A stretch of DNA of 64,000 nt. Origin: Owenia fusiformis. Taxonomy: Eukaryota; Annelida; Polychaeta; Sabellida; Oweniidae. Positions 1 through 64,000 of the stretch are shown here, in pieces. The stretch spans positions 28,821,915 through 28,885,914 of the forward strand of contig CAIIXF020000001.1 of NCBI GenBank assembly GCA_903813345.2. Reading direction: 5' to 3'. Numbering within the stretch: position 1 is the first letter of the stretch; the number at the start of each line of letters is the position of its first letter. The translations under genes were made by a program, and so were the position numbers. The notes below the pieces were generated by a model. It saw only the letters and a program-made list of their open reading frames with translations. It made no database searches and was not told the origin of the DNA.

Positions 1-433
1 TAATGTCAAATGAACCTAAACTGCTCTCAGTTGTATTATTACATAACATATGTACTACCTGAATAATAACCCCTGTGGTATATCTGGCTGTGTATATTTT
101 TAGTCACAATTTTAGGTCAACCTTGCCAAACTCAGTCAGTGTAAAATTACATTAAAATTGTGCTTTCATAAGGCCCTAATCTTTTAAGGTGCCATGGAAG
201 TTAACAGGAAATGACAAAACAAAAAGTGACTTGCTGGATTTTGAATTTTTTTAACCAAGATAACAAAGTTCTGTTTTGACCTCCAGTCAGTTTAACTAGT
301 TCCAAACAGAACTCTGTTATCTTGGTTCAAAAGATTTTCAAAATCCAACATAGTTTTGTCACTTTTTGTTTTGTAATTATGTCACCACCAAAAGTGGTGA
401 CATATTGTTATGGTCTCCGTTTTTTTTTGCGAC

Positions 434-489
434 GGCGGTTGGCGTCCGGCGGTTGGCGTCCGGCGGTTGGCGTCCGGCGGTTGGCGTCC
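434..489. repeat. 14-bp GC-rich tandem repeat, four copies
   Basis: The unit GGCGGTTGGCGTCC is repeated four times without change, followed by a partial copy. It is strikingly GC-rich in an AT-rich neighbourhood and lies inside the 184-1724 element, between its hairpin and its AT-rich array. Confidence 0.9.
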
Positions 490-539
490 GGCGTCTGTAA
501 CAATTTCTTACAACTTCCTATAACTTAACAAATACTGTT

Positions 540-1640
540 TAGACTGACTTCAATTTTTTTCTAAATCATCTACATGTTCTCAGAAGTTCAAATCTGACTT
601 TAGATTTGACATTTGACCTTCAATGACCTTCTCAAGGTCAAAAAGGTCTTTTTTCAACTTGCTTCACATTGACTAAATTTTTTTTCAAAATCATCTACAT
701 GTTCTCAGAAATTCAAATCTGACTTTAGATTTGACATTTGACCTTCAAATCTGACTTTAGATTTGACATTTGACCTTCAATGACCTTCTCAAGGTCAAAA
801 AAGGTCAAAAAGGTCTGTTTTCAACTTGCTTCAAATTGACTAAAAAATTTTTTCAAAATCATCTACGTGTTCTCAGAAATTCAAATCTGACTTAAGATTT
901 GACATTTGACCTTCAATGACCTTCTCAAGGTCAAAAAAGGTCAAAAAGGTATTTTTTCAACTTGCTTCAAATTGACTAAATTTTTTTTTCAAAATCATCT
1001 ACATGTTCTCAGAAATTCAAATCTGACTTTAGATTTGACATTTGACTCATCGAAGTGTTCTCAGAAATTCAAATCTGACTTTAGATTTGACTTAGGATTT
1101 GACATTTGACCTTCAATGACCTTCTCAAAGTCAAAAAAGGTCAAAAAGGTCTTTTTTCATCTTGCTTCAAATTGACTTAATTTTTTTTCAAAATCATCTA
1201 CATGTTCTCAGAAATTCAAATCTGACTTAAGATTTGACTTTAGATTTGACATTTGACCTTCAAGGTCTTTTTTCAACTTGCTTCAAATTGACTAAATCTT
1301 TTTTTCAAAATCATCTACATGTTCTCAGAAATTCAAATCTGACTTTAGATTTGACATTTGACCTTCAATGACCTTCTCAATGTCAAAATAGGTCAAAAAG
1401 GTATTTTTTCAACTTGCTTCAAATTGACTAATTTTTTTTTCAAAATCATCTACATGTTCTCAGAAATTCAAATCTGACTTTAGATTTGACATTTGACCTT
1501 TAATGACCTTCTCAAGGTCAAAAAAGGTCAAAAAGGTCTGTTTTCAACTTTCAAATTTTTTTTTCAAAATCATCTACATCTTTTCAGAAGTTCAAATTTG
1601 ACTTTACAAGTTCTCAGAAATTCAAATCTGACTTAAGTTT
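540..1640. repeat. AT-rich tandem array of about 130-bp units
   Basis: Roughly eight diverged copies repeat the phrases TCAACTTGCTTCAAATTGAC, AAAATCATCTACATGTTCTC, TCTGACTTTAGATTTGACA and GACCTTCTCAAGGTCAAAAA. Copies differ by internal deletions and short duplications, for example the doubled TCTGACTTTAGATTTGAC at 717-775. The array fills most of the element at 184-1724. Short reading frames across it are by-products of the repeat and are not credible genes. Confidence 0.85.
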
Positions 1641-1724
1641 GAACTCATAATATTGTGAGCAACTAGGTGGTGACATTTTGTCATGTTAATGCCTTGTTTC
1701 CTGTTAACTTCCATGGCACCTTAA

Positions 1725-2452
1725 ATGAATTTGGATTTATCAGAGTCTTTTTGGTGATTTTGTCTCAAGAACTTCAAGAACATTTTTTGCTTTTTGCTTT
1801 TGTTCACTGAACATGTTGATTAAGATTGTAGTATTAGTTGTTTTTCAGGCCTTGCAAATCTTTCTTCTCACCATTTCTTAAATATTTTGGCATTCTATTG
1901 GAGAAGGAAGTTTTTTTGTCTTTTCTTCTCTTTGTCTTTTTTAAAAATGTTCCCCTGTATTTTTTCCAAAAAACTCCTTCTATTTATAAACTGATAAACT
2001 GATGTACTGAACACTATCAAGATGTAATAGACTTGAGTCCCCCTCCAAACATATATATGAATGTCATTAAAGGGCTAATAACTGTAATTCTCATTCTAAA
2101 TAACCTTGAAATAGTTTGAATTCATAATTCATAATAATGTGTTTTACGCATTCAATTACTTAGAAATAAACCTTCTTTTTTAATTATTGAAGCTTGAAAA
2201 TAGTGTTCATGTAGAAATTGAATTAATTGCTTTTTAAAATAAAAAAATGTGCAAGTAGTTTTTTTGATTTTGGAACTTGTGATAATGCTTACTCATGAAG
2301 GTCTGCTTACTGAACCAATATTGTAGAGATATCTGAAAAATAGGATGTACCTTGTGAGCTAGACTGTACTATGTATTAACTACATGTATGTAGGGATTTC
2401 TTGTTAAGGCTTTTATTTGAATTCTCTAAATGCATGTGTATGTGTTTTATAG
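1725..2452 (+). other. TOPBP1 intron, no other feature seen
   Basis: AT-rich intron sequence between the inverted-repeat element and the first visible TOPBP1 exon. It ends with a pyrimidine-rich acceptor TTTTATAG at 2445-2452. I see no gene or recognisable repeat in it. Confidence 0.5.
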
Positions 2453-5400
2453 GATGGAGAAGGAACGTTTGGCTGAGCAGTTGAATGGATCCCTCAGTCC
2501 AGAACCTCTCTCAGATATACCAGACAATGAAGCAGATGAGTCTATCATAACTTTTAAAGTAATTGATTACCTGTTATTACCATTGCACTTATTAATTACC
2601 TGTTAATACCATTGCATTTATTCATCCAAGATATCACCTTAGACGCAGGGAACCCATGTGCCTGACCAGCACCCCTGTCCACATTTGTATATATATTTTC
2701 CCTCACCTGTATACCCTTCTATAATGCTGGAAAATGATTGATGAACTCTTATTTTTGTATAGATAAATTCCAAAAAAAAATTGCACTTATTATTTTTTTT
2801 AATTATCCTGTTATTGAAACTTCAAATGTTATTTTCAAAACAAATCTTTATGAGTTTCATATTGCAAAACAATATTAATGCCACATTATTGAATGACCCT
2901 TAACACTTCTTATATGTTGATACTTTCAGAATCCTATGAGTTTGACATCCCCCAAGGAGCGCAATGAGGACAGCAATAGTAATAGTAAAGACAGAATAAC
3001 AACTCCTGAGCCTCCCCCTCTAGGTACATAACAACTCTATTTAAGACCTATAGTGTTACCCTTTGATACTGCCCTATGGAAATCATATTAGCTTTAATTT
3101 AGGATTTCAATGTATGAATAGTGGAGGTATATTGAGTGAAAGTACCTTTGCACGAATTTGATAAACGCCCTGTATATCTAAACATATTATGAGGTTATAT
3201 AATGATTCTTTCTGTATATCTTGTTTATACTCGAGTTAGTATATTATATATTCACAAGTGAGCGTAGCGAACGAGTGAATATATTATATTCTCACGAGAG
3301 TATGAAATGCACGATATACAGAATGAACCATTATATAATCTTATTATGCCACTCTAAGTTCAATTACAGTTGATTCGAACACAGTCATAACAATTAAAAA
3401 CCATAAATATCCCATAGCCAACTCAATAATGCTGATGTTGATCTCGAACCATTTATGACGTCACTTGATTCTAGGAAATCATGAAAATGTTCATGATTTT
3501 TTTATTCATTAGTTCCCAGAATGCACTTCTACAGTGGTATACGCTGGAGTGTATACGGAGGAGTTGTATACGATGACGATATACCACTCTCCACTGTATA
3601 TCGTTGTTATAGACCCATGTTATACAACTGTAATTGGACTTAGAGTGGTATAATAGTAGTTATCACATTGGATTGGCTCACTATGAGCCTATATCTCAGC
3701 TCTTACGTAGAATCAATGGTATAGCCATCATGAAAACTGTAAATAGGTATTGCATGTGAACATTTTGTTCTGAACTACCAAAGTAGAAATGTTTTTACCT
3801 CAAAAAAATTGTTCTGCACCAGATACATTCCTATCCTCAAAAATGTTTCAGTCCATTGAAATATGTGATGTCATAAAAAGAGAACAATAGACTGGGGAAT
3901 CCGTATCTGTCCTACTAATTTACCCCATTAAATGAGCTATGTGAAGTCATTTAACAAAATACAATTGCTGTATCTGGGAATCACACATGTTTATTTGCTA
4001 GATACAGAATTTCAACTGGTATCTTTTCTAAGTGTTCTCTAACATCATTTCACTACAGCAGGTTGTTTTCTTGCAAATATTGGGTGGGATCTTTGGAGAT
4101 GAAGCACATGTACACCCCCAAAATGCAATCTGATTTTCGAAGCCGTTTCGGTGCAATGGACTGACTAGTCCGGTGGCAAATTTTGGTGTCAAAAGGTTTC
4201 GGTGCCGGAACGGTGTCGAAACAGTGCCGGAACAGCGCTGAATTTTTTCGATGCCAAAACGACGCCGAATTATATTGGCTGTGCATAAGGCCCCCAAAAT
4301 GTGGCATTAGGAGATATAATACAAGAGGTCTAAACAGGTATAAGTGAACTCATAGACCCAAGCTCCCCATTGCTTTATGATGTTTGTCTCTATACTTTTC
4401 CAGCATTCCCTCTACCCAAGAATAGCCACCAGGAGACAGCACAACCTATAGAGCTTATAGAAGAGGAGTCCAGAGATCTCCCACAGGAGAACATAAAACC
4501 AAAGGAGCCACCATTCTTTCTACTTTCTGGCCTGACCCCCGAGGTATGCAAATGAATTTAATTATGAGATAGTTGTAATTTATGAGATCATGATGATGTA
4601 TATGTACTTGCAGTCTTGCAATTTTCTTCCATCAAATTATTTTATATTTTGATAACTTTCGTTAACATTTGCTACCTACATATATTTGCAGAGATTTATG
4701 CAATTATTAGTACATGTATGTTGGACACTAAATTAAAAGTGCCTTGTATTGTTTGTTTTCTGCTAGGAGAGAGATGATTACGGGGCATTAGTTGAGCAGA
4801 TAGGTGGCACTGTATCAGACTCACTGTGCTACGACCCTAGGTGCACACATCTAGTCATAGGTAACAAATGAAACTAAAAGTACTTAAGTACAATAAAACC
4901 TGTGTTAGTGAACACCTTTCTCGATAGAACACTTGTGTTTAATGAACACCACTTCAAGGTTCATTTTATATTAGTGAACACCTACTCCAGTGAACACTTT
5001 TTTGTGGATCCATAGTTGTTCACTATATACAGGTTTTACTGCATAATCTATTCTAAGAATATAAGGAGGGGAGAATGTTTGCATTGTGATCTCACTTATT
5101 GAAAACACAATTAAATCATGTGATGTGATGTGAAAAAATCAGTCCACCCCTGGGAGTTCACCCCAATGGGGAACAAGCCCATGTTATGATATTAATTAGT
5201 ATGAAAATGTATTTTGTGGAAATGTAGCTGTATGATGAAGCTGATATCTGTTTGTTCCTCCTATTCTAGGTCAGCCTACCCGTAATGAGAAGTTTCTGTC
5301 CTGTGTGGCTGCTGGGAAATGGGTGCTGCACAAGTCTTACCTAGAGGAATGTAGGGAAGCTGGTCACTTTGTAGAGGTATGTGCACCTGAACTCCTGAAG

Positions 5401-6880
5401 TAATATTCACTAGGGTGGAGGTTTATTGAGTCGGAATATGAAGGTTAACAGAGGGCATTGACAGTTATTGACTAAAATAACTGTCAATTCAAGTATAATA
5501 ATAATAACTGTTTATTCAAGTAATATAATTATTATCAAATGTTACATTTACACACTAGATACCCATAGGGGTATATCAGTTCATTATCAAAAATTGGAAA
5601 AACCATATATTCATTTTCTTCCCATATAGCTGAAGTACAAACAAGAGTACTGAACCTTTTGTGTCAAATGTATTCTCAGCACAAATTCTACATTGGCCTA
5701 AAGTAGAACGATATATTATATAAAGGTCAAAATGGTTTATCATTATATTTTGTTTAATTATATATGATCATATGTCCACTCCAGGAGGCAGAACATGAAT
5801 GGGGGAGTGATAACACTTTAGCACTACTAGCTAACAACCCTAAGGGAGAGCAAGCAAAGAAGTTAGCACGGGCAGCTAAAAGATGGCGCAATCGATTGCA
5901 AGATGAGAATCAGAAAGGGGCATTTAGCGGATGGCGCTCAATTGTATATACCGACACCACTAAAGCTAGTGGCTTCTCTAGGCTATTGCAAGCTGGTGGG
6001 GCAGAGGTGACAGCGACGAGACCACCATTCACACAACTCAACAATGTCTCACATGCCTTCATGGAGCTACATAAAGTCAATGAAAAGGTATGTCTTACAA
6101 TAGGTCCATTGAAGTCAGTTTTACTACATTTAGTAAATGACACAATGAACAATATACATTTATGTGAACAGATGAGGCTGACAGATGAAAGACAGACTTA
6201 CTTCAGAAACCTCGCATCTTAATCCAATGTAGATTCTTGGGTGAGTCAAACATATCTAAAACCCTGAAAAATCATTGGTGCCTTAACCTGTACATTTATC
6301 ACTACTTTTGCAGATTGACTTGGCATTATTCCTGTCTGCAGAGGTGAAATGTTTAAAGCCTGACTACATAGCAGCCTTCCTCACTGATGACCCTCCACCT
6401 GACACTGGAGCTCATTGTATTCCTGAGGTCTCAAAACTTAAGGCACAAATGTAAGACTTGGTTTGCTTATTGGAGGTGTTATAAAATGTCCACCTTGTAT
6501 CACCTTGGAAAATGTTAAGATCTACCTGTAGATTAGATATTGTGTTTCAATCATTTTCATCATTTCAAATTGGCATCTGGCTGTATACTTGCAAGTACAG
6601 AAGCAGGTTTCAAATTATATAAAGCCCTCCTCTGAACAGCAAAATTTTTCATATTGTTTTGCCATGTAATTTAAATTGGATTTTTATCAATTGATATCTG
6701 AATGGAGTTTGTATTAGCCTATAGGTTTTTACTTCAGGTTTCAAAATAATTCACATTATTTGAGCATTTTAATTATATTCCAGGAATAATGAAACAGAAG
6801 AGTTAAGTTTACCAAAAACCAGAAAACGTAAGCCTTCAACAGTAACGACACCTAGTGGCAAAAGGACCAGGAAACGATGA
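2453..6880 (+). CDS. TOPBP1: DNA topoisomerase 2-binding protein 1, C-terminal exons (partial at 5' end)
   Basis: TOPBP1 is a nuclear multi-BRCT scaffold that binds phosphorylated partners and activates ATR at stalled forks and breaks. Eight exons are visible: 2453-2558, 2930-3023, 4404-4543, 4767-4860, 5270-5376, 5785-6087, 6314-6450 and 6784-6880 (stop TGA). All have GT..AG borders and join in phase. The first two encode an acidic, proline-rich linker. From [12 protein letters not shown] through [20 protein letters not shown] and [19 protein letters not shown] is the first BRCT of the C-terminal pair. [11 protein letters not shown], then [12 protein letters not shown] and [13 protein letters not shown], begin the second. 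The tail [20 protein letters not shown] is a basic, NLS-like C-terminus. This matches the vertebrate TOPBP1 C-terminus (BRCT7/8, the ATRIP/BACH1-binding end) closely in order and wording. The upstream BRCT repeats lie outside the window. It is convergent with the minus-strand TRPM2 gene. Confidence 0.93.
3193..3340. repeat. Imperfect palindrome (foldback) in a TOPBP1 intron
   Basis: Arms of 28 bp (3193-3220 and 3313-3340), containing TATATAATG and CTGTATATC, match in inverted orientation at about nine positions in ten. A second inverted pair (TATATTCAC / GTGAATATA) sits inside, so the whole stretch can fold into one long hairpin. It directly abuts another inverted-repeat element at 3343. Confidence 0.6.
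3343..3655. mobile_element. MITE-like inverted-repeat element
   Basis: About 30-bp terminal inverted repeats are read as ATTATGCCACTCTAAGTTCA on the left and its near reverse complement (CCACTCTAAGTCCAATTACA) on the right. The interior is about 250 bp, holds several GTATAC-type palindromes and has no reading frame. It lies in the TOPBP1 intron between the exons ending at 3023 and starting at 4404. Its superfamily is not evident. Confidence 0.55.
4890..5042. mobile_element. Short inverted-repeat element with 'gaacac' motifs
   Basis: The ends read AAAACCTGTG and its near reverse complement ATACAGGTTTTACT. The interior repeats the phrase GTGAACACCT(TT) several times. Related stretches occur at 47,175-47,365 and 61,985-62,125. 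It is non-coding and lies in a TOPBP1 intron. Confidence 0.5.
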
Positions 6881-7668
6881 CAAAGCAACTCTCCATCCAT
6901 CATTATAAAGAATTAATATTTTGGAGGATTTTTTCTCTGAGGTTCAGTGAATGAATACATCCAACATTTGAGTTATATTGATAAATATGGACAACCTGTT
7001 GTGTATGACTTTATAATCTGAAACTGCCAACCAGACAACCCAGTCACTTTTGGTGAATTTGTCGATTTAAAAATTGAAACAATTTCCATCTTTGTCAAAA
7101 TCTTAGATAAATCCTTTGTTCTTTGTTTACGGTGGAGCAAAAAGTGACATGGTCAGAAGTTGAACAGATTTGTACCTTTTATTGTTATTACCACATAAAT
7201 GCGCCACATGAAGCATTAATATTTAGAAAGAAAAACATGTACATTGTCGTGGTAATGACACTGTTGGGATAGACTATAATTCATACTGGGACATTGAAGA
7301 ACTGGTTACAAAAGGTGTTCACTCGAGAGAAGTGTTAAAATTGATTATTTATGATTTAATACTACAAGACTAAATGTCTTAAATGTAATCTCTTATTTAA
7401 TGATACCTTGTGGTACTGTATGTAAATATTCACATATTAGCTGTAGTAATAGTACATGTCTATAGGATGTTCAAGTGCAGTTTAAAAACTGAGATTTTTG
7501 AATTATTTCAGTTAAAGTTTGTCAAAATGAGCTTTTAAACTTTTTTTTAATAATGAACATTGATGAGCATGTTATTTAATTCTATTTTTAATTGTAAAGT
7601 TTGTACATGTATTTTATCTTTACACAATACGTTCTGTACATACTGTATATAACTGGAAGTTATCTTCT

Positions 7669-7674
7669 AATAAA
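7669..7674 (+). terminator. TOPBP1: Polyadenylation signal of TOPBP1
   Basis: AATAAA lies 789 bases after the TOPBP1 stop, in an AT-rich 3' UTR, and is followed by a T/G-rich stretch. It is the clearest candidate before the gene-free region begins. Confidence 0.55.
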
Positions 7675-7689
7675 AACATTTAACATATG

Positions 7690-10489
7690 TTATAAAGTTC
7701 TTCTGTTGCAATGATGTGATGAAATATTATGGGAATCGTTGAAAAGCCAATTTCCAGTTGTGTTTTGCCTCAGAGTTACACAGATTTTGGTAATGACACC
7801 CAGGGTTTACATGTATATTAAAATAGGTACTAAATGGATAACCCTTTGCATTCATTCGACTTCACTTCTTAAAAGAGAGCTTCGTCTTCACTCTTTCAGT
7901 TTACAATAAATCTCTGATCTCACCGAGCCAATCAGAGTTTGTCGTCGAAATACGGACGACTTTTTATATAGTCATTTCCTCTGATATCCCTGCACGTATT
8001 TAGCACATGTTCCTTCCACTTCGCTGATTGGTTGAGAAAGGGTTAGCGTGGAAGATTTAAAATGATTTATTACCCGGGCTGTCACAGGCACCAATATTCG
8101 GGGCGGGGCTGCTAAATTGTAATATATTATCTATATTAGGCAGAGGGTAAGTTATTGCGAGAATCTCAATTTGTGTCAAATGGAGTAATGTTTGTGAATG
8201 TTTTCAGAATTAAATATTAATCATGAATTTGCAAAATTATTTATATACCAAGGATTAAAGTATGACGATTATCAGAGATAAAGATTGGTATGAAAATGAA
8301 ACCCCACAGTTAACTGCCCATTGGCTTTAAAAACTGCAGAAATCTGGTATTTTGGATTGCCTCATTGGCACTGTGCCCACATATTAGTAATAAAAAAAAT
8401 CAATAAAAAGAACTAATTGTAGTTTGTGGTATGTACATTATATATGCTATATATTCAGGTCTTTATTTCTAAAATGTACATGAAAACATACATATAATCA
8501 TCCAGACATACAGGTATAATTCACATAATAAGATTTTCAAAAGATTGTTCTTATTAATCTACAAATACAGTTGTATATACAGGAAGGAAATAAAAAACAG
8601 TTACATGTATAACCAGAATATCAACATACAGATGTATAAATGCATCTGCTAATATCATGAATATATCATTATTTCTACAAAATATCTCATAATTTCTTAT
8701 ACAAAAAATATCACAGTATAAATATTAAACAAATATTTAATTCTATTGAGGTGAATACCTGTGGATCTTTGGATATTCCAGGAAGCCAAAAGGCTAGTGG
8801 AGTATCACCTTGTGAAGGTATTCACCGAAAACAGAATCAAATATTTGTTTCATTATTCACTGTTATATTCCTCACTCACATTAATGGAATAACAAACTAT
8901 CGATGTCTAATTAATCATAACAATGTACTCCTGGGGATATATAAAATTAAAATTACACTGGACTAAGTTGAGACAGGTGAATATTATTTGATATTCAACT
9001 GAAGTCATGACTTCACTGAGAGTGAGGAATATGACAGTGATATAATAATATAGTACTAACATATTCCAACAAGGCATTAACATGCAAAATATCACTACCT
9101 GCCATTTGTTCCAGATGCTGTAATTTGTTACAGACTCCACACTTGTGGTTACATAAAAATGAAAACATGATTTAGGTCATGATCCTTTATTTATTACCTT
9201 GACAGGTTTCTACTCTCCTGACATGCTATGACAAATATGTCATGAAATTCAAAACCTGAGATTTTTTTCAAAAGTGACACTAAAGTATTACAAATGCTTA
9301 CATGATTAGAAATGTCACAATCACTAAAACAATTGAATTGGAAATGTCACAATCACTAAAACAATTGAATTGGAAATGTCACAATCACTAAAACAATTGA
9401 ATTGGAAATGTGTAATGGAGTATGTATAACTTGTAATGAGTAACAACCTAGCCCATCTATCATATATGTATATGTACATTAGAATAAGAATAAAATCCTT
9501 GATCTATGACTTATGACAAATATATGATCTTAGATTTTATTCTACCTATTATGCAAAAGATGATGGATGAACAAAGATGATAAGCTCTGTTAACCCCCTC
9601 CCATCCCTATCTATCATCATACAATACATGACTACATTCATTTGTATAGACCGGGTATATCAAAATGAAGCTGTACAAGCCTATAATATAAATTTTATAT
9701 CAGCAACAGACACTGATCAGTGCTCCATACAACCCCCACAAACCATAACAAACTGGGTAACTGTTACTCCAAGTAAATGTATGGAGTACAAGCCATTTCT
9801 TGGAAGTTTTCTATAACATAGTATACACATAATATAATTTAACAAGAGAATATTAGAAAAATATTAGCTTATATCACTGCACACTGCAAGTTGATTGTCT
9901 CATAAATAGTACTTGGGTTTTATTTTGGCTAAAAGCATTTACAGTAAAGTAGCAACAAAGACCAGAGAGTATAAAACACTGGAAGCAATGTATGACAATC
10001 TTATTAGAAACTTACTTTCAATTCATCTCTCATCTTTGTTAACCCTTTAAGACATGTAAGATATGTTCATTAAATGTTACACAGTTCAAGAATATAGTAG
10101 GACGGAAGAAAATAACAGCGGAATGTTGCTTCATCGTAAAAAGCGGATGGAATGTTCTATTACTGTACACATTCATAAAATAACTATATAATATATAAAT
10201 AACACTGACTAAAACACCTGTGTAAATATTGGATTCTGGTAAAGTTTCAGCCTTGGAATTCTTACTTTACTTTATTATGACACTGGAAACACTGAGCACA
10301 ATGTGAATTTAGTATACAAAGTCTCGAGGTATATACAATCAATAATTGTTCTCAATAGATCTCTTATTTTAAATATTTCAGATCAGGCTCACACAATACA
10401 AAATGTCATTTTGTACTTCCTTATTGTAGCATACAAATATATAATCTTATTACATGTACCAAGAACTGTACAGGTGTAATAGAGTCCAT
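7690..10489. other. Intergenic region between convergent TOPBP1 and TRPM2
   Basis: No protein gene is supported here; all reading frames are short and without recognisable content. It holds a 3-copy 32-bp tandem repeat (9309-9410) and a partial copy of the dispersed AAGGCATTAACATG family (about 9071-9160). It presumably also contains the 3' UTR of the minus-strand TRPM2 gene, since several TTTATT (AATAAA on minus) hexamers occur, for example at 10271-10276. I cannot choose the used one. Confidence 0.5.
9309..9410. repeat. 32-bp tandem repeat, three copies
   Basis: The unit GAAATGTCACAATCACTAAA... (32 bp) is repeated exactly three times from 9309 to 9404, followed by six bases of a fourth copy. 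It is intergenic. Confidence 0.9.
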
Positions 10490-10794
10490 TCGCTATGGCT
10501 CAGTGGCAGAGTCAAGGTTACCACTATCGCTTGGCCTAGGGTTTGATTCCCGGTTCAGACAAGTTTGTTTGTGCGCTATGTAATTCTGGGTGTTTGACAG
10601 TGGTTCATGACTCGTATAAAAGGCTGTGGTGTGTACCTGTATGTCTGTGTACCCGTTCACACAAAATAACACAGGGCTCCTCCAAGGAGGGGTTTCTGGC
10701 TCTGTCTTCGAGAATAAAATATGTAGAATACGGAATATACCAATGAGGTATTGCTCGCCAAATATGGCGGTAACCAAGATACAATACAATACAA
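10490..10794 (+). mobile_element. tRNA-derived SINE
   Basis: An A-box-like TGGCTCAGTGGCAGAG near the 5' end is followed about 40 bases later by a B-box-like GGTTTGATTCC, the RNA polymerase III promoter pair of tRNA-derived SINEs. A unique body of about 200 bp follows and the element ends in a short ATACA-type tail (ATACAATACAATACAA). The 98-residue frame on the opposite strand is a shadow. It sits 188 bp past the TRPM2 stop codon, probably in the TRPM2 3' UTR in antisense. Confidence 0.7.
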
Positions 10795-10981
10795 CAGACT
10801 AGCTATGCGTAGAAATAATCTCAACCCGAGATAACCACCTGGCGGTGTAACTGGTAACTACCTACTGGCATCTAGGTAATAGTTTATACAACAGCCTGCT
10901 TCACTTTTTGAAAGTTAAATTCCATGGTATACAAAGAAAAGAAAAGATTCTTTGAGAATATAAGTATGTTTATGTATTCCT

Positions 10982-13900
10982 CTAGATCCAGAAGGCATTG
11001 TGTAACTCTGCCACTTTCCTGAGAATATGAGAGTGGGAAGCGTAGAATGGTTGATTGGCACTGACATCAGTCCAAGTAGCTGCTGTTGCATCATTACCAG
11101 CCTACAAACACAAATAATTAAGTAATGCTATTGAATAACATATTCTAGTTAAATAAGTGCATGTGTGTGAAATTTTTTATCGCACTTCGGAAAATTTATG
11201 GAAAAGTTCTATATTGTCGTCTTGTGCATTATATTGTCGTCTTGTGCAGGCTGGTGCTGTCACATAAATCTTGATATCAAATTTCTGGAAAACCACTTAT
11301 AAGTTTAACTTGAAATTTTTACAGATGCAAGAGCAAACTAATGTCAAGATCCTTTGGGCATGCTGGGAAATATTACATTGCAGAAATTTTCCTTATCTGA
11401 TCTCCTTTCTTGCAATGGATAAACTCTCTGACTGAGAAAGTATGTAATGCCACATTGTACCATGATGGCTCTTTGAGTTGATATGGCAAATTGATTGTGG
11501 GGTGTTTCCTCTGTAGTGATAGAATGAGGTTTACTTACTCTAACAATGTCCAGGTCACCATCATCATCTGTATCCCCAAGTATAGCTTTTTTCCCAATCT
11601 GAAAAACAAAAACATGCAGTATAACCAAACCTTCACATTTAAATATTTTAGATTAAAAAACATGCGCAATATAACCACATTCACATTGAAATATTTTAGA
11701 TTCAAAAACAAGTGCAATACAAAAAATCTTGATCGTAATTTACACGCAAAATAAAATCCACAATCAACCCCCCTCTACCTCTAGAATGAATGAATACTCC
11801 AAAGGACTCAAAATAACAATGTATTATCAAACATTGAATTTACCCCTACCCTAAAATAAAAATAATTAGTTCCATAAAAAGACTTGTTAATAATTGGCCA
11901 AGCCCCTAGAGCACTTACCATAATGCAGAAGTTGGAGAGTATGCTTCCTTCTTTGTCATGGTAGTTGTAGGCCTGAGTTTCCATCCAGGCATTGTCTGTA
12001 TTACGAGGGTCATCTGCGTAGCCTTTGTATATCTAAAACAATTGCAAATAATCATTATTTCATGAATTATGGTATAATGGGTATGGCATTTCTTAAGGAG
12101 GCTACAAATCCCAAATCAACACTCACATAATACTAATTCAAAATTAGTTTCTCAGTCGTCATAACATTCCTATTATCAGCTAAGAAAAAAACAAAGAATG
12201 TATCAACAACCAAGCTTATCATTTTGATACTCTGCCTACCTCTGCCTTGCAAAGACACTAAGGCTCCAACAATACAAGATGACTTTACATTAAAATATGA
12301 CCTCACCTCTACTCCCTCAGCTAGCATGGTATCTAGTTTATCATGTATCTCCATTTGTTGCTCTGATTGAGTGAATCTTGCCCTGGCATCATGTGTGAGA
12401 CTGGCTTTGATGCAACTGTGGACAGCCTGGCCAGGCTCTAGGAGTGCCTGTAATACACAAGGGCACACTTGAATGCGATGGTGAATCTTAAAAGTACACT
12501 TTTGAACGTGACTAGGACTTTTTAACATGGGAGTCTATGGAACAAAATGATGTTTCAAAAAGATATGTGATTAGATAGACCATTTTTACAAATCAATAAA
12601 AACAAATGTACAATAGGTACATGTATGTATCTACTGTATCTCTGTATGTTCTCTTACCCCTGGTAGTGCCCATTGTCCATTATCTGCTCTCATAATAGCA
12701 ACAAACTCAAGCACTGGGCGTCCATTTATTTCAACAATCCTGTCCTGAGCATCCCTCTTCCACCTAAATAGAACAACACAAACATATCATCAGTTCTCTT
12801 ACATAGGATTATAGGTGGCTTATACATTTGTATTATGTTTCAGACCAGTCCGAACATTGTTTTATGTACCAAATGAAAATGTCTGCCAATCCTTGTTGTT
12901 AAAAATATTTTATACATCTCTGCTACAAGATATGAATTCATTTATATTGTAGTAAATACTGGTGAGTACTAATAAATACTATTGTACATAAAGTACTTTA
13001 AAATGAAAAATCATCAGATGCAAAATGTTGGACCTGCTGCCATGTAGGCATACATATCAACACTCTCCCCAACACTTTCTTTTACAAACACTGGTACTTG
13101 CCTTGTGACAATAGGGTCCCCAGCAAAGTTAGGACCCCAGCGACCTAAGAGACCTCTACCAATCAGACCTGTTCTTCCTTTGGGGTTTTGTGGCAGCCCA
13201 TCTATCACTTTGTACTTGCATATGAAGCTGGTTCTGACAACGTTTTTAACTGTCTTGTTGAATTGAATCTGTGCTCTATCAGCTATGGCACTATAAACAA
13301 ATATAGAGGCAAAAACTGTTATACTTTTAAGAGTTTATTATACATGTAACAAATCTCAAACTGTGATAATCTTTTGGAAATGTACACTTGTATTCAGAAC
13401 TCCTTTTACCTACAGCTCAAGTGTATTTAAATGTAATTTAAGATATTCTACAATATTAATATGATTTTTACCCACTATGAGATATAAATGTGGTTTACCA
13501 ATATCTGTACGAAACAAGAAGTAATTTGTAACACAAAAAATGTGTGATTTCATGGTCTCTTGCAAATATAGAACAGAAAGTTGATAAACTTTTTATTTCA
13601 TGATATTCAAATTTACATCGAATTGCTTGCCAATCGCCTAGTGGCATTATAGGCCAAGCTTAAATACATAATTTATATTTTATACAATTAGGAACAGCAT
13701 TTTGTCCATTGTGGCATAGAAGAACTGGGGGTGTCTGGCTAAGAATGAGAGTTAGGTGTCAAGTTTTTGGTTCCATGAGGGCAAAAAGGGAGATGAGGAT
13801 GATACAGAAAAACTATGGAAGGGGTCTTATTTCATATTTTCTTGGATAAAGTTTGCAACGTTTTCAAAAAGTTCATTCTTTTGAAGGATTGAAAGGTCAT

Positions 13901-15216
13901 TACTTCCATATTTCAAAAAATGCATAATTTGGTTTTCATTTTTGATAGTGTTTGGTTTGTATATTGAGATTTTATTAAAAAACATTGTTCTGCTTGCAAG
14001 ATTTTGAGGGCATCTAAAAAAGACATGTTTTGGGGTTTCAGGTAATCCACATGCACAGTTGGGAGTGTTTAAAGTGGTAAAGTTGTGTGCATATAGTTGG
14101 GCTTTAAAAATCAGATCTACTCTGAATCTGTTTAGTACGATTTCTAAGTTCCTGGTAAGCTTTAGTTTGGTTGTAGGGTCAAATTTAGGTTTTGATTCTT
14201 GGATAAGTTTTTTTTGGCGACTTTTAAAGATAGGAAGACTTGGACTTTCTTTTAGATATTGTGGAGCTCTGTTCCACAGTGAGGCAGCATTAAAAGCTGG
14301 CGACTTTTTCAGTTTATCTGAGCATTTTGCGGGCAATCTATAGTCTATCTTATGTCTTAATGTTCTTGCATTTTGAATTTTTAAAGGCTCAAAAATATCG
14401 GTAATGTATTTTGGACATAAATTGTGATTTACGCGATACATAAATCTCAAAATTTGCATATCCCTTCTGGTCTCAAGAGGTGTCCATGCAAGTGTATCAA
14501 TGACTTTTTCTGTGCTGCTTCCATGAATACAGCCGCTACAGATAAGTGCTGCTTGGTAAAAGCATTGGTTCAAAATATTGAGAAGGTATTTATTCGAAGA
14601 GTTAAAAATAATGGCACCATATTCAAAATGTGGTCTTATGAATGATACAAAAATAGTTTCCAAAGATTTAGATGTAAGATTTCGTTGTAGAGACTTAAGC
14701 GGATTGATCATTTTATTTACTTTATCTCGAATTGACAAGATGTGTGCTTCATTTGTCAAGTGCTCGTCAAATATAAATCCTAAGTGTTTCTGTGAATTCA
14801 CACGATCAATGGGTATATTGTTCATGACTGTTTCACTTACCTGTGATAATTGAATTTTTGACTTATGGAATATTATTTCTTTCGTTTTCTCGGGTTTAAA
14901 ACTAAGTTTCCATTTTTCAGACCAAAGTATAATTTTTCTTATAGATTCATTTACTTTATCGTCAATTTCTTTTGGATTTTGAGTACTAAATGGAAAATAT
15001 ACTGAGGTATCATCAGCATAGATGAAACAGTCTGTGTCAAGGTCATCCGGTAGATCATTTATAAATAAAAGGAAAAGCAAGGGGCCTAATAAACATATCA
15101 TACACAGATGGTTTAGAAGTTGCTTACATGGACATGAGGTCTATATCTGCCCAATTGGGATGTTCCAAAACAATGGGAGCAGTATACTTCTCTGGAGCAT
15201 AACCTGGTAACTCAAC
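10982..15216 (-). CDS. TRPM2: TRPM2 exons for the NUDT9-H (Nudix-like) domain, catalytic residues replaced
   Basis: Seven exons: [20 protein letters not shown], then [20 protein letters not shown], then [19 protein letters not shown], the Nudix-box exon 12307-12447, [20 protein letters not shown], a short exon, and the end [20 protein letters not shown]. The order and wording match NUDT9 and the TRPM2 C-terminus, including [16 protein letters not shown]. In the Nudix box (GX5EX7REUXEEXGU) the G is kept, but the aligned stretch is GALLEPGQ ... [10 protein letters not shown] for the first E, AS for RE, and HD for EE. I infer loss of ADP-ribose hydrolysis. A GC-AG intron separates exons 13102-13290 and 12658-12763. 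A truncated non-LTR retrotransposon fills the intron 13291-15127. Confidence 0.9.
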
Positions 15217-18200
15217 CTGAAACAACATAAAGTTATATGTTCTAATATATGATGTATTGAAAACAAATCATACAGTATTTTAGTGTAAAAAATGTACTAT
15301 TAGTAGCCTTTGGGGCATCATTACCGTACACTTCAAGTGAAATATTGCAAGAAAGCATAATAGTAAATCCAGTAATCTACTCTGGCTTTAACCATTGCCC
15401 AAAAAACGTTAGGAAATAAGACATGGTAAAATGGCCAATGTTGCAGGGATGTTTATGGAGAAATCAAGGACTCCAAATATAAATGTAGAGACTAACTAAT
15501 AGAAACTGATGAGAAATTAACTGAAATGGAAATCCCCATGGATGTCAGGAAATTAAGGAAACATTTAACAATGGTTGGATGGTTTACATTGAAACTTCTG
15601 TTGAATGTGTTCAAAGTGTTGGGACTACAATCAATCCAAGACATATTTTAAAAGCTCCCCATTTTGCTCCCTTCAGGAGAAAGTGTGACTATCAAACCAT
15701 GACAAATATGATCTAGCTACATTAAGAGCAACACCATACTAGTAGAAAAATTATTGTTCATTAAAAGTATGTCATCCCACCCTGTTTGTTTGGAAAAATA
15801 AAAATTAGTATAACATGAAAGACCACATCCTCTAGACCCACTTTAAAATCAAAACAAGCAATGTATTACTAAATGAATCTACGCACCTCCCAGGGGACTT
15901 GGTCATCTGTGACATTAAATCTGACGACATTAGAATGAGGGTAGGGGGACTCGCGTGAATTGTAGTGTAACTCATGCTGCTTGGCCATCATTGTCTGGAC
16001 CTTCTCCTTTTCTTTTGTTGCTACCTCTTCAAGACGTTTTTTCTCTGAATATGTGAAGAGAAAGCAGTTTATTACAGGTAAAAACAGAACAGTTTATTAC
16101 AGAACAAGCATGAATGACAGGGAGACAACAATATTCCTTTATGGAAGTTTAGTTCCTGAAAAGTCATGTGAATATAAAATCAATATGCCATTTTTAGTAC
16201 ACTTTTTAGTATAAAGGGTTTTAGAACTAATGAAGAATCTATAAAATGAAGAACCTTTTAAGATCTGTTTTACCTTCTTCTCTCTTTTTCTCAAGATCAG
16301 GCAAGTCTGGTTTTGCGCCTCCCATCTTGTTCTTGTGCAATGCGTCTACAATCCAGTCTAGTGCCAAGTTTGTTCTCCGCATCTAAAACACATGATGAGC
16401 CTTTAACAAGCAGCTCCACAATATTGTGACTAAAGCCTCAGTCACATGTGCTCAACATTGGGCATACGTCAGCCTTAGCTTCAGAAAATCGATATAGAAA
16501 ATCTACATTGTACTGCTTATCCCCATATTTTATGCTGCATATTTCTCTCAATTTTGGGAAGCTACAGCTGCTGTATGGTTGCTGTAGATCAAATGTGACC
16601 AAAACATTAGGATCCATTAAATCAATGTTTGTTTTAATTAGTACATATACATTTATTACACTATTTACATTATGTAATATAAATATTTGGAATTGTGTCC
16701 AAAAAAGCCCCTGAACAGTATATAAAGGTCTTCCAAATAACACCAATTTTCTCTATATAATGCGTGTTGAACTTACGTGGTCTTCAAGGTATTGAAGTCT
16801 CTCCTCTACATGTGGAGGCAGGGAGACAACAAGGCCTGATGTATCACTGTCAGTCATACCATCAAACCTTGCATTCAAAGCAAGGACACTGAAACAAATT
16901 GTCTACATATAAAACATGATATATTAACAACATATAATGTGGCATGGTGATGCTTATTATAAACTTTTTAATTGTAATTCATAATACAAATAATGAGCCC
17001 CATAGACATTCTATGGTAATCTTGACAATAAATTCATTTCCTAACATCTGAATACTAGGAGTAGATCTACAGTCTCTTTCAAAACGCTCTTACTCTCTTA
17101 CAAGGTACCATAGACTGGCAAGTGCAGGAATGCAAACATGTACCATAGACTAGCAAGTACAGGAATGCAAACATGTACCATAGACTAGCAAGTACAGGAG
17201 TGCAGACATGTACCATCGACTGGCAAGTAAAAGAGTGCAGACATGCACCACAGACTGGCAAGTACAGGAATGAAGACATGTACCATAGACTGGCAAGTAC
17301 AGGAGTGCAGACGTACCATAGACTGGCAAGTACAGGAGTGCAGACAAGTACCATAGACTGGCAAGTACAGGAATGCAGACATGTACCATAGACTGGCAAG
17401 TACAGGAATCCAGACAAGTACCATAGACTGGCAAGTACAGGAATGCAGACATGTACCATAGACTTGCAAGTACAGGAATGCAGACATGTACCATAGACTG
17501 GCAAGTACAGGAATGCAGACATGTACCATAGACTGGCAAGTACAGGAATGCAGACAAGTACCATAGACTGGCAAGTACAGGAATGGAGACATGTACCATA
17601 GACTGGCAAGTGCAGGAGTGCAGACAAGTATCATAGACTGGCAAGCACAGGAATGCAGACATGTACCATAGACTGGCAATTACAGGAATGCAGACATGTT
17701 CCTATAGACTGGAAAGTACAGGAATGCAGACAAGTACCATAGACTGGCAAATGCAGGAGTGCAGACATGTACCATAGACTGGCAAGTACAGGAGTGCAGA
17801 CATGTACCATAGACTGGCAAGTACAGGAGTGCAGACATGTACCATAGACTGGCAAGTACAGGAGTGCAGACATGTACCACAGACTGGCAAGTACAGGAAT
17901 GCAGACATGCACCATAGACTGGCAAGTACAGGAATGCATACATGTACCATAGACTGGCAAGTACAGGAATGCAGACATGTACCATAGACTGGCAAGTACA
18001 GGAATACAGACATGTACCATAGACTGCCAAGTACAGGAGGGCAGACATATACCATAGACAAAGTACAGGAATGCAGACATGTACCATAGACTGGCAAGTA
18101 CAGGAATGCAGACAAGTACCATAGACTGGCAAGTACAGGAATGCAGACATGTACCATAGACTGGTAAGTACAGGAGTGCAGACAAATACCATAGACTGGC

Positions 18201-21200
18201 AAGTGCAGGAGTGCAGACATGTACCATAGACTGGCAAGTACAGGAATGCAGACTCACCCTTTATTTGCATCTTTCACAATATTTTCCATGCTGTCTTTAT
18301 CCTCAGCATCTGCTTCTCGTATGTACTCATCACAGTTCATATTCTCCCAAAGGAGTAACTGCTTGTGTTCATTCTCAGACAGGGAGTATCCTGGAAACAG
18401 AAGTGAGGTGATTTAAGATAAGTCATAACATGCAAAATGTCACCACTTGCCATTTGGTACAGCCAAACACCAACTGCCATATGTCAAACACAAACTGCCA
18501 AACTCTGTCCACAAAAAAGGAGGCCATAACAGTATGTCAACACTTGTCAAACCTGTCAAATCTGAATGCCACTGGGATTGGTCAAAAATGTTTGGAATAG
18601 CAAATGTTCACATTTCAAGGATTCTTTAACAATGGGAGATTACAAAATTGGAACCAAGAGATGAGAAGTGATTGGATTACCTTTAGGTTTTATTGTATGG
18701 CACCAGTAAAGAAATATTCAAAGCTGGATATGTAAACACTCTATGGAACTTTGTACACATGTACATGTAACTTCCCAAAGCCTGATTCAAAATGTTTAAT
18801 GATGCTTCTTTAATGCTTCTGTCTAATATCCTAGATCCGAGTAGAAATGATCTTGATTTAAGTCATTAAAAATTCAAAATTCAGTCAAACTGATGTCATA
18901 TTTGGAATTTACATGTAAATTAACATCTAGAAATATGGTTTTGAAAAGAGTTTATCAACTTTGAAAATTTAATTTTCTTTGAAAATGTGACTTCTAGGTC
19001 GGGGAGATTCCCCATAGCCCCCATGTTGTAATATCACAAAAATGGAAATATCTTTTCTTGTGTTGGGCAGATAATATTTTCTTTTACTGGACATATTTTA
19101 ATTTGTATAACTATCAGATACATAAGGGTAATATGAATAGTGAACCACTAAAACTGATGAATATTCAAGTTTAAGGGAATTTTGTAATACCCTGCCATGT
19201 TATTTCCCCCGAGTCAGCTAACTGGTGGCGAAACTGGTAACTACCTACTCGCATCTGAGTAATTGAATAACACTTCGATGGACCAATTGGATTGGCAGAA
19301 CTGTGTTCACATTTCAAGGTTCCTTAACATGGTAATTCATGGCAAATTAAAAATTTGAGAGCCAAGCTCAAGGTATTTAGATTAGAGAGGTACTCTGATA
19401 AACAGGGTTTACAAAATAAAAGGAAATAATCAATAAAATATACTCACTAAATCCACCATCATTGGACAAACATTTCCCACAAGAGGTCCTAATACACATC
19501 CTTATTAATAGGAACAGATGGGCAAATATGATTAAAGGTGGAGCTAGTGGTGGCCTATCAAAATACTCCTTCACTAAGCTGTAGCGCTGGAACTTCCACA
19601 CTGCGTCATTAGACTCATGAATTTTGTCGAAAGTATAACTGAAATGAGAAATTAGTATTTTAATTACACAAGGAGTGATACAATATTGTTACACAAGAAT
19701 GAAAACTTCTCAAAGTTGAATTTTCAGTTTGGAAATCTCAGATTAGACAGGACTGTATATACTTATATATTTGTTCATGTCTCTTTTAGAGTTAATTGCA
19801 AGCCTAACTGTAGAAAACTTACAAAATGGAATTTCTGTTTATAGCATGATACACTCACCATGGCGATGAGGATATTAAACACTTACCTGAACATGGCAAT
19901 GAGGAGGTTAAGCATGAGGACGTTTGTGAACAACATGTACAGTGCCAGCAGCATGGGCATCAATTGTGTTCCTAAATATGTGGGGCAGCGAGGTAAGGTT
20001 CCATTGCTATACAATGCAAAATCTGTAGTACAATCCTCTTGGCCTAAAATAAAAAATAATGAAAAATAACAAGACATGACAAACTGTCGCCATATTTAAA
20101 AAAAAATAAAACTCATTCAAATTCTCAGGCTGTCTTCTGACTATATCAAGTCTGATATCCACATGCAGGATAATGGGAAATTCAAAATTGAGAAATGGTA
20201 AAATAGATCTCTTGTATTAGAGGTGAAAAAGTAACATACCTTCTATCTCCTCTAAAAAGAGTTCTCCATACATCTGCCAGTAGGGTTTTTTCATAATACC
20301 AACTATTAAGTTCCAGTCCAGTGTAGAGTTGGGGTAAAGAATCACCTGACAGCACACTCCAAAGCCCATGATAAAGACTATGAGGATGATAACGAAGAAC
20401 CCTAGATCAATCATCTGGAAATATATAGTAATATTAAAGTAGATTCCAGTAACTTGTAGCTATTCAAGCCACTGTATTCAAGTTCTTTATGAGTACTAAG
20501 TTACTACGTATAATTAAGCACATTATCCATGAGTGATAATCTCATGCTGAAAATAAATTATCAAGATTTTTTCAGTGAGTTTGACTAGTACCATAATGAT
20601 ATATTTCCATTTTGATTCTTTCAGGCTTATATCAAAACACAAACATGTAATTCTACATTTATAATGTTAAACTGGATATTAAACTTTCACTTATAATCCA
20701 TGAATATAGTTTTAAAATCATAAATCCACCCTAAACAAAATACAAACAATTAAGAATTTGTGATTGCAACATAAGCAAACAAGGTATTAACATGCAAAAT
20801 GTCACCACCTGCCATTTGTTTCATACGCTGACCGTCAAATGATGTTACAGACAGTGAACACCAACCACCAAACACAATCCACAACAATATGTCACCATTT
20901 CTGGTGGTGACATAATTATGATTTACACTGATTACTGACATGTGAATTTACTAATGTAACAAGCAACATACCATTCTACGAATCATGACAAGCTTTGGTC
21001 CAAGCTGTCTACTAACAGAGAATATGTGGATCAATCGGAAATAAAATGCCATGAGATCTATGGCAAGCACAATTCTAGAAACCTCAAATGTTATTTCATA
21101 TGGTAGTGACCGTAGAATCATCCCAGAGAGGAAGAGAAACAATGTCCCAATGTCCATGATATTCCACTGATCACCGATGTAACTGATGAATTTGAGGCGG

Positions 21201-24200
21201 AAGTTACTGGATGTGTCGGCCAATAGCTGAAATAAATGACAGTTGTTTTACTGTTGTACATGCATGGTCGGTTTTATGTAATATAGGAAGAGGTTTGGGT
21301 TGGATAATCATGTCAATATCTAGATGAAACACTCTGATTTGAACAAGAATAAAATCAATCACTCAATTATTTTACAATTACTCTAAATCATGTTTACATT
21401 CAATGTTAACGATAAATATAAAGTTCCATCAACACATTACATAATATCAAGTTAAACTAAAAATGTACATTATATTTTAATTTCTCTCATACAGTATAAT
21501 CCTATACTGATATTGGCAGTCTCAGAAAGGAAGACCACTGGTAATATAAAGCACTTACCACTAGAAATGACAACTATTCATAATGGGAACGGGGGAATAA
21601 AAATGAAAAATGAATGAACTATATCCGTACCTGTCTTATTTCCTCTATGAAGATGGTGAACACCCACACAATGATGATGATCTCTATGATGTTGAAATCA
21701 GGAGAGAAGCTGACCAACATAAGATAGCTGAACAGCAGAAGGAACACAATATATGCAAGCTGAAACAAGAGAATGTCACAAAATTGGCAATGTTATTTTT
21801 TAACAATGGTATATAGTTCAGGAAACATATTCATTCCATAATACTACTGTTTTCCAATGGAAATATGAAGGAATAAAAATTATAATGAATTGTATTACAT
21901 GAGAAAACTGTATTGTCCTATGGAAAAAATCGTATTGGAGCATATTAACCTATTTTTGGTTTCCTGGTTATTATTTTTTTTTATTTTATCTTTCCAAAAA
22001 AATGTGCATTTGTTAATGTAATGTTTGTATTATCCAAATGTAACATTTTAGAGGGATGTATTATGGAATAAATAGGTTATTTACCCTTCAGTCAGTAAAA
22101 GTAACATACATGTAGTATGAGTCTGAAAAATTAATTGGCACATATGACTAATTGTCAACGACGTGTTGCAATTTCAAAATCCTAACATTTTGTTATAGAT
22201 GCCAAATATGTCATGACCAAAAGCCAGTCACAAAAACAGTGGCTCTGACAATACATCAACACATGTTGGTGGCATAAAATTAAGGTAGCATTCGCGAATT
22301 CAACTGCCAGCTGACGGCTGATGGATTAACATACTATTTTATGCCCAGATCATTTAAATATGAATAGCACCTGCGAATATTAAATTCATATTTAAATGAG
22401 TTGGTCATAATAATGTAGATTAAACCGGCAGCTGGCAGCTGAATATGTGAACACTACAATTTATAGCCACTTAAAATACATTTGTACTTACACAATTATG
22501 TATAAATGTGACCTTGGGAGCATTGTAGAAGTAGGTGAACTTGCTGAATGCTGAGACAGTTGGTTTCTTTGGCAAAGGTTTGTGGAGATCCTCCACTGCT
22601 GATTGGCTTACGGTGGACTGTTGCCTGCTGGGAACAAGCCTGCAATACAGTAATATAATTAAGTGAAATTCAACAAATCGAATGCAAAATAATGATGCAT
22701 TATAAAACAACATTGATGCAATATACCATGTTATATGCACTACACCATATCAAACATGTCTAGCATGTGACATTTTTCACTCTACAAACTCTGATGTGTA
22801 TTATATGCTCAGTGATTAATATCCTTTTATACTCTAGCTCATGTGCACCTGACATAAATTCACAGTGGGTTCAGTGTGCACAAATTTGGCGGGGACCTAT
22901 AATGCCCAAAAGCCACATACCAAATGACCAAATATAAGACCAATGCCATACCAAATGTTTAAATGCCAGACCAATGCTATGATTGGTCAAAAGAATATAT
23001 ACTTCCGGGAAAAAGGGTAACATTTAGGCCCTGAGAAAAATATTCTGAATCAATCTTAAATTTAGGATATGTGTAACTACTAGACCAATGCCATACCACA
23101 AGTGTGAGGTAACATATTTTCCATGATCATTGGAAAGATCAGTGGTGTGATCAGATAAATCAGACCATTGTCATTCATATACCTCAAAAGTCATAATGTG
23201 GGGCCATTCTCATACCAGATCCTAAAAGGGTCCATTGCCATACCAAATGTCAAAAAAAGGTACCCCATGTGCACTGAGGATCCCCATCAAGGTTTATATA
23301 CAGTGAACCCCGGGCAGAGAAAGAAAACTATTCTGCAACAGTTTCATATTGCTGGAAAACATTGTATATTTATCTATGTTTTTTTATATTTTATATGTTA
23401 TTTTATATGAACTGGATACGGCAACCAAGGGGAAAAGCAAAAAGTATTGTCTGTTGATTCAAGCTGGGATATTTATAGAAAATAAGATTTGTATAAATCG
23501 GACTACCAATATTGAAAGAATATCTTTCAGTGAGAACTTAGAGATTTAGCCAAGTAACACAAAGATTCATTTGAAAATACAGAAGTTTACAGTACTTTGG
23601 CCTTACATTAAACAATGGAGTATTTTCACTGTGAAGACACATCCAAGTAAAACCAAGTGAAAAATTATTCTATATTCAACTCAGTATATGAGATTGGACA
23701 TAAGAAAGTTACCAAGTGTGTTTTGAATGCAATACCACAAAAGGAGCTTACATTCAGTCAACACTCACAGATGTATCTCAAGTTCACAATAATAAATACA
23801 ATTAAGATATATTTTAATTAAACAATGGGGTATGAATACAAACTAATATAATATCAGAAGACAAGGGTATGACTTAATTTCAAATCATTAGTCATAATTA
23901 ATTAAAGCCAAAAATACATGGAGGTCACCTTATGTAATTTAGCATACTACTCCCTTTGGCAACATATGGGTACATGGGATTGTGTTGGGACTATATAAGA
24001 GGGTTCAATTGTTCTATTCATCAGTCTCTCAGTAGCTCTACACAGATACACATTCAACATGCAGACCGTACTCGAAGTTTTCGTAGGATGCATCGCTATG
24101 GCCATGGCCAGTGACTATGCCACGTAAGTAAATTGATGTTTTACATTTTTGTTATTTGTGCCTTGCTCTAGTTATCAACATATCAAAGGCTGCACAAGCA

Positions 24201-27200
24201 CAACCCATACTGATCATGATAGCCTTGAAAATGTCTTGAATAACAAAAACTGAATTGATCCTGCCATTTTTTCTCTAATATTTCAATCATTAGCTATCTA
24301 TATTAAGTTGTTTTTTTTAAATATTCAAACAAAATGTTTTAAAAACTTGATAGTGAAAGCGTAACTCTCTTTTGAAATAAGAGAGTTTAATCTAATTGAA
24401 TTGTTCATAGGGGTCAATAATTTGATATGAAATCATGACTCAAAACTTTTTTCAGATATGTATTATTAGTTGTTATTTTTGCAGCAAGGCATATGAGCCT
24501 AAATACCCCACACATGGTTACCAGAGGAACAATGGTTACCATCAGGACTCTTACGTAGCTCCAAGCTATAACAGCCATGACAGCTACAAAGCCCCAAGCT
24601 ACAATAGCTATGAAGCCCCAAGCTACAACACTTATGAGACAAAGAGCTACACACACTGCAACAGCTACGGATATGGATCCTACATGTACAACACATGCAA
24701 AAAATGTGCCACAACTTACAGCAGCTACTTCACATGCCCCAAGACCTACTACCCAGCTGAGACATATGTTGCCCAGCCAAGCTACGGACATGAAAGCTAC
24801 AACAGGCACAACAGCTACAACAGCTATCAAGCCCCTGCCCAGAAATTCCACTTCAAGCACTCTGATGACAGCTGTTTCTGGCAGTGTGATGCCTCTGGAA
24901 AGGCCCTTGCCCGTCCCTGCCCTTACGGACTTGTCTTCGATGAATACAAGGGTGTCTGTGTCAACAAATCCTATTAACTTCATCAAAATTCTCTCATAAC
25001 TCATCATTGGACATTCACTACAAATTAATTTAACTGGCAATTTGAATGAAAAAACCAAACCCAGTATTTTCATGTCATCAAATGCATTTGTCAATTTAAT
25101 AAAGAGAAAATGTAAATATGACTTAATAATATGATTTCTGTTTTCATAACATGAAACACTATTAATAACAAGGAACCTTCCCAGAAAATAAGGAACCTTT
25201 CTCTGGTCAATTCTTGAAAAGGATCTGAATTCTGATTCTCAATTATATTTCATATAAGAATGACAGTACAGATTCATGATCATCCAAGACCTAATGGAAA
25301 AGTCAACAGGACAGACAGGAAGATGACTAAGACCTAAGAACAGACATAATCTCAAATGAACAGATATACTGCATGAATAATGTATGGGATGACAAAATAG
25401 AAACTAGAGATACAACAATTAATGCAGATTTTAGCTTCCTTATTTTCTGTCCTCCATCTGCCTCTTTAAACCTTCCCCACCTCATCATTCCATATCCTCA
25501 CACCCCTCCACACCCTCTTCACCTTACATCCCTCCACCTCCTCCTCACTCCCTCTTCATATCCTCACACCACTCCATATTCTCTTCACATCCTCACACCC
25601 CGTCTACCTCCTCAGATAAATCAACCTACCTCTCTCTGCTTGATGAGGTGCCCTGCCCAGCACTTTGCACTCTTGTCAGTTCAACTTGTTCTGGTTTCCG
25701 ACTTGTGGCACTATTGACAGCACTTGGTGGTGTGGTGCCCTACAAATCAGTATGTTAATTTATTCAACTAGTTTAGTGACTACACTTTTTCTATTCAATG
25801 ATTTCAACAGAATTATTAGGTTGGTCCTTTTGGATGATACTTGATAACTTTTTATTTCAAATTACTGAGGAACAGAGAATGAAAAATCTTACATTTTCAT
25901 GTCTATGAGTATTTTCTATTCTGGGTGCACCTTGAGATTCGACACTGGATGGTGGCTCCTTGAAGCGAATCAGCAACCACAGAAGAGGAGGGCAAATTAT
26001 GCTGACCATCAACTAAAATACAACAGGTTCATTAAAATGTATATTATTACCTAATGATTGTAAGATTTGAGCAAAATGACCTTTGGCTTAGTGAAAGCCA
26101 AGTGAAACCAATGATAACACTTTGCACACATGGAAAATTCAAAAACAAGATTTATAACATAAGCATTCAACTGGTAATATTTTGTAATGGCATAAAACAC
26201 TCAACATGCACTGTAAGACCATACATGCTTAAACATTGCACTGTCAAACTCATGGGTAATCTGTAAATAGTTATTTTCAATTGTCCCACACACTCAAAAA
26301 TGTACATACAAAGTAATTAAATGAAACTTAATTTGAATAGCTAGAAAATCTAAATCTAATCTTTAAACAACCTTTAATCAATTATTTTAAAAACAAAGAG
26401 AATGCTACCTGAAGAAGACAAAATTGAGCTTACCCTCCACCAATGATTGTCCACACTCATCTTTCCCATCCAAATATCATTGAGCATACTTTGGCAACAG
26501 GAGTGTGAGATAAATGTTTGGTCTTTTGCATTTACAGCTAGAGCAATCACAGTGGTGTTACCAAATAGTTCCAGCTCACGTACAAGCAGCTTCCCCGCTC
26601 TCTCTTCATCAGCTGCGAAACATGCATTCAGAACACCTAAAGCTCTCTCTCCCCATTTTCTGAAACAATGTAAGTGGTCATCTAAAATGTTTGGCACAAC
26701 ATTTAACATGTGATCTACTAATTTAGTATTAAATGTATCAGATGGTGCCTTTTTATTAGCTCACTCATCCACTTTTCCGTTGGTCCATCCGTCTGTCTGT
26801 CAACACATTGGTTGCTAATAGGAAATCCTCCATTACAATTGCCAATTCACTTTTAAAATGTGTTTATAGAAAGTCTCCAATTATTCCATAAGTGGTGTCT
26901 CAAAAGCTCGCCTTGTTACAAAATAAAGGCCATTTTCATTGCAGAGAAACCAACTTTTCAGCTCTTTTTTGGTCAGAACTCCACAAATATTCCATCAATT
27001 TGCTTGAAATTGTACAGGTACTTTAGTTTATAGGTTATCAATAATGTCTACAACATCGCAAAGATTCAAAATGGCTGCAATTTTTAATATGCAAAATTTA
27101 TTGTTGAAATACCACACTTCATCTTATAAATCAAAAAACATTATATTGATTTGCTTGAAATTGTACAGACAGCTAAGAGTCGATTAACAATAATATCAAG

Positions 27201-30200
27201 AAGCTTTGGCAAAATATCTAGTAAAATTCAAAAACATGATTCTAATACATGAAGTATAAATGCAAGAGTACATACGTAGATTGTTGCATCATTTCTGCTT
27301 GCAGTTCAAAGTCCTCAGTACATTTAGAACTGAGTTCCTTCAATAGCATAGAGGCTGTTAATGCAGCTGCAATAGTATCCTAAAACAACAGCAATTATTT
27401 CATTTTGAAACCTACCGTATAAGGTTCCTGGCTAAAGGTGGAATGCCAAAAATATTAACACAATTGAACATGTTGAACATTGACTAATTTACATACTTTT
27501 TGTGGCTTGGTTGAATGGCTATGAATCCCAAGTTCCAATGTGTCTCATCAAGAACACGATAGAGTGACAAGGATTATGTCAAGCATAAAAAATTCACTTC
27601 AATTTGATAAACTTAGGTGGCGAAGTGTCTAAGGGTCAGTCATGTGACACAAAACAACGGTCATGTGACACAAAAACAACAATTCATTCACCAGATGGCG
27701 TAGTTAAAAGGAGGTCTAATTTACGACAAAAAAATGTTTAGCTCAGCTTGAATTTTGCTCTCGCAGTTAATCAAAACTGAAACTTCTTTCGTCGATATTG
27801 AGGTGAGTGATTTTTTCAGACTCTGGTATTTTAACAAAAGTAAGTTCAGGTCATAGCCATTCTTCAGGGCAGGTTTGAGGCACCAACGATTTATTTTGGA
27901 GTTATTCCCGATTTACCGCTTATCCACGTTTAATGGAGTCTTACACATAATCTGACTGCTGAATATTTACAAATACATGTACCCTGTCTCTTATTCTATT
28001 CTACACAAATGCAAATGACTGTAAGCTGTATGACATTGAGCTCAAACAGTAACCAGGGAATCGTAATATCTAATCTAGTCTCACTATTAATTGCATATTA
28101 AGTTTGAAATGCTAATATTTGTCTTGAACTTCTTACCTTGCCCTCTTCCCAGAATGTCATGGCTAAGTCATCTCGAGCCATCAAAACACACCAAATGAAC
28201 AGCTCTCTTGCAGGCTCCTCAAATGCATACCTGGATTTTTGCAAGTCTACACAAACAAAAAAATGAGAAATTATCATGAAGACGTAATAGATAAACATAC
28301 CAGGGTTTTTCACACGAGTTAGAGAGGAGGTTTATGTCACATGTTATAGTTGATTTATGTTATATTGTTTCAAATAAGTGCAGTTTACCTTATCCTTTGA
28401 GTGAATTTAAATTGTCCATAGTCCTTAATGTAGAAATTAACAGTTGATTAGTTTTATTGTACTTTAATCCTTTGACATAAACTCATGTTGTTACACTGAG
28501 TAGAGTATAGAGTAATATAGTGACCTAGCTGAGTTATGAAATCAGGAGAACAGACTGAGTGAGATGTGAAAGTGAAGGAAGAAACTTGTTCAACAAGTTT
28601 AGGGAGAACTGTGGATTTTGCAAATATGAAAGACTTATATACATCTTCATGTGTAGAATGGAACACTATGAACATATCAGTTATCTGGAATAACCTTTTG
28701 ATGTCGTGCCACGTATATATTTATGTCGTATGTTAAGACTGTTATCTGTGTATTAGTGCATATGGAGAGCGATTCTAACATCCTGCATTTGTGTTGTACT
28801 TAGCTATGGGATACACGCACCCTTAGTTTTCCACTGACGGAATAGTGGATCACTGTGTTTGTGTTAGGTATTGCGTAGGATGAGGATTCCTGCCATACTT
28901 GTGAAGCCGTGTAGCTCCATGGGAGTACTTAAAGCTTGTGACGTAATACAAGTTTTGTGTTATGGATAACCGAAGAAATCTATGTGTAACATTTACTTCG
29001 TTTGTGACTGGATTTGTGTACAAGGCATTTATTTCCTTTTATGGATTAAACTATATGTGTCTGACTTAATGGATATAATACCGTCTTTGGGTTCCAGGAC
29101 TGTAGTTGTGGTGTTATATAACCACTTATGTGTTTTTATCAAGATATTCACCTTTTATTCCTTCACCTTGTGATTTTTAATATACTTTTAATTCTCAATA
29201 GAATATAAAATTAATTATATTACATTAAATGTGATATCTGTTATCTTTTTATTGAAAAGAACCTTTACTCCGTGACAATGGGGGCTCGTCCGTGCCAAAA
29301 AGATAGTAGATGTGTTTAATTATGTCATAGATATTATGCATTTAGTTTTAGTGTTGTTTTATTTTGTAAGATAGCAAGTAATTTATATGTACTATCAGTT
29401 TGTAATATCTTAAATTCATTTTAAACATAACTCAATAATGTAATTCTTAATTTGGTCAGAATTAATTCATGTTTTCAACATTACTTAATTCTCAAACATG
29501 GGGGTAATGTCACATGTTATAGTTGATTTATGTTATATTGTTTCAAATAAGTGCAGTTTACCTTATCCTTTGAGTGAATTTAAATTGTCCATAGTCCTTA
29601 ATGTAGAAATTAACAGTTGATTAGTTTTATTGTACTTTAATCCTTTGACATAAACTCATGTTGTTACACTGAGTAGAGTATAGAGTAATATAGTGACCTA
29701 GCTGAGTTATGAAATCAGGAGAACAGACTGAGTGAGATGTGAAAGTGAAGGAAGAAACTTGTTCAACAAGTTTAGGGAGAACTGTGGATTTTGCAAATAT
29801 GAAAGACTTATATACATCTTCATGTGTAGAATGGAACACTATGAACATATCAGTTATCTGGAATAACCTTTTGATGTCGTGCCACGTATATATTTATGTC
29901 GTATGTTAAGACTGTCATCTGTGTATTAGTGCATATGGAGAGCGATTCTAACATCCTGCATTTGTGTTGTACTTAGCTATGGGATACACGCACCCTTAGT
30001 TTTCCACTGACGGAATAGTGGATCACTGTGTTTGTGTTAGGTATTGCATAGGATGAGAATTCCTGCCATACTTGTGAAGCCGTGTAGCTCCATGGGAGTA
30101 CTTAAAGCTTGTGACGTAATACAAGACTTGTGTTATGGATAACCGAAGAAATCTATGTGTAACATTTACTTCGTTTGTGACTGGATTTGTGTACAAGGCA

Positions 30201-33200
30201 TTTATTTCCTTTTATGGATTAAACTATATGTGTCTGACTTAATGGATATAATACCGTCTTTGGGTTCCAGGACTGTAGTTGTGGTGTTATATAACCACTT
30301 ATGTGTTTTTATCAAGATATCCACCTTTTATTCCTTCACCTTGTGATTTTTAATATACTTTTAATTCTCAATAGAATATAAAATTAATTATATTACATTA
30401 AATGTGATATCTGTTATCTTTTTATTGAAAAGAACCTTTACTCCGTGACAGTTTAAATGGAGAAAGCATATTACTAATATATTTTCACAATACTATATAC
30501 ATAAAACAAACCAGCATTCATCATAAAGAAGTACTGAACTGAAAGTCAAGTCAGATAAGGTTACCAATGAACAAAGAACACATTCTGACTCCTGGGGAAA
30601 TTTCATATACACTGTTATGCAAGTATTTTGAATATTAAACCATTCTAAATATCAATAATACTCATCATTTACTAATCAATCTCATCATAAAGCTTGATTA
30701 TAGACCTTAACTTACCACCAGGAGGGGCTCCACCATAACTTTGAACCATCATGGCATTGTCAACTCCTCTACCTTCTTGGGAATATTTCTCCTCCAGATA
30801 ATCAGCTGCATTGACAGTGGAATACATGGGTTCCCTCAGATAGAGAGGATAATAGAAGTCTCCCATTAACTCTTGGATCGCTTCTCCAACGTGTGAGAGA
30901 TTGAAGTATTTTTTCTCCTAAATAAACAGATACAATTTTCAAATTATCTATTCATCCATCACCAGTACACGCAAATACATATCAGTACTAGTGATTAACT
31001 TATACTTGTACATGAATGGCAATCGAATTTTGATTGAGTCAAGTTTTGTGGATACAATGATATGTTAGTCAGGGAATTTGTTGATGTTGTGTTAAAATCA
31101 CAAAAGGAATAACACTTTGCTAGTATAATAACATCTGTAACATATTGGTGCATTTGTCATCTTGTGTTAGAAGAGTCATCACTTATTATCAGTGTGACTC
31201 AAAGTGTAAATACTTGATTAAATACAGACGGACGGACGGATGGAGGCGTTCCCTACATCCCTCCGAATGATAAATACTTGATGTGATGTGACATTTTTAC
31301 AAAAGGTTTGTGAATTTCTCTATTCCTGAACTAATATTTTGTGTGCATAGAAAAACAATCACTTAAAGCATTTCTAAAAATCCCTCTGTACTTCATCGTG
31401 ATTTAGGTATTACTGTATATTAAAATTAAAAAAGTCCTCACGTTATCTTTCAGTGTTTTATCACTTGTCCTTTCCTTCTCTAATCTGCTCCATACTACAC
31501 TATTTGGAGGAATCTGAAAAAGGAGGTCCAAATATTTACATATATCTTCAAAACTCACAATAATATGACAGAAAGCATAACTATTATATTATTTAAAATG
31601 TTACATTTTTGGAAAAGTACCATATCCAGTTTTTTCAAATCACAATATTTGAAGTAATTGTTTGAAAAGGATTATAATACCATAATCAGACAGTGTGAAA
31701 AATCCTTACATTCTTTGTAGTTAATTTACAGAAAATGAATTGATTTTTTACTATTGTAAAATCAAAAGGGTATTCATCTACTTACACTGTTATACAATTT
31801 CAATAAGGTCTTTATTGAGACAAATTCTTTAATATTAAGACCATTCTCTATGAAGAGTTGTACAAAATTGGTCCTATTCTGTAGCAGGGCTGTGAACATT
31901 ACATCTGTTAAATCTTTGTGCTGAAAATAGAAAATAATATATGTATTTATCCCATACTTGGACGTGTTACAGGTACATAAAGCCGGTTTGTAAAAACTTA
32001 TATTTTCATCAGCGGGCAGATATAGCTTTACGTCCCGCTCTGAGCGGGCAGATATAGTATATCTGCCCGCTACGTCATAATCGCCGCTCGCATATTTGTT
32101 CATAATTTGTAACGTTCGCGTAATGACTGTAAACGACAACAGCGATCTGTTTGATGGTTTAAAAAATGGAAGGAGCATTCACTTAAAAAATTCGAGAAAA
32201 TAAATGTGGGAATATTTGAGAGAACAAAAAAATCCGCCCACGGCCAAGAAAACAAAACTGGACATGACTATTCTAGAATATTTCCACAATTGAACAATGT
32301 GAACCAGATGACCAAGATTGGTATGGGATAAACATATTATCCTATAGTCGGTTCAGGATATTGGGATTATCCCTTGGCCAATATAATATATTTTCCCTCG
32401 GGACCTGCGGCCCTCGGGCAAATATATTATATTAGCCTCGGGATAATCCCAATATCCTGAACCTCATATAGGATAATCTCTATTTATCCTATGCCAAGTA
32501 GAGTTTTAGGGAGATAAGTTGGTAAGATATATCCCGTATTCTGATTTTGAGGTTTCCATATCCTGAACCTCCATATCTCCCGCCATATCTCCCGCTCCAG
32601 GGCATATCTTCCCGCTTCGAAAAAAAAATTGAAAAAATAAGAAAAATTGAAAAAAATAAAAAATGTGAAAAAAATAAAAATAAAATAAAAAATTGAAAAA
32701 AGAAAAAAATAGAAAAAATAGAAAAAAATTGAAAAATGTGAAAAAATTGAAAAAAAAAAAGATTGAAAAGAATTGAAAGAAAATTAGAAAACTCTTCTTG
32801 GTATAGGATAAAGCAGTTATGTACGATCGGTTTGGATATTGGGTTCATCCCTCGTGAGATATGCACATCTACCTTCGGTCCCTATGGTCCCTCAGGTAGA
32901 TATGCATATCTCCCTCTGGATAAACCCCATATCCAAAACCTCCCAGTACATAACCCTTATATATCTGAAAGTTCTATATAAAGAATATGTGTTCATTTTC
33001 ATTTCTAATTTTGGACATTGCTTCAATTTAAATCTTCAATATTAGCTTTTATTCGCAAATGCAAATAGCGGCTTATTTAACTCATTTAAATATGAATAGC
33101 ACCTGTCGTGCGTCCCGTTAGTTCCTAGCTCTCGCCCCAACCCAGTAACTAAATAATGATTTCATCTGGTTATTGAAGCAGCAACTGATACCGACTATCG

Positions 33201-36200
33201 AGGTGTTCGAAATTTTAAATAGCGGAAGTACACCTGGGGCATGCACATAGACGCAAAACACATTTTAAGTTTGTTTGATCATGTGACAATGGCATAAAAG
33301 TCATGTGATCACTTTTAGTCGACAAATGGGTTGTTCGATATTGCAACTTCAAACTGACGGAATAATTTATGCAAATCAATAGGTTAATCAGGTAGCCATT
33401 ATTTGCATTGGAGAATACAAGCTTAGTTAAGATATCTTGATTCTTTGATTGAATCATGAAATTAGGATTGTAAAGGAGACATTGATATGCTTTTTGCAAT
33501 TATTGTTTCTTATACAGCCTCTATTCTTTGAAGGAATCTTCATATGATTGTATGACTTTGAGCAGATTATTTCTACTTTGGTTCAGAATGATATCAATTT
33601 CACTCAAACACAGACAGATGATCGACCTTTCTTATCAGCCACATCTTTAATGTGTTCATCTCAATAGTTTCATCATAATTTTATTTGAGTTATTCGTATC
33701 ATTATTTTATTTGACTTGAGAATGGGTCTGATTTGGCAATAAAATAATTCAGTTTTTCAGACTCTCTAGCGCAGTGCAGTAATTGATTTAGTAATTCAAT
33801 TTCTAAACATGTTTTACTAGTTCAGTATAGCTTCCTTTTAAGTTATGAACTAACAACATTATTTATAGAAAAAATAGAGTTAAGGTAAATTTTGTCTTTT
33901 CTAGGATCAGATACCATAAATTATGCATTCATTTTTAAGAAGTTATACAAGCATAAAAATGTCAAACTAAACATGCAGCATGCGTGACAATCTGACCTTA
34001 CCTCCCATTTTTTATCATCATGGAATATATCACTTTTGGCGACATCTATTCTGTTCCAGGCCAGAGCAAGCTTCAACTGGTCTCCCTCATTACTCTGATT
34101 GGCTAGAATAAAATATAATGAGAATATAAATTGTGAATCAAAATAATGTTTAGAGTAAAAGAACAACATACAGGGTGTCCGGAAAGTAAAGATACAAATA
34201 CTCTTATTTTAAGAAATTTGGGTTTTTTGAAATGAAATTGCTACAGATTGTAGAGGAACAATATTACAATATATCTATCAACTTTCATCACATATAGTCT
34301 AAATGTATTCAAGTTACGGTTGTTATGGTTACGGATGTGAGAGGTATGCGGAGCAGTTCCAGAACAACGCTAAAATGTGAAACTTTGCTAAAAGACAACG
34401 ATTTGAAACAGTGTTTTTTGTTGTATTTTCTATCTATGTTTTGTTTTGTTCATCATTATATTATTGCTGCCATAGTGTTTTCTTTTATATAATGATCTCA
34501 TTGCTACATATCAGAACTATGTTATGTCACTAACCAGTATAATCAAAGAAATATTATACAAGTGCCAAGAGGAATGGTCCCTGGCCATTAGTAGGAAAGT
34601 CAATATTGCATCTCCACAATGCACCAATTCACAAAGCAAAAAACAAATCTTACAATGGAGTGTCTTGACATTAAACCTTTCTATACAATGCCCCATATTC
34701 CCCTGATAAAGCCTATTAAGACTTCTACTTAATGACCATTTGAAAGCAATATTTATAAAAAGTTCAACATACAAATGAGACTCAGCTGGAAGCCAATGTT
34801 ATCAGCAATCTGAGAGATGGACAGCAGCGGTTTTGTCAGGTCTTTGAATCGCCGGTCAAGATACACCAAGAATGTATAGTTAATGGGGAAATACTAAATA
34901 TTCAATGATAGTAGTAATATGAAATGATCAAATAATGTTACAGTACTTATCGGTGTGCTGTTGTGGTGCAAAATTTGATATAATATAGGAATAGATGGTG
35001 GAGTGCCAAGATCATATGAGCAGGAAAGAGATTTGTAAGTTACACAGTTGTGACGTTGCTCCACTTACCCTCGACTCCCGTTACCATAACAACCATAACC
35101 TTTTCATTTTGAAACTGAAAGTCCTGACAGTTGCAGGATATATTGTTATAATGTCATTCTACATTCTGGAGCAACTTCATCTCATAACAGGTAAATCCCT
35201 TGAAATTAGAGCATTTGTATCTTTACTTTCCGGACACCCTGTACATAACAAAAGTTATAAACATACAGAACTTTCAAGGAGAATTTATGATTTAGGGGCA
35301 ATTTTAGCAAAAAAAACACTGAAACTGTGAATGCTCCTTTATATGTGTTTGATATAAAATGTAAAAAGGTGACTATTTTCAGGCTCAAAGTCAATATCAA
35401 AAAGAAATAATTTCAATAAATCTATTTAATAATAGTGGACCATAAGCTATTAACATAACATTTGTTTACAATTGATCATTTACTAGCACCTTGTGCTATT
35501 GATTGTGATATCTTTTGACCTTTACTAACTCAGAAGCTAAAATGTTAATGTGACTTGTGGTCCATTAATTTCAAACAAACAATAGTAAGCAACAGCAACG
35601 CTGTATAGTATATCCCATTAAACATTACAAATTAGGCAATATTTTAAACCAAAAAGACACATGTTTATAATGCTATTGATAATCATATAAAACATTTCAT
35701 TATTGCCATTTTAATGCTAATATGGACAGTCAAAATATATTAGTTAAAAGAGAACCTTATACAAACATGTAAGAAGTAATGTTGGACTCAGAGACAGACA
35801 GACGGATAGAAAGACAGACATCCTGTTATTCTATTAATCCCTAAATTTCAAACTTGTCAGGGATAACTAATGAAGTACAAAGAACAATAGATTTTAATGT
35901 CAGATTCCGTGTAAAAATTTACAAATGTGAAACAGTGATTCATACTTTAGAATGACTTATAAACACCTAAAACATACAATATTGATAAAGATCAAACACA
36001 ATATGGGGAGCTTCTTACCATTGTCATTCATGGCATTGTTTGGTTTATTATTACTTATCATAACATATACCGAAAATAACTTAACAACAAGAAGATCAGG
36101 ACTTGGATCTGAAATCAGTATGTGTAGGCATTTACGATATTTGTCCGATGAACATAAGCCAAAAAGTAAAAAAACTGAACTTAAAATGAATATCATTGGC

Positions 36201-39200
36201 TATGATGAAATGGCAAAATGTAACCAGGATGCATGTAGTTTAAACTCCAAAAGGGAACCACCAAAGATTCGTATTGATACACAGATTCCATGTATCCATG
36301 TAAAAGATTGTGTCACCATCATATGCAAGACAAGACACAGACTTGATTTAGTGAAAAGAATGATCCTATCTGTTTGGAAATACTACCCGGGAATGGAGGT
36401 CATCGTTGTGGATGATTATAATGAAAACTTCCCAAATGAAACTGAGTGGCAATCATTTGTGCTTGTCAACCATAATGTGCATTATTTACAATCTCTTGTA
36501 TGGGCAGGTACATCATATGGACGCAACATAGCAGTAAGAATGGTTAAAACAAAATATTTTTTCCAACTGGATGATGATAATTTATTCCTTCCAGAGACTA
36601 ACCTTGAGAAGTTGGTGAATGTTTTGGAAAACACTGACATCAGTATAGTAGCTGCTCATTACAATGATGCTGCATATTTTGGTTCAATGTCGATAGGTCA
36701 CGATGACACAAATGGTACAGTATTGCACCATTACAAGCATGTGGTGTTTGGGAGAGTCCCATGCTTCAGTGATTGCTACTCCCTGGATGTTCCTCAAAAT
36801 ACATTCTTGGCAAAAACTAATCACATCAAACAAAGTGGAGGATGGGATCGAGAAGTTCGCACGATTGAACACTTTGAATTTTTCATCAATACACGTAAAG
36901 AAAAACTAAAAATTGCAGTGTGTTTAGATGTAGAAATAACAGAAAAAAGCCCAGTGCCCAATCTTCTAAGATCGAGCAGGAGCCCCAAAAAGCAAGTGTA
37001 TCTCCCTATGATTCTAGATAAGTGGAACTTAGACAACTGGCTAATGTTCTGTGATCCAGAGCGCTACTATCACCCTGGTGGTGAAAACAAAAACTGCTCT
37101 GGTGATGCTTTGAGAAAGTCTCAAATTAGCAGTAAGAGATTTGCAAGAAAGGATGTGGAGGGCATTCAAGATAATTTGAAATTTGATAAAAACTAAGAGA
37201 AAATGACTTGCATTGTGTAATGAAAAATCTTAGACACACCCTCAGAAAATCCTCATCTGAAGAGAGCGCCATCATTCACAACGAATTATTAGTTATCTTT
37301 ACCTCTAAATGTGATTTTCTTTCTATGACCATGATAAAATTCACCCAATTGATCATTGGATGCAAACCTTCATGAAGGGGCAAAACAAATGCAAAAAGTC
37401 CCCTCAGCCACCATTAACTAAACAATTTAATTTGGATTGTTCCATATTCAGCTTTGTTTTGTTCATTTATCAACTGTGATTTGTGGTAACAGAATTTTCC
37501 CTCATATTGAGAGATTTATATCCAACATATGTTATAACTTGCATAGGAATACATGATGTTAGGACATTTTCATGTTCATGAGATTCATAAATACTTTAAC
37601 ATGAATTCCAATAGGGATAACAAGGCATTAAACACAACACGACTGGTTGCAAGATTGGTTGCAACAACATAACAATACCTGGTTGCAATTACAAAACAAA
37701 TGCAACAAGAACAGACCCCGATGCTGAATTCTAAATACCAATCACTGTTGTAGAATGCTAGTCACAACCACCACACACTGACCACCAAACACCGAACACT
37801 GTCCACAAAAAGGTTGGAGATTTGTGGTGGTGACATAAAAATGGTGGCAAGAACAGTATGTCATCACTACTAGGTGGTTTTTCTGCTAATTCCATAATCC
37901 ATATATAACGATTACAATTTGCATTGTGTAAAAAGACAAGCTTGACATTTATGTGAACTATGTTGGTTATTTTGACAAACGCATTAATTAAAAAAAATAA
38001 TACGTGTCAAGGTTATACAATTTTATAAATAAATAAATCATTGTAAATTGTACAATCAATTCACCCTATTACTGTAATTAAGCCTTACTGCTTGTTAATC
38101 CAATATTTTAATAATCCATGTCCATTCTCCCTTCATCTGACACTGACCTTTAAAGGCTAATGTTAGAACTCTCATTAAAATGTCATACAAGTCTAGCTAT
38201 TTAGAAAAACAACAACTCTCCAAAGTAGCAAATCCCCTGAACAAAATGTATTTTATCAAATCTCTCTTGATTTTGATATTTCATGATAAAAATAACAAGG
38301 GAGGATTTTATACAAGACATTCCTCTTTAAGACCTGTTTACTTGTGGCACTAAGGGAACTGCATTTCGAGGGATACACTTTATGACAATACTTGAATGAG
38401 AGAGGTGAAACATCACAATACGTGGGTGGGCAGTAATGGGCCAAAGAGCAAGGCCAAAATCAAAAAGGTGCTTCACATTAATCTATTCGGAAATATTAGT
38501 CATACTACATAAGATAATCATGCATCATAACTTAAAGCATCCTCCAAATGCAGGCTCTAGCCATCATCTACAAAGTTCCTCTCTTCTTCCAGGGTGGAAG
38601 AATGAGGTACAAGTTCTGGAAACCTGTGTTCGGGGGCTGAACTTGGCACAGAAATTTAAAATTAATTACCTTTGAGCAAAGCATGTAGAATAGCATAGTC
38701 AATATCACTGTTGGCTTGCGCTTTGCTATCAAGTTGGAACACAGTCATCAGTTCTCTCATTTTGATGCATTCTTTAAGCCATCCTATATGACGAGAGAGA
38801 TTCTTTTCCCCAAATTCTGTCTCAAGCTTTTTGGTGAGCTCAACCTCTAATGATGGGTCTATTAGGGTGATTGTCCTGAAAGCAAATTAACAAGGGATTA
38901 ACATGCATTTGTTACAGATGCCAGACATTGAACATCAACCGCCAAACACAATATGTCATCACTCCTGTGACATGAAAATTAACACACAGCTATTTTGAGT
39001 TTTTCTTCCATGTGATATAGCAAAAAAAACAAAATGTATGTTTAACAGACATGTTTAATACTATTAAAATTCCATAAATTGGTGTCAGATACCATAGTGT
39101 GGCAGCAAATTCCATGACACCATTTAAAAATATACATGTTCTCACTAAATAGAAACAGAATTGAGTATGAATGATTGCCGAAATAGATGGTTGGATGAAT

Positions 39201-42200
39201 GAATTGACTGACTGACTGCACCTATTATCATAATCTTACTTTTTCACTTTCCGTCCCAGCTGATCAACAACCTCTATCTCTTCTTCTTTAGTTTTTGAGT
39301 ATGCATAAGCAAGTATATCAGCTGCTCTGCCTGAGCCCTCCACTATAACAGCTGGGGTGTTGTTCTGCATGGCTGATTTCACTGTCTCCAGTGTCCCAGG
39401 TCCTCCCTCCAGTACCACACATACAATAGGTATAGACACTGCATCTAAAACACCACACACAATATAGGTATAGACACTGCCTTTAAAGAGGTATTTGAGA
39501 CATTTCAGACTGTATATAGACACAACATATATGATAGACGCTGCATTTACCTTAAATACCACATATTCATTAGGTATTTGAGACATTTAAGACTGTATTT
39601 AAGACACAACACATACAATAGATGCTGCAATTATCTAAAATACCACATATAAAATAGGTATATACACTGCCTTTAAAATACCACAAATGCTTCTTAACCA
39701 TATGACACTAGCATATAAACTTCAACATGCTATATTTCAGTTATCGCCTTGACATACAGACTGATAGACAGAAATGTAGAGAACTGCAATAGCTCATCAA
39801 GTGAGTAAAACATTGGGGGTTCAGGCCCGTAGCCAGAATTTTCCAAGGGGGGGGTTCGTTTTTCTAAAAAATTCTAGGGGGGTTCACTTTGGCAAATATG
39901 GCCAAAAATCACTCAAAAATTAGTCAGAATGGTGAAAAACTGCATGATTTTGAAAGAAATTTTGGCCAGGGGGGGTTCGCCCGAACCCCCCGAACCCCCC
40001 TGGCTACGGGCCTGGGGTTTGTATCAAAAATAACAAGACACACAGTGATAAATATCACACCTTTTATTGAAAAATTCAAAAAGGCCTAATAAGAGCTAAC
40101 AAGATCTTGGCACTCGTCTCCTATTGCATCCGTAAAAAGTTCAAGTTAACAGGTAAGCCGTTTTCATGCCAATGACAAGATTTATGTAGCCACTGACTTC
40201 CCATATACCCAACAGCACAAGATTTGTCAAAGTGCCCCCCGCCTGGGATTTTTTTAAAAGAGTACCCCTCCCCTTGGCAAAAGCTGGCTACAAGGCTGAT
40301 ACTGGCCCCAATTTTTAAAATCCTTAAGCATCGTCAGAAATCAACCTCTTAACCATTATAACATAATATATCCAAAACCCACTCAATGATTATTTCACTA
40401 ATTGATATTTATAGACAAGTTGATATCAAATGTCACATGAGTGGATGGATGTTGATATCTGATGTCTACAAGTCATTGGAATTATATTATAGGAACTAAG
40501 GCTCAATTAAGAAATAAGGATTTTATCTTGAGATAATCACAATATTTTTAAGTGAGGAGCATAAAACTTGTGGAGATTAAATGCATTATATATGCAAACC
40601 ATCATACTTTTGACATTAGTAAATTTCTCAGCATCATACACTTATTTTTGGCAATCATAAATTTGTCAGATGATTTTAGTTAAGGATTAAAATCTCTGAC
40701 CAAAAACATGTGCAAACTAGATAATGGCAACTCCGCGGAGTAGCAAATCCCAACGAACAAAATATCAATTACCGAATTCCAATCAATTATACTCATTACT
40801 TTGGTTAAAATTGAAAAATTTAGATTTTAGAATTGCGAATTCCTGCAAAGCAGCCATTTTGAATTTTCTGAGGTACAAATCTGAAAAATAATAGCATAAT
40901 TGTGATCTACTCCAAAATTCCTTCAATTTGAGTATAATATAGCCATACTTTGAAGGGATCGAAAAATGATTGCGAAATCATACATTAGACGACCATTTTG
41001 AATTTTACGAGGCTCGAATCAGAAAAAAATACAATATTTGCAATCTACTCTTAATTGCCTTTCATTTGAGTATAATAAAGCTATACTTCAGAAAGATCTA
41101 AAAATTAGCGAAAATTTCTGTTTTCCTGACCCCCCCATACACAGCCCCTGGGGGTCAGGATGAAAAACACGGAATATATGTGAAATAGATAGATGTTGCG
41201 AATATACTACCAAAATTTCAAACAATAATATTAATTACTTTGGTTTAGAATGAAAAATTTATGATTTTTGCGAAAAAGTCCCGTCATTTTTAAAGCGGCG
41301 GCTATCTTGAAAATTTTTTTTTTGCGTAAAACTATTTATCAATATACATCTTTCCACCAAATATGAAGAAAATCCGTCTACTAATATTTGAGTTATCTTC
41401 CGGACGGACGGACGAACTGACTGACGGACTGACGGACGGAGGGCTTCACTATATCCCTACCGAACTTCGTTCGTTGGGATAATCATTTCAAATCATCAAA
41501 ACAGAAAATATTTATTTGGTTCATATAAATGTTCCATGCTTATATTAAATGCATCATACAACATGAATAAATCACTAGAAAATATTTTTCAATGAAAAGT
41601 GTACTTTTTGAATTACATCTTTAAATAGGAAATCTTTCATCAGGAATATGTTATCACTCGTAGTATTGAAATGCATAAATATAACATTTTTTTATAGATT
41701 AACAATTTATTTCATCATATAAATATTTTCATACATTATAGCTTGCCAATTACTTTACTGGCATTATAGGCTAAGCTGAACAACATAATATTAAGTACAA
41801 ATGTAAATGTATGCAACAAGGAAGCATAAAGGCAAGATATGTAAAAAGGTGTGAAATTGGACAGGCTTGGGTTTATGTGTCATGGTCTCGGTGAGGGAAT
41901 AGTGGGAATAGGTAAAACTTGCATGGAGGGTCCCATAGGGAAATATAACTATAATGTTATGTGTTCTTTATCAAAAAGTTGGTAACAAGAGCAAAAAGTT
42001 CATTATTTTGTGCTAAGGATAGTATGTCATATTTCAAAAAATCTATAGATTAGTTTTTATTCTTTATGGTTATAGGCTTATAAAGTCTCAACAAGTGTGA
42101 GAAAAGTGTTTCTATTTTGTGAAATGTTTGAACAATAGAGGAATAAGTGTTTAGGCGTTTCAGGTACGCCGCAGTGGAGTGTTTCAATATAAGTGAAGTT

Positions 42201-45200
42201 GTGGCCATATAATTGAGCTTTTGTGAGCAGGTCAACTCTGAACCTATTAAGGATTATTTCTTGATTTCTTATTAGCTTTAACTTAGTAGTTGGGTGAAAG
42301 TCAGGCTTCGGAATTTTCTTTTTTTGTAAATGATTGAAGCTGAAAAGTGTTTTACAATTTCTAATACGCTTAGGTAGCTTATTCCAATGGGAGATGACAC
42401 TGAGGATAGACAATTTTCTAAATTTGGTTGAGCATTTGGTCGGTATTTAGAAGTGAAGATTGGATCTGAGTTCTTGAGGGTTTTGAATTCTCAGAGGTTC
42501 AAATATCTGTCACATAGCTTTGAGTGAGACTATTTTTAACTCTAAACATAAATTTATTTATTTGCAATGACTGCCTTGTATCTAGATCAAGCAATATGAG
42601 GGTATTCTTTACTTTAATTAAACTAATTTATTTTATAAGGGCAGCTTGATAAAATAGTTTATCTAATATGTTAAGGATACATTGAGTAGAAGAATCATAC
42701 AGTATTGCCCCATTTTCAAAGTGTGCAGGAATGAAAGACATGAACATTTTTTAGAGGACATTAGAATTGAGTTTCTTTTGAAGTGATCTGAGAGGGTCCA
42801 GAAGCTTGTTTACTTTGTTTGTTATGGCTAATATATGTTGTTTGTGAGATAAATGCTCATCAAAAGTATAGCCTAAGTGTTTATGCGACGTTTCCCTTTT
42901 TATTAAAGCATTACTCATATAGGTATTGGTTACTTGACCAATTTTAATTTTAGAATTAGGAAAAACTATTTCGACACTTTCTTCAGGGTTAAAACAGAGT
43001 TTCCATTTATACTCTATTGCTTGAGTGACTTTAGTATCAATTTCAGAAGGATTTTTAGTACTAAATGGGAAGTAAATGGAAGTATCATCTGCATTTATAA
43101 AAACAATCAGTATCTATGTTATCAGGAAGGTCATTTATATATATTAAAAAGAGAAGGGGACCTAGAATTGAGCCTTGTGGTACTCCACTTTTGATAGCAT
43201 GCATTTGTGATAGACATGAAGAGGATCCCGAAATGTTCACTCTAACTCTTCTTTCGCAAAGATGAAATTTAAGGAGATTAAGAACCTGTCCATGCAGTCC
43301 ATATGATTTTGATTTGAGTAAAAGAAGATTGTAGGGTATGCAGTCAAAAGCTTAGACGATATCAAGAAAAAGTGCTTTAACTCCCTCATCTTGGTCAAAA
43401 TTTGATTGAATAAGATGTTCGATGGCAACAAGTTGGGATTGGGTACTATGACCCGGCAAAAATCCAGATTGAAATTTGAATAACAAATCATTTAAAATGA
43501 GATGTTTTTTAATTCTGTTGGTAATTATTCTTTCAAAAAGCTTTGATATACAGTCTAAAAGGGTGATAGATCTATAATTTGATAAGTCTGACTTACTATT
43601 TTTCTTTTGGATTGGGCACTACCAATCTTCAAAGTTTTAGGAAATACACTATACTGCAGTAGGATGTTAATCTAGACAACAGCAACGCCAAAGCGTAGCA
43701 AATCCCATCAAACTGCCATGGCTGGCATTTTTACAAACAAAGTATATAGCAAAAATGGCAGCCATTTTTCAAAATAGCCACTGTTTACCAAATGTGTCAG
43801 TAGATAGTGTGCCATGCTTATAGTATTCACATACCAAATATAAACAAAATCACTTGACTACTTTTCAAGTTATAGTAAAAAACGTTAAAATGGCAGCCAT
43901 TTTTCAAAATGGCCACCTTCTACCAAAAGTGTCATTAGACAGTGTGCCATGCTTATAGTATATGAACAAATCGCTCCACTATTTTTCGAGTTATAGTAAA
44001 ATACGTTAATATGGCTGACATTTTTCAAAATGGCCGCCTCCTACCAAAGGTGTCATTAGACACTGTGCCATGCTTATAGTATTCACATACCAAATATGAA
44101 CAAAGTCGCTCCACTACTTTTTGAGTTACAGCAAAAATCGTAAAATAACGAGTAAAGGATGCCATTTTTCACGATGGCTGCCATGTGCTTCTTTAATATC
44201 TACATTTCTAGCTATTTGAGTTATTGCCCGGACGGTCGGTCGGACGGACGGACGGACGGACGGACGGATGTACAGACGGACGGAGGCATTCCCTATATCC
44301 CTCCGAACTTCGTTCGATGGGATAATAACTTAGTCAAGGGATGAGCGATAGTATGAGCACTTAAATGGAGCATTTTATTAGTTATGATATCAGGGCCACA
44401 TGTCTTAGATGTGTCCAGACCGGAGATAAGTTTCATGACCTTGGATATATCAGTTCTAATTGAAATAAGCAGGGAGTCTGTTTGCATTGGGAAGGCTGGT
44501 TTGTAATCACTTGAGATATTGTGGTCATATTTTCCAACAAAAAAAGTTAAGAAAGCCATTGACCTTATCAGTGTTTGTATTTAAGATTTTCCCATTAGTA
44601 TCAAATAGAGCTGGAATACTGTTTGAATTGTTGTTTAAATATAACATGAAAACTACACAACACAAAATGGAACACCACTTTGTCAATGGGACTTGGTATG
44701 TTTCTGTTAATATACACCCAGCATGTGAGTCTCACACAGTCTTAGTATAAATAATTAGTGAATGGTCCTTGGATATAATATTTCATAAGTGTAGGCTTAA
44801 TAGCAATACCAGAGAGTGTACTATATACAAAACTATTCATAATTCTCTACATGAATATATTAACCTAGGATGAAGACCTATCTGTACATGTAATAAAATA
44901 AAACAATAATCTACAAATAAAACTATAATGATGACAAAATGGATGTGCTCTAACACTAAAGTAAGGATAATACTATCATGCTTTATTTGTATTGCTATTA
45001 TCGGCATACTTTCACGGACAATGATGGTGCAATATGTACTTGTGCTCACAAACCATTCATATCATATGTATGACAGAACCATGAACAAACTAGTACATGA
45101 TTGGACAAATGATGAGGAAACAAGAACTTATAAAACTGAAGAACATGTGTACGGTGAGTTTTCATTTGTTAAAAATCCAAAATGATATGAGTAAGGGATG

Positions 45201-48200
45201 AGTGCTCAGTATACTTTTTGATTGAATTAAGGTTTTGGGAAGCTTCAATTTACAAGATCTAATTACTTCAAAAATCATAGGGTCAGTCTCATAGTAATTT
45301 TAAAATCCCATTCCCATAATAACATCTTTAATTTTTCAGATAAACATCATCACAAAGGTTGCAAGAGAGATAAAAATTCACCATCATATTTAAGTGGAAT
45401 CTTTACCGAGCCATCTGTTCAACTTGACTTTGATAAGAGAATTTTCTCATATAACGTAAGTGTTGACTTTGAGACCTTCTCTGTTAGGATTTGGTCAGTT
45501 GCAGAACAGTGTGACAGTGAAGGATGGATCAGAGGAAAGAAGGGCAAAATAAGGTAATCTGGAAAAGGCACAATGTGGCAACCATGTTTATGGTCTTGCC
45601 TCAAGCTATTTTAATTGTACAACCACTTTCTGAGTATAGTCAAGTATACTGGCCATAGTCATTATGTAATGACATGGGAGACTTCTATTATATACAATGA
45701 GACATATGAGGCTAATATAAATAAATCAATAAATTATTTGAATTATTTATCCAGAGATACACATTGGGTGAAAAAGAGTTCCATCTGTATAGTACTGTAC
45801 AACAAATTCCTCATCCCCCTAAGCAGGTATCCAGAATCCGTACCTCCTTCTTCCCCCTACTATAACCAATTTGGAAGTGCCCGATTAAACTGAATCACGT
45901 GATCTAATTATGCGCAATGACTTAAACATGATTTCTGTCGCAGTGTTGCGACAGCCAATCAGATTGTGAGTTCTTAATCGGGGAAATGGTTACTGCTTAT
46001 TGCAGGGGGTAAAAAGAAAGAATATATTCTGGATTTTGAAGCCCTGTGATCGGAGGATGCAAATTCCTCCAAATGACTAAACTGATCTTAAAATGTATAT
46101 TTTCAAATTCTGTATAGAGGGAATTATGTGCTGGGACTCCAGACAACTGTGATTGAAATTGTGGTATTTGATGTAAGTAAAGACCCTCCAGTGAATACCA
46201 CACGATATATACTGAATATAAGCCGAGAACCAAGGAGTCTGCTACATCATGAAGATTTCCAAACAGAAGACTTGAATAAGTTGAAGGTTTGCATGTTGAG
46301 ACAGGATTGTGACCGGCTGATCTACCCTAATGAGCCATGTGGACTGCAAAGGATGGGTTACAACTCATGGCAATCTACAAAGAACCATGTCAAAAATTTT
46401 GCAGACTGTCTCTCTGGGAATGAGCCAGGTAAGAGGTGGATTATACAACAATAACTCTGAATCATCAAACATAGAATATTTTTGAATATAGAAGTCTATA
46501 GCAGATTAAAGAGATTTGTTCACATTGAGATTTGTTCAGATTAAAGAGAGGTCGCTGTAATTCACTTGCTTCCAATGAAACCTGAGTTGGGTTTATAAAC
46601 CTTTTCCCTATCATAAAATATAGAATTATGATCATAATTATATTCAGGGGCCTGGTTGGTACCATGTATAGACTGCAATGATGATAAGAAATGCTATTGG
46701 AATGAAGCAATATGGCAGCCAAACAACTGTTCCTACCATAGTCCTACCCTAAAACAAATACAACACAGTTTTCAAGGAAAAAAGGTAAACATTCCCTCTA
46801 GTTACATAGTACCCTTTCCATTCATTCGACTTTGCTTCAGAAAGTATTTTATAGCTAGGCTCTGCGCACTGGGTAGTTATATAGTCCAATTCACTACAAA
46901 ATACTTATGCATCGATTCACCTGTAACATTATTTTCATTTCTCTTAGGTTCTTTTCCTGGGAGATTCAACTCTCCGTGGAATGATGTATTTTCTGATTGA
47001 AGCTGTGAACGGAAGCCTCACTGAGTGGGAGAAGTCCCATGATGTACTGGTGTACAATTCTCTGAATCAAAACCATACTTCAGTGAATTTCATCTACTAC
47101 CCTCAGTTGCCAGGAATGGCTGAACATCTCATGGATATCAAAGAGGCTCTTACATATCTTGTTAAAATGTAGGTGCAATGAAACCTGTAAAATGAAACAC
47201 CTCTAGAAATGGAACACCTCTCTTAGTTGAACACTTTTCAGAGGCCCAAGACCAATGTTTTACATGTTAGACTTAATGTTAAATGAACCTCTATAAGTGG
47301 AACACCTCCCAAGTGGAACACTTTTAAGAGGTACAAAAGGTGTTTCACTTCAGGTTTTCTAGATGAATTGAAGACCACCTTCACACTTAGTCTAATAAAA
47401 TACACTTAGTATGGCACGCAGATTATCTGGATGTTTTTGAATATAAATTGATTACTGTTGAATTTATTACAACATCTAATTTTGCGATACACAATCACAA
47501 TAATTGCCTAACATATTGTTATGATTATGACTTAATGCCTTTAAAAACTGGTATTTTGGCCATAACTTGAATACCGCTTGACAGATTTCATTCATGTTTG
47601 ATTCATCATTTGGATTTCAGGTCAGGCCAACTTAGAAATAACAGCGATACTGTGCTAGTCATAGGACGGTATACAAGTATAGATAAGAAGGATTTTCCAG
47701 TTCTGATGTCAACATTAAAGCATCTAGGGCTAACTGGTATAAGGATAATCAGGAAAACAAAGGGATGTGATAATTGTGAGGTTAGTCGACCCTTTCCTTC
47801 CCCATTCCTCATGTCTGGCATGTTATAATAATTAAATGTGGCATTAACATGCAAAATGTCACCACCAGCCATTTGCTACAGACACCAACCACTGAATGCC
47901 AAACACTGTCCACAAAAATGTTGGAGACTATAACAATATATCTCCGCCACAAAAATATATCACCACTTGTGGTAGTGACAAAACAACAAGTGTGACGAAA
48001 CTTCTCTAAATCTGCAAATGTGCTTTTTTATATTAATCAAATAGAATCCTTACATTCAGACACCATAATATCCAGTCCATGATAATATGTACATTACTTT
48101 TTCAGAAAAATGCAACTGCTTCGGCTATACTGAATGATGATATAACAGCAGAAGCTAAACGTTATGGGTTCGAAATCCTTCAGACATTTCCTATCATTAT

Positions 48201-51200
48201 GTCAAGGTACAAAGATGTGACGTATAGCAGTACATGTGCATTGCATTACCATACAATCGAAAAGGTACGCACCATTTGTCGTTATTATTTTAAAACCATA
48301 TGATTTAAACTTCATTTATCACTTTACTTTAGATTAAAATACATGAACACTTACATTGCTATTGAATACTAATTAATCACGAGTATATGATTTACTGGTA
48401 TAACCTATCGATTTTTAGCTTCTCAGTCAAGTCTATCCCCGGGAGCCTATCCTATTACCATGTGATTTTGTTCATTAATAGGTGTCACATACGATGGAGA
48501 GAAATGTAACAACGATTAAGAATGATCGCCAGACAAGTCAACAGCATGATATGTACCATGTATATGGAGATGTCATGGCTGCCTACTCAAACATGCTTAT
48601 AAGCATGCTTCATGGACATTGGTCCAAAAATGGTGATGTCATGAACATACCTTAAACATTTTAAATTCAAAACCATTTCCTACAGATTTAATTCACATCA
48701 GGAAGACACAATTATTTACGACCAATTGTTTTAACAAACAGAATCGTTGTAAAAGATCTGTTGTTATGCCAAACATTAAACATAACCAATAAGGCGAATC
48801 ATATTGAAAGATCAACATCAATTTAAAACCAGCAGCCATTTTGAGGATTAACTTTCAAAAGAGAATACAGATATACATATACAGATGAATCTAAATGGAT
48901 GGAGGCATTCTCTATTTCCCTCATAATAATCTTGTATATGTGATAAATAGTGGGTAAAAGATCCCTGAATCTTGGGAGTCAATAGTCATATGAGAAGTGA
49001 TCTTACCATCTCCCGTATTAGTCTTCATGACAGATATTGCACTTTCAAGGGCAGTCCTGAATTTGATCTCAGTGGCAAATGTGTGTTTAGTTCCATTATC
49101 CACAAGTATAAAATGTGAATGATTCAGATCTATAGGACTCTCTTTTCTCCTTGGTTTTGCCTCAAGTTTATATGGGGCTGGCCAGCAACCCTGAAAAATA
49201 TATGATATGATGATCAGTAGTGCAATATTAAGGATCTCTCTGAAAGACATCAAATCACTACAGTATTACAGTTACAGTATTTATTAATGGGGGTATATGT
49301 TTCCATTAACTCATTTGCTGCTTTCAGTCAGCTTGTGTTTACAAAAGAATATCGATAAAAGATATGAGGTTGTAGATTGTGGTCCTTGACTTTAATCAAA
49401 ACGGGATAGAAATGTCGGAGTTTAGGTTCTAGTCTATGGATTTGTGCACTGTAATCATGTATCTACATGTATATGTATTATGAAACCCAAGACACTTAAA
49501 TAAACTTACATGTACAATTCTACAATCATGCCTATGTTTTGTATACCTACATTTTTATTTATGACACTTTCCACATTGGCTACACAACCCCAGGGGGAGA
49601 TTCCTATGCAAGTGACTTTGTTCTTGCTGGTAGCTGCAAAGGAGTAATCCCTCACAGCCTCCCCTACATGCTTCATTACACCTGCATGCATTCCCCCAGT
49701 AATAATCCAGGCACCTGGAATTTAAATGTTATTTAATTAATATACCTCAATAGAAAACAAGGCATTAACATGCAAAATATCACCACCTGCCATTTGTTAC
49801 AGAGACCAACCACCCAACACCCAACAATGTCCACAAAATGTTGGCGACTATAACAATACGATGTATCATATGTATCATATCTTTTGCAGTCCTATTTCAT
49901 TGAAATTTTCAGTCCTTGCTATTATTCACACGTAGCTGGTGAATATGCATTACATACACTGAATTAAGATTATCATGAAGTATTTTTTGAAATATGTGTA
50001 CGAACCAGTGCTCTGAGCTGCTTTCATCAGACCCCTTCTGAATACCTCCTTCAATCGAGGCTTCATGTGGAAGTTCTTAGCTCCTCCAGTTACAGAAATC
50101 AAAAGATTTGGCTTCTCCAACTGCCACTGTCCCATTAACAGCTCAATCATTGTCTTCATCTCAGTCTCAGCATCAACACGCACATACTGCAAATAGATGT
50201 AAGACATATACAGGGTGTCAAAAAACAACGGCACCCCTCTCTACAGCAAAAAGTACTGAATGCTACATGGTGTGTTATACCTCATTTTAAAGACAATTGA
50301 ATTCTGGAGTTACCTGAGAAATTTCAGCTTTATATCATATAATTTTACAGATTTACAGCTGATTCTTAGTAGTTGGTATGACCACCAGTTGCTGCTCAAA
50401 CAGCAGCTTATCAGGACAGATATGATTTCAATAAAAATTCACATAAAAGTGTAGCATTGCATAATCCTCTTCGCTCTTTGTCCATCAGTTCCTATACCCT
50501 GTTTTTCAGAAATGAACCCATATGTTCAGTGCAGTTCAAATCTGGGGTAATTCTTTCATATTTCACTTTCTGAAGATTTGACTTTTAACCAGTAACAGAG
50601 CAGCAAACAAAGTACCAAAGTAGCAAACTTTGAAACAATGTAGCTTTTTTAATATTAAGTTTTATTAAATGAAATTTGATGAGTAACTCAAGAATTAAAT
50701 TATCTTTCAAATGAGGTATGACATGATATGGAACATTAAGGACTTTATGCTGTAGAGGGGGGTGCCGTTGTTTTTTGACACCCTGTACAGTACTACTATT
50801 ATCCACTGAAGAGTAATTTGTATAATGTGGAACACTGGATAGTGTATTTCAGGGTTATTGCCTCTTGGTTTACTTGTTCTTTCAGGATGTAATCCATTGA
50901 ATCTATTGATGCCGTTGGACTTATTGATATTGTAGTAACGCTAGAATTAGTTTTGGGGCAACTCTTCACCGAGTTCAAACAGAAGATTGGAAACATGAGA
51001 GGGAATTCAAAAATTTGCTATTGTTAGATTTAGGAGTTACCTTATTCTAGCATCAGCCCAACTTTGATTATTTTTAAATCAAAATATGAACAAGCCCTTT
51101 TTAACTAATTTTTTAATTATTTTAAAACACCAGATTACCAAGCATTCTCAAGTAAAATAAATCAATTTGTGCTACTTATGATCTACAATCACATAAAAGT

Positions 51201-54200
51201 ACATGTATGAATATAAATGGCATACTTTACTGATCTTCTGACCAAATCCTAAGAATTCCACCTCCCCAAAAGCATCTGTAGGTTTGGTAGTTGTGTGTGT
51301 GCTAGGGGACCAGTTTTTATTTCTGGGTTCTGCATCTGGACTAAGAGCCTCTTCTGTGTGTTCGGACCGCTTGAGATTACATATACATAGAGGGTCCCTG
51401 TAATACGGAAAATATACAGTCTGATAATTTTTCAACTTGTAAAGTCTATACGACTGGGGGAAAGAAGAGAGTTGACTTGATTAATGTAAAGTTTTTTTTA
51501 ATCAAACAAAGGTTAGAAAATTAAACATCTGAAAATTAGTTAAAAAAAGATTGTACTGTTGCAGAAAAGTATATTCAATAAAAGAAGATTTTAAAATCAA
51601 GAAGGTAAACCAAACACACACAAACATGTTATTAATGTGCTGTAGAATTTTGTTAAATAAGATTAAAATACCATAATGGTATGTGATAACTAATACATAT
51701 AAATGTGTTATCATTTTGTCACCTTGTCATTTTTTCATGCTGAAAATTTTTAAGAATCAAAATCTTAACAATTTTATGCACCAATTTTCAAATGTGGGAT
51801 TTCAAATACACCCAGAATGAATTCTGTTTTTAGTGAGTGGATCTGTGAAGTAAGAAATCACATTTACAATGGTGAACAATTGTAAATTCAGGCAAGATTT
51901 CTTGACAAATAGAATTATAGACCAAAATCAATAGCATCTGCCTCAACACATGCTTCAATCAACTTATCTGGGATACTTTTTGAGGTATTGTATTATAAAG
52001 GGCTCGTCTATTTTCTATTTCTATTTTCTATTCATATATAAAGGGTTGGTCTATTTTGCATAACGGTATTTATTAAATAGGTTTACAACCTGTAAAAGGG
52101 GAAAAGGTGGGACCTTACCTATTGGTAGATGAGCCCTGGGGGCACGGAGGGGCATTTCTTATAGGTGGCAGGGTTGTTTTTGCTTTACTGTAACAAATCA
52201 AGGCACTTAAAGAGATGCAGAACTTATGGCTGAATTATTGAAATATACATGCATGATAATTATAAGATTAAGAATAATGAAATTCATCCTATGAGTAAGG
52301 AAGAGAATACAAAAGAAAATAAGGTTATGTTATGGTGAAATTGCTGATAGAGTATCATTTCTCTATGCATATAGGCTTTAAACATAGACTATCTTTATCA
52401 TTTCATGCAAAAACAAGAAATTTAAGATTCCTGAAACTGATTCAATTGATAAAACAAGATATAAACATGCAAAATGTCACCACCTGCCATCTATGACAGA
52501 CACCGAACTCCCAACACAAAAAAACTTGGATACTGTAACAATATGTCACCATTTATGGTGGTGACATGAATTTTCACTTTTCCAATATTTTATCAAAAAT
52601 ATAATAAAAAGTATTTTCCAAGAAAGTTTTATTACATGTTCTCAAAACCATTTCATACTGAAAATTGAAAAAAAACTGAAAAGTGATTTCTGTTCCATAC
52701 CAGAGTCAATGACCACAACAAAAAGAAAATAATGTACAATGTAGAGCAGTGTTTGAAATTACAGTGCAATTCTCAAAACATCTTTTTGTATCTAAAGCTT
52801 TGTTTTTCTTCCCCCGTTTACATTTGAAAGAAATCAATCAGTGGCATTACTACTTATAATTTGAGCTAGTTGATTGGCTTTAGAAGAAGCAATATTCTCA
52901 GTCCTGAACATGTAACTTGAAACACATAATCAATTAATAAAAAACAATTCTATAAATGAATAAGTAACCAATTCGAGAAAATATTTAAAAGCAAAACATA
53001 TTCTCTAAATATTACTAGTATTGCATGCAATTGGTCAATATCAATGATATCAGCCATAAATAACTACTGTCAGAAACAAAATAAATGAGCAAGTATTAAT
53101 TAATAAATATATTTATAAAGCTAGTGTTTTAAATTAACTACAGTAAGCGATTAAAAAGTAGTTCAGACAAAAAAAGGTTTACTTATTAACTAAATGGTAT
53201 TTATTATTATTATTTATTTATTTATTTAAGTGCCACGCACCTTAATCGGCACCCAGCCTTATCAGGCTTCAAGAGCATTCTAGAAGAAAATGTTTCTCAG
53301 TTTCTATATGTCCACATTTACATGCCTCACAGAGACTTTGTTCAACAGCAAGGCCTTTATATCGACCGGTTTCTATGTTCAAGAGAAGAGTACCTGACCG
53401 AATTCTAGCAATAACAGATCTTTGATTCCTTGATAAAAATGATTTTATATAATCCTCTGTACCAAAATTGTCTTTAATTAACTTATATGTACGTAACTTT
53501 GGCATTGTAGTTATTTGAACTGTCCATTTATGTATAAAGCGATTCATTTCAGAATCTTTTACAGTTTTTAATGTTGACCTTGCACTTGAATTATTAAAGA
53601 AACGTTCATTATAGAGGTCTAAAAGGTTAGAATTTTAAAATATATCTTTAACCTCTTTACACCATCCTTTATGGCCTTTTTCAGCATTGGCATAGTCAAA
53701 GTCAAATATTCTTCGTGTAATCCTTGTTCTTGGCATTCTACTAAGTCGGATGAATAAACGAACCATTTCAACATGGTGCCTAACACATGGTGGTATCCAG
53801 CCTATATCGCCATACATAGCCGGAATGGGAGCATATTTCCCTAAGCCCATAAATGTTCTCATGGCACGGTTTTGGACAGTATTTGGTTTGTCGTAGTCTT
53901 TATAGCCCCAAACTCCAGCCCCGTAATCCATGATGGGGATAACGGTTGCATTATACATCTTTGTGAATGTCGAATAATGAAGTCCATTAATAGAATAATA
54001 TTTTCCAATAAGAGCGCCAAGGGAGCGAGAACTTGCATCAGCTAGAGTTGAAACCATTTCAGTGTAGTCGAGAGTCTCATTCATAACAACTCCGAGATAG
54101 CGATAAGAGTTTATTTTTCCAATTTTTGCATCCCCTAGCACAAATATTGTTTCTGTTAACGCTGTCGACGCTCTCCTAAAGTGCACTACTTTCGTTTTTT

Positions 54201-56079
54201 CAACATTTACTGTCAGTCGCCACTTATATATCCAATCATGAAGACAGTTCAGCATTTGTTGCAACTAAATGGTATAGGCTAAACTAAGGAATGGTTTATG
54301 GTCAATGATTGCAGGGCATTGCATGATATTGTCAAGTGGAATTGGAAAATAACATGGCAACTGTAATATTATAGACCATTTGCTATATACATGGAAAAAT
54401 AGATGGCAGCATGGGAGTTAGTAGGGCCAGAATACATGGACACATATAGCAAGAGTCACTTAATTTCTTGTTTTAACAAGTTATACCATTTGGATCAACG
54501 TAAGACTATTCTGACAAGCTGCTCACAAACCATTAAAGACTACACAATACTCGGGGAGCCCCTTAAATAAAGTGAGGGTGAGGATCATGCAAAAAAAGGT
54601 GGCCCCTACCTAGGGGTAGGAGTCATGCACTTTTCAAGGTAAGCCTGATAACGCATGCAGATGAGGTTCATGCTCAACACAGGGTACCTGTGATATCACC
54701 AAAGCAATGCATATAGCAGATTTCCTTACATATCTTTTTGTAATTCTTGAGATGAGGTGTTTTTTCCCATTTGAAGCATGGTTTCCTCTTGAGTCGACAT
54801 ATTTTCTCGAATAAGAGTTTCCTGACGATACATGGTATTTTCCATAACATGTGTCTGGACTCTTTAAAAAATACAGATCTATTTAAACAACATACAGTAT
54901 TAGGTTAAATCAAATATATACTCAAGAAATAAAGATAGTGTGAGATTTATTAGTACTGTAGATGCGCACCACGCATTATCACACATACTGTAAGCATAAG
55001 TGAGATAATTTAAATTATAAATTAAAATACTACCAACTAAATATTCAATACACACACATAACACACATACATATATATAAAACACAAGTAAATTAATAAA
55101 TAAGACAATTCAAAAAAATATGCAGTAAAATTAAGTAGCAAAGAAATGCTTCATTTATGATTTTCAAGTGAAGAAATTTTTCAGAACATTCCAGTCATGT
55201 ACATGTTTACTCTAAGAATATAGAAAATATAGAAAAAAAGAAATGAAATACAGTAAATACAGAGACTTACTCTTTTTGGATGACTTTTCCATTTTTATCA
55301 GATTCTTGCTTCTCTACAAATTTCTTACAGACTCGTTTGTTGATATGGCTGGTTATCCAGTTGGTTTCAATCGACTAAAAACATAAAAGTAAAATCGCTT
55401 TAAAATGACTATGCACCATTTAATGACATGTACATATAAGAATATAAAGGCAATGCACACATATACATGCCCCCCCCATTCATGTTGATAACAGAGAAGT
55501 AAAATGTTAAAATGACTATGTACCATTTAATGACATATACGAATATAAAGGCAATGTACATATACATGTTGATAACAGAGAAGTCAAAGTAAAATGTTAA
55601 AATAAAATTGAAACAGATAAAGGATGTTGAACTGTTACTTAAGAACTTTTTGACATTAACATTGCCAATCTCATGAATAACAATAGGTCAAAGCTATAGA
55701 ACAAAAAATAAAAACTTTTTGTCCAAATTCCATGAGTAAATGTCTAGAGCTGTAGTTCATGAGCTGTAGTTCATGACTTTTTGAAGAATTTCTCATCCCA
55801 ACAGCAACTTATAAGCATCACGTGATACTTATATACATCATGTAATCTATCTGATATGTAAATGAAAATATGATTTTTTGACAAAATTGCCATTTTCTCA
55901 AAAACTGGGAAAACTCAAGAAATTGTAATTGAAAGACAAAAATATGTTATGGATAAATGTGTATTTTTGCAAGCTAGTGTACTTACTGAGTTATCCTCTG
56001 AGACAGGTATCCCAGGATGAACCTTGGTTGATGGAGGCCTGAATGCACCATAGACAGTCTTTGCTCGTCTTACACCATG
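10982..56079 (-). CDS. TRPM2: TRPM2-type (melastatin) cation channel with C-terminal NUDT9-H domain
   Basis: Ca2+-permeable cation channel of the TRPM2 class, gated in the known family by ADP-ribose and Ca2+. I place 36 exons (high to low coordinate): 55987-56079, 55271-55374, 54730-54861, 52119-52187, 51226-51397, 50006-50186, 49551-49714, 49007-49190, 39240-39444, 38670-38875, 34002-34102, 31786-31920, 31442-31513, 30716-30917, 28137-28246, 27276-27379, 26434-26659, 25893-26012, 25630-25739, 22492-22639, 21631-21759, 20972-21226, 20240-20414, 19887-20043, 19448-19638, 18258-18390, 16777-16888, 16274-16382, 15887-16044, 15128-15216, 13102-13290, 12658-12763, 12307-12447, 11919-12032, 11539-11598, 10982-11101. 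They join in phase to 5,076 nt; human TRPM2 is about 1,500 aa. Order: MHR region, S1-S6, linker, NUDT9-H. One intron is GC-AG. The start is unresolved: the highest exon follows ATGTTCCAG, which could be an acceptor or contain the start. The acceptor of the exon ending at 54861 is chosen by phase and is less certain. Confidence 0.9.
13592..15101 (-). mobile_element. 5'-truncated non-LTR retrotransposon (jockey/CR1-like RT)
   Basis: An open frame of 424 codons (15101-13827) starts inside the reverse transcriptase at [20 protein letters not shown]. It keeps the catalytic [11 protein letters not shown] box, the [15 protein letters not shown] block and the C-terminal region with a CxC...H-C-like motif ([19 protein letters not shown]). 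The 5' part (endonuclease, N-terminal RT fingers) is absent. The 3' untranslated part includes GCTTGGCCTATAATGCCA (minus strand), shared with the copy at 41.7-44.6 kb. It has the same orientation as the host TRPM2 gene, and its truncated 5' end lies only about 26 bp inside the intron from the donor of exon 15128-15216. No stop interrupts the remaining frame, so it is a fairly recent copy. Confidence 0.85.
17100..18256. repeat. 35-bp minisatellite, about 33 copies, filling a TRPM2 intron end
   Basis: The unit is 35 bp, built from ACATGTACCATAGACTGGCA followed by AGTACAGGAATGCAG, with common variants (G for A in GGAATG/GGAGTG; CATGTACC/CAAGTACC). The array runs almost unbroken to the splice donor of the TRPM2 exon 18258-18390. 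Since 35 is not a multiple of three and the unit lacks stops on the minus strand, all three minus frames stay open for about 170-208 codons and spell the same 35-residue cycle. These are not genes. Reading from the exon into the array gives a stop at once (GGG TGA). Confidence 0.95.
18425..18550. repeat. Dispersed-family copy (AACATGCAAAATGTCACCAC type)
   Basis: A diverged copy, beginning AACATGCAAAATGTCACCAC and ending near ACAGTATGTCAACACTTG, in a TRPM2 intron just outside the exon 18258-18390. The terminal GTGGTGACAT palindrome is lost. Confidence 0.55.
19448..26012 (-). CDS. TRPM2: TRPM2 exons for the transmembrane domain, pore and TRP helix
   Basis: Pre-S1 is [16 protein letters not shown] (exon 25893-26012). 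S1 is [19 protein letters not shown]2 ends in FIEEIRQ, S3 is [17 protein letters not shown]4 is [19 protein letters not shown], and S5 is [18 protein letters not shown]. The pore helix and filter read [13 protein letters not shown]6 is [18 protein letters not shown], followed by the TRP-helix segment [13 protein letters not shown]. The E..Q pair at the end of S2 and N..D at the start of S3 match the residues that coordinate the intracellular Ca2+ in TRPM2. The exon 25630-25739 is a Ser/Thr-rich pre-S1 to S1 linker. A separate + strand gene (24,059-24,977) lies in the intron between the exons at 22,639 and 25,630. Confidence 0.92.
20781..20915. repeat. Dispersed-family copy, near complete
   Basis: It begins AAGGTATTAACATGCAAAAT, continues GTCACCACCTGCCATTTGTT, and ends GTCACCATTTCTGGTGGTGA-CAT. 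The last part forms the palindrome also seen at 379-403. It lies in the TRPM2 intron 20415-20971. Confidence 0.7.
23992..23998 (+). promoter_or_regulatory. TATA box of the tyrosine-rich secreted protein gene
   Basis: TATATAA lies 67 bp before the ATG at 24059. A TCAGT initiator-like sequence is at 24021, about 29 bp downstream of the start of the box, the normal spacing. This gives the nested gene a promoter of its own inside the TRPM2 intron and predicts a 5' UTR of about 38 nt. Confidence 0.65.
24059..24977 (+). CDS. Secreted tyrosine-rich protein with chitin-binding-like C-terminus, nested in a TRPM2 intron
   Basis: Two exons: 24059-24123 (donor GTAAGT) and 24485-24977 (stop TAA), 185 aa. 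Exon 1 encodes a signal peptide ([17 protein letters not shown]), as is usual for small secreted proteins. The mature part is about one-sixth tyrosine, arranged in short repeats such as [16 protein letters not shown] and SYNSYQAP. A middle cysteine patch ([17 protein letters not shown]) is followed by a C-terminal block [11 protein letters not shown]...[15 protein letters not shown], which has the spacing and the P-G-L-x-F-D core of a peritrophin-A/ChtBD2 chitin-binding domain, apparently with only part of the usual six cysteines. It is likely a structural matrix component (shell, periostracum, byssus or cuticle); tyrosines may be hydroxylated or cross-linked, which is inference. It has its own TATA box and poly(A) signal. 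The 226-codon frame on the minus strand is its shadow. Confidence 0.85.
25098..25103 (+). terminator. Polyadenylation signal of the tyrosine-rich protein gene
   Basis: AATAAA lies 121 bp after the stop codon at 24977, followed by AT-rich sequence. This supports an independent short transcript within the TRPM2 intron. Confidence 0.65.
26758..27270. repeat. Probable dispersed repeat in a TRPM2 intron
   Basis: It starts with TTAGCTCACTCATCC followed by CCGTCTGTCTGTC. The body contains two diverged versions of the phrase TTGCTTGAAATTGTACAG (about 27,003 and 27,152). No reading frame or clear terminal repeats are visible, so it is called only on its repeat-like, internally duplicated texture. Confidence 0.35.
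28335..29277 (+). repeat. 5' long terminal repeat (943 bp)
   Basis: TG...CA ends within the inverted hexamers TGTCAC / GTGACA. It is almost identical to 29508-30450. The 73-codon minus frame and 63-codon plus frame that appear in both LTRs are coincidental, not recognised genes. Confidence 0.92.
29508..30450 (+). repeat. 3' long terminal repeat (943 bp)
   Basis: Same length and ends as the 5' copy. Differences include GTTATCTG/GTCATCTG, GCGTAGGATGAGG/GCATAGGATGAGA, CAAGTTTTG/CAAGACTTG and GATATTCACC/GATATCCACC. The near identity points to a recent insertion. Confidence 0.92.
32010..32071. repeat. Palindrome cluster AGCGGGCAGATATA
   Basis: A perfect 29-bp palindrome (14-bp arms, one-base spacer) lies at 32043-32071: AGCGGGCAGATATA, G, TATATCTGCCCGCT. 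The same arm occurs once more at 32011-32024. It lies in the TRPM2 intron 31921-34001. Confidence 0.85.
32337..32477. repeat. Foldback hairpin, 24-bp perfect arms
   Basis: The arms GGTTCAGGATATTGGGATTA... (32350-32373) and its exact reverse complement (32440-32463) are flanked by outer arms ATTATCCTATA / TATAGGATAAT. The loop is CG-rich (CCTCGGGACCTGCGGCCCTCGG). It could form a very stable stem in RNA or single-stranded DNA. Confidence 0.85.
32829..32940. repeat. Second foldback hairpin of the same type
   Basis: Imperfect arms GGTTTGGATATTGGGTTCAT... and ...GGATAAACCCCATATCCAAA show the same design as the hairpin at 32337 (a GGATATTGGG core facing its complement around a C/G-rich centre) but are diverged in sequence. 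Between the two hairpins, 32610-32790 is an A-rich simple-sequence tract (GAAAAAATTGAAAAA type). Confidence 0.7.
34171..35241. mobile_element. TA-flanked inverted-repeat element, CAGGGTGTCC ends (1,071 bp)
   Basis: Perfect inverted ends of 29 bp begin CAGGGTGTCCGGAAAGTAAA. The inverted similarity continues imperfectly for about 190 bp (GTTATGGTTACGG on the left, CCGTTACCATAACAAC on the right). TA dinucleotides flank both ends, as expected for a Tc1/mariner-type target duplication. No transposase frame is seen, so it is non-autonomous. It lies in the TRPM2 intron 34103-38669, upstream of the nested glycosyltransferase gene. Confidence 0.82.
35952..37196 (+). CDS. B4GALNT-like beta-1,4-N-acetylgalactosaminyltransferase (GT12), intronless, nested in a TRPM2 intron
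   Basis: One uninterrupted exon, 414 aa. An N-terminal hydrophobic segment ([19 protein letters not shown], about residues 21-39) makes it a type II Golgi membrane protein; an in-frame ATG at 36003 would start just before it and may be the true start. The catalytic domain begins near [20 protein letters not shown], then [36 protein letters not shown] (metal-binding DDD at 207-209) and [19 protein letters not shown]. This order matches the GalNAc transferases that make GM2/GD2-type and LacdiNAc-type structures from UDP-GalNAc, but the acceptor cannot be read from sequence. It lies in the TRPM2 intron 34103-38669, antisense to it. The lack of introns suggests retroposition or intron loss. The frames on the minus strand are shadows. 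Confidence 0.88.
   Translation: MTYKHLKHTILIKIKHNMGSFLPLSFMALFGLLLLIITYTENNLTTRRSGLGSEISMCRHLRYLSDEHKPKSKKTELKMNIIGYDEMAKCNQDACSLNSKREPPKIRIDTQIPCIHVKDCVTIICKTRHRLDLVKRMILSVWKYYPGMEVIVVDDYNENFPNETEWQSFVLVNHNVHYLQSLVWAGTSYGRNIAVRMVKTKYFFQLDDDNLFLPETNLEKLVNVLENTDISIVAAHYNDAAYFGSMSIGHDDTNGTVLHHYKHVVFGRVPCFSDCYSLDVPQNTFLAKTNHIKQSGGWDREVRTIEHFEFFINTRKEKLKIAVCLDVEITEKSPVPNLLRSSRSPKKQVYLPMILDKWNLDNWLMFCDPERYYHPGGENKNCSGDALRKSQISSKRFARKDVEGIQDNLKFDKN
37622..37868. repeat. Dispersed-family copy with an inserted middle
   Basis: It begins AACAAGGCATTAAACACAAC, carries a GGTTGCAA-rich interruption, then the typical CACTGTCCACAAAAAGGTTG block and a GTGGTGACAT end. The middle differs from other copies, so it may be a subfamily. 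Confidence 0.5.
38670..38875 (-). CDS. TRPM2: TRPM2 exon in the MHR3/4 region
   Basis: Encodes [20 protein letters not shown] and [27 protein letters not shown], matching the TRPM2 segment that ends ...DVDVAILQALLK in human. It joins exon 34002-34102 ([20 protein letters not shown]) across a 4.6 kb intron. That intron contains the CAGGGTGTCC element and the nested glycosyltransferase gene. Confidence 0.9.
39822..40014. mobile_element. Foldback element with perfect 15-bp inverted ends
   Basis: CAGGCCCGTAGCCAG at 39822-39836 and its exact reverse complement at 40000-40014 enclose about 163 bp rich in G/C runs (GGGGGGTTCG ... CGAACCCCCC). Related C-rich fragments with GGCTACA...GGC occur near 40,225-40,300 and 57,030-57,190. 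It is non-coding and lies in the large TRPM2 intron 39445-49006. Confidence 0.65.
40728..41483. mobile_element. Inverted-end element with CGGA microsatellite, copy A
   Basis: The left end contains AGTAGCAAATCCCAACGAAC and the right end CGAACTTCGTTCGTTGGGAT, so GTTCGTTGGGAT pairs with ATCCCAACGAAC as a 12-bp inverted repeat. A CGGACGGACGG tract sits near the right end (41,401-41,440). The body contains repeated phrases around CCATTTTGAATTTT. No coding capacity is visible. Confidence 0.65.
41705..44640 (-). pseudogene. Degenerate non-LTR retrotransposon copy, interrupted by another element
   Basis: This is the same family as 13,592-15,101, shown by a shared 3' end (minus strand TATAATGCCAGTAAAGTAAT..., ending in TTGGCAAGC) and shared protein text: [20 protein letters not shown] at 42.3 kb, the C-terminal [35 protein letters not shown] near 43.2 kb and [20 protein letters not shown] near 44.4 kb. 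It reaches further 5' than the other copy but has frameshifts and stops throughout, and its FYADD region is broken. About 650 bp of foreign DNA (43,675-44,327) sits inside the RT. Its upstream end lies some 290 bp from the start codon of the CPED1-like gene. Confidence 0.8.
43675..44327. mobile_element. Inverted-end element with CGGA microsatellite, copy B, inserted in a retrotransposon relic
   Basis: Left end GTAGCAAATCCCATCAAAC and right end CGAACTTCGTTCGATGGGAT are as in copy A (40,728-41,483). The body is built of about three tandem units of roughly 125-140 bp, each containing AATGGCAGCCATTTTTCAAA and GTGTGCCATGCTTATAGTAT, then a CGGACGGACGG tract (44,229-44,285). It splits the reverse-transcriptase frame, so it inserted after the retrotransposon. 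Confidence 0.7.
44928..48655 (+). CDS. CPED1: CPED1-like PC-esterase-domain protein, nested in a TRPM2 intron
   Basis: Eight exons: 44928-45153, 45340-45553, 46118-46428, 46648-46784, 46948-47168, 47621-47780, 48106-48264 and 48482-48655 (TAA). All are in phase and encode 533 aa. The N-terminus has a signal-anchor ([17 protein letters not shown]). Exons 2-3 resemble the CPED1 cadherin-like region ([54 protein letters not shown]). Then come [28 protein letters not shown] and the SGNH block [41 protein letters not shown] closes the domain. A DMYH (DxxH, 48548-48559) near the C-terminus could supply the catalytic Asp/His. CPED1 is a poorly understood luminal or extracellular protein, and its substrate is unknown. 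Human CPED1 is about 1,026 aa; this gene is half that and lacks the long N-terminal part. It sits antisense in the 9.6 kb TRPM2 intron 39445-49006. Confidence 0.87.
47175..47365. repeat. Copy of the 'gaacacctc' inverted-repeat family
   Basis: It begins GAAACCTGTAAAATGAAACA, repeats GGAACACCTC three times, and ends CACTTCAGGTTTTC. The ends AAACCTG / CAGGTTT are inverted. It lies in intron 5 of the CPED1-like gene. Confidence 0.55.
47842..47980. repeat. Dispersed-family copy, near complete
   Basis: It begins GGCATTAACATGCAAAATGT, has CACTGTCCACAAAAATGTTG in the middle, and ends CACCACTTGTGGTAGTGACA. It lies in intron 6 of the CPED1-like gene. Confidence 0.7.
49007..52187 (-). CDS. TRPM2: TRPM2 exons for the N-terminal melastatin homology region (MHR1/2)
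   Basis: Five exons carry the signature of the TRPM N-terminal nucleotide-binding region: [40 protein letters not shown], then [20 protein letters not shown], then [11 protein letters not shown]. The next exon (39240-39444) adds [16 protein letters not shown] and [18 protein letters not shown]. In solved TRPM2 structures this region binds ADP-ribose; that is family knowledge. The exon at 50006-50186 uses an unusual donor, GTTCGT, which is needed to keep [10 protein letters not shown] in frame. A TA-flanked inverted-repeat element lies only 24 bp from the acceptor of that exon. Confidence 0.9.
49758..49865. repeat. Dispersed-family copy, 3' end missing
   Basis: It begins CAAGGCATTAACATGCAAAA and continues CACCACCTGCCATTTGTTAC. 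It breaks off after TGTTGGCGACTATAACAATA, so the terminal GTGGTGACAT part is absent. It lies in the TRPM2 intron 49715-50005. Confidence 0.65.
50211..50785. mobile_element. TA-flanked inverted-repeat element, CAGGGTGTCA ends (575 bp)
   Basis: The terminal inverted repeats are about 44 bp, starting CAGGGTGTCAAAAAACAACG and continuing CACCCCTCTCTACAGCA (one C run differs in length). TA flanks both ends. The first eight bases match those of the 34171-35241 element, so both probably belong to one broad TA-targeting group. No coding sequence is seen. Its left end lies 24 bp upstream of the acceptor of TRPM2 exon 50006-50186. Confidence 0.82.
52459..52570. repeat. Dispersed-family copy, near complete
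   Basis: It begins AGATATAAACATGCAAAATG and ends GTCACCATTTATGGTGGTGA-CAT. The middle is shorter than in other copies. It lies in the TRPM2 intron 52188-54729. Confidence 0.65.
53201..54262 (-). mobile_element. 5'-truncated non-LTR retrotransposon with intact target duplication
   Basis: A 13-bp perfect target duplication AACTAAATGGTAT lies at 53188-53200 and 54263-54275. The minus-strand frame encodes the RT thumb and C-terminal region: [79 protein letters not shown], then [19 protein letters not shown], a terminal zinc-knuckle-like motif. One in-frame TAA (53635-53637) interrupts an otherwise continuous frame. The 3' end is an AAATA-type simple tail (53201-53230). It is a different family from the 13.6 kb copy. 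It lies in the TRPM2 intron 52188-54729. Confidence 0.88.
55438..55605. repeat. Local direct duplication in a TRPM2 intron
   Basis: The phrase ATAAAGGCAATG(C/T)ACA..CATATACATG, then TGTTGATAACAGAGAAGT...AAAATGTTAAAAT, occurs twice about 100 bp apart (55,444 and 55,543). It is a simple tandem duplication with small indels and is non-coding. Confidence 0.6.
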
Positions 56080-57833
56080 CTGGAACATAACCACAATCAA
56101 ATAACATTCAATAAAGAATATCTAGTTAAACCTGCACATCGCTCCAAAACGCAATATGTTGACATATATTGTTTTTACATTTTTAAGCTCTAATATATAG
56201 TTTATGTAAATAAAAATTGTTTTTTTCTGCGTTATATCAAAGAACAATCATTTAGTTAAAAAAATAAAAAGGCGAATGCGGGATTCGAACCCGGGCCTCC
56301 CGCGTGCTAAACGAGAATTGTACCCCTAGACCACCGTCTTCTTATGAATGTTGGAAGTAATTAAACGCTACTTATTTTGAATGCTATGATTCGGAAGTGA
56401 CGTCACGTTCTTCATTTAGAAACTTTTCCAAAATCATATCGTCGGCGCCGATCGAAGCAATTCAATGAATAATCTTTGAAATGACACATTTATCGTAAGT
56501 ATTTCTACACAAGATTTGCCCCATTTGTTCATCATTCTATAATCTTTCATTAGGCTCAAAATGATAAAGTTCACCCCCGAAACAACCCAAGATTGCGTTT
56601 CGGAGCGCAGTCCAGCTTTAAATGATAATTTATTCGGCAATTTTTTGGTCTGAAAATGTATGACATATCTTTTTTCTAGTTTTACAGTGGCCTTGCAATT
56701 TAAGACATTTTCCCCATATGGGAGGTGCGGTTTCACAATTTTTTTAGTGAGTAGTCCTATGACGTCGGAGGTGTGCTGATTCCAGGACTATTATGATATC
56801 ACTGATTAACTTAATTTACTGCAATGTTAGTTCCAAATTTAAGAAACAATGTAACACAGAATTGTGGAGATCTGATTTGGAATCACGAAAAATAGCCCCA
56901 CTTGCCCATCATACAAGTAGCTTCAGCATTTCTGACCGATGCACCCAACACAACCTCCACCCCCTCCCTTCCCCCCATCTGATTACCCTGCCATATTTTA
57001 TGTCTCTTTTTAGGGAAGTATTTCAATTGATATAAGGGGCTTCAGTCCCCCCAGCCAAAAATTCTTTCAAAATCATGCCATTTTTCAACATTCTGAGCAT
57101 ATTTCATGTAAATTAAGGCCAAATTGAAGCCCCTTGGAATTTTCATGAAAAATGACCCCCTCCCCTTGGGAAAAGCTGGATACAGGCCTTTTTAGTGTTG
57201 AAAATACAGAATAACAACTAAATCAGTTGATTTCTCTCAATGGTTATTTAATGGACGTATTTTCTCCCCTTTAAGAACAATGAGGACTTGACATACTTTT
57301 CAAGTGACAGCAAAAAGCAATTATAAAATAGAACCCACATATGTGTATGTACTTAACTGTATAAGTCTGCATATGTTATCAGAAGCATATTAATAGATAT
57401 GGAAACTTGAAACTAGAACTTGTATGTCACAAAACTTACTTCATGTAAGACAAATGTATTTTTGCAAGCATAAATCTTCGTTCATGTTTTTTTAACGATC
57501 ATGAACAAATAATGTCAATTGTCAATAATTTATACTTGATATGGGTAGCAAATATTTCACAAAAATTCCAAAAATTCATTGTACTTGTTTACCTTTAAAG
57601 TATTGAGCAAACATCATAAAGTTTTGAATGTTTGCGAATTGAGAGATTACAAGTAATTAGTAAAGTAAAGTTAATCCTATGTCTATTCCTGGCTATGACA
57701 TTTTAACAAATATAGGTGGCAGATTTATAAGATTCTAAAGTAGATTAAAGGAGTCTAAAGTACTACATGTACCTTAATATTGGCTTATCTAAGTATTGAT
57801 ATAATATGGTGTCAGTGTGTGCACGCTAACTGC
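56080..57833. other. Region between the TRPM2 5' part and the GH3 gene
   Basis: It holds a tRNA-like sequence (56271-56339), a GC-rich patch around 56,440 (CGTCGGCGCCGATCG) that could mark a promoter, and a C-rich repeat fragment at 57,030-57,190 (TGAAGCCCCTTGGAATTTTC). The first TRPM2 exon or its promoter is probably here, facing the GH3 gene, but I cannot identify it. The frames seen (100 aa minus, 80 aa plus) have no recognisable content. Confidence 0.45.
56271..56339 (-). tRNA. tRNA-like sequence, probably a pseudo-tRNA (anticodon AGC)
   Basis: Read on the minus strand it has a D-arm/A-box GGTCTAGGGGTAC, an anticodon loop TTAGCAC (U33, anticodon AGC = Ala, A37) on a CTCGT/GCGGG stem, and a T-arm/B-box GGTTCGAATCCC. 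It ends GCATTCGCC directly before TTTTT, a pol III terminator. The 5' acceptor strand (GACGG-TG) does not pair properly with ATTCGCC and seems one base short, and the T stem has a mismatch. It may therefore be a decayed tRNA or the head of a SINE rather than a working gene. Confidence 0.5.
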
Positions 57834-57840
57834 TATATAA
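57834..57840 (+). promoter_or_regulatory. Possible TATA box of the GH3-domain gene
   Basis: TATATAA lies 40 bp before the ATG at 57874. If used, the 5' UTR is only about 10 nt. The core CTATATAAGA is the same as that before the tyrosine-rich gene at 23,991. It could be a chance AT-rich match. Confidence 0.4.
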
Positions 57841-57873
57841 GACGAGATATTGTACTGTGTCTTGAATATAGAG

Positions 57874-60800
57874 ATGAGTATAGAAGTAAAGAGTAAGGTT
57901 TGTGTCTTGGGTGGAGTGGCCCTGTCCTTGGCTGGATACATATTCCTTAACACACAAGGAGTATGGACATTTATTGTTGCTATAGTGCTTGGTAAGTGAA
58001 ACAGGAAGGATTATAACACTTGAGCATTTTTGTTAATTGAAGAAGATTTAGATTTAGATTTTGAAATTTTGTTGCAATATTTTAGGATATTTAAGTGCTA
58101 CATTTTAAAAGACAAATCGAATTTTGTAACTAACTAAGTATGTAACTTCATTTCAAGGTTGTTCCGAAATAATGAGTGACCTATACTTTTTGTACTTTTA
58201 ATTAAAAACTAGGTCACCAAATTTTCTTGATTTCCAAACATGTAGAAAATTATTCAAATTGGTAGGTACAATTGTATACTCTTTGTGGAAAACTGAGGAT
58301 GTTGACCATGTATAGAATGAGTTATGTGTTCCTGATATTAACATGGGACTTCAATTAGACAACATAATGACATGGCTGTGATATATGAGAATCTGTTAAA
58401 TACATTCACTGCATCTTGGCATATATGGATATCAATTTTTGATATCATAAACCAGACTGAAGGAGCCCCCCCCTCCCCTTTTTAAATTAGCAAATATGTC
58501 AAACCATCAGCAAAGAAGGGTAAGAGCTAGTAAGAGGAGGAAATAATCATTTTAGTTTCCCGGGAATTATATGACTACGGAGAATTCCTGATCAGGTATA
58601 TATTCATATAAAGATAAATCTTTTCTATCAGGAAATCGATATGTTGTTAATATCTATTTAAAATATTTAATAAAAAAACACTCTCATGATTGTTCTTAAC
58701 CGAATATTTTTTCCTAGGACTATGTGGTGTGGGATGCTTGGATATTCTGCGATTGGAGGTTGCAGAAAGTCTAACCCTTCGTTCAGTTCTTGGCCTATAC
58801 ATGCTACATAGAATCTTTGGAATACTGAGTCCATTGGCATACAGGTCTATGCTGAAGACTGACCCTAAACAGGCACAGGACAAACTCCTCATGAAGCTTA
58901 TCAACGCCAACAAGAATACCAAATATGGAATTGATCATAACTTCTCTATGATCAAATCTCCGGATGATTTCATTGAGCAACATCCAGTTACTAAATATGA
59001 TCATTATGAGGCATATTTTGATAGAGTAATTGCAGGGGAGATGAATGTAATTGTTGCCAATTCTACACCAACCTATATCATTCTTACATCAGGTACTACT
59101 GGAAACAATAAAAAATACCCAGTCTCCAACTCTGGCGCTCACAAAATTGGAAACTTGGAGCTGTTAAAAACCTTTTTGGCATCAAACTACATCATACAAA
59201 AAACCTTTTCTCCGGAGTTGAAACTGTTGAAAACGTTAGATATTGTCGTAATTCAGGACCCAATATATACAGACGGAGGAATCCCTATGGGTGGGCTATC
59301 AGGGCGATATAAGATGGCACTGCCAGGCACAGCTACCCCTCGAAGCGTACTTGATGTTTCAACTCAAGATGAGGCTCTTTACTTGTATGCCCTTTACGGG
59401 ATGAAGGAAAGAAAACTGAAGCACATCATGGTTCCATTAGCTACAATTGGTCTTAAATTCTTCCAACTAATAGAGTCCAAGTGGCAACACTTATGTGATG
59501 ACATAGAAATGGGAACAATATGGAAAGGTTTGGACATTGATTCAAAAATCCGAGAAGAATTGGAAAAACAATTGAAAGGAGACAAGATCAGAGCAAATGA
59601 ACTGCGAAATGAATTCAATAAAGGAATTGAAGGAATTGGACCAAGAATATGGAAACATTTGCCAGTTATCACTATGATTTCCACAGGATCGTTTAAGATA
59701 TATGGAGATATGGTAAAAGAACGCTACATTGGAGAGCAGATCCCTATTGTATCGCACTGCCACGCAGCCTCTGAGGGTATAATGTCACTGAACATGACGC
59801 CAGGGCGAAGCTATTCACAGTTCACCTTGAATTCTGGAATGTTCTATGAGTTTCTACCTGTGGATGACGAGAATCCAAAACCTCTGAGAGTTCATCAAGT
59901 AAGTCAAATATAACACAGGACCTAAAATGTTAATCACAATAGTTTTGCCTCTCATATGAAGTTTTTTTTGAAATTCAGATAATTTTTCTACAATATTTTG
60001 TCTTTACCAAAGCTCAAAAGATTTTCAGTGCAACACTCATATTCTAACCCAGAAAATGTTTCCTGAGAAGGTTAGAAAAAACCTGAATGATCCATGCTAA
60101 CATGTCATTTTATATCTACAGATTGAGGTTGGCAAGTGCTATGAACTACTGGTCACCAACAATTATGGACTGTACAGATACAGATTTGGAGATGTCATCA
60201 AGATTGTTGGCCACAATAACAAAATGCCTCTCTATGAATTCCAGTACAGGTACTTGTATATTTCCCTCTATGATACGTATCACATGAATGAGAATTTTAC
60301 CTCATCATTCCAGTTGCCTCATAAAACAGTAAAATAAATATAAGTATGTAGATAACGGTTCACTGTCCCTTTGCGGTCTATAGATCATAAGATAACTTAA
60401 ATAAATAAAAATTGTCTCCTTCACTAATCTAAATCCTACCCTATATTTGATTTACATGAGGTTTGTTCATAAGGTATGATTATGCATGAGTTTAAGTTCA
60501 TTAAGCACATTGCTGATTTGTGTCAACAGGGCAGGCCAGATGCTGAATGTTGTATGGGAAAAGACTCCTGAGGGAACATTTATGAACGCAGTGGTGAACA
60601 CTGTAAACCAGCTAAAGGGAGTGAGGATAGTTGATTATACAGCCACTGAGAATGTTAACATAGCTAAGCTTAGAGGTAAGAACTGCAGAATGCATTCAAT
60701 CAAAATTTACAAAACCGGGAGATTTAAACAATGCAAGTTTATATATCTCTATTTTGTTATTTAATCCTGAGATTAATAAGTTATCACACGAGTTTCAAAA

Positions 60801-61810
60801 AAGAGTTTGACACACATCAATATTTTTCAATGAATCTAAATTGTAAAGTAGTGCCATATATTCTTCTCATGCATATATTTGATCGCTGCTATAGAGAGGA
60901 ATAACCCAAGAGTTAAAAGATGACCTACATTTATTGAGATGACATCATCACCGATTGGTCAAATCGACAGACAGACAATGGCAATTTTAAAATTTTCTTA
61001 ACACGCTTCAAATAATAATATGTTAATTCCTGGCGTGTTAATTGATATCACAGCTTGTTATAATACATCAAAATAAAGATGTACTAACTGGTGAGAATCT
61101 GCGCAAACAAAGGTGGTACGCAACAGACGTAATTATATCTGTCATCTCAAAAGCTCTGGGGTTTTCCCTCCTCTTGCTGCTGTACATTTCACAAAGTAGT
61201 CTATTCTTTACATTAGGTGCTGTGACCACAACAAGACATTATGCTCTCTTCATAGAAGTTACTAAAGACAAGGAAGAAGTGAAACTGACAGACGATGAGC
61301 TGAAGAAAGTAAGGATAAAAGTTCAAACGTTGTTTAAAATAAAATTCAGAATGTATATGTTTAATATTTGATGCTTGAATTGAACAAATTAGCTGACTAT
61401 TGATTCTTGATAATCACACTTGCAAATAGTTATTTAAATGTCAATAACAAATCTCTGGTCATTCTCCACTCTGTATATATACTCTCTACCCTGTTTTCGC
61501 TTGAATATGGAGGAGGGGTAACATACGGAATTGATACACATGCTGAATTTCTAAATTTTGTTCCTAATTAAATATATTGTAATTACAGTTTGACCATTCT
61601 CTCTGTGAGGAGTTTCCCTTTTATAAAGTAATGCGTGATGATGGCAAGATTCAAGCAATGGAAGTGCTCCAAGTGAAAACTCAAACATTTGACAATCTGC
61701 GACGGCTGATGCTCAGGAACAACAAGAAGACCACTGAACTACAATTCAAGATGCCTCGTGTACAGAGACAAGAGCGATATCTACAGTTTCTACTCGACAA
61801 CTTATTATGA
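57874..61810 (+). CDS. GH3-domain-containing protein (acyl-adenylate/amido synthetase fold)
   Basis: Six exons: 57874-57991, 58718-59898, 60122-60249, 60530-60675, 61217-61308 and 61589-61810 (TGA). They join in phase to 628 aa. Exon 1 encodes one or two hydrophobic segments (VCVLGGVALSLAGYIFL, VWTFIVAIVLGLCGVGCL), so the protein is likely membrane-anchored. The three GH3 adenylation motifs are present: ILTSGTTGNNKKYP (about residue 163), HCHAASEGIMSL (about 387) and YRYRFGDVIKIVG (about 457). In plants GH3 enzymes adenylate and conjugate hormone acids to amino acids; the animal members (GHDC-type) have no settled substrate. Human GHDC is about 530 aa, so this one is longer at the N-terminus. 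The gene is head-to-head with TRPM2. The ATG is chosen because it opens the exon with the membrane segment and joins in frame. Confidence 0.9.
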
Positions 61811-62700
61811 ACTCGTTCAATTTGTTATACATGTACATCATGAATGATATTAACATCCATAATGTTTATTACTATATACTCACTTTATATCATATAACAT
61901 ATAACCTATGTACAAGTTCGTTATTATATACTCAATTTATATCATATAACATATAACCTATGTACAAGCTCAGGTTACATACAGTTAAACCTGTTTATTG
62001 GAACACCTCCAGAAGTAGAACATTCTGCTAGTTGAACACTTCAGAGTACAAGACCAACTGACTTCATGTTAAATGAACCTCCTCCCAAGAAACACTTTTT
62101 AGAGGTAGCAAAGATATTCCACTATATTAACATGCTTATTATATTTCAATGATTAGTGAATATGAAATATTGCCAAATTTTTAAGTGACAAACCAGACAA
62201 GAAGTGCAATGGTGGCCCCCTGGAGCATATCAGTCCGATGGTCATAAAATATGGATAGTTGGAAAGAAAATGAATGATGTACAAATGCACCAAATATCAG
62301 AAAATAAAATCAAGGGTTGCTGTTTTTGATCACCCTGTATAATGAGTATGCAACACCAAAAAAATAAAATACAAATAAAATAAATTAAACAATAATTACC
62401 TGAAAGCCTACGACGGCCATCATCTAATGTACATATACACTGTATAGACTTCAATGATCCTAGGGTATTGTTATCTACATGTAGGAGACATCACTCAGAT
62501 TGTTAATAAAAACATCTATTTTAGAAGGTGTGTGCAGTAGGCTATTGTGATTGTAGATAAAAAAGAAGTGCAGCAGTGTAGCTTATTAGAATGACAGCTT
62601 GTGATTTAAACCTAAAAAAAGAGAGTTAGAAGCCAAATGTAAGGGGATGGGCATTTTTTCTTGTGTAAATTCTATGTTCAAATTAGAGCAATCTTAGTGA
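61811..62700. other. Region downstream of the GH3 gene
   Basis: Probable 3' UTR and flank. It contains a 45-bp direct duplication (TATCATATAACATATAACCT at 61,890 and 61,942) and a diverged copy of the 'gaacacctc' repeat (about 61,985-62,125). It also contains an AATAAA at 62505-62510 and a lone CACCCTGTA end at 62,331 that resembles the right end of the CAGGGTGTC elements without a left partner. No gene is seen. Confidence 0.45.
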
Positions 62701-62725
62701 AATCATGTCAATCTGGGTACCCAGG

Positions 62726-63132
62726 TGGATAGATAAAGGGATGACAGATGAATGGATGACAGATGAAAAGATAACGGAATAACAGGTGAATGAATGACAG
62801 ATGAAGGGATAATATAAAGGAATGACAGATGAAGGTATGGCATGTGAAAGAATGGCAGATGAAGGGACGACAGGTGAAGGAATGACAGATGAAAGGATGA
62901 TATAAAGGAATGACAGGTGAAGGAATGACAGATGAAGGGATGCTAGATGAAGGGATGACAGGTGAAGGAATGACAGATGAAGGGATGACAGGTGAAGGAA
63001 TCACAGATGAAGGGATGACAGGTGAAGGAATGACATATGAAGGGATGCTAGATGAAGGAATGACAGGTGAAGGAATGACAGATGAAGGGATGACAGGTGA
63101 AGGAATCACAGATGAAGGGATGACAGGTGAGA
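62726..63132. repeat. 30-bp minisatellite (ATGACAGGTGAAGGA / ATGACAGATGAAGGG)
   Basis: Alternating 15-bp half-units ATGACAGGTGAAGGA and ATGACAGATGAAGGG form 30-bp repeats, most regular from about 62,910. Variants include GATGCTAGATGAAGG. The open frames of 133 and 77 codons across it (Ile-Pro-Ser or Met-Thr-Gly-Glu-Gly cycles) are products of the 15-base period and not credible genes. Confidence 0.9.
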
Positions 63133-64000
63133 CAAGTTATTAAACAGTTGAAGCGAGGGTTATGTCCGCCATTTGTGACAACGGAATCTAACTTTATCGT
63201 AGTCAGGCTATTCCGGTGTGATGGTGGCAAATCAAAATTAAAGTTGCAAACAAAATCAAGATATCCCACTTTGAGTCATCCCATTTAATTTCTTCAAACA
63301 TTGAAACATGCAGTAGGATTAATAGATCAGCGAGCAGTGCCAACTCAGGCGTTAATTGGAATGCACCATTTTTCTTGTTCCATTCAAACTTGTTCCATTC
63401 AAAGCAAAACAAAAATGCTTTTCTGTTGGTACATTATTCTGTTAAACAGAATTGTTCCTTTTACCCGTGTTTAACCCAAAGCCCGCTAAAACGAGGGAAT
63501 CTGTACAATTAAGCAATGCACTGACAGAAAGGCATTGTGTTTTCCTTTGTTTGAAGAAAAAAGGTGCAGTATGAGACTCACAATCCTTGATTTTCAAACA
63601 TCTGTTAGTTCTAAAATTCAAATTAACAGTTGTTTTTGGTAAAGTTGGACCCGTGAGATACTAAAATTGAAAACAGTGGTGCAAGACTTAGAATGAACAA
63701 TGTGAATTTAGCAACAGCTTTCACCTCCAATTCTCCTTTTCGCGGTTCGCTCTTTGAACCAGAACGTTCGCAAATATGCACTCAAAAAGCACTCAAAAAG
63801 GACAAAATTTGATTGGTCAATATTTTCCCACTATGCATTTCGCGTAGCTATTTGCGTGACAAGAAAGTTCTAAATCAAACTAATTACTCAATTTTGTTTT
63901 TACACCCGTACGCTAAATAAAACAATGACACCATCGTAAGTATTCTTCTTTGTCATTGCTTTAATGGTCAGTATACCGAGTTTAATCAATAAAAGATTGT
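63133..64000. other. Window end, no supported gene
   Basis: Sequence with no recognisable reading frame. A short ATG frame followed by GTAAGT (63,925-63,941) near the end, downstream of a GC-richer patch (CGCGGTTCGCTC), could be the first exon of a gene that continues outside the window. The evidence is too thin to call it. Confidence 0.3.

Follow-up and report, generated by a model that had tools for sequence, protein, structure and literature searches.

The TRPM2-like host gene

The window analysed here, a stretch of 64,000 bp from the annelid Owenia fusiformis (and not from a mollusc, as an earlier note on this DNA had assumed), contains on its minus strand (10,982-51,480) a TRPM2-like gene with a C-terminal NUDT9H region. 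Its 5' limit at 51,480 corresponds only to the edge of an open frame and not to a mapped start codon or a true 5' end. Minus-strand open segments from about 51.5 kb down to 11.0 kb are collinear with TRPM2 from Nematostella (6co7) and align, in order, with residues 28-1549 of its 1560 residues. A search for GT-AG pairs, permissive by design, revealed a phase-compatible pair at 26 of 26 host junctions, with close alternatives at several of them, and joining of the best pairs led to a model of 27 exons with a single open frame of 1,346 aa and a stop at its end. Pfam analysis of this model gave matches to LSDAT_euk (3e-80), TRPM2 (4.8e-70), and Ion_trans (5.6e-13). When two minus-strand frames out of three between 18,300 and 33,299 were searched with Pfam, stops being written as X, a single weak match resulted; this search was superseded by the use of concatenated open segments. 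On the basis of the model there is a strong case that the TRPM2 exons flanking the genes described below belong to one host gene, and as far as can be judged from the sequence (collinearity, one frame, no N anywhere in the window) neither separate transcripts nor an assembly join is indicated.

The LSDAT, TRPM2, ion-channel, and NUDT9H regions occur in the host in the same order as in 6co7. The NUDT9H region, encoded by exons 23-27 (10,982-13,233, minus strand), matched 6co7 with an E value of 8.2e-65 in a search where exons 23 and 24 of the query were joined differently from the 27-exon model. However, the Nudix box reads KASLTHDA in the Owenia host and KAEFGEEA in 6co7, and in this alignment the glutamates of the box, which we take to be the catalytic ones of the TRPM2 chanzyme, are not conserved. 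With such a Nudix box, ADP-ribose hydrolysis by the host TRPM2 appears unlikely.

Three plus-strand genes in separate TRPM2 introns

Each of the three longest among the 26 modelled TRPM2 introns houses a complete gene: intron 13 (22,640-26,440; 3,801 bp), intron 6 (34,103-38,669; 4,567 bp), and intron 4 (39,445-49,006; 9,562 bp), the last of which also contains minus-strand reverse-transcriptase-like fragments that were recognized by eye. All three genes lie wholly within single host introns, on the strand opposite to TRPM2, and none of their exons overlaps a modelled TRPM2 exon. The exon and intron coordinates thus bear out the proposal of the earlier note that three plus-strand genes are nested in separate introns of a minus-strand TRPM2 gene; the interval given there (22,640-49,006) does lie inside TRPM2, but the host extends beyond both of its ends.

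Intron 13 contains a gene for a tyrosine-rich protein with exons at 24,059-24,123 and 24,485-24,977, an alternative acceptor at 24,470 also being in frame. Similarity to other copies in the genome extends at its widest over a unit from 23,844 to 25,148, which includes a TATA box at 23,992 and a poly(A) signal at 25,098. The product shows a signal-peptide-like start, tyrosine-rich repeats, and a weak, partial CBM14 domain (Pfam E value of 8.9e-5), features which it has in common with invertebrate tyrosine-rich CBM14 matrix and glue proteins; the comparison with homologues covered Pfam and the Owenia genome. When the window copy was compared with the seven other close copies, dN/dS values of 0.14-0.38 were obtained, which indicate purifying selection on the window copy, and by this measure it appears to be a functional coding gene. 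A role as a tube protein may be suspected.

In intron 6, a single-exon open reading frame (35,952-37,196) encodes a B4GALNT1-like GT2 transferase of 414 aa with an N-terminal hydrophobic segment. It matched PF00535 (GT2) with 1.6e-10 and residues 239-453 of the 499-residue chain of beta-1,4 N-acetylgalactosaminyltransferase 1 (PDB 9h6j) with an E value of 1.5e-19. The GT2 catalytic region is common to both proteins, whereas the nested one is shorter (414 versus 499 aa in the chain), is encoded without introns, and forms part of a large family in the genome. The gene in intron 4 (44,928-48,655) consists of eight exons, starts with an ATG at 44,928 or 44,931, and encodes 532 aa from the second ATG. 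An N-terminal hydrophobic segment is followed by a cadherin-like domain (PF12733, 1.2e-5) and an NXPE-type C-terminal domain (PF24536 NXPE4_C, 2.5e-8), a layout like that of CPED1 and the NXPE family. CPED1 itself is longer than 532 aa, and the Pfam search of the nested protein gave no match to the PC-Esterase model. By their intact frames and domains these two are putative functional coding genes, the selection test having covered the tyrosine-rich gene.

N-terminal hydrophobic segments on all three nested proteins are in agreement with the suggestion that their products enter the secretory pathway. That only the small gene has a clear TATA box and poly(A) signal holds in part: both signals are backed by conservation, but poly(A)-like motifs are also present 3' of the B4GALNT1-like gene (37,627) and of the CPED1-like gene (48,775), where they carry little weight in DNA this AT-rich.

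Dispersed relatives and their hosts

Eight close copies of the tyrosine-rich gene, the window copy included, were found in the genome. Four of them are intronic, with evidence for the host on both sides, and reside in TRPM2, a myosin, FDXR, and HAUS5; three more are probably intronic, one again in HAUS5 and two in an iRhom, and for the eighth no host was found in the flank that was searched. The copy in the myosin is antisense and the one in FDXR is sense, while HAUS5 carries one antisense copy and, in another intron, probably a sense copy, and both iRhom copies are probably antisense. Exons of HAUS5 on the upstream side of the sense copy were assigned by eye and not confirmed by searches, and the exon for the first TM of iRhom was likewise assigned by eye (0.6 bits in the search). 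Search depth for hosts was uneven between these loci, and the iRhom host emerged only after 20 kb of flank had been added. This mixture of orientations does not support a strict antisense rule. A TATAWAAG motif was present in seven of the eight copies, the myosin copy being the exception, and A(A/T)TAAA occurred 115-157 bp past the stop in all eight. A shared mobile element carrying these genes was also considered; in pairwise comparisons, however, it was mainly the gene unit that was common to the copies. Outside the unit there was one 420-bp match, between 22,898-23,311 of the window and the HAUS5 locus, besides some short scattered matches.

The B4GALNT-like family occupies at least 18 places in the genome, the window counted. 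Hosts were looked for at 14 of these 18 places (the window, L012, L013, and L018-L027, with L025 representing two), with a flank of about 4 kb to either side wherever sequence was fetched. Besides TRPM2, VPS54 is a probable host (L022, sense), and possible hosts are a DMGDH-like gene (L027, with a match on one side only) and an unnamed minus-strand gene (L013). Exons of VPS54 to the right of L022 and of the DMGDH-like gene to the left of L027 were assigned by eye without confirmation by searches. At the other nine loci no host was detected within the flanks of about 4 kb. Relatives of the CPED1-like gene, searched with a 149-aa part as query, were matched at seven places outside the window, four on C3 and one each on C5, C11, and C12, and a coding scan at two of these seven (L010 and L011) revealed no host.

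Also, a TRPM2-like paralogue on C10 (28.24 Mb) was inspected. Its matches to query residues 85 to 1038 follow the exon order of TRPM2, with no match past residue 1038 in the fetched stretch. At three intron positions homologous to those with nested genes, the gaps between matches amount to 808, 311, and 1,340 bp, and such short gaps indicate that the nested insertions are not common to this paralogue or were lost there. This check covered one of at least three TRPM2-like paralogue groups and open segments of at least 85 aa.

Origin and meaning of the arrangement

Nesting of genes in introns is an arrangement common in animals. According to PMC3786989, some 6% of Drosophila genes are nested, compared with 2.1% of those in C. 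elegans and 0.5% of human genes, and their orientation is frequently opposite; for C. elegans, a later study puts the number of opposite nested pairs at 567 (PMC12274878). In such pairs as 2mit in tim2 of Drosophila or ceh-10 in polq-1 of C. elegans, a complete coding gene lies on the other strand of a host intron, as is the case here. In contrast to these pairs, TRPM2 from Owenia holds three unrelated genes in three introns, and for one of these genes other family members are nested in additional hosts, some of them in sense orientation.

We consider it probable that three unrelated, self-sufficient small genes reside as transcription units of their own in long introns of TRPM2, as a by-product of the dispersal of multi-copy families into intron-rich genes and not as a regulatory device. 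The nested genes would have come to lie in long introns of this one gene, where they would be tolerated because they are wholly intronic: in the pre-mRNA of the host, the splice and poly(A) signals of the nested genes would be present as the reverse complement and would go out with the intron. Intact frames in all three genes, relatives of all three dispersed over several chromosomes, and a tyrosine-rich family whose copies possess their own conserved promoter and poly(A) signal argue for such ordinary nesting, from which we infer separate transcription of the nested genes and no regulatory coupling with the host. However, three nested genes in one host, all antisense and all with secretory-looking products, argue against it; on assumed genome-wide rates, one would roughly expect 36 kb of intron to hold about 0.24 nested genes, fewer than the three observed. 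As to orientation, three antisense genes out of three would arise by chance with a probability of 1/8, and nested genes are in any case reported to be frequently opposite, which weakens the case for antisense interference.

Initiation of TRPM2 transcripts inside intron 4, 6, or 13 is an unlikely alternative, for which experiments in C. elegans on genes arranged in the same way offer a precedent (PMC12274878). The tyrosine-rich gene with its conserved TATA promoter is indeed placed, in host terms, just upstream of exon 14, an exon that itself comes before those for the channel domain, but related copies sit in hosts as unlike as FDXR, HAUS5, and a myosin, and in the same study nested pairs show, on average, lower coexpression than neighbouring pairs. 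That lower coexpression, reported there for opposite nested pairs, would fit a different proposal, namely that TRPM2 is repressed, by collision or double-stranded RNA, when the nested genes are transcribed antisense to it, with mutually exclusive expression as the outcome. All three nested genes have the required orientation, yet sense relatives exist in FDXR and probably in HAUS5 (tyrosine-rich) and VPS54 (B4GALNT-like), so that no consistent orientation is preserved and we judge this repression improbable. Even less credence is given to the locus being a shared open domain in secretory, tube-forming tissue: the animal is a tube builder and all three products have hydrophobic N-termini, but a sizeable fraction of animal genes is secretory, and relatives of each gene are dispersed elsewhere. 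Finally, close alternatives at some junctions could hint at an assembly join or a mis-model combining exons from more than one transcript, which is very hard to reconcile with near full-length collinearity with a solved TRPM2, 26 phase-compatible introns in one uninterrupted frame, sequence free of N, and the same exon order in the C10 paralogue over query residues 85-1038.

Beyond this locus, dispersal into introns may be a habit of the tyrosine-rich family. Compact promoter-plus-gene units would have been copied as DNA into the introns of genes that are broadly used and have nothing to do with one another (TRPM2, a myosin, FDXR, HAUS5, and probably an iRhom) and would still work there under purifying selection, with exons and promoters, but not introns, kept alike, possibly by gene conversion; we advance this only tentatively and regard it as rather doubtful.

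A limited search of the literature on annelid nested genes and on tyrosine-rich chitin-binding tube proteins gave no report of this arrangement. The Owenia lineage is sister to all remaining annelids (PMC9539403), and the locus is a clear example of a single host gene with several unrelated genes inside it. With one small secreted-protein family repeatedly intronic in both orientations, replicate host-nested pairs with similar promoters and different hosts are at hand, and interference between host and nested genes can be tested since stage-specific RNA-seq data for Owenia have been published. If the tentative view of the tyrosine-rich family were true, such introns would house a set of tube-protein genes that are dispersed yet regulated together.

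TRPM2 host gene and its nested genes

Comparison of the joined open segments with solved chains revealed a single TRPM2 gene on the minus strand of the window, with Nematostella TRPM2 (6co7) as the top solved chain among the matches listed for the concatenated host segments (E 1e-206). Seven listed domains, five of them individually above threshold, are collinear with 6co7 from residue 28 to residue 1549 of 1560. The splice search found phase-matched GT-AG pairs at all 26 host junctions, and the joined model comprises 27 exons from 51,480, which is the model edge and not an established 5' start, to 10,982, with 1,346 residues up to the stop and introns summing to 36,458 bp; exon boundaries are partly best guesses, with close alternatives at several junctions. 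Pfam domains LSDAT_euk, TRPM2 and Ion_trans were recognized, and comparison with 6co7 places a NUDT9H domain at the C-terminus (coding region 10982-13233, minus strand). Its Nudix box reads KASLTHDA, whereas that of Nematostella TRPM2 reads KAEFGEEA, and with these glutamates lost the host would probably be unable to hydrolyse ADP-ribose.

The gene model agrees with the proposal of the earlier note that three plus-strand genes lie in separate introns of one minus-strand TRPM2 gene. Introns 13, 6 and 4, which hold them, are the three longest of the host, and all three nested frames are intact. The gene in intron 13 has two exons; its product begins with a signal-peptide-like segment and carries Tyr-rich repeats, and Pfam gives a weak, partial match to CBM14. 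Intron 6 contains a single-exon GT2 gene, for which B4GALNT1 was the sole solved relative returned by the structure-chain search, and the eight-exon gene in intron 4 combines a cadherin-like domain with an NXPE-type C-terminal domain, a combination which we take to be CPED1. Hydrophobic N-terminal stretches occur in all three products (best 19-residue means 1.42, 2.30 and 2.28).

Several other features were observed in and around the host. A direct duplication in intron 10 (28329-28628 and 29502-29801, spacing 1,173 bp) is 99% identical over the 300 nt shown, a near-identity that marks it as recent. Intron 19 carries a minisatellite (17105-18253; about 33 copies of a 35 bp unit), and an inverted repeat in intron 6 (34169-34355 and 35057-35243; 187-nt arms, 75% complementary) lies just ahead of the B4GALNT-like gene. 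Reverse-transcriptase-like fragments, all on the minus strand, are located in intron 22 (13827-15140; RVT_1, 2.4e-07), in intron 4 (42078-44580; resembling the former by eye) and at 53269-54264, where the part scanned gave 0.0033, below the cut-off. A gene for a GH3-domain protein (58690-59913, plus strand; PF03321, 4.6e-58) adjoins TRPM2.

Relatives elsewhere in the genome

The genome searched (G000) comprises 498.3 Mb in 525 contigs; the published Owenia fusiformis assembly is slightly larger, at 505.8 Mb, and has 12 scaffolds of chromosome scale with 26,966 genes (PMC9977687). On the assumption that contigs C1 to C12 represent chromosomes 1, 10, 11, 12 and 2 to 9 in that order, the 38 forkhead matches in the genome searched fall on chromosomes 1, 2, 3, 5, 6, 7, 8, 11 and 12, the same nine given in PMC9539403 for the Fox genes of O. 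fusiformis, and tandem groups occur on chromosomes 5 and 7, where that paper places those of foxQ2. The animal is thus very probably O. fusiformis. A TRPM2-like paralogue on contig C10 (28.23-28.24 Mb), one of at least three such groups in the genome, matches query residues 85-1038 in host order. Where the host carries introns 4, 6 and 13, the paralogue has gaps of 808, 311 and 1,340 bp, and no nested-gene-like open segments of at least 85 aa were found there, in a comparison covering the C10 paralogue alone. B4GALNT-like sequences occur at at least 18 places, window included, with no internal stops across the 18 listed, and CPED1-like matches at 7 places outside the window; the genome search for the Tyr-rich family returned 8 close copies and one distant match on contig C3.

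For each Tyr-rich copy, the surrounding 10 to 40 kb or so was examined for host genes. Four of the eight copies, that in TRPM2 included, are firmly nested, and a further three are probably nested. Myosin profile positions 174-359 and 436-528 lie on either side of an antisense copy, and ordered exons matching adrenodoxin reductase (FDXR; E 1.3e-39) flank a sense copy on both sides. In HAUS5, the second copy is antisense, with profile positions 231-349 before and 576-642 after it; the first is sense and upstream of position 231, preceded by candidate coiled-coil-like exons. Two antisense copies lie between a candidate upstream first-TM exon of iRhom, which scores 0.6 bits only and is in the correct order, and the downstream rhomboid core (E 2.2e-38). 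For the copy at C10:20.108 Mb no host was found in about 14 kb searched on each side. Among these seven nested or probably nested copies, five are antisense (TRPM2, myosin, second HAUS5 and both iRhom copies) and two sense (FDXR and first HAUS5). In the probable iRhom intron region, F5/8 type C lectin-like pieces at L015 141-1181 (minus; PF22633, 7.4e-08) and L005 3516-3800 (minus; similar by eye, no Pfam match) are perhaps additional nested genes.

Hosts were also sought at 14 of the 18 listed B4GALNT-like places. Besides the window, one place has a probable host, VPS54, in sense orientation (one flank matched by Pfam at 2.1e-4, the opposite flank by eye), and two more have possible hosts; no host was shown for the remaining loci among these 14. 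Nesting is thus not special to the Tyr-rich family, and no excess is claimed. A DMGDH-like gene at one of these B4GALNT-like loci (L027 6009-8040, minus) contains three similar exon-like segments in tandem (FERALFF/YERGMYF/FERALYF), possibly mutually exclusive exons.

Evolution and meaning of the nested arrangement

In their conserved part, the Tyr-rich copies show dS of 0.05-0.55 and dN/dS of 0.04-0.38 (28 pairs), with dN/dS of 0.14-0.38 for the window copy (7 pairs). Their introns, compared over 300 bp near exon 2 with one shuffle per pair, gave a mean alignment of 0.48, barely above the 0.455 obtained after shuffling, the C5 pair being the exception (0.95). The HAUS5 copies (L006 3739-5261 and L007 551-2300) are mutually inverted and 91% identical in promoter and exon blocks (dS 0.10), yet their introns fail to align. 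As judged from the sequences, such low dS with non-aligning introns, like the exon/intron pattern of the family, would fit either exon-wise homogenisation by gene conversion or intron turnover and replacement.

Most plainly read, the three genes in TRPM2 would be separate, independent of their host and tolerated within its introns; PMC3786989 and PMC12274878 describe opposite nesting as widespread among animals. That nested genes interfere with the host or induce it has precedent in PMC12274878 and finds no support here, and the mixed orientation of nested relatives speaks against an obligatory function in antisense. With assumed rates, three nested genes in one host would, as a rough estimate, be unusual for a given gene and expected in a few genes per genome. 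The nested arrangement is real and mostly ordinary, and the single family-level pattern, Tyr-rich copies in introns, is the part that deserves genome-wide attention.
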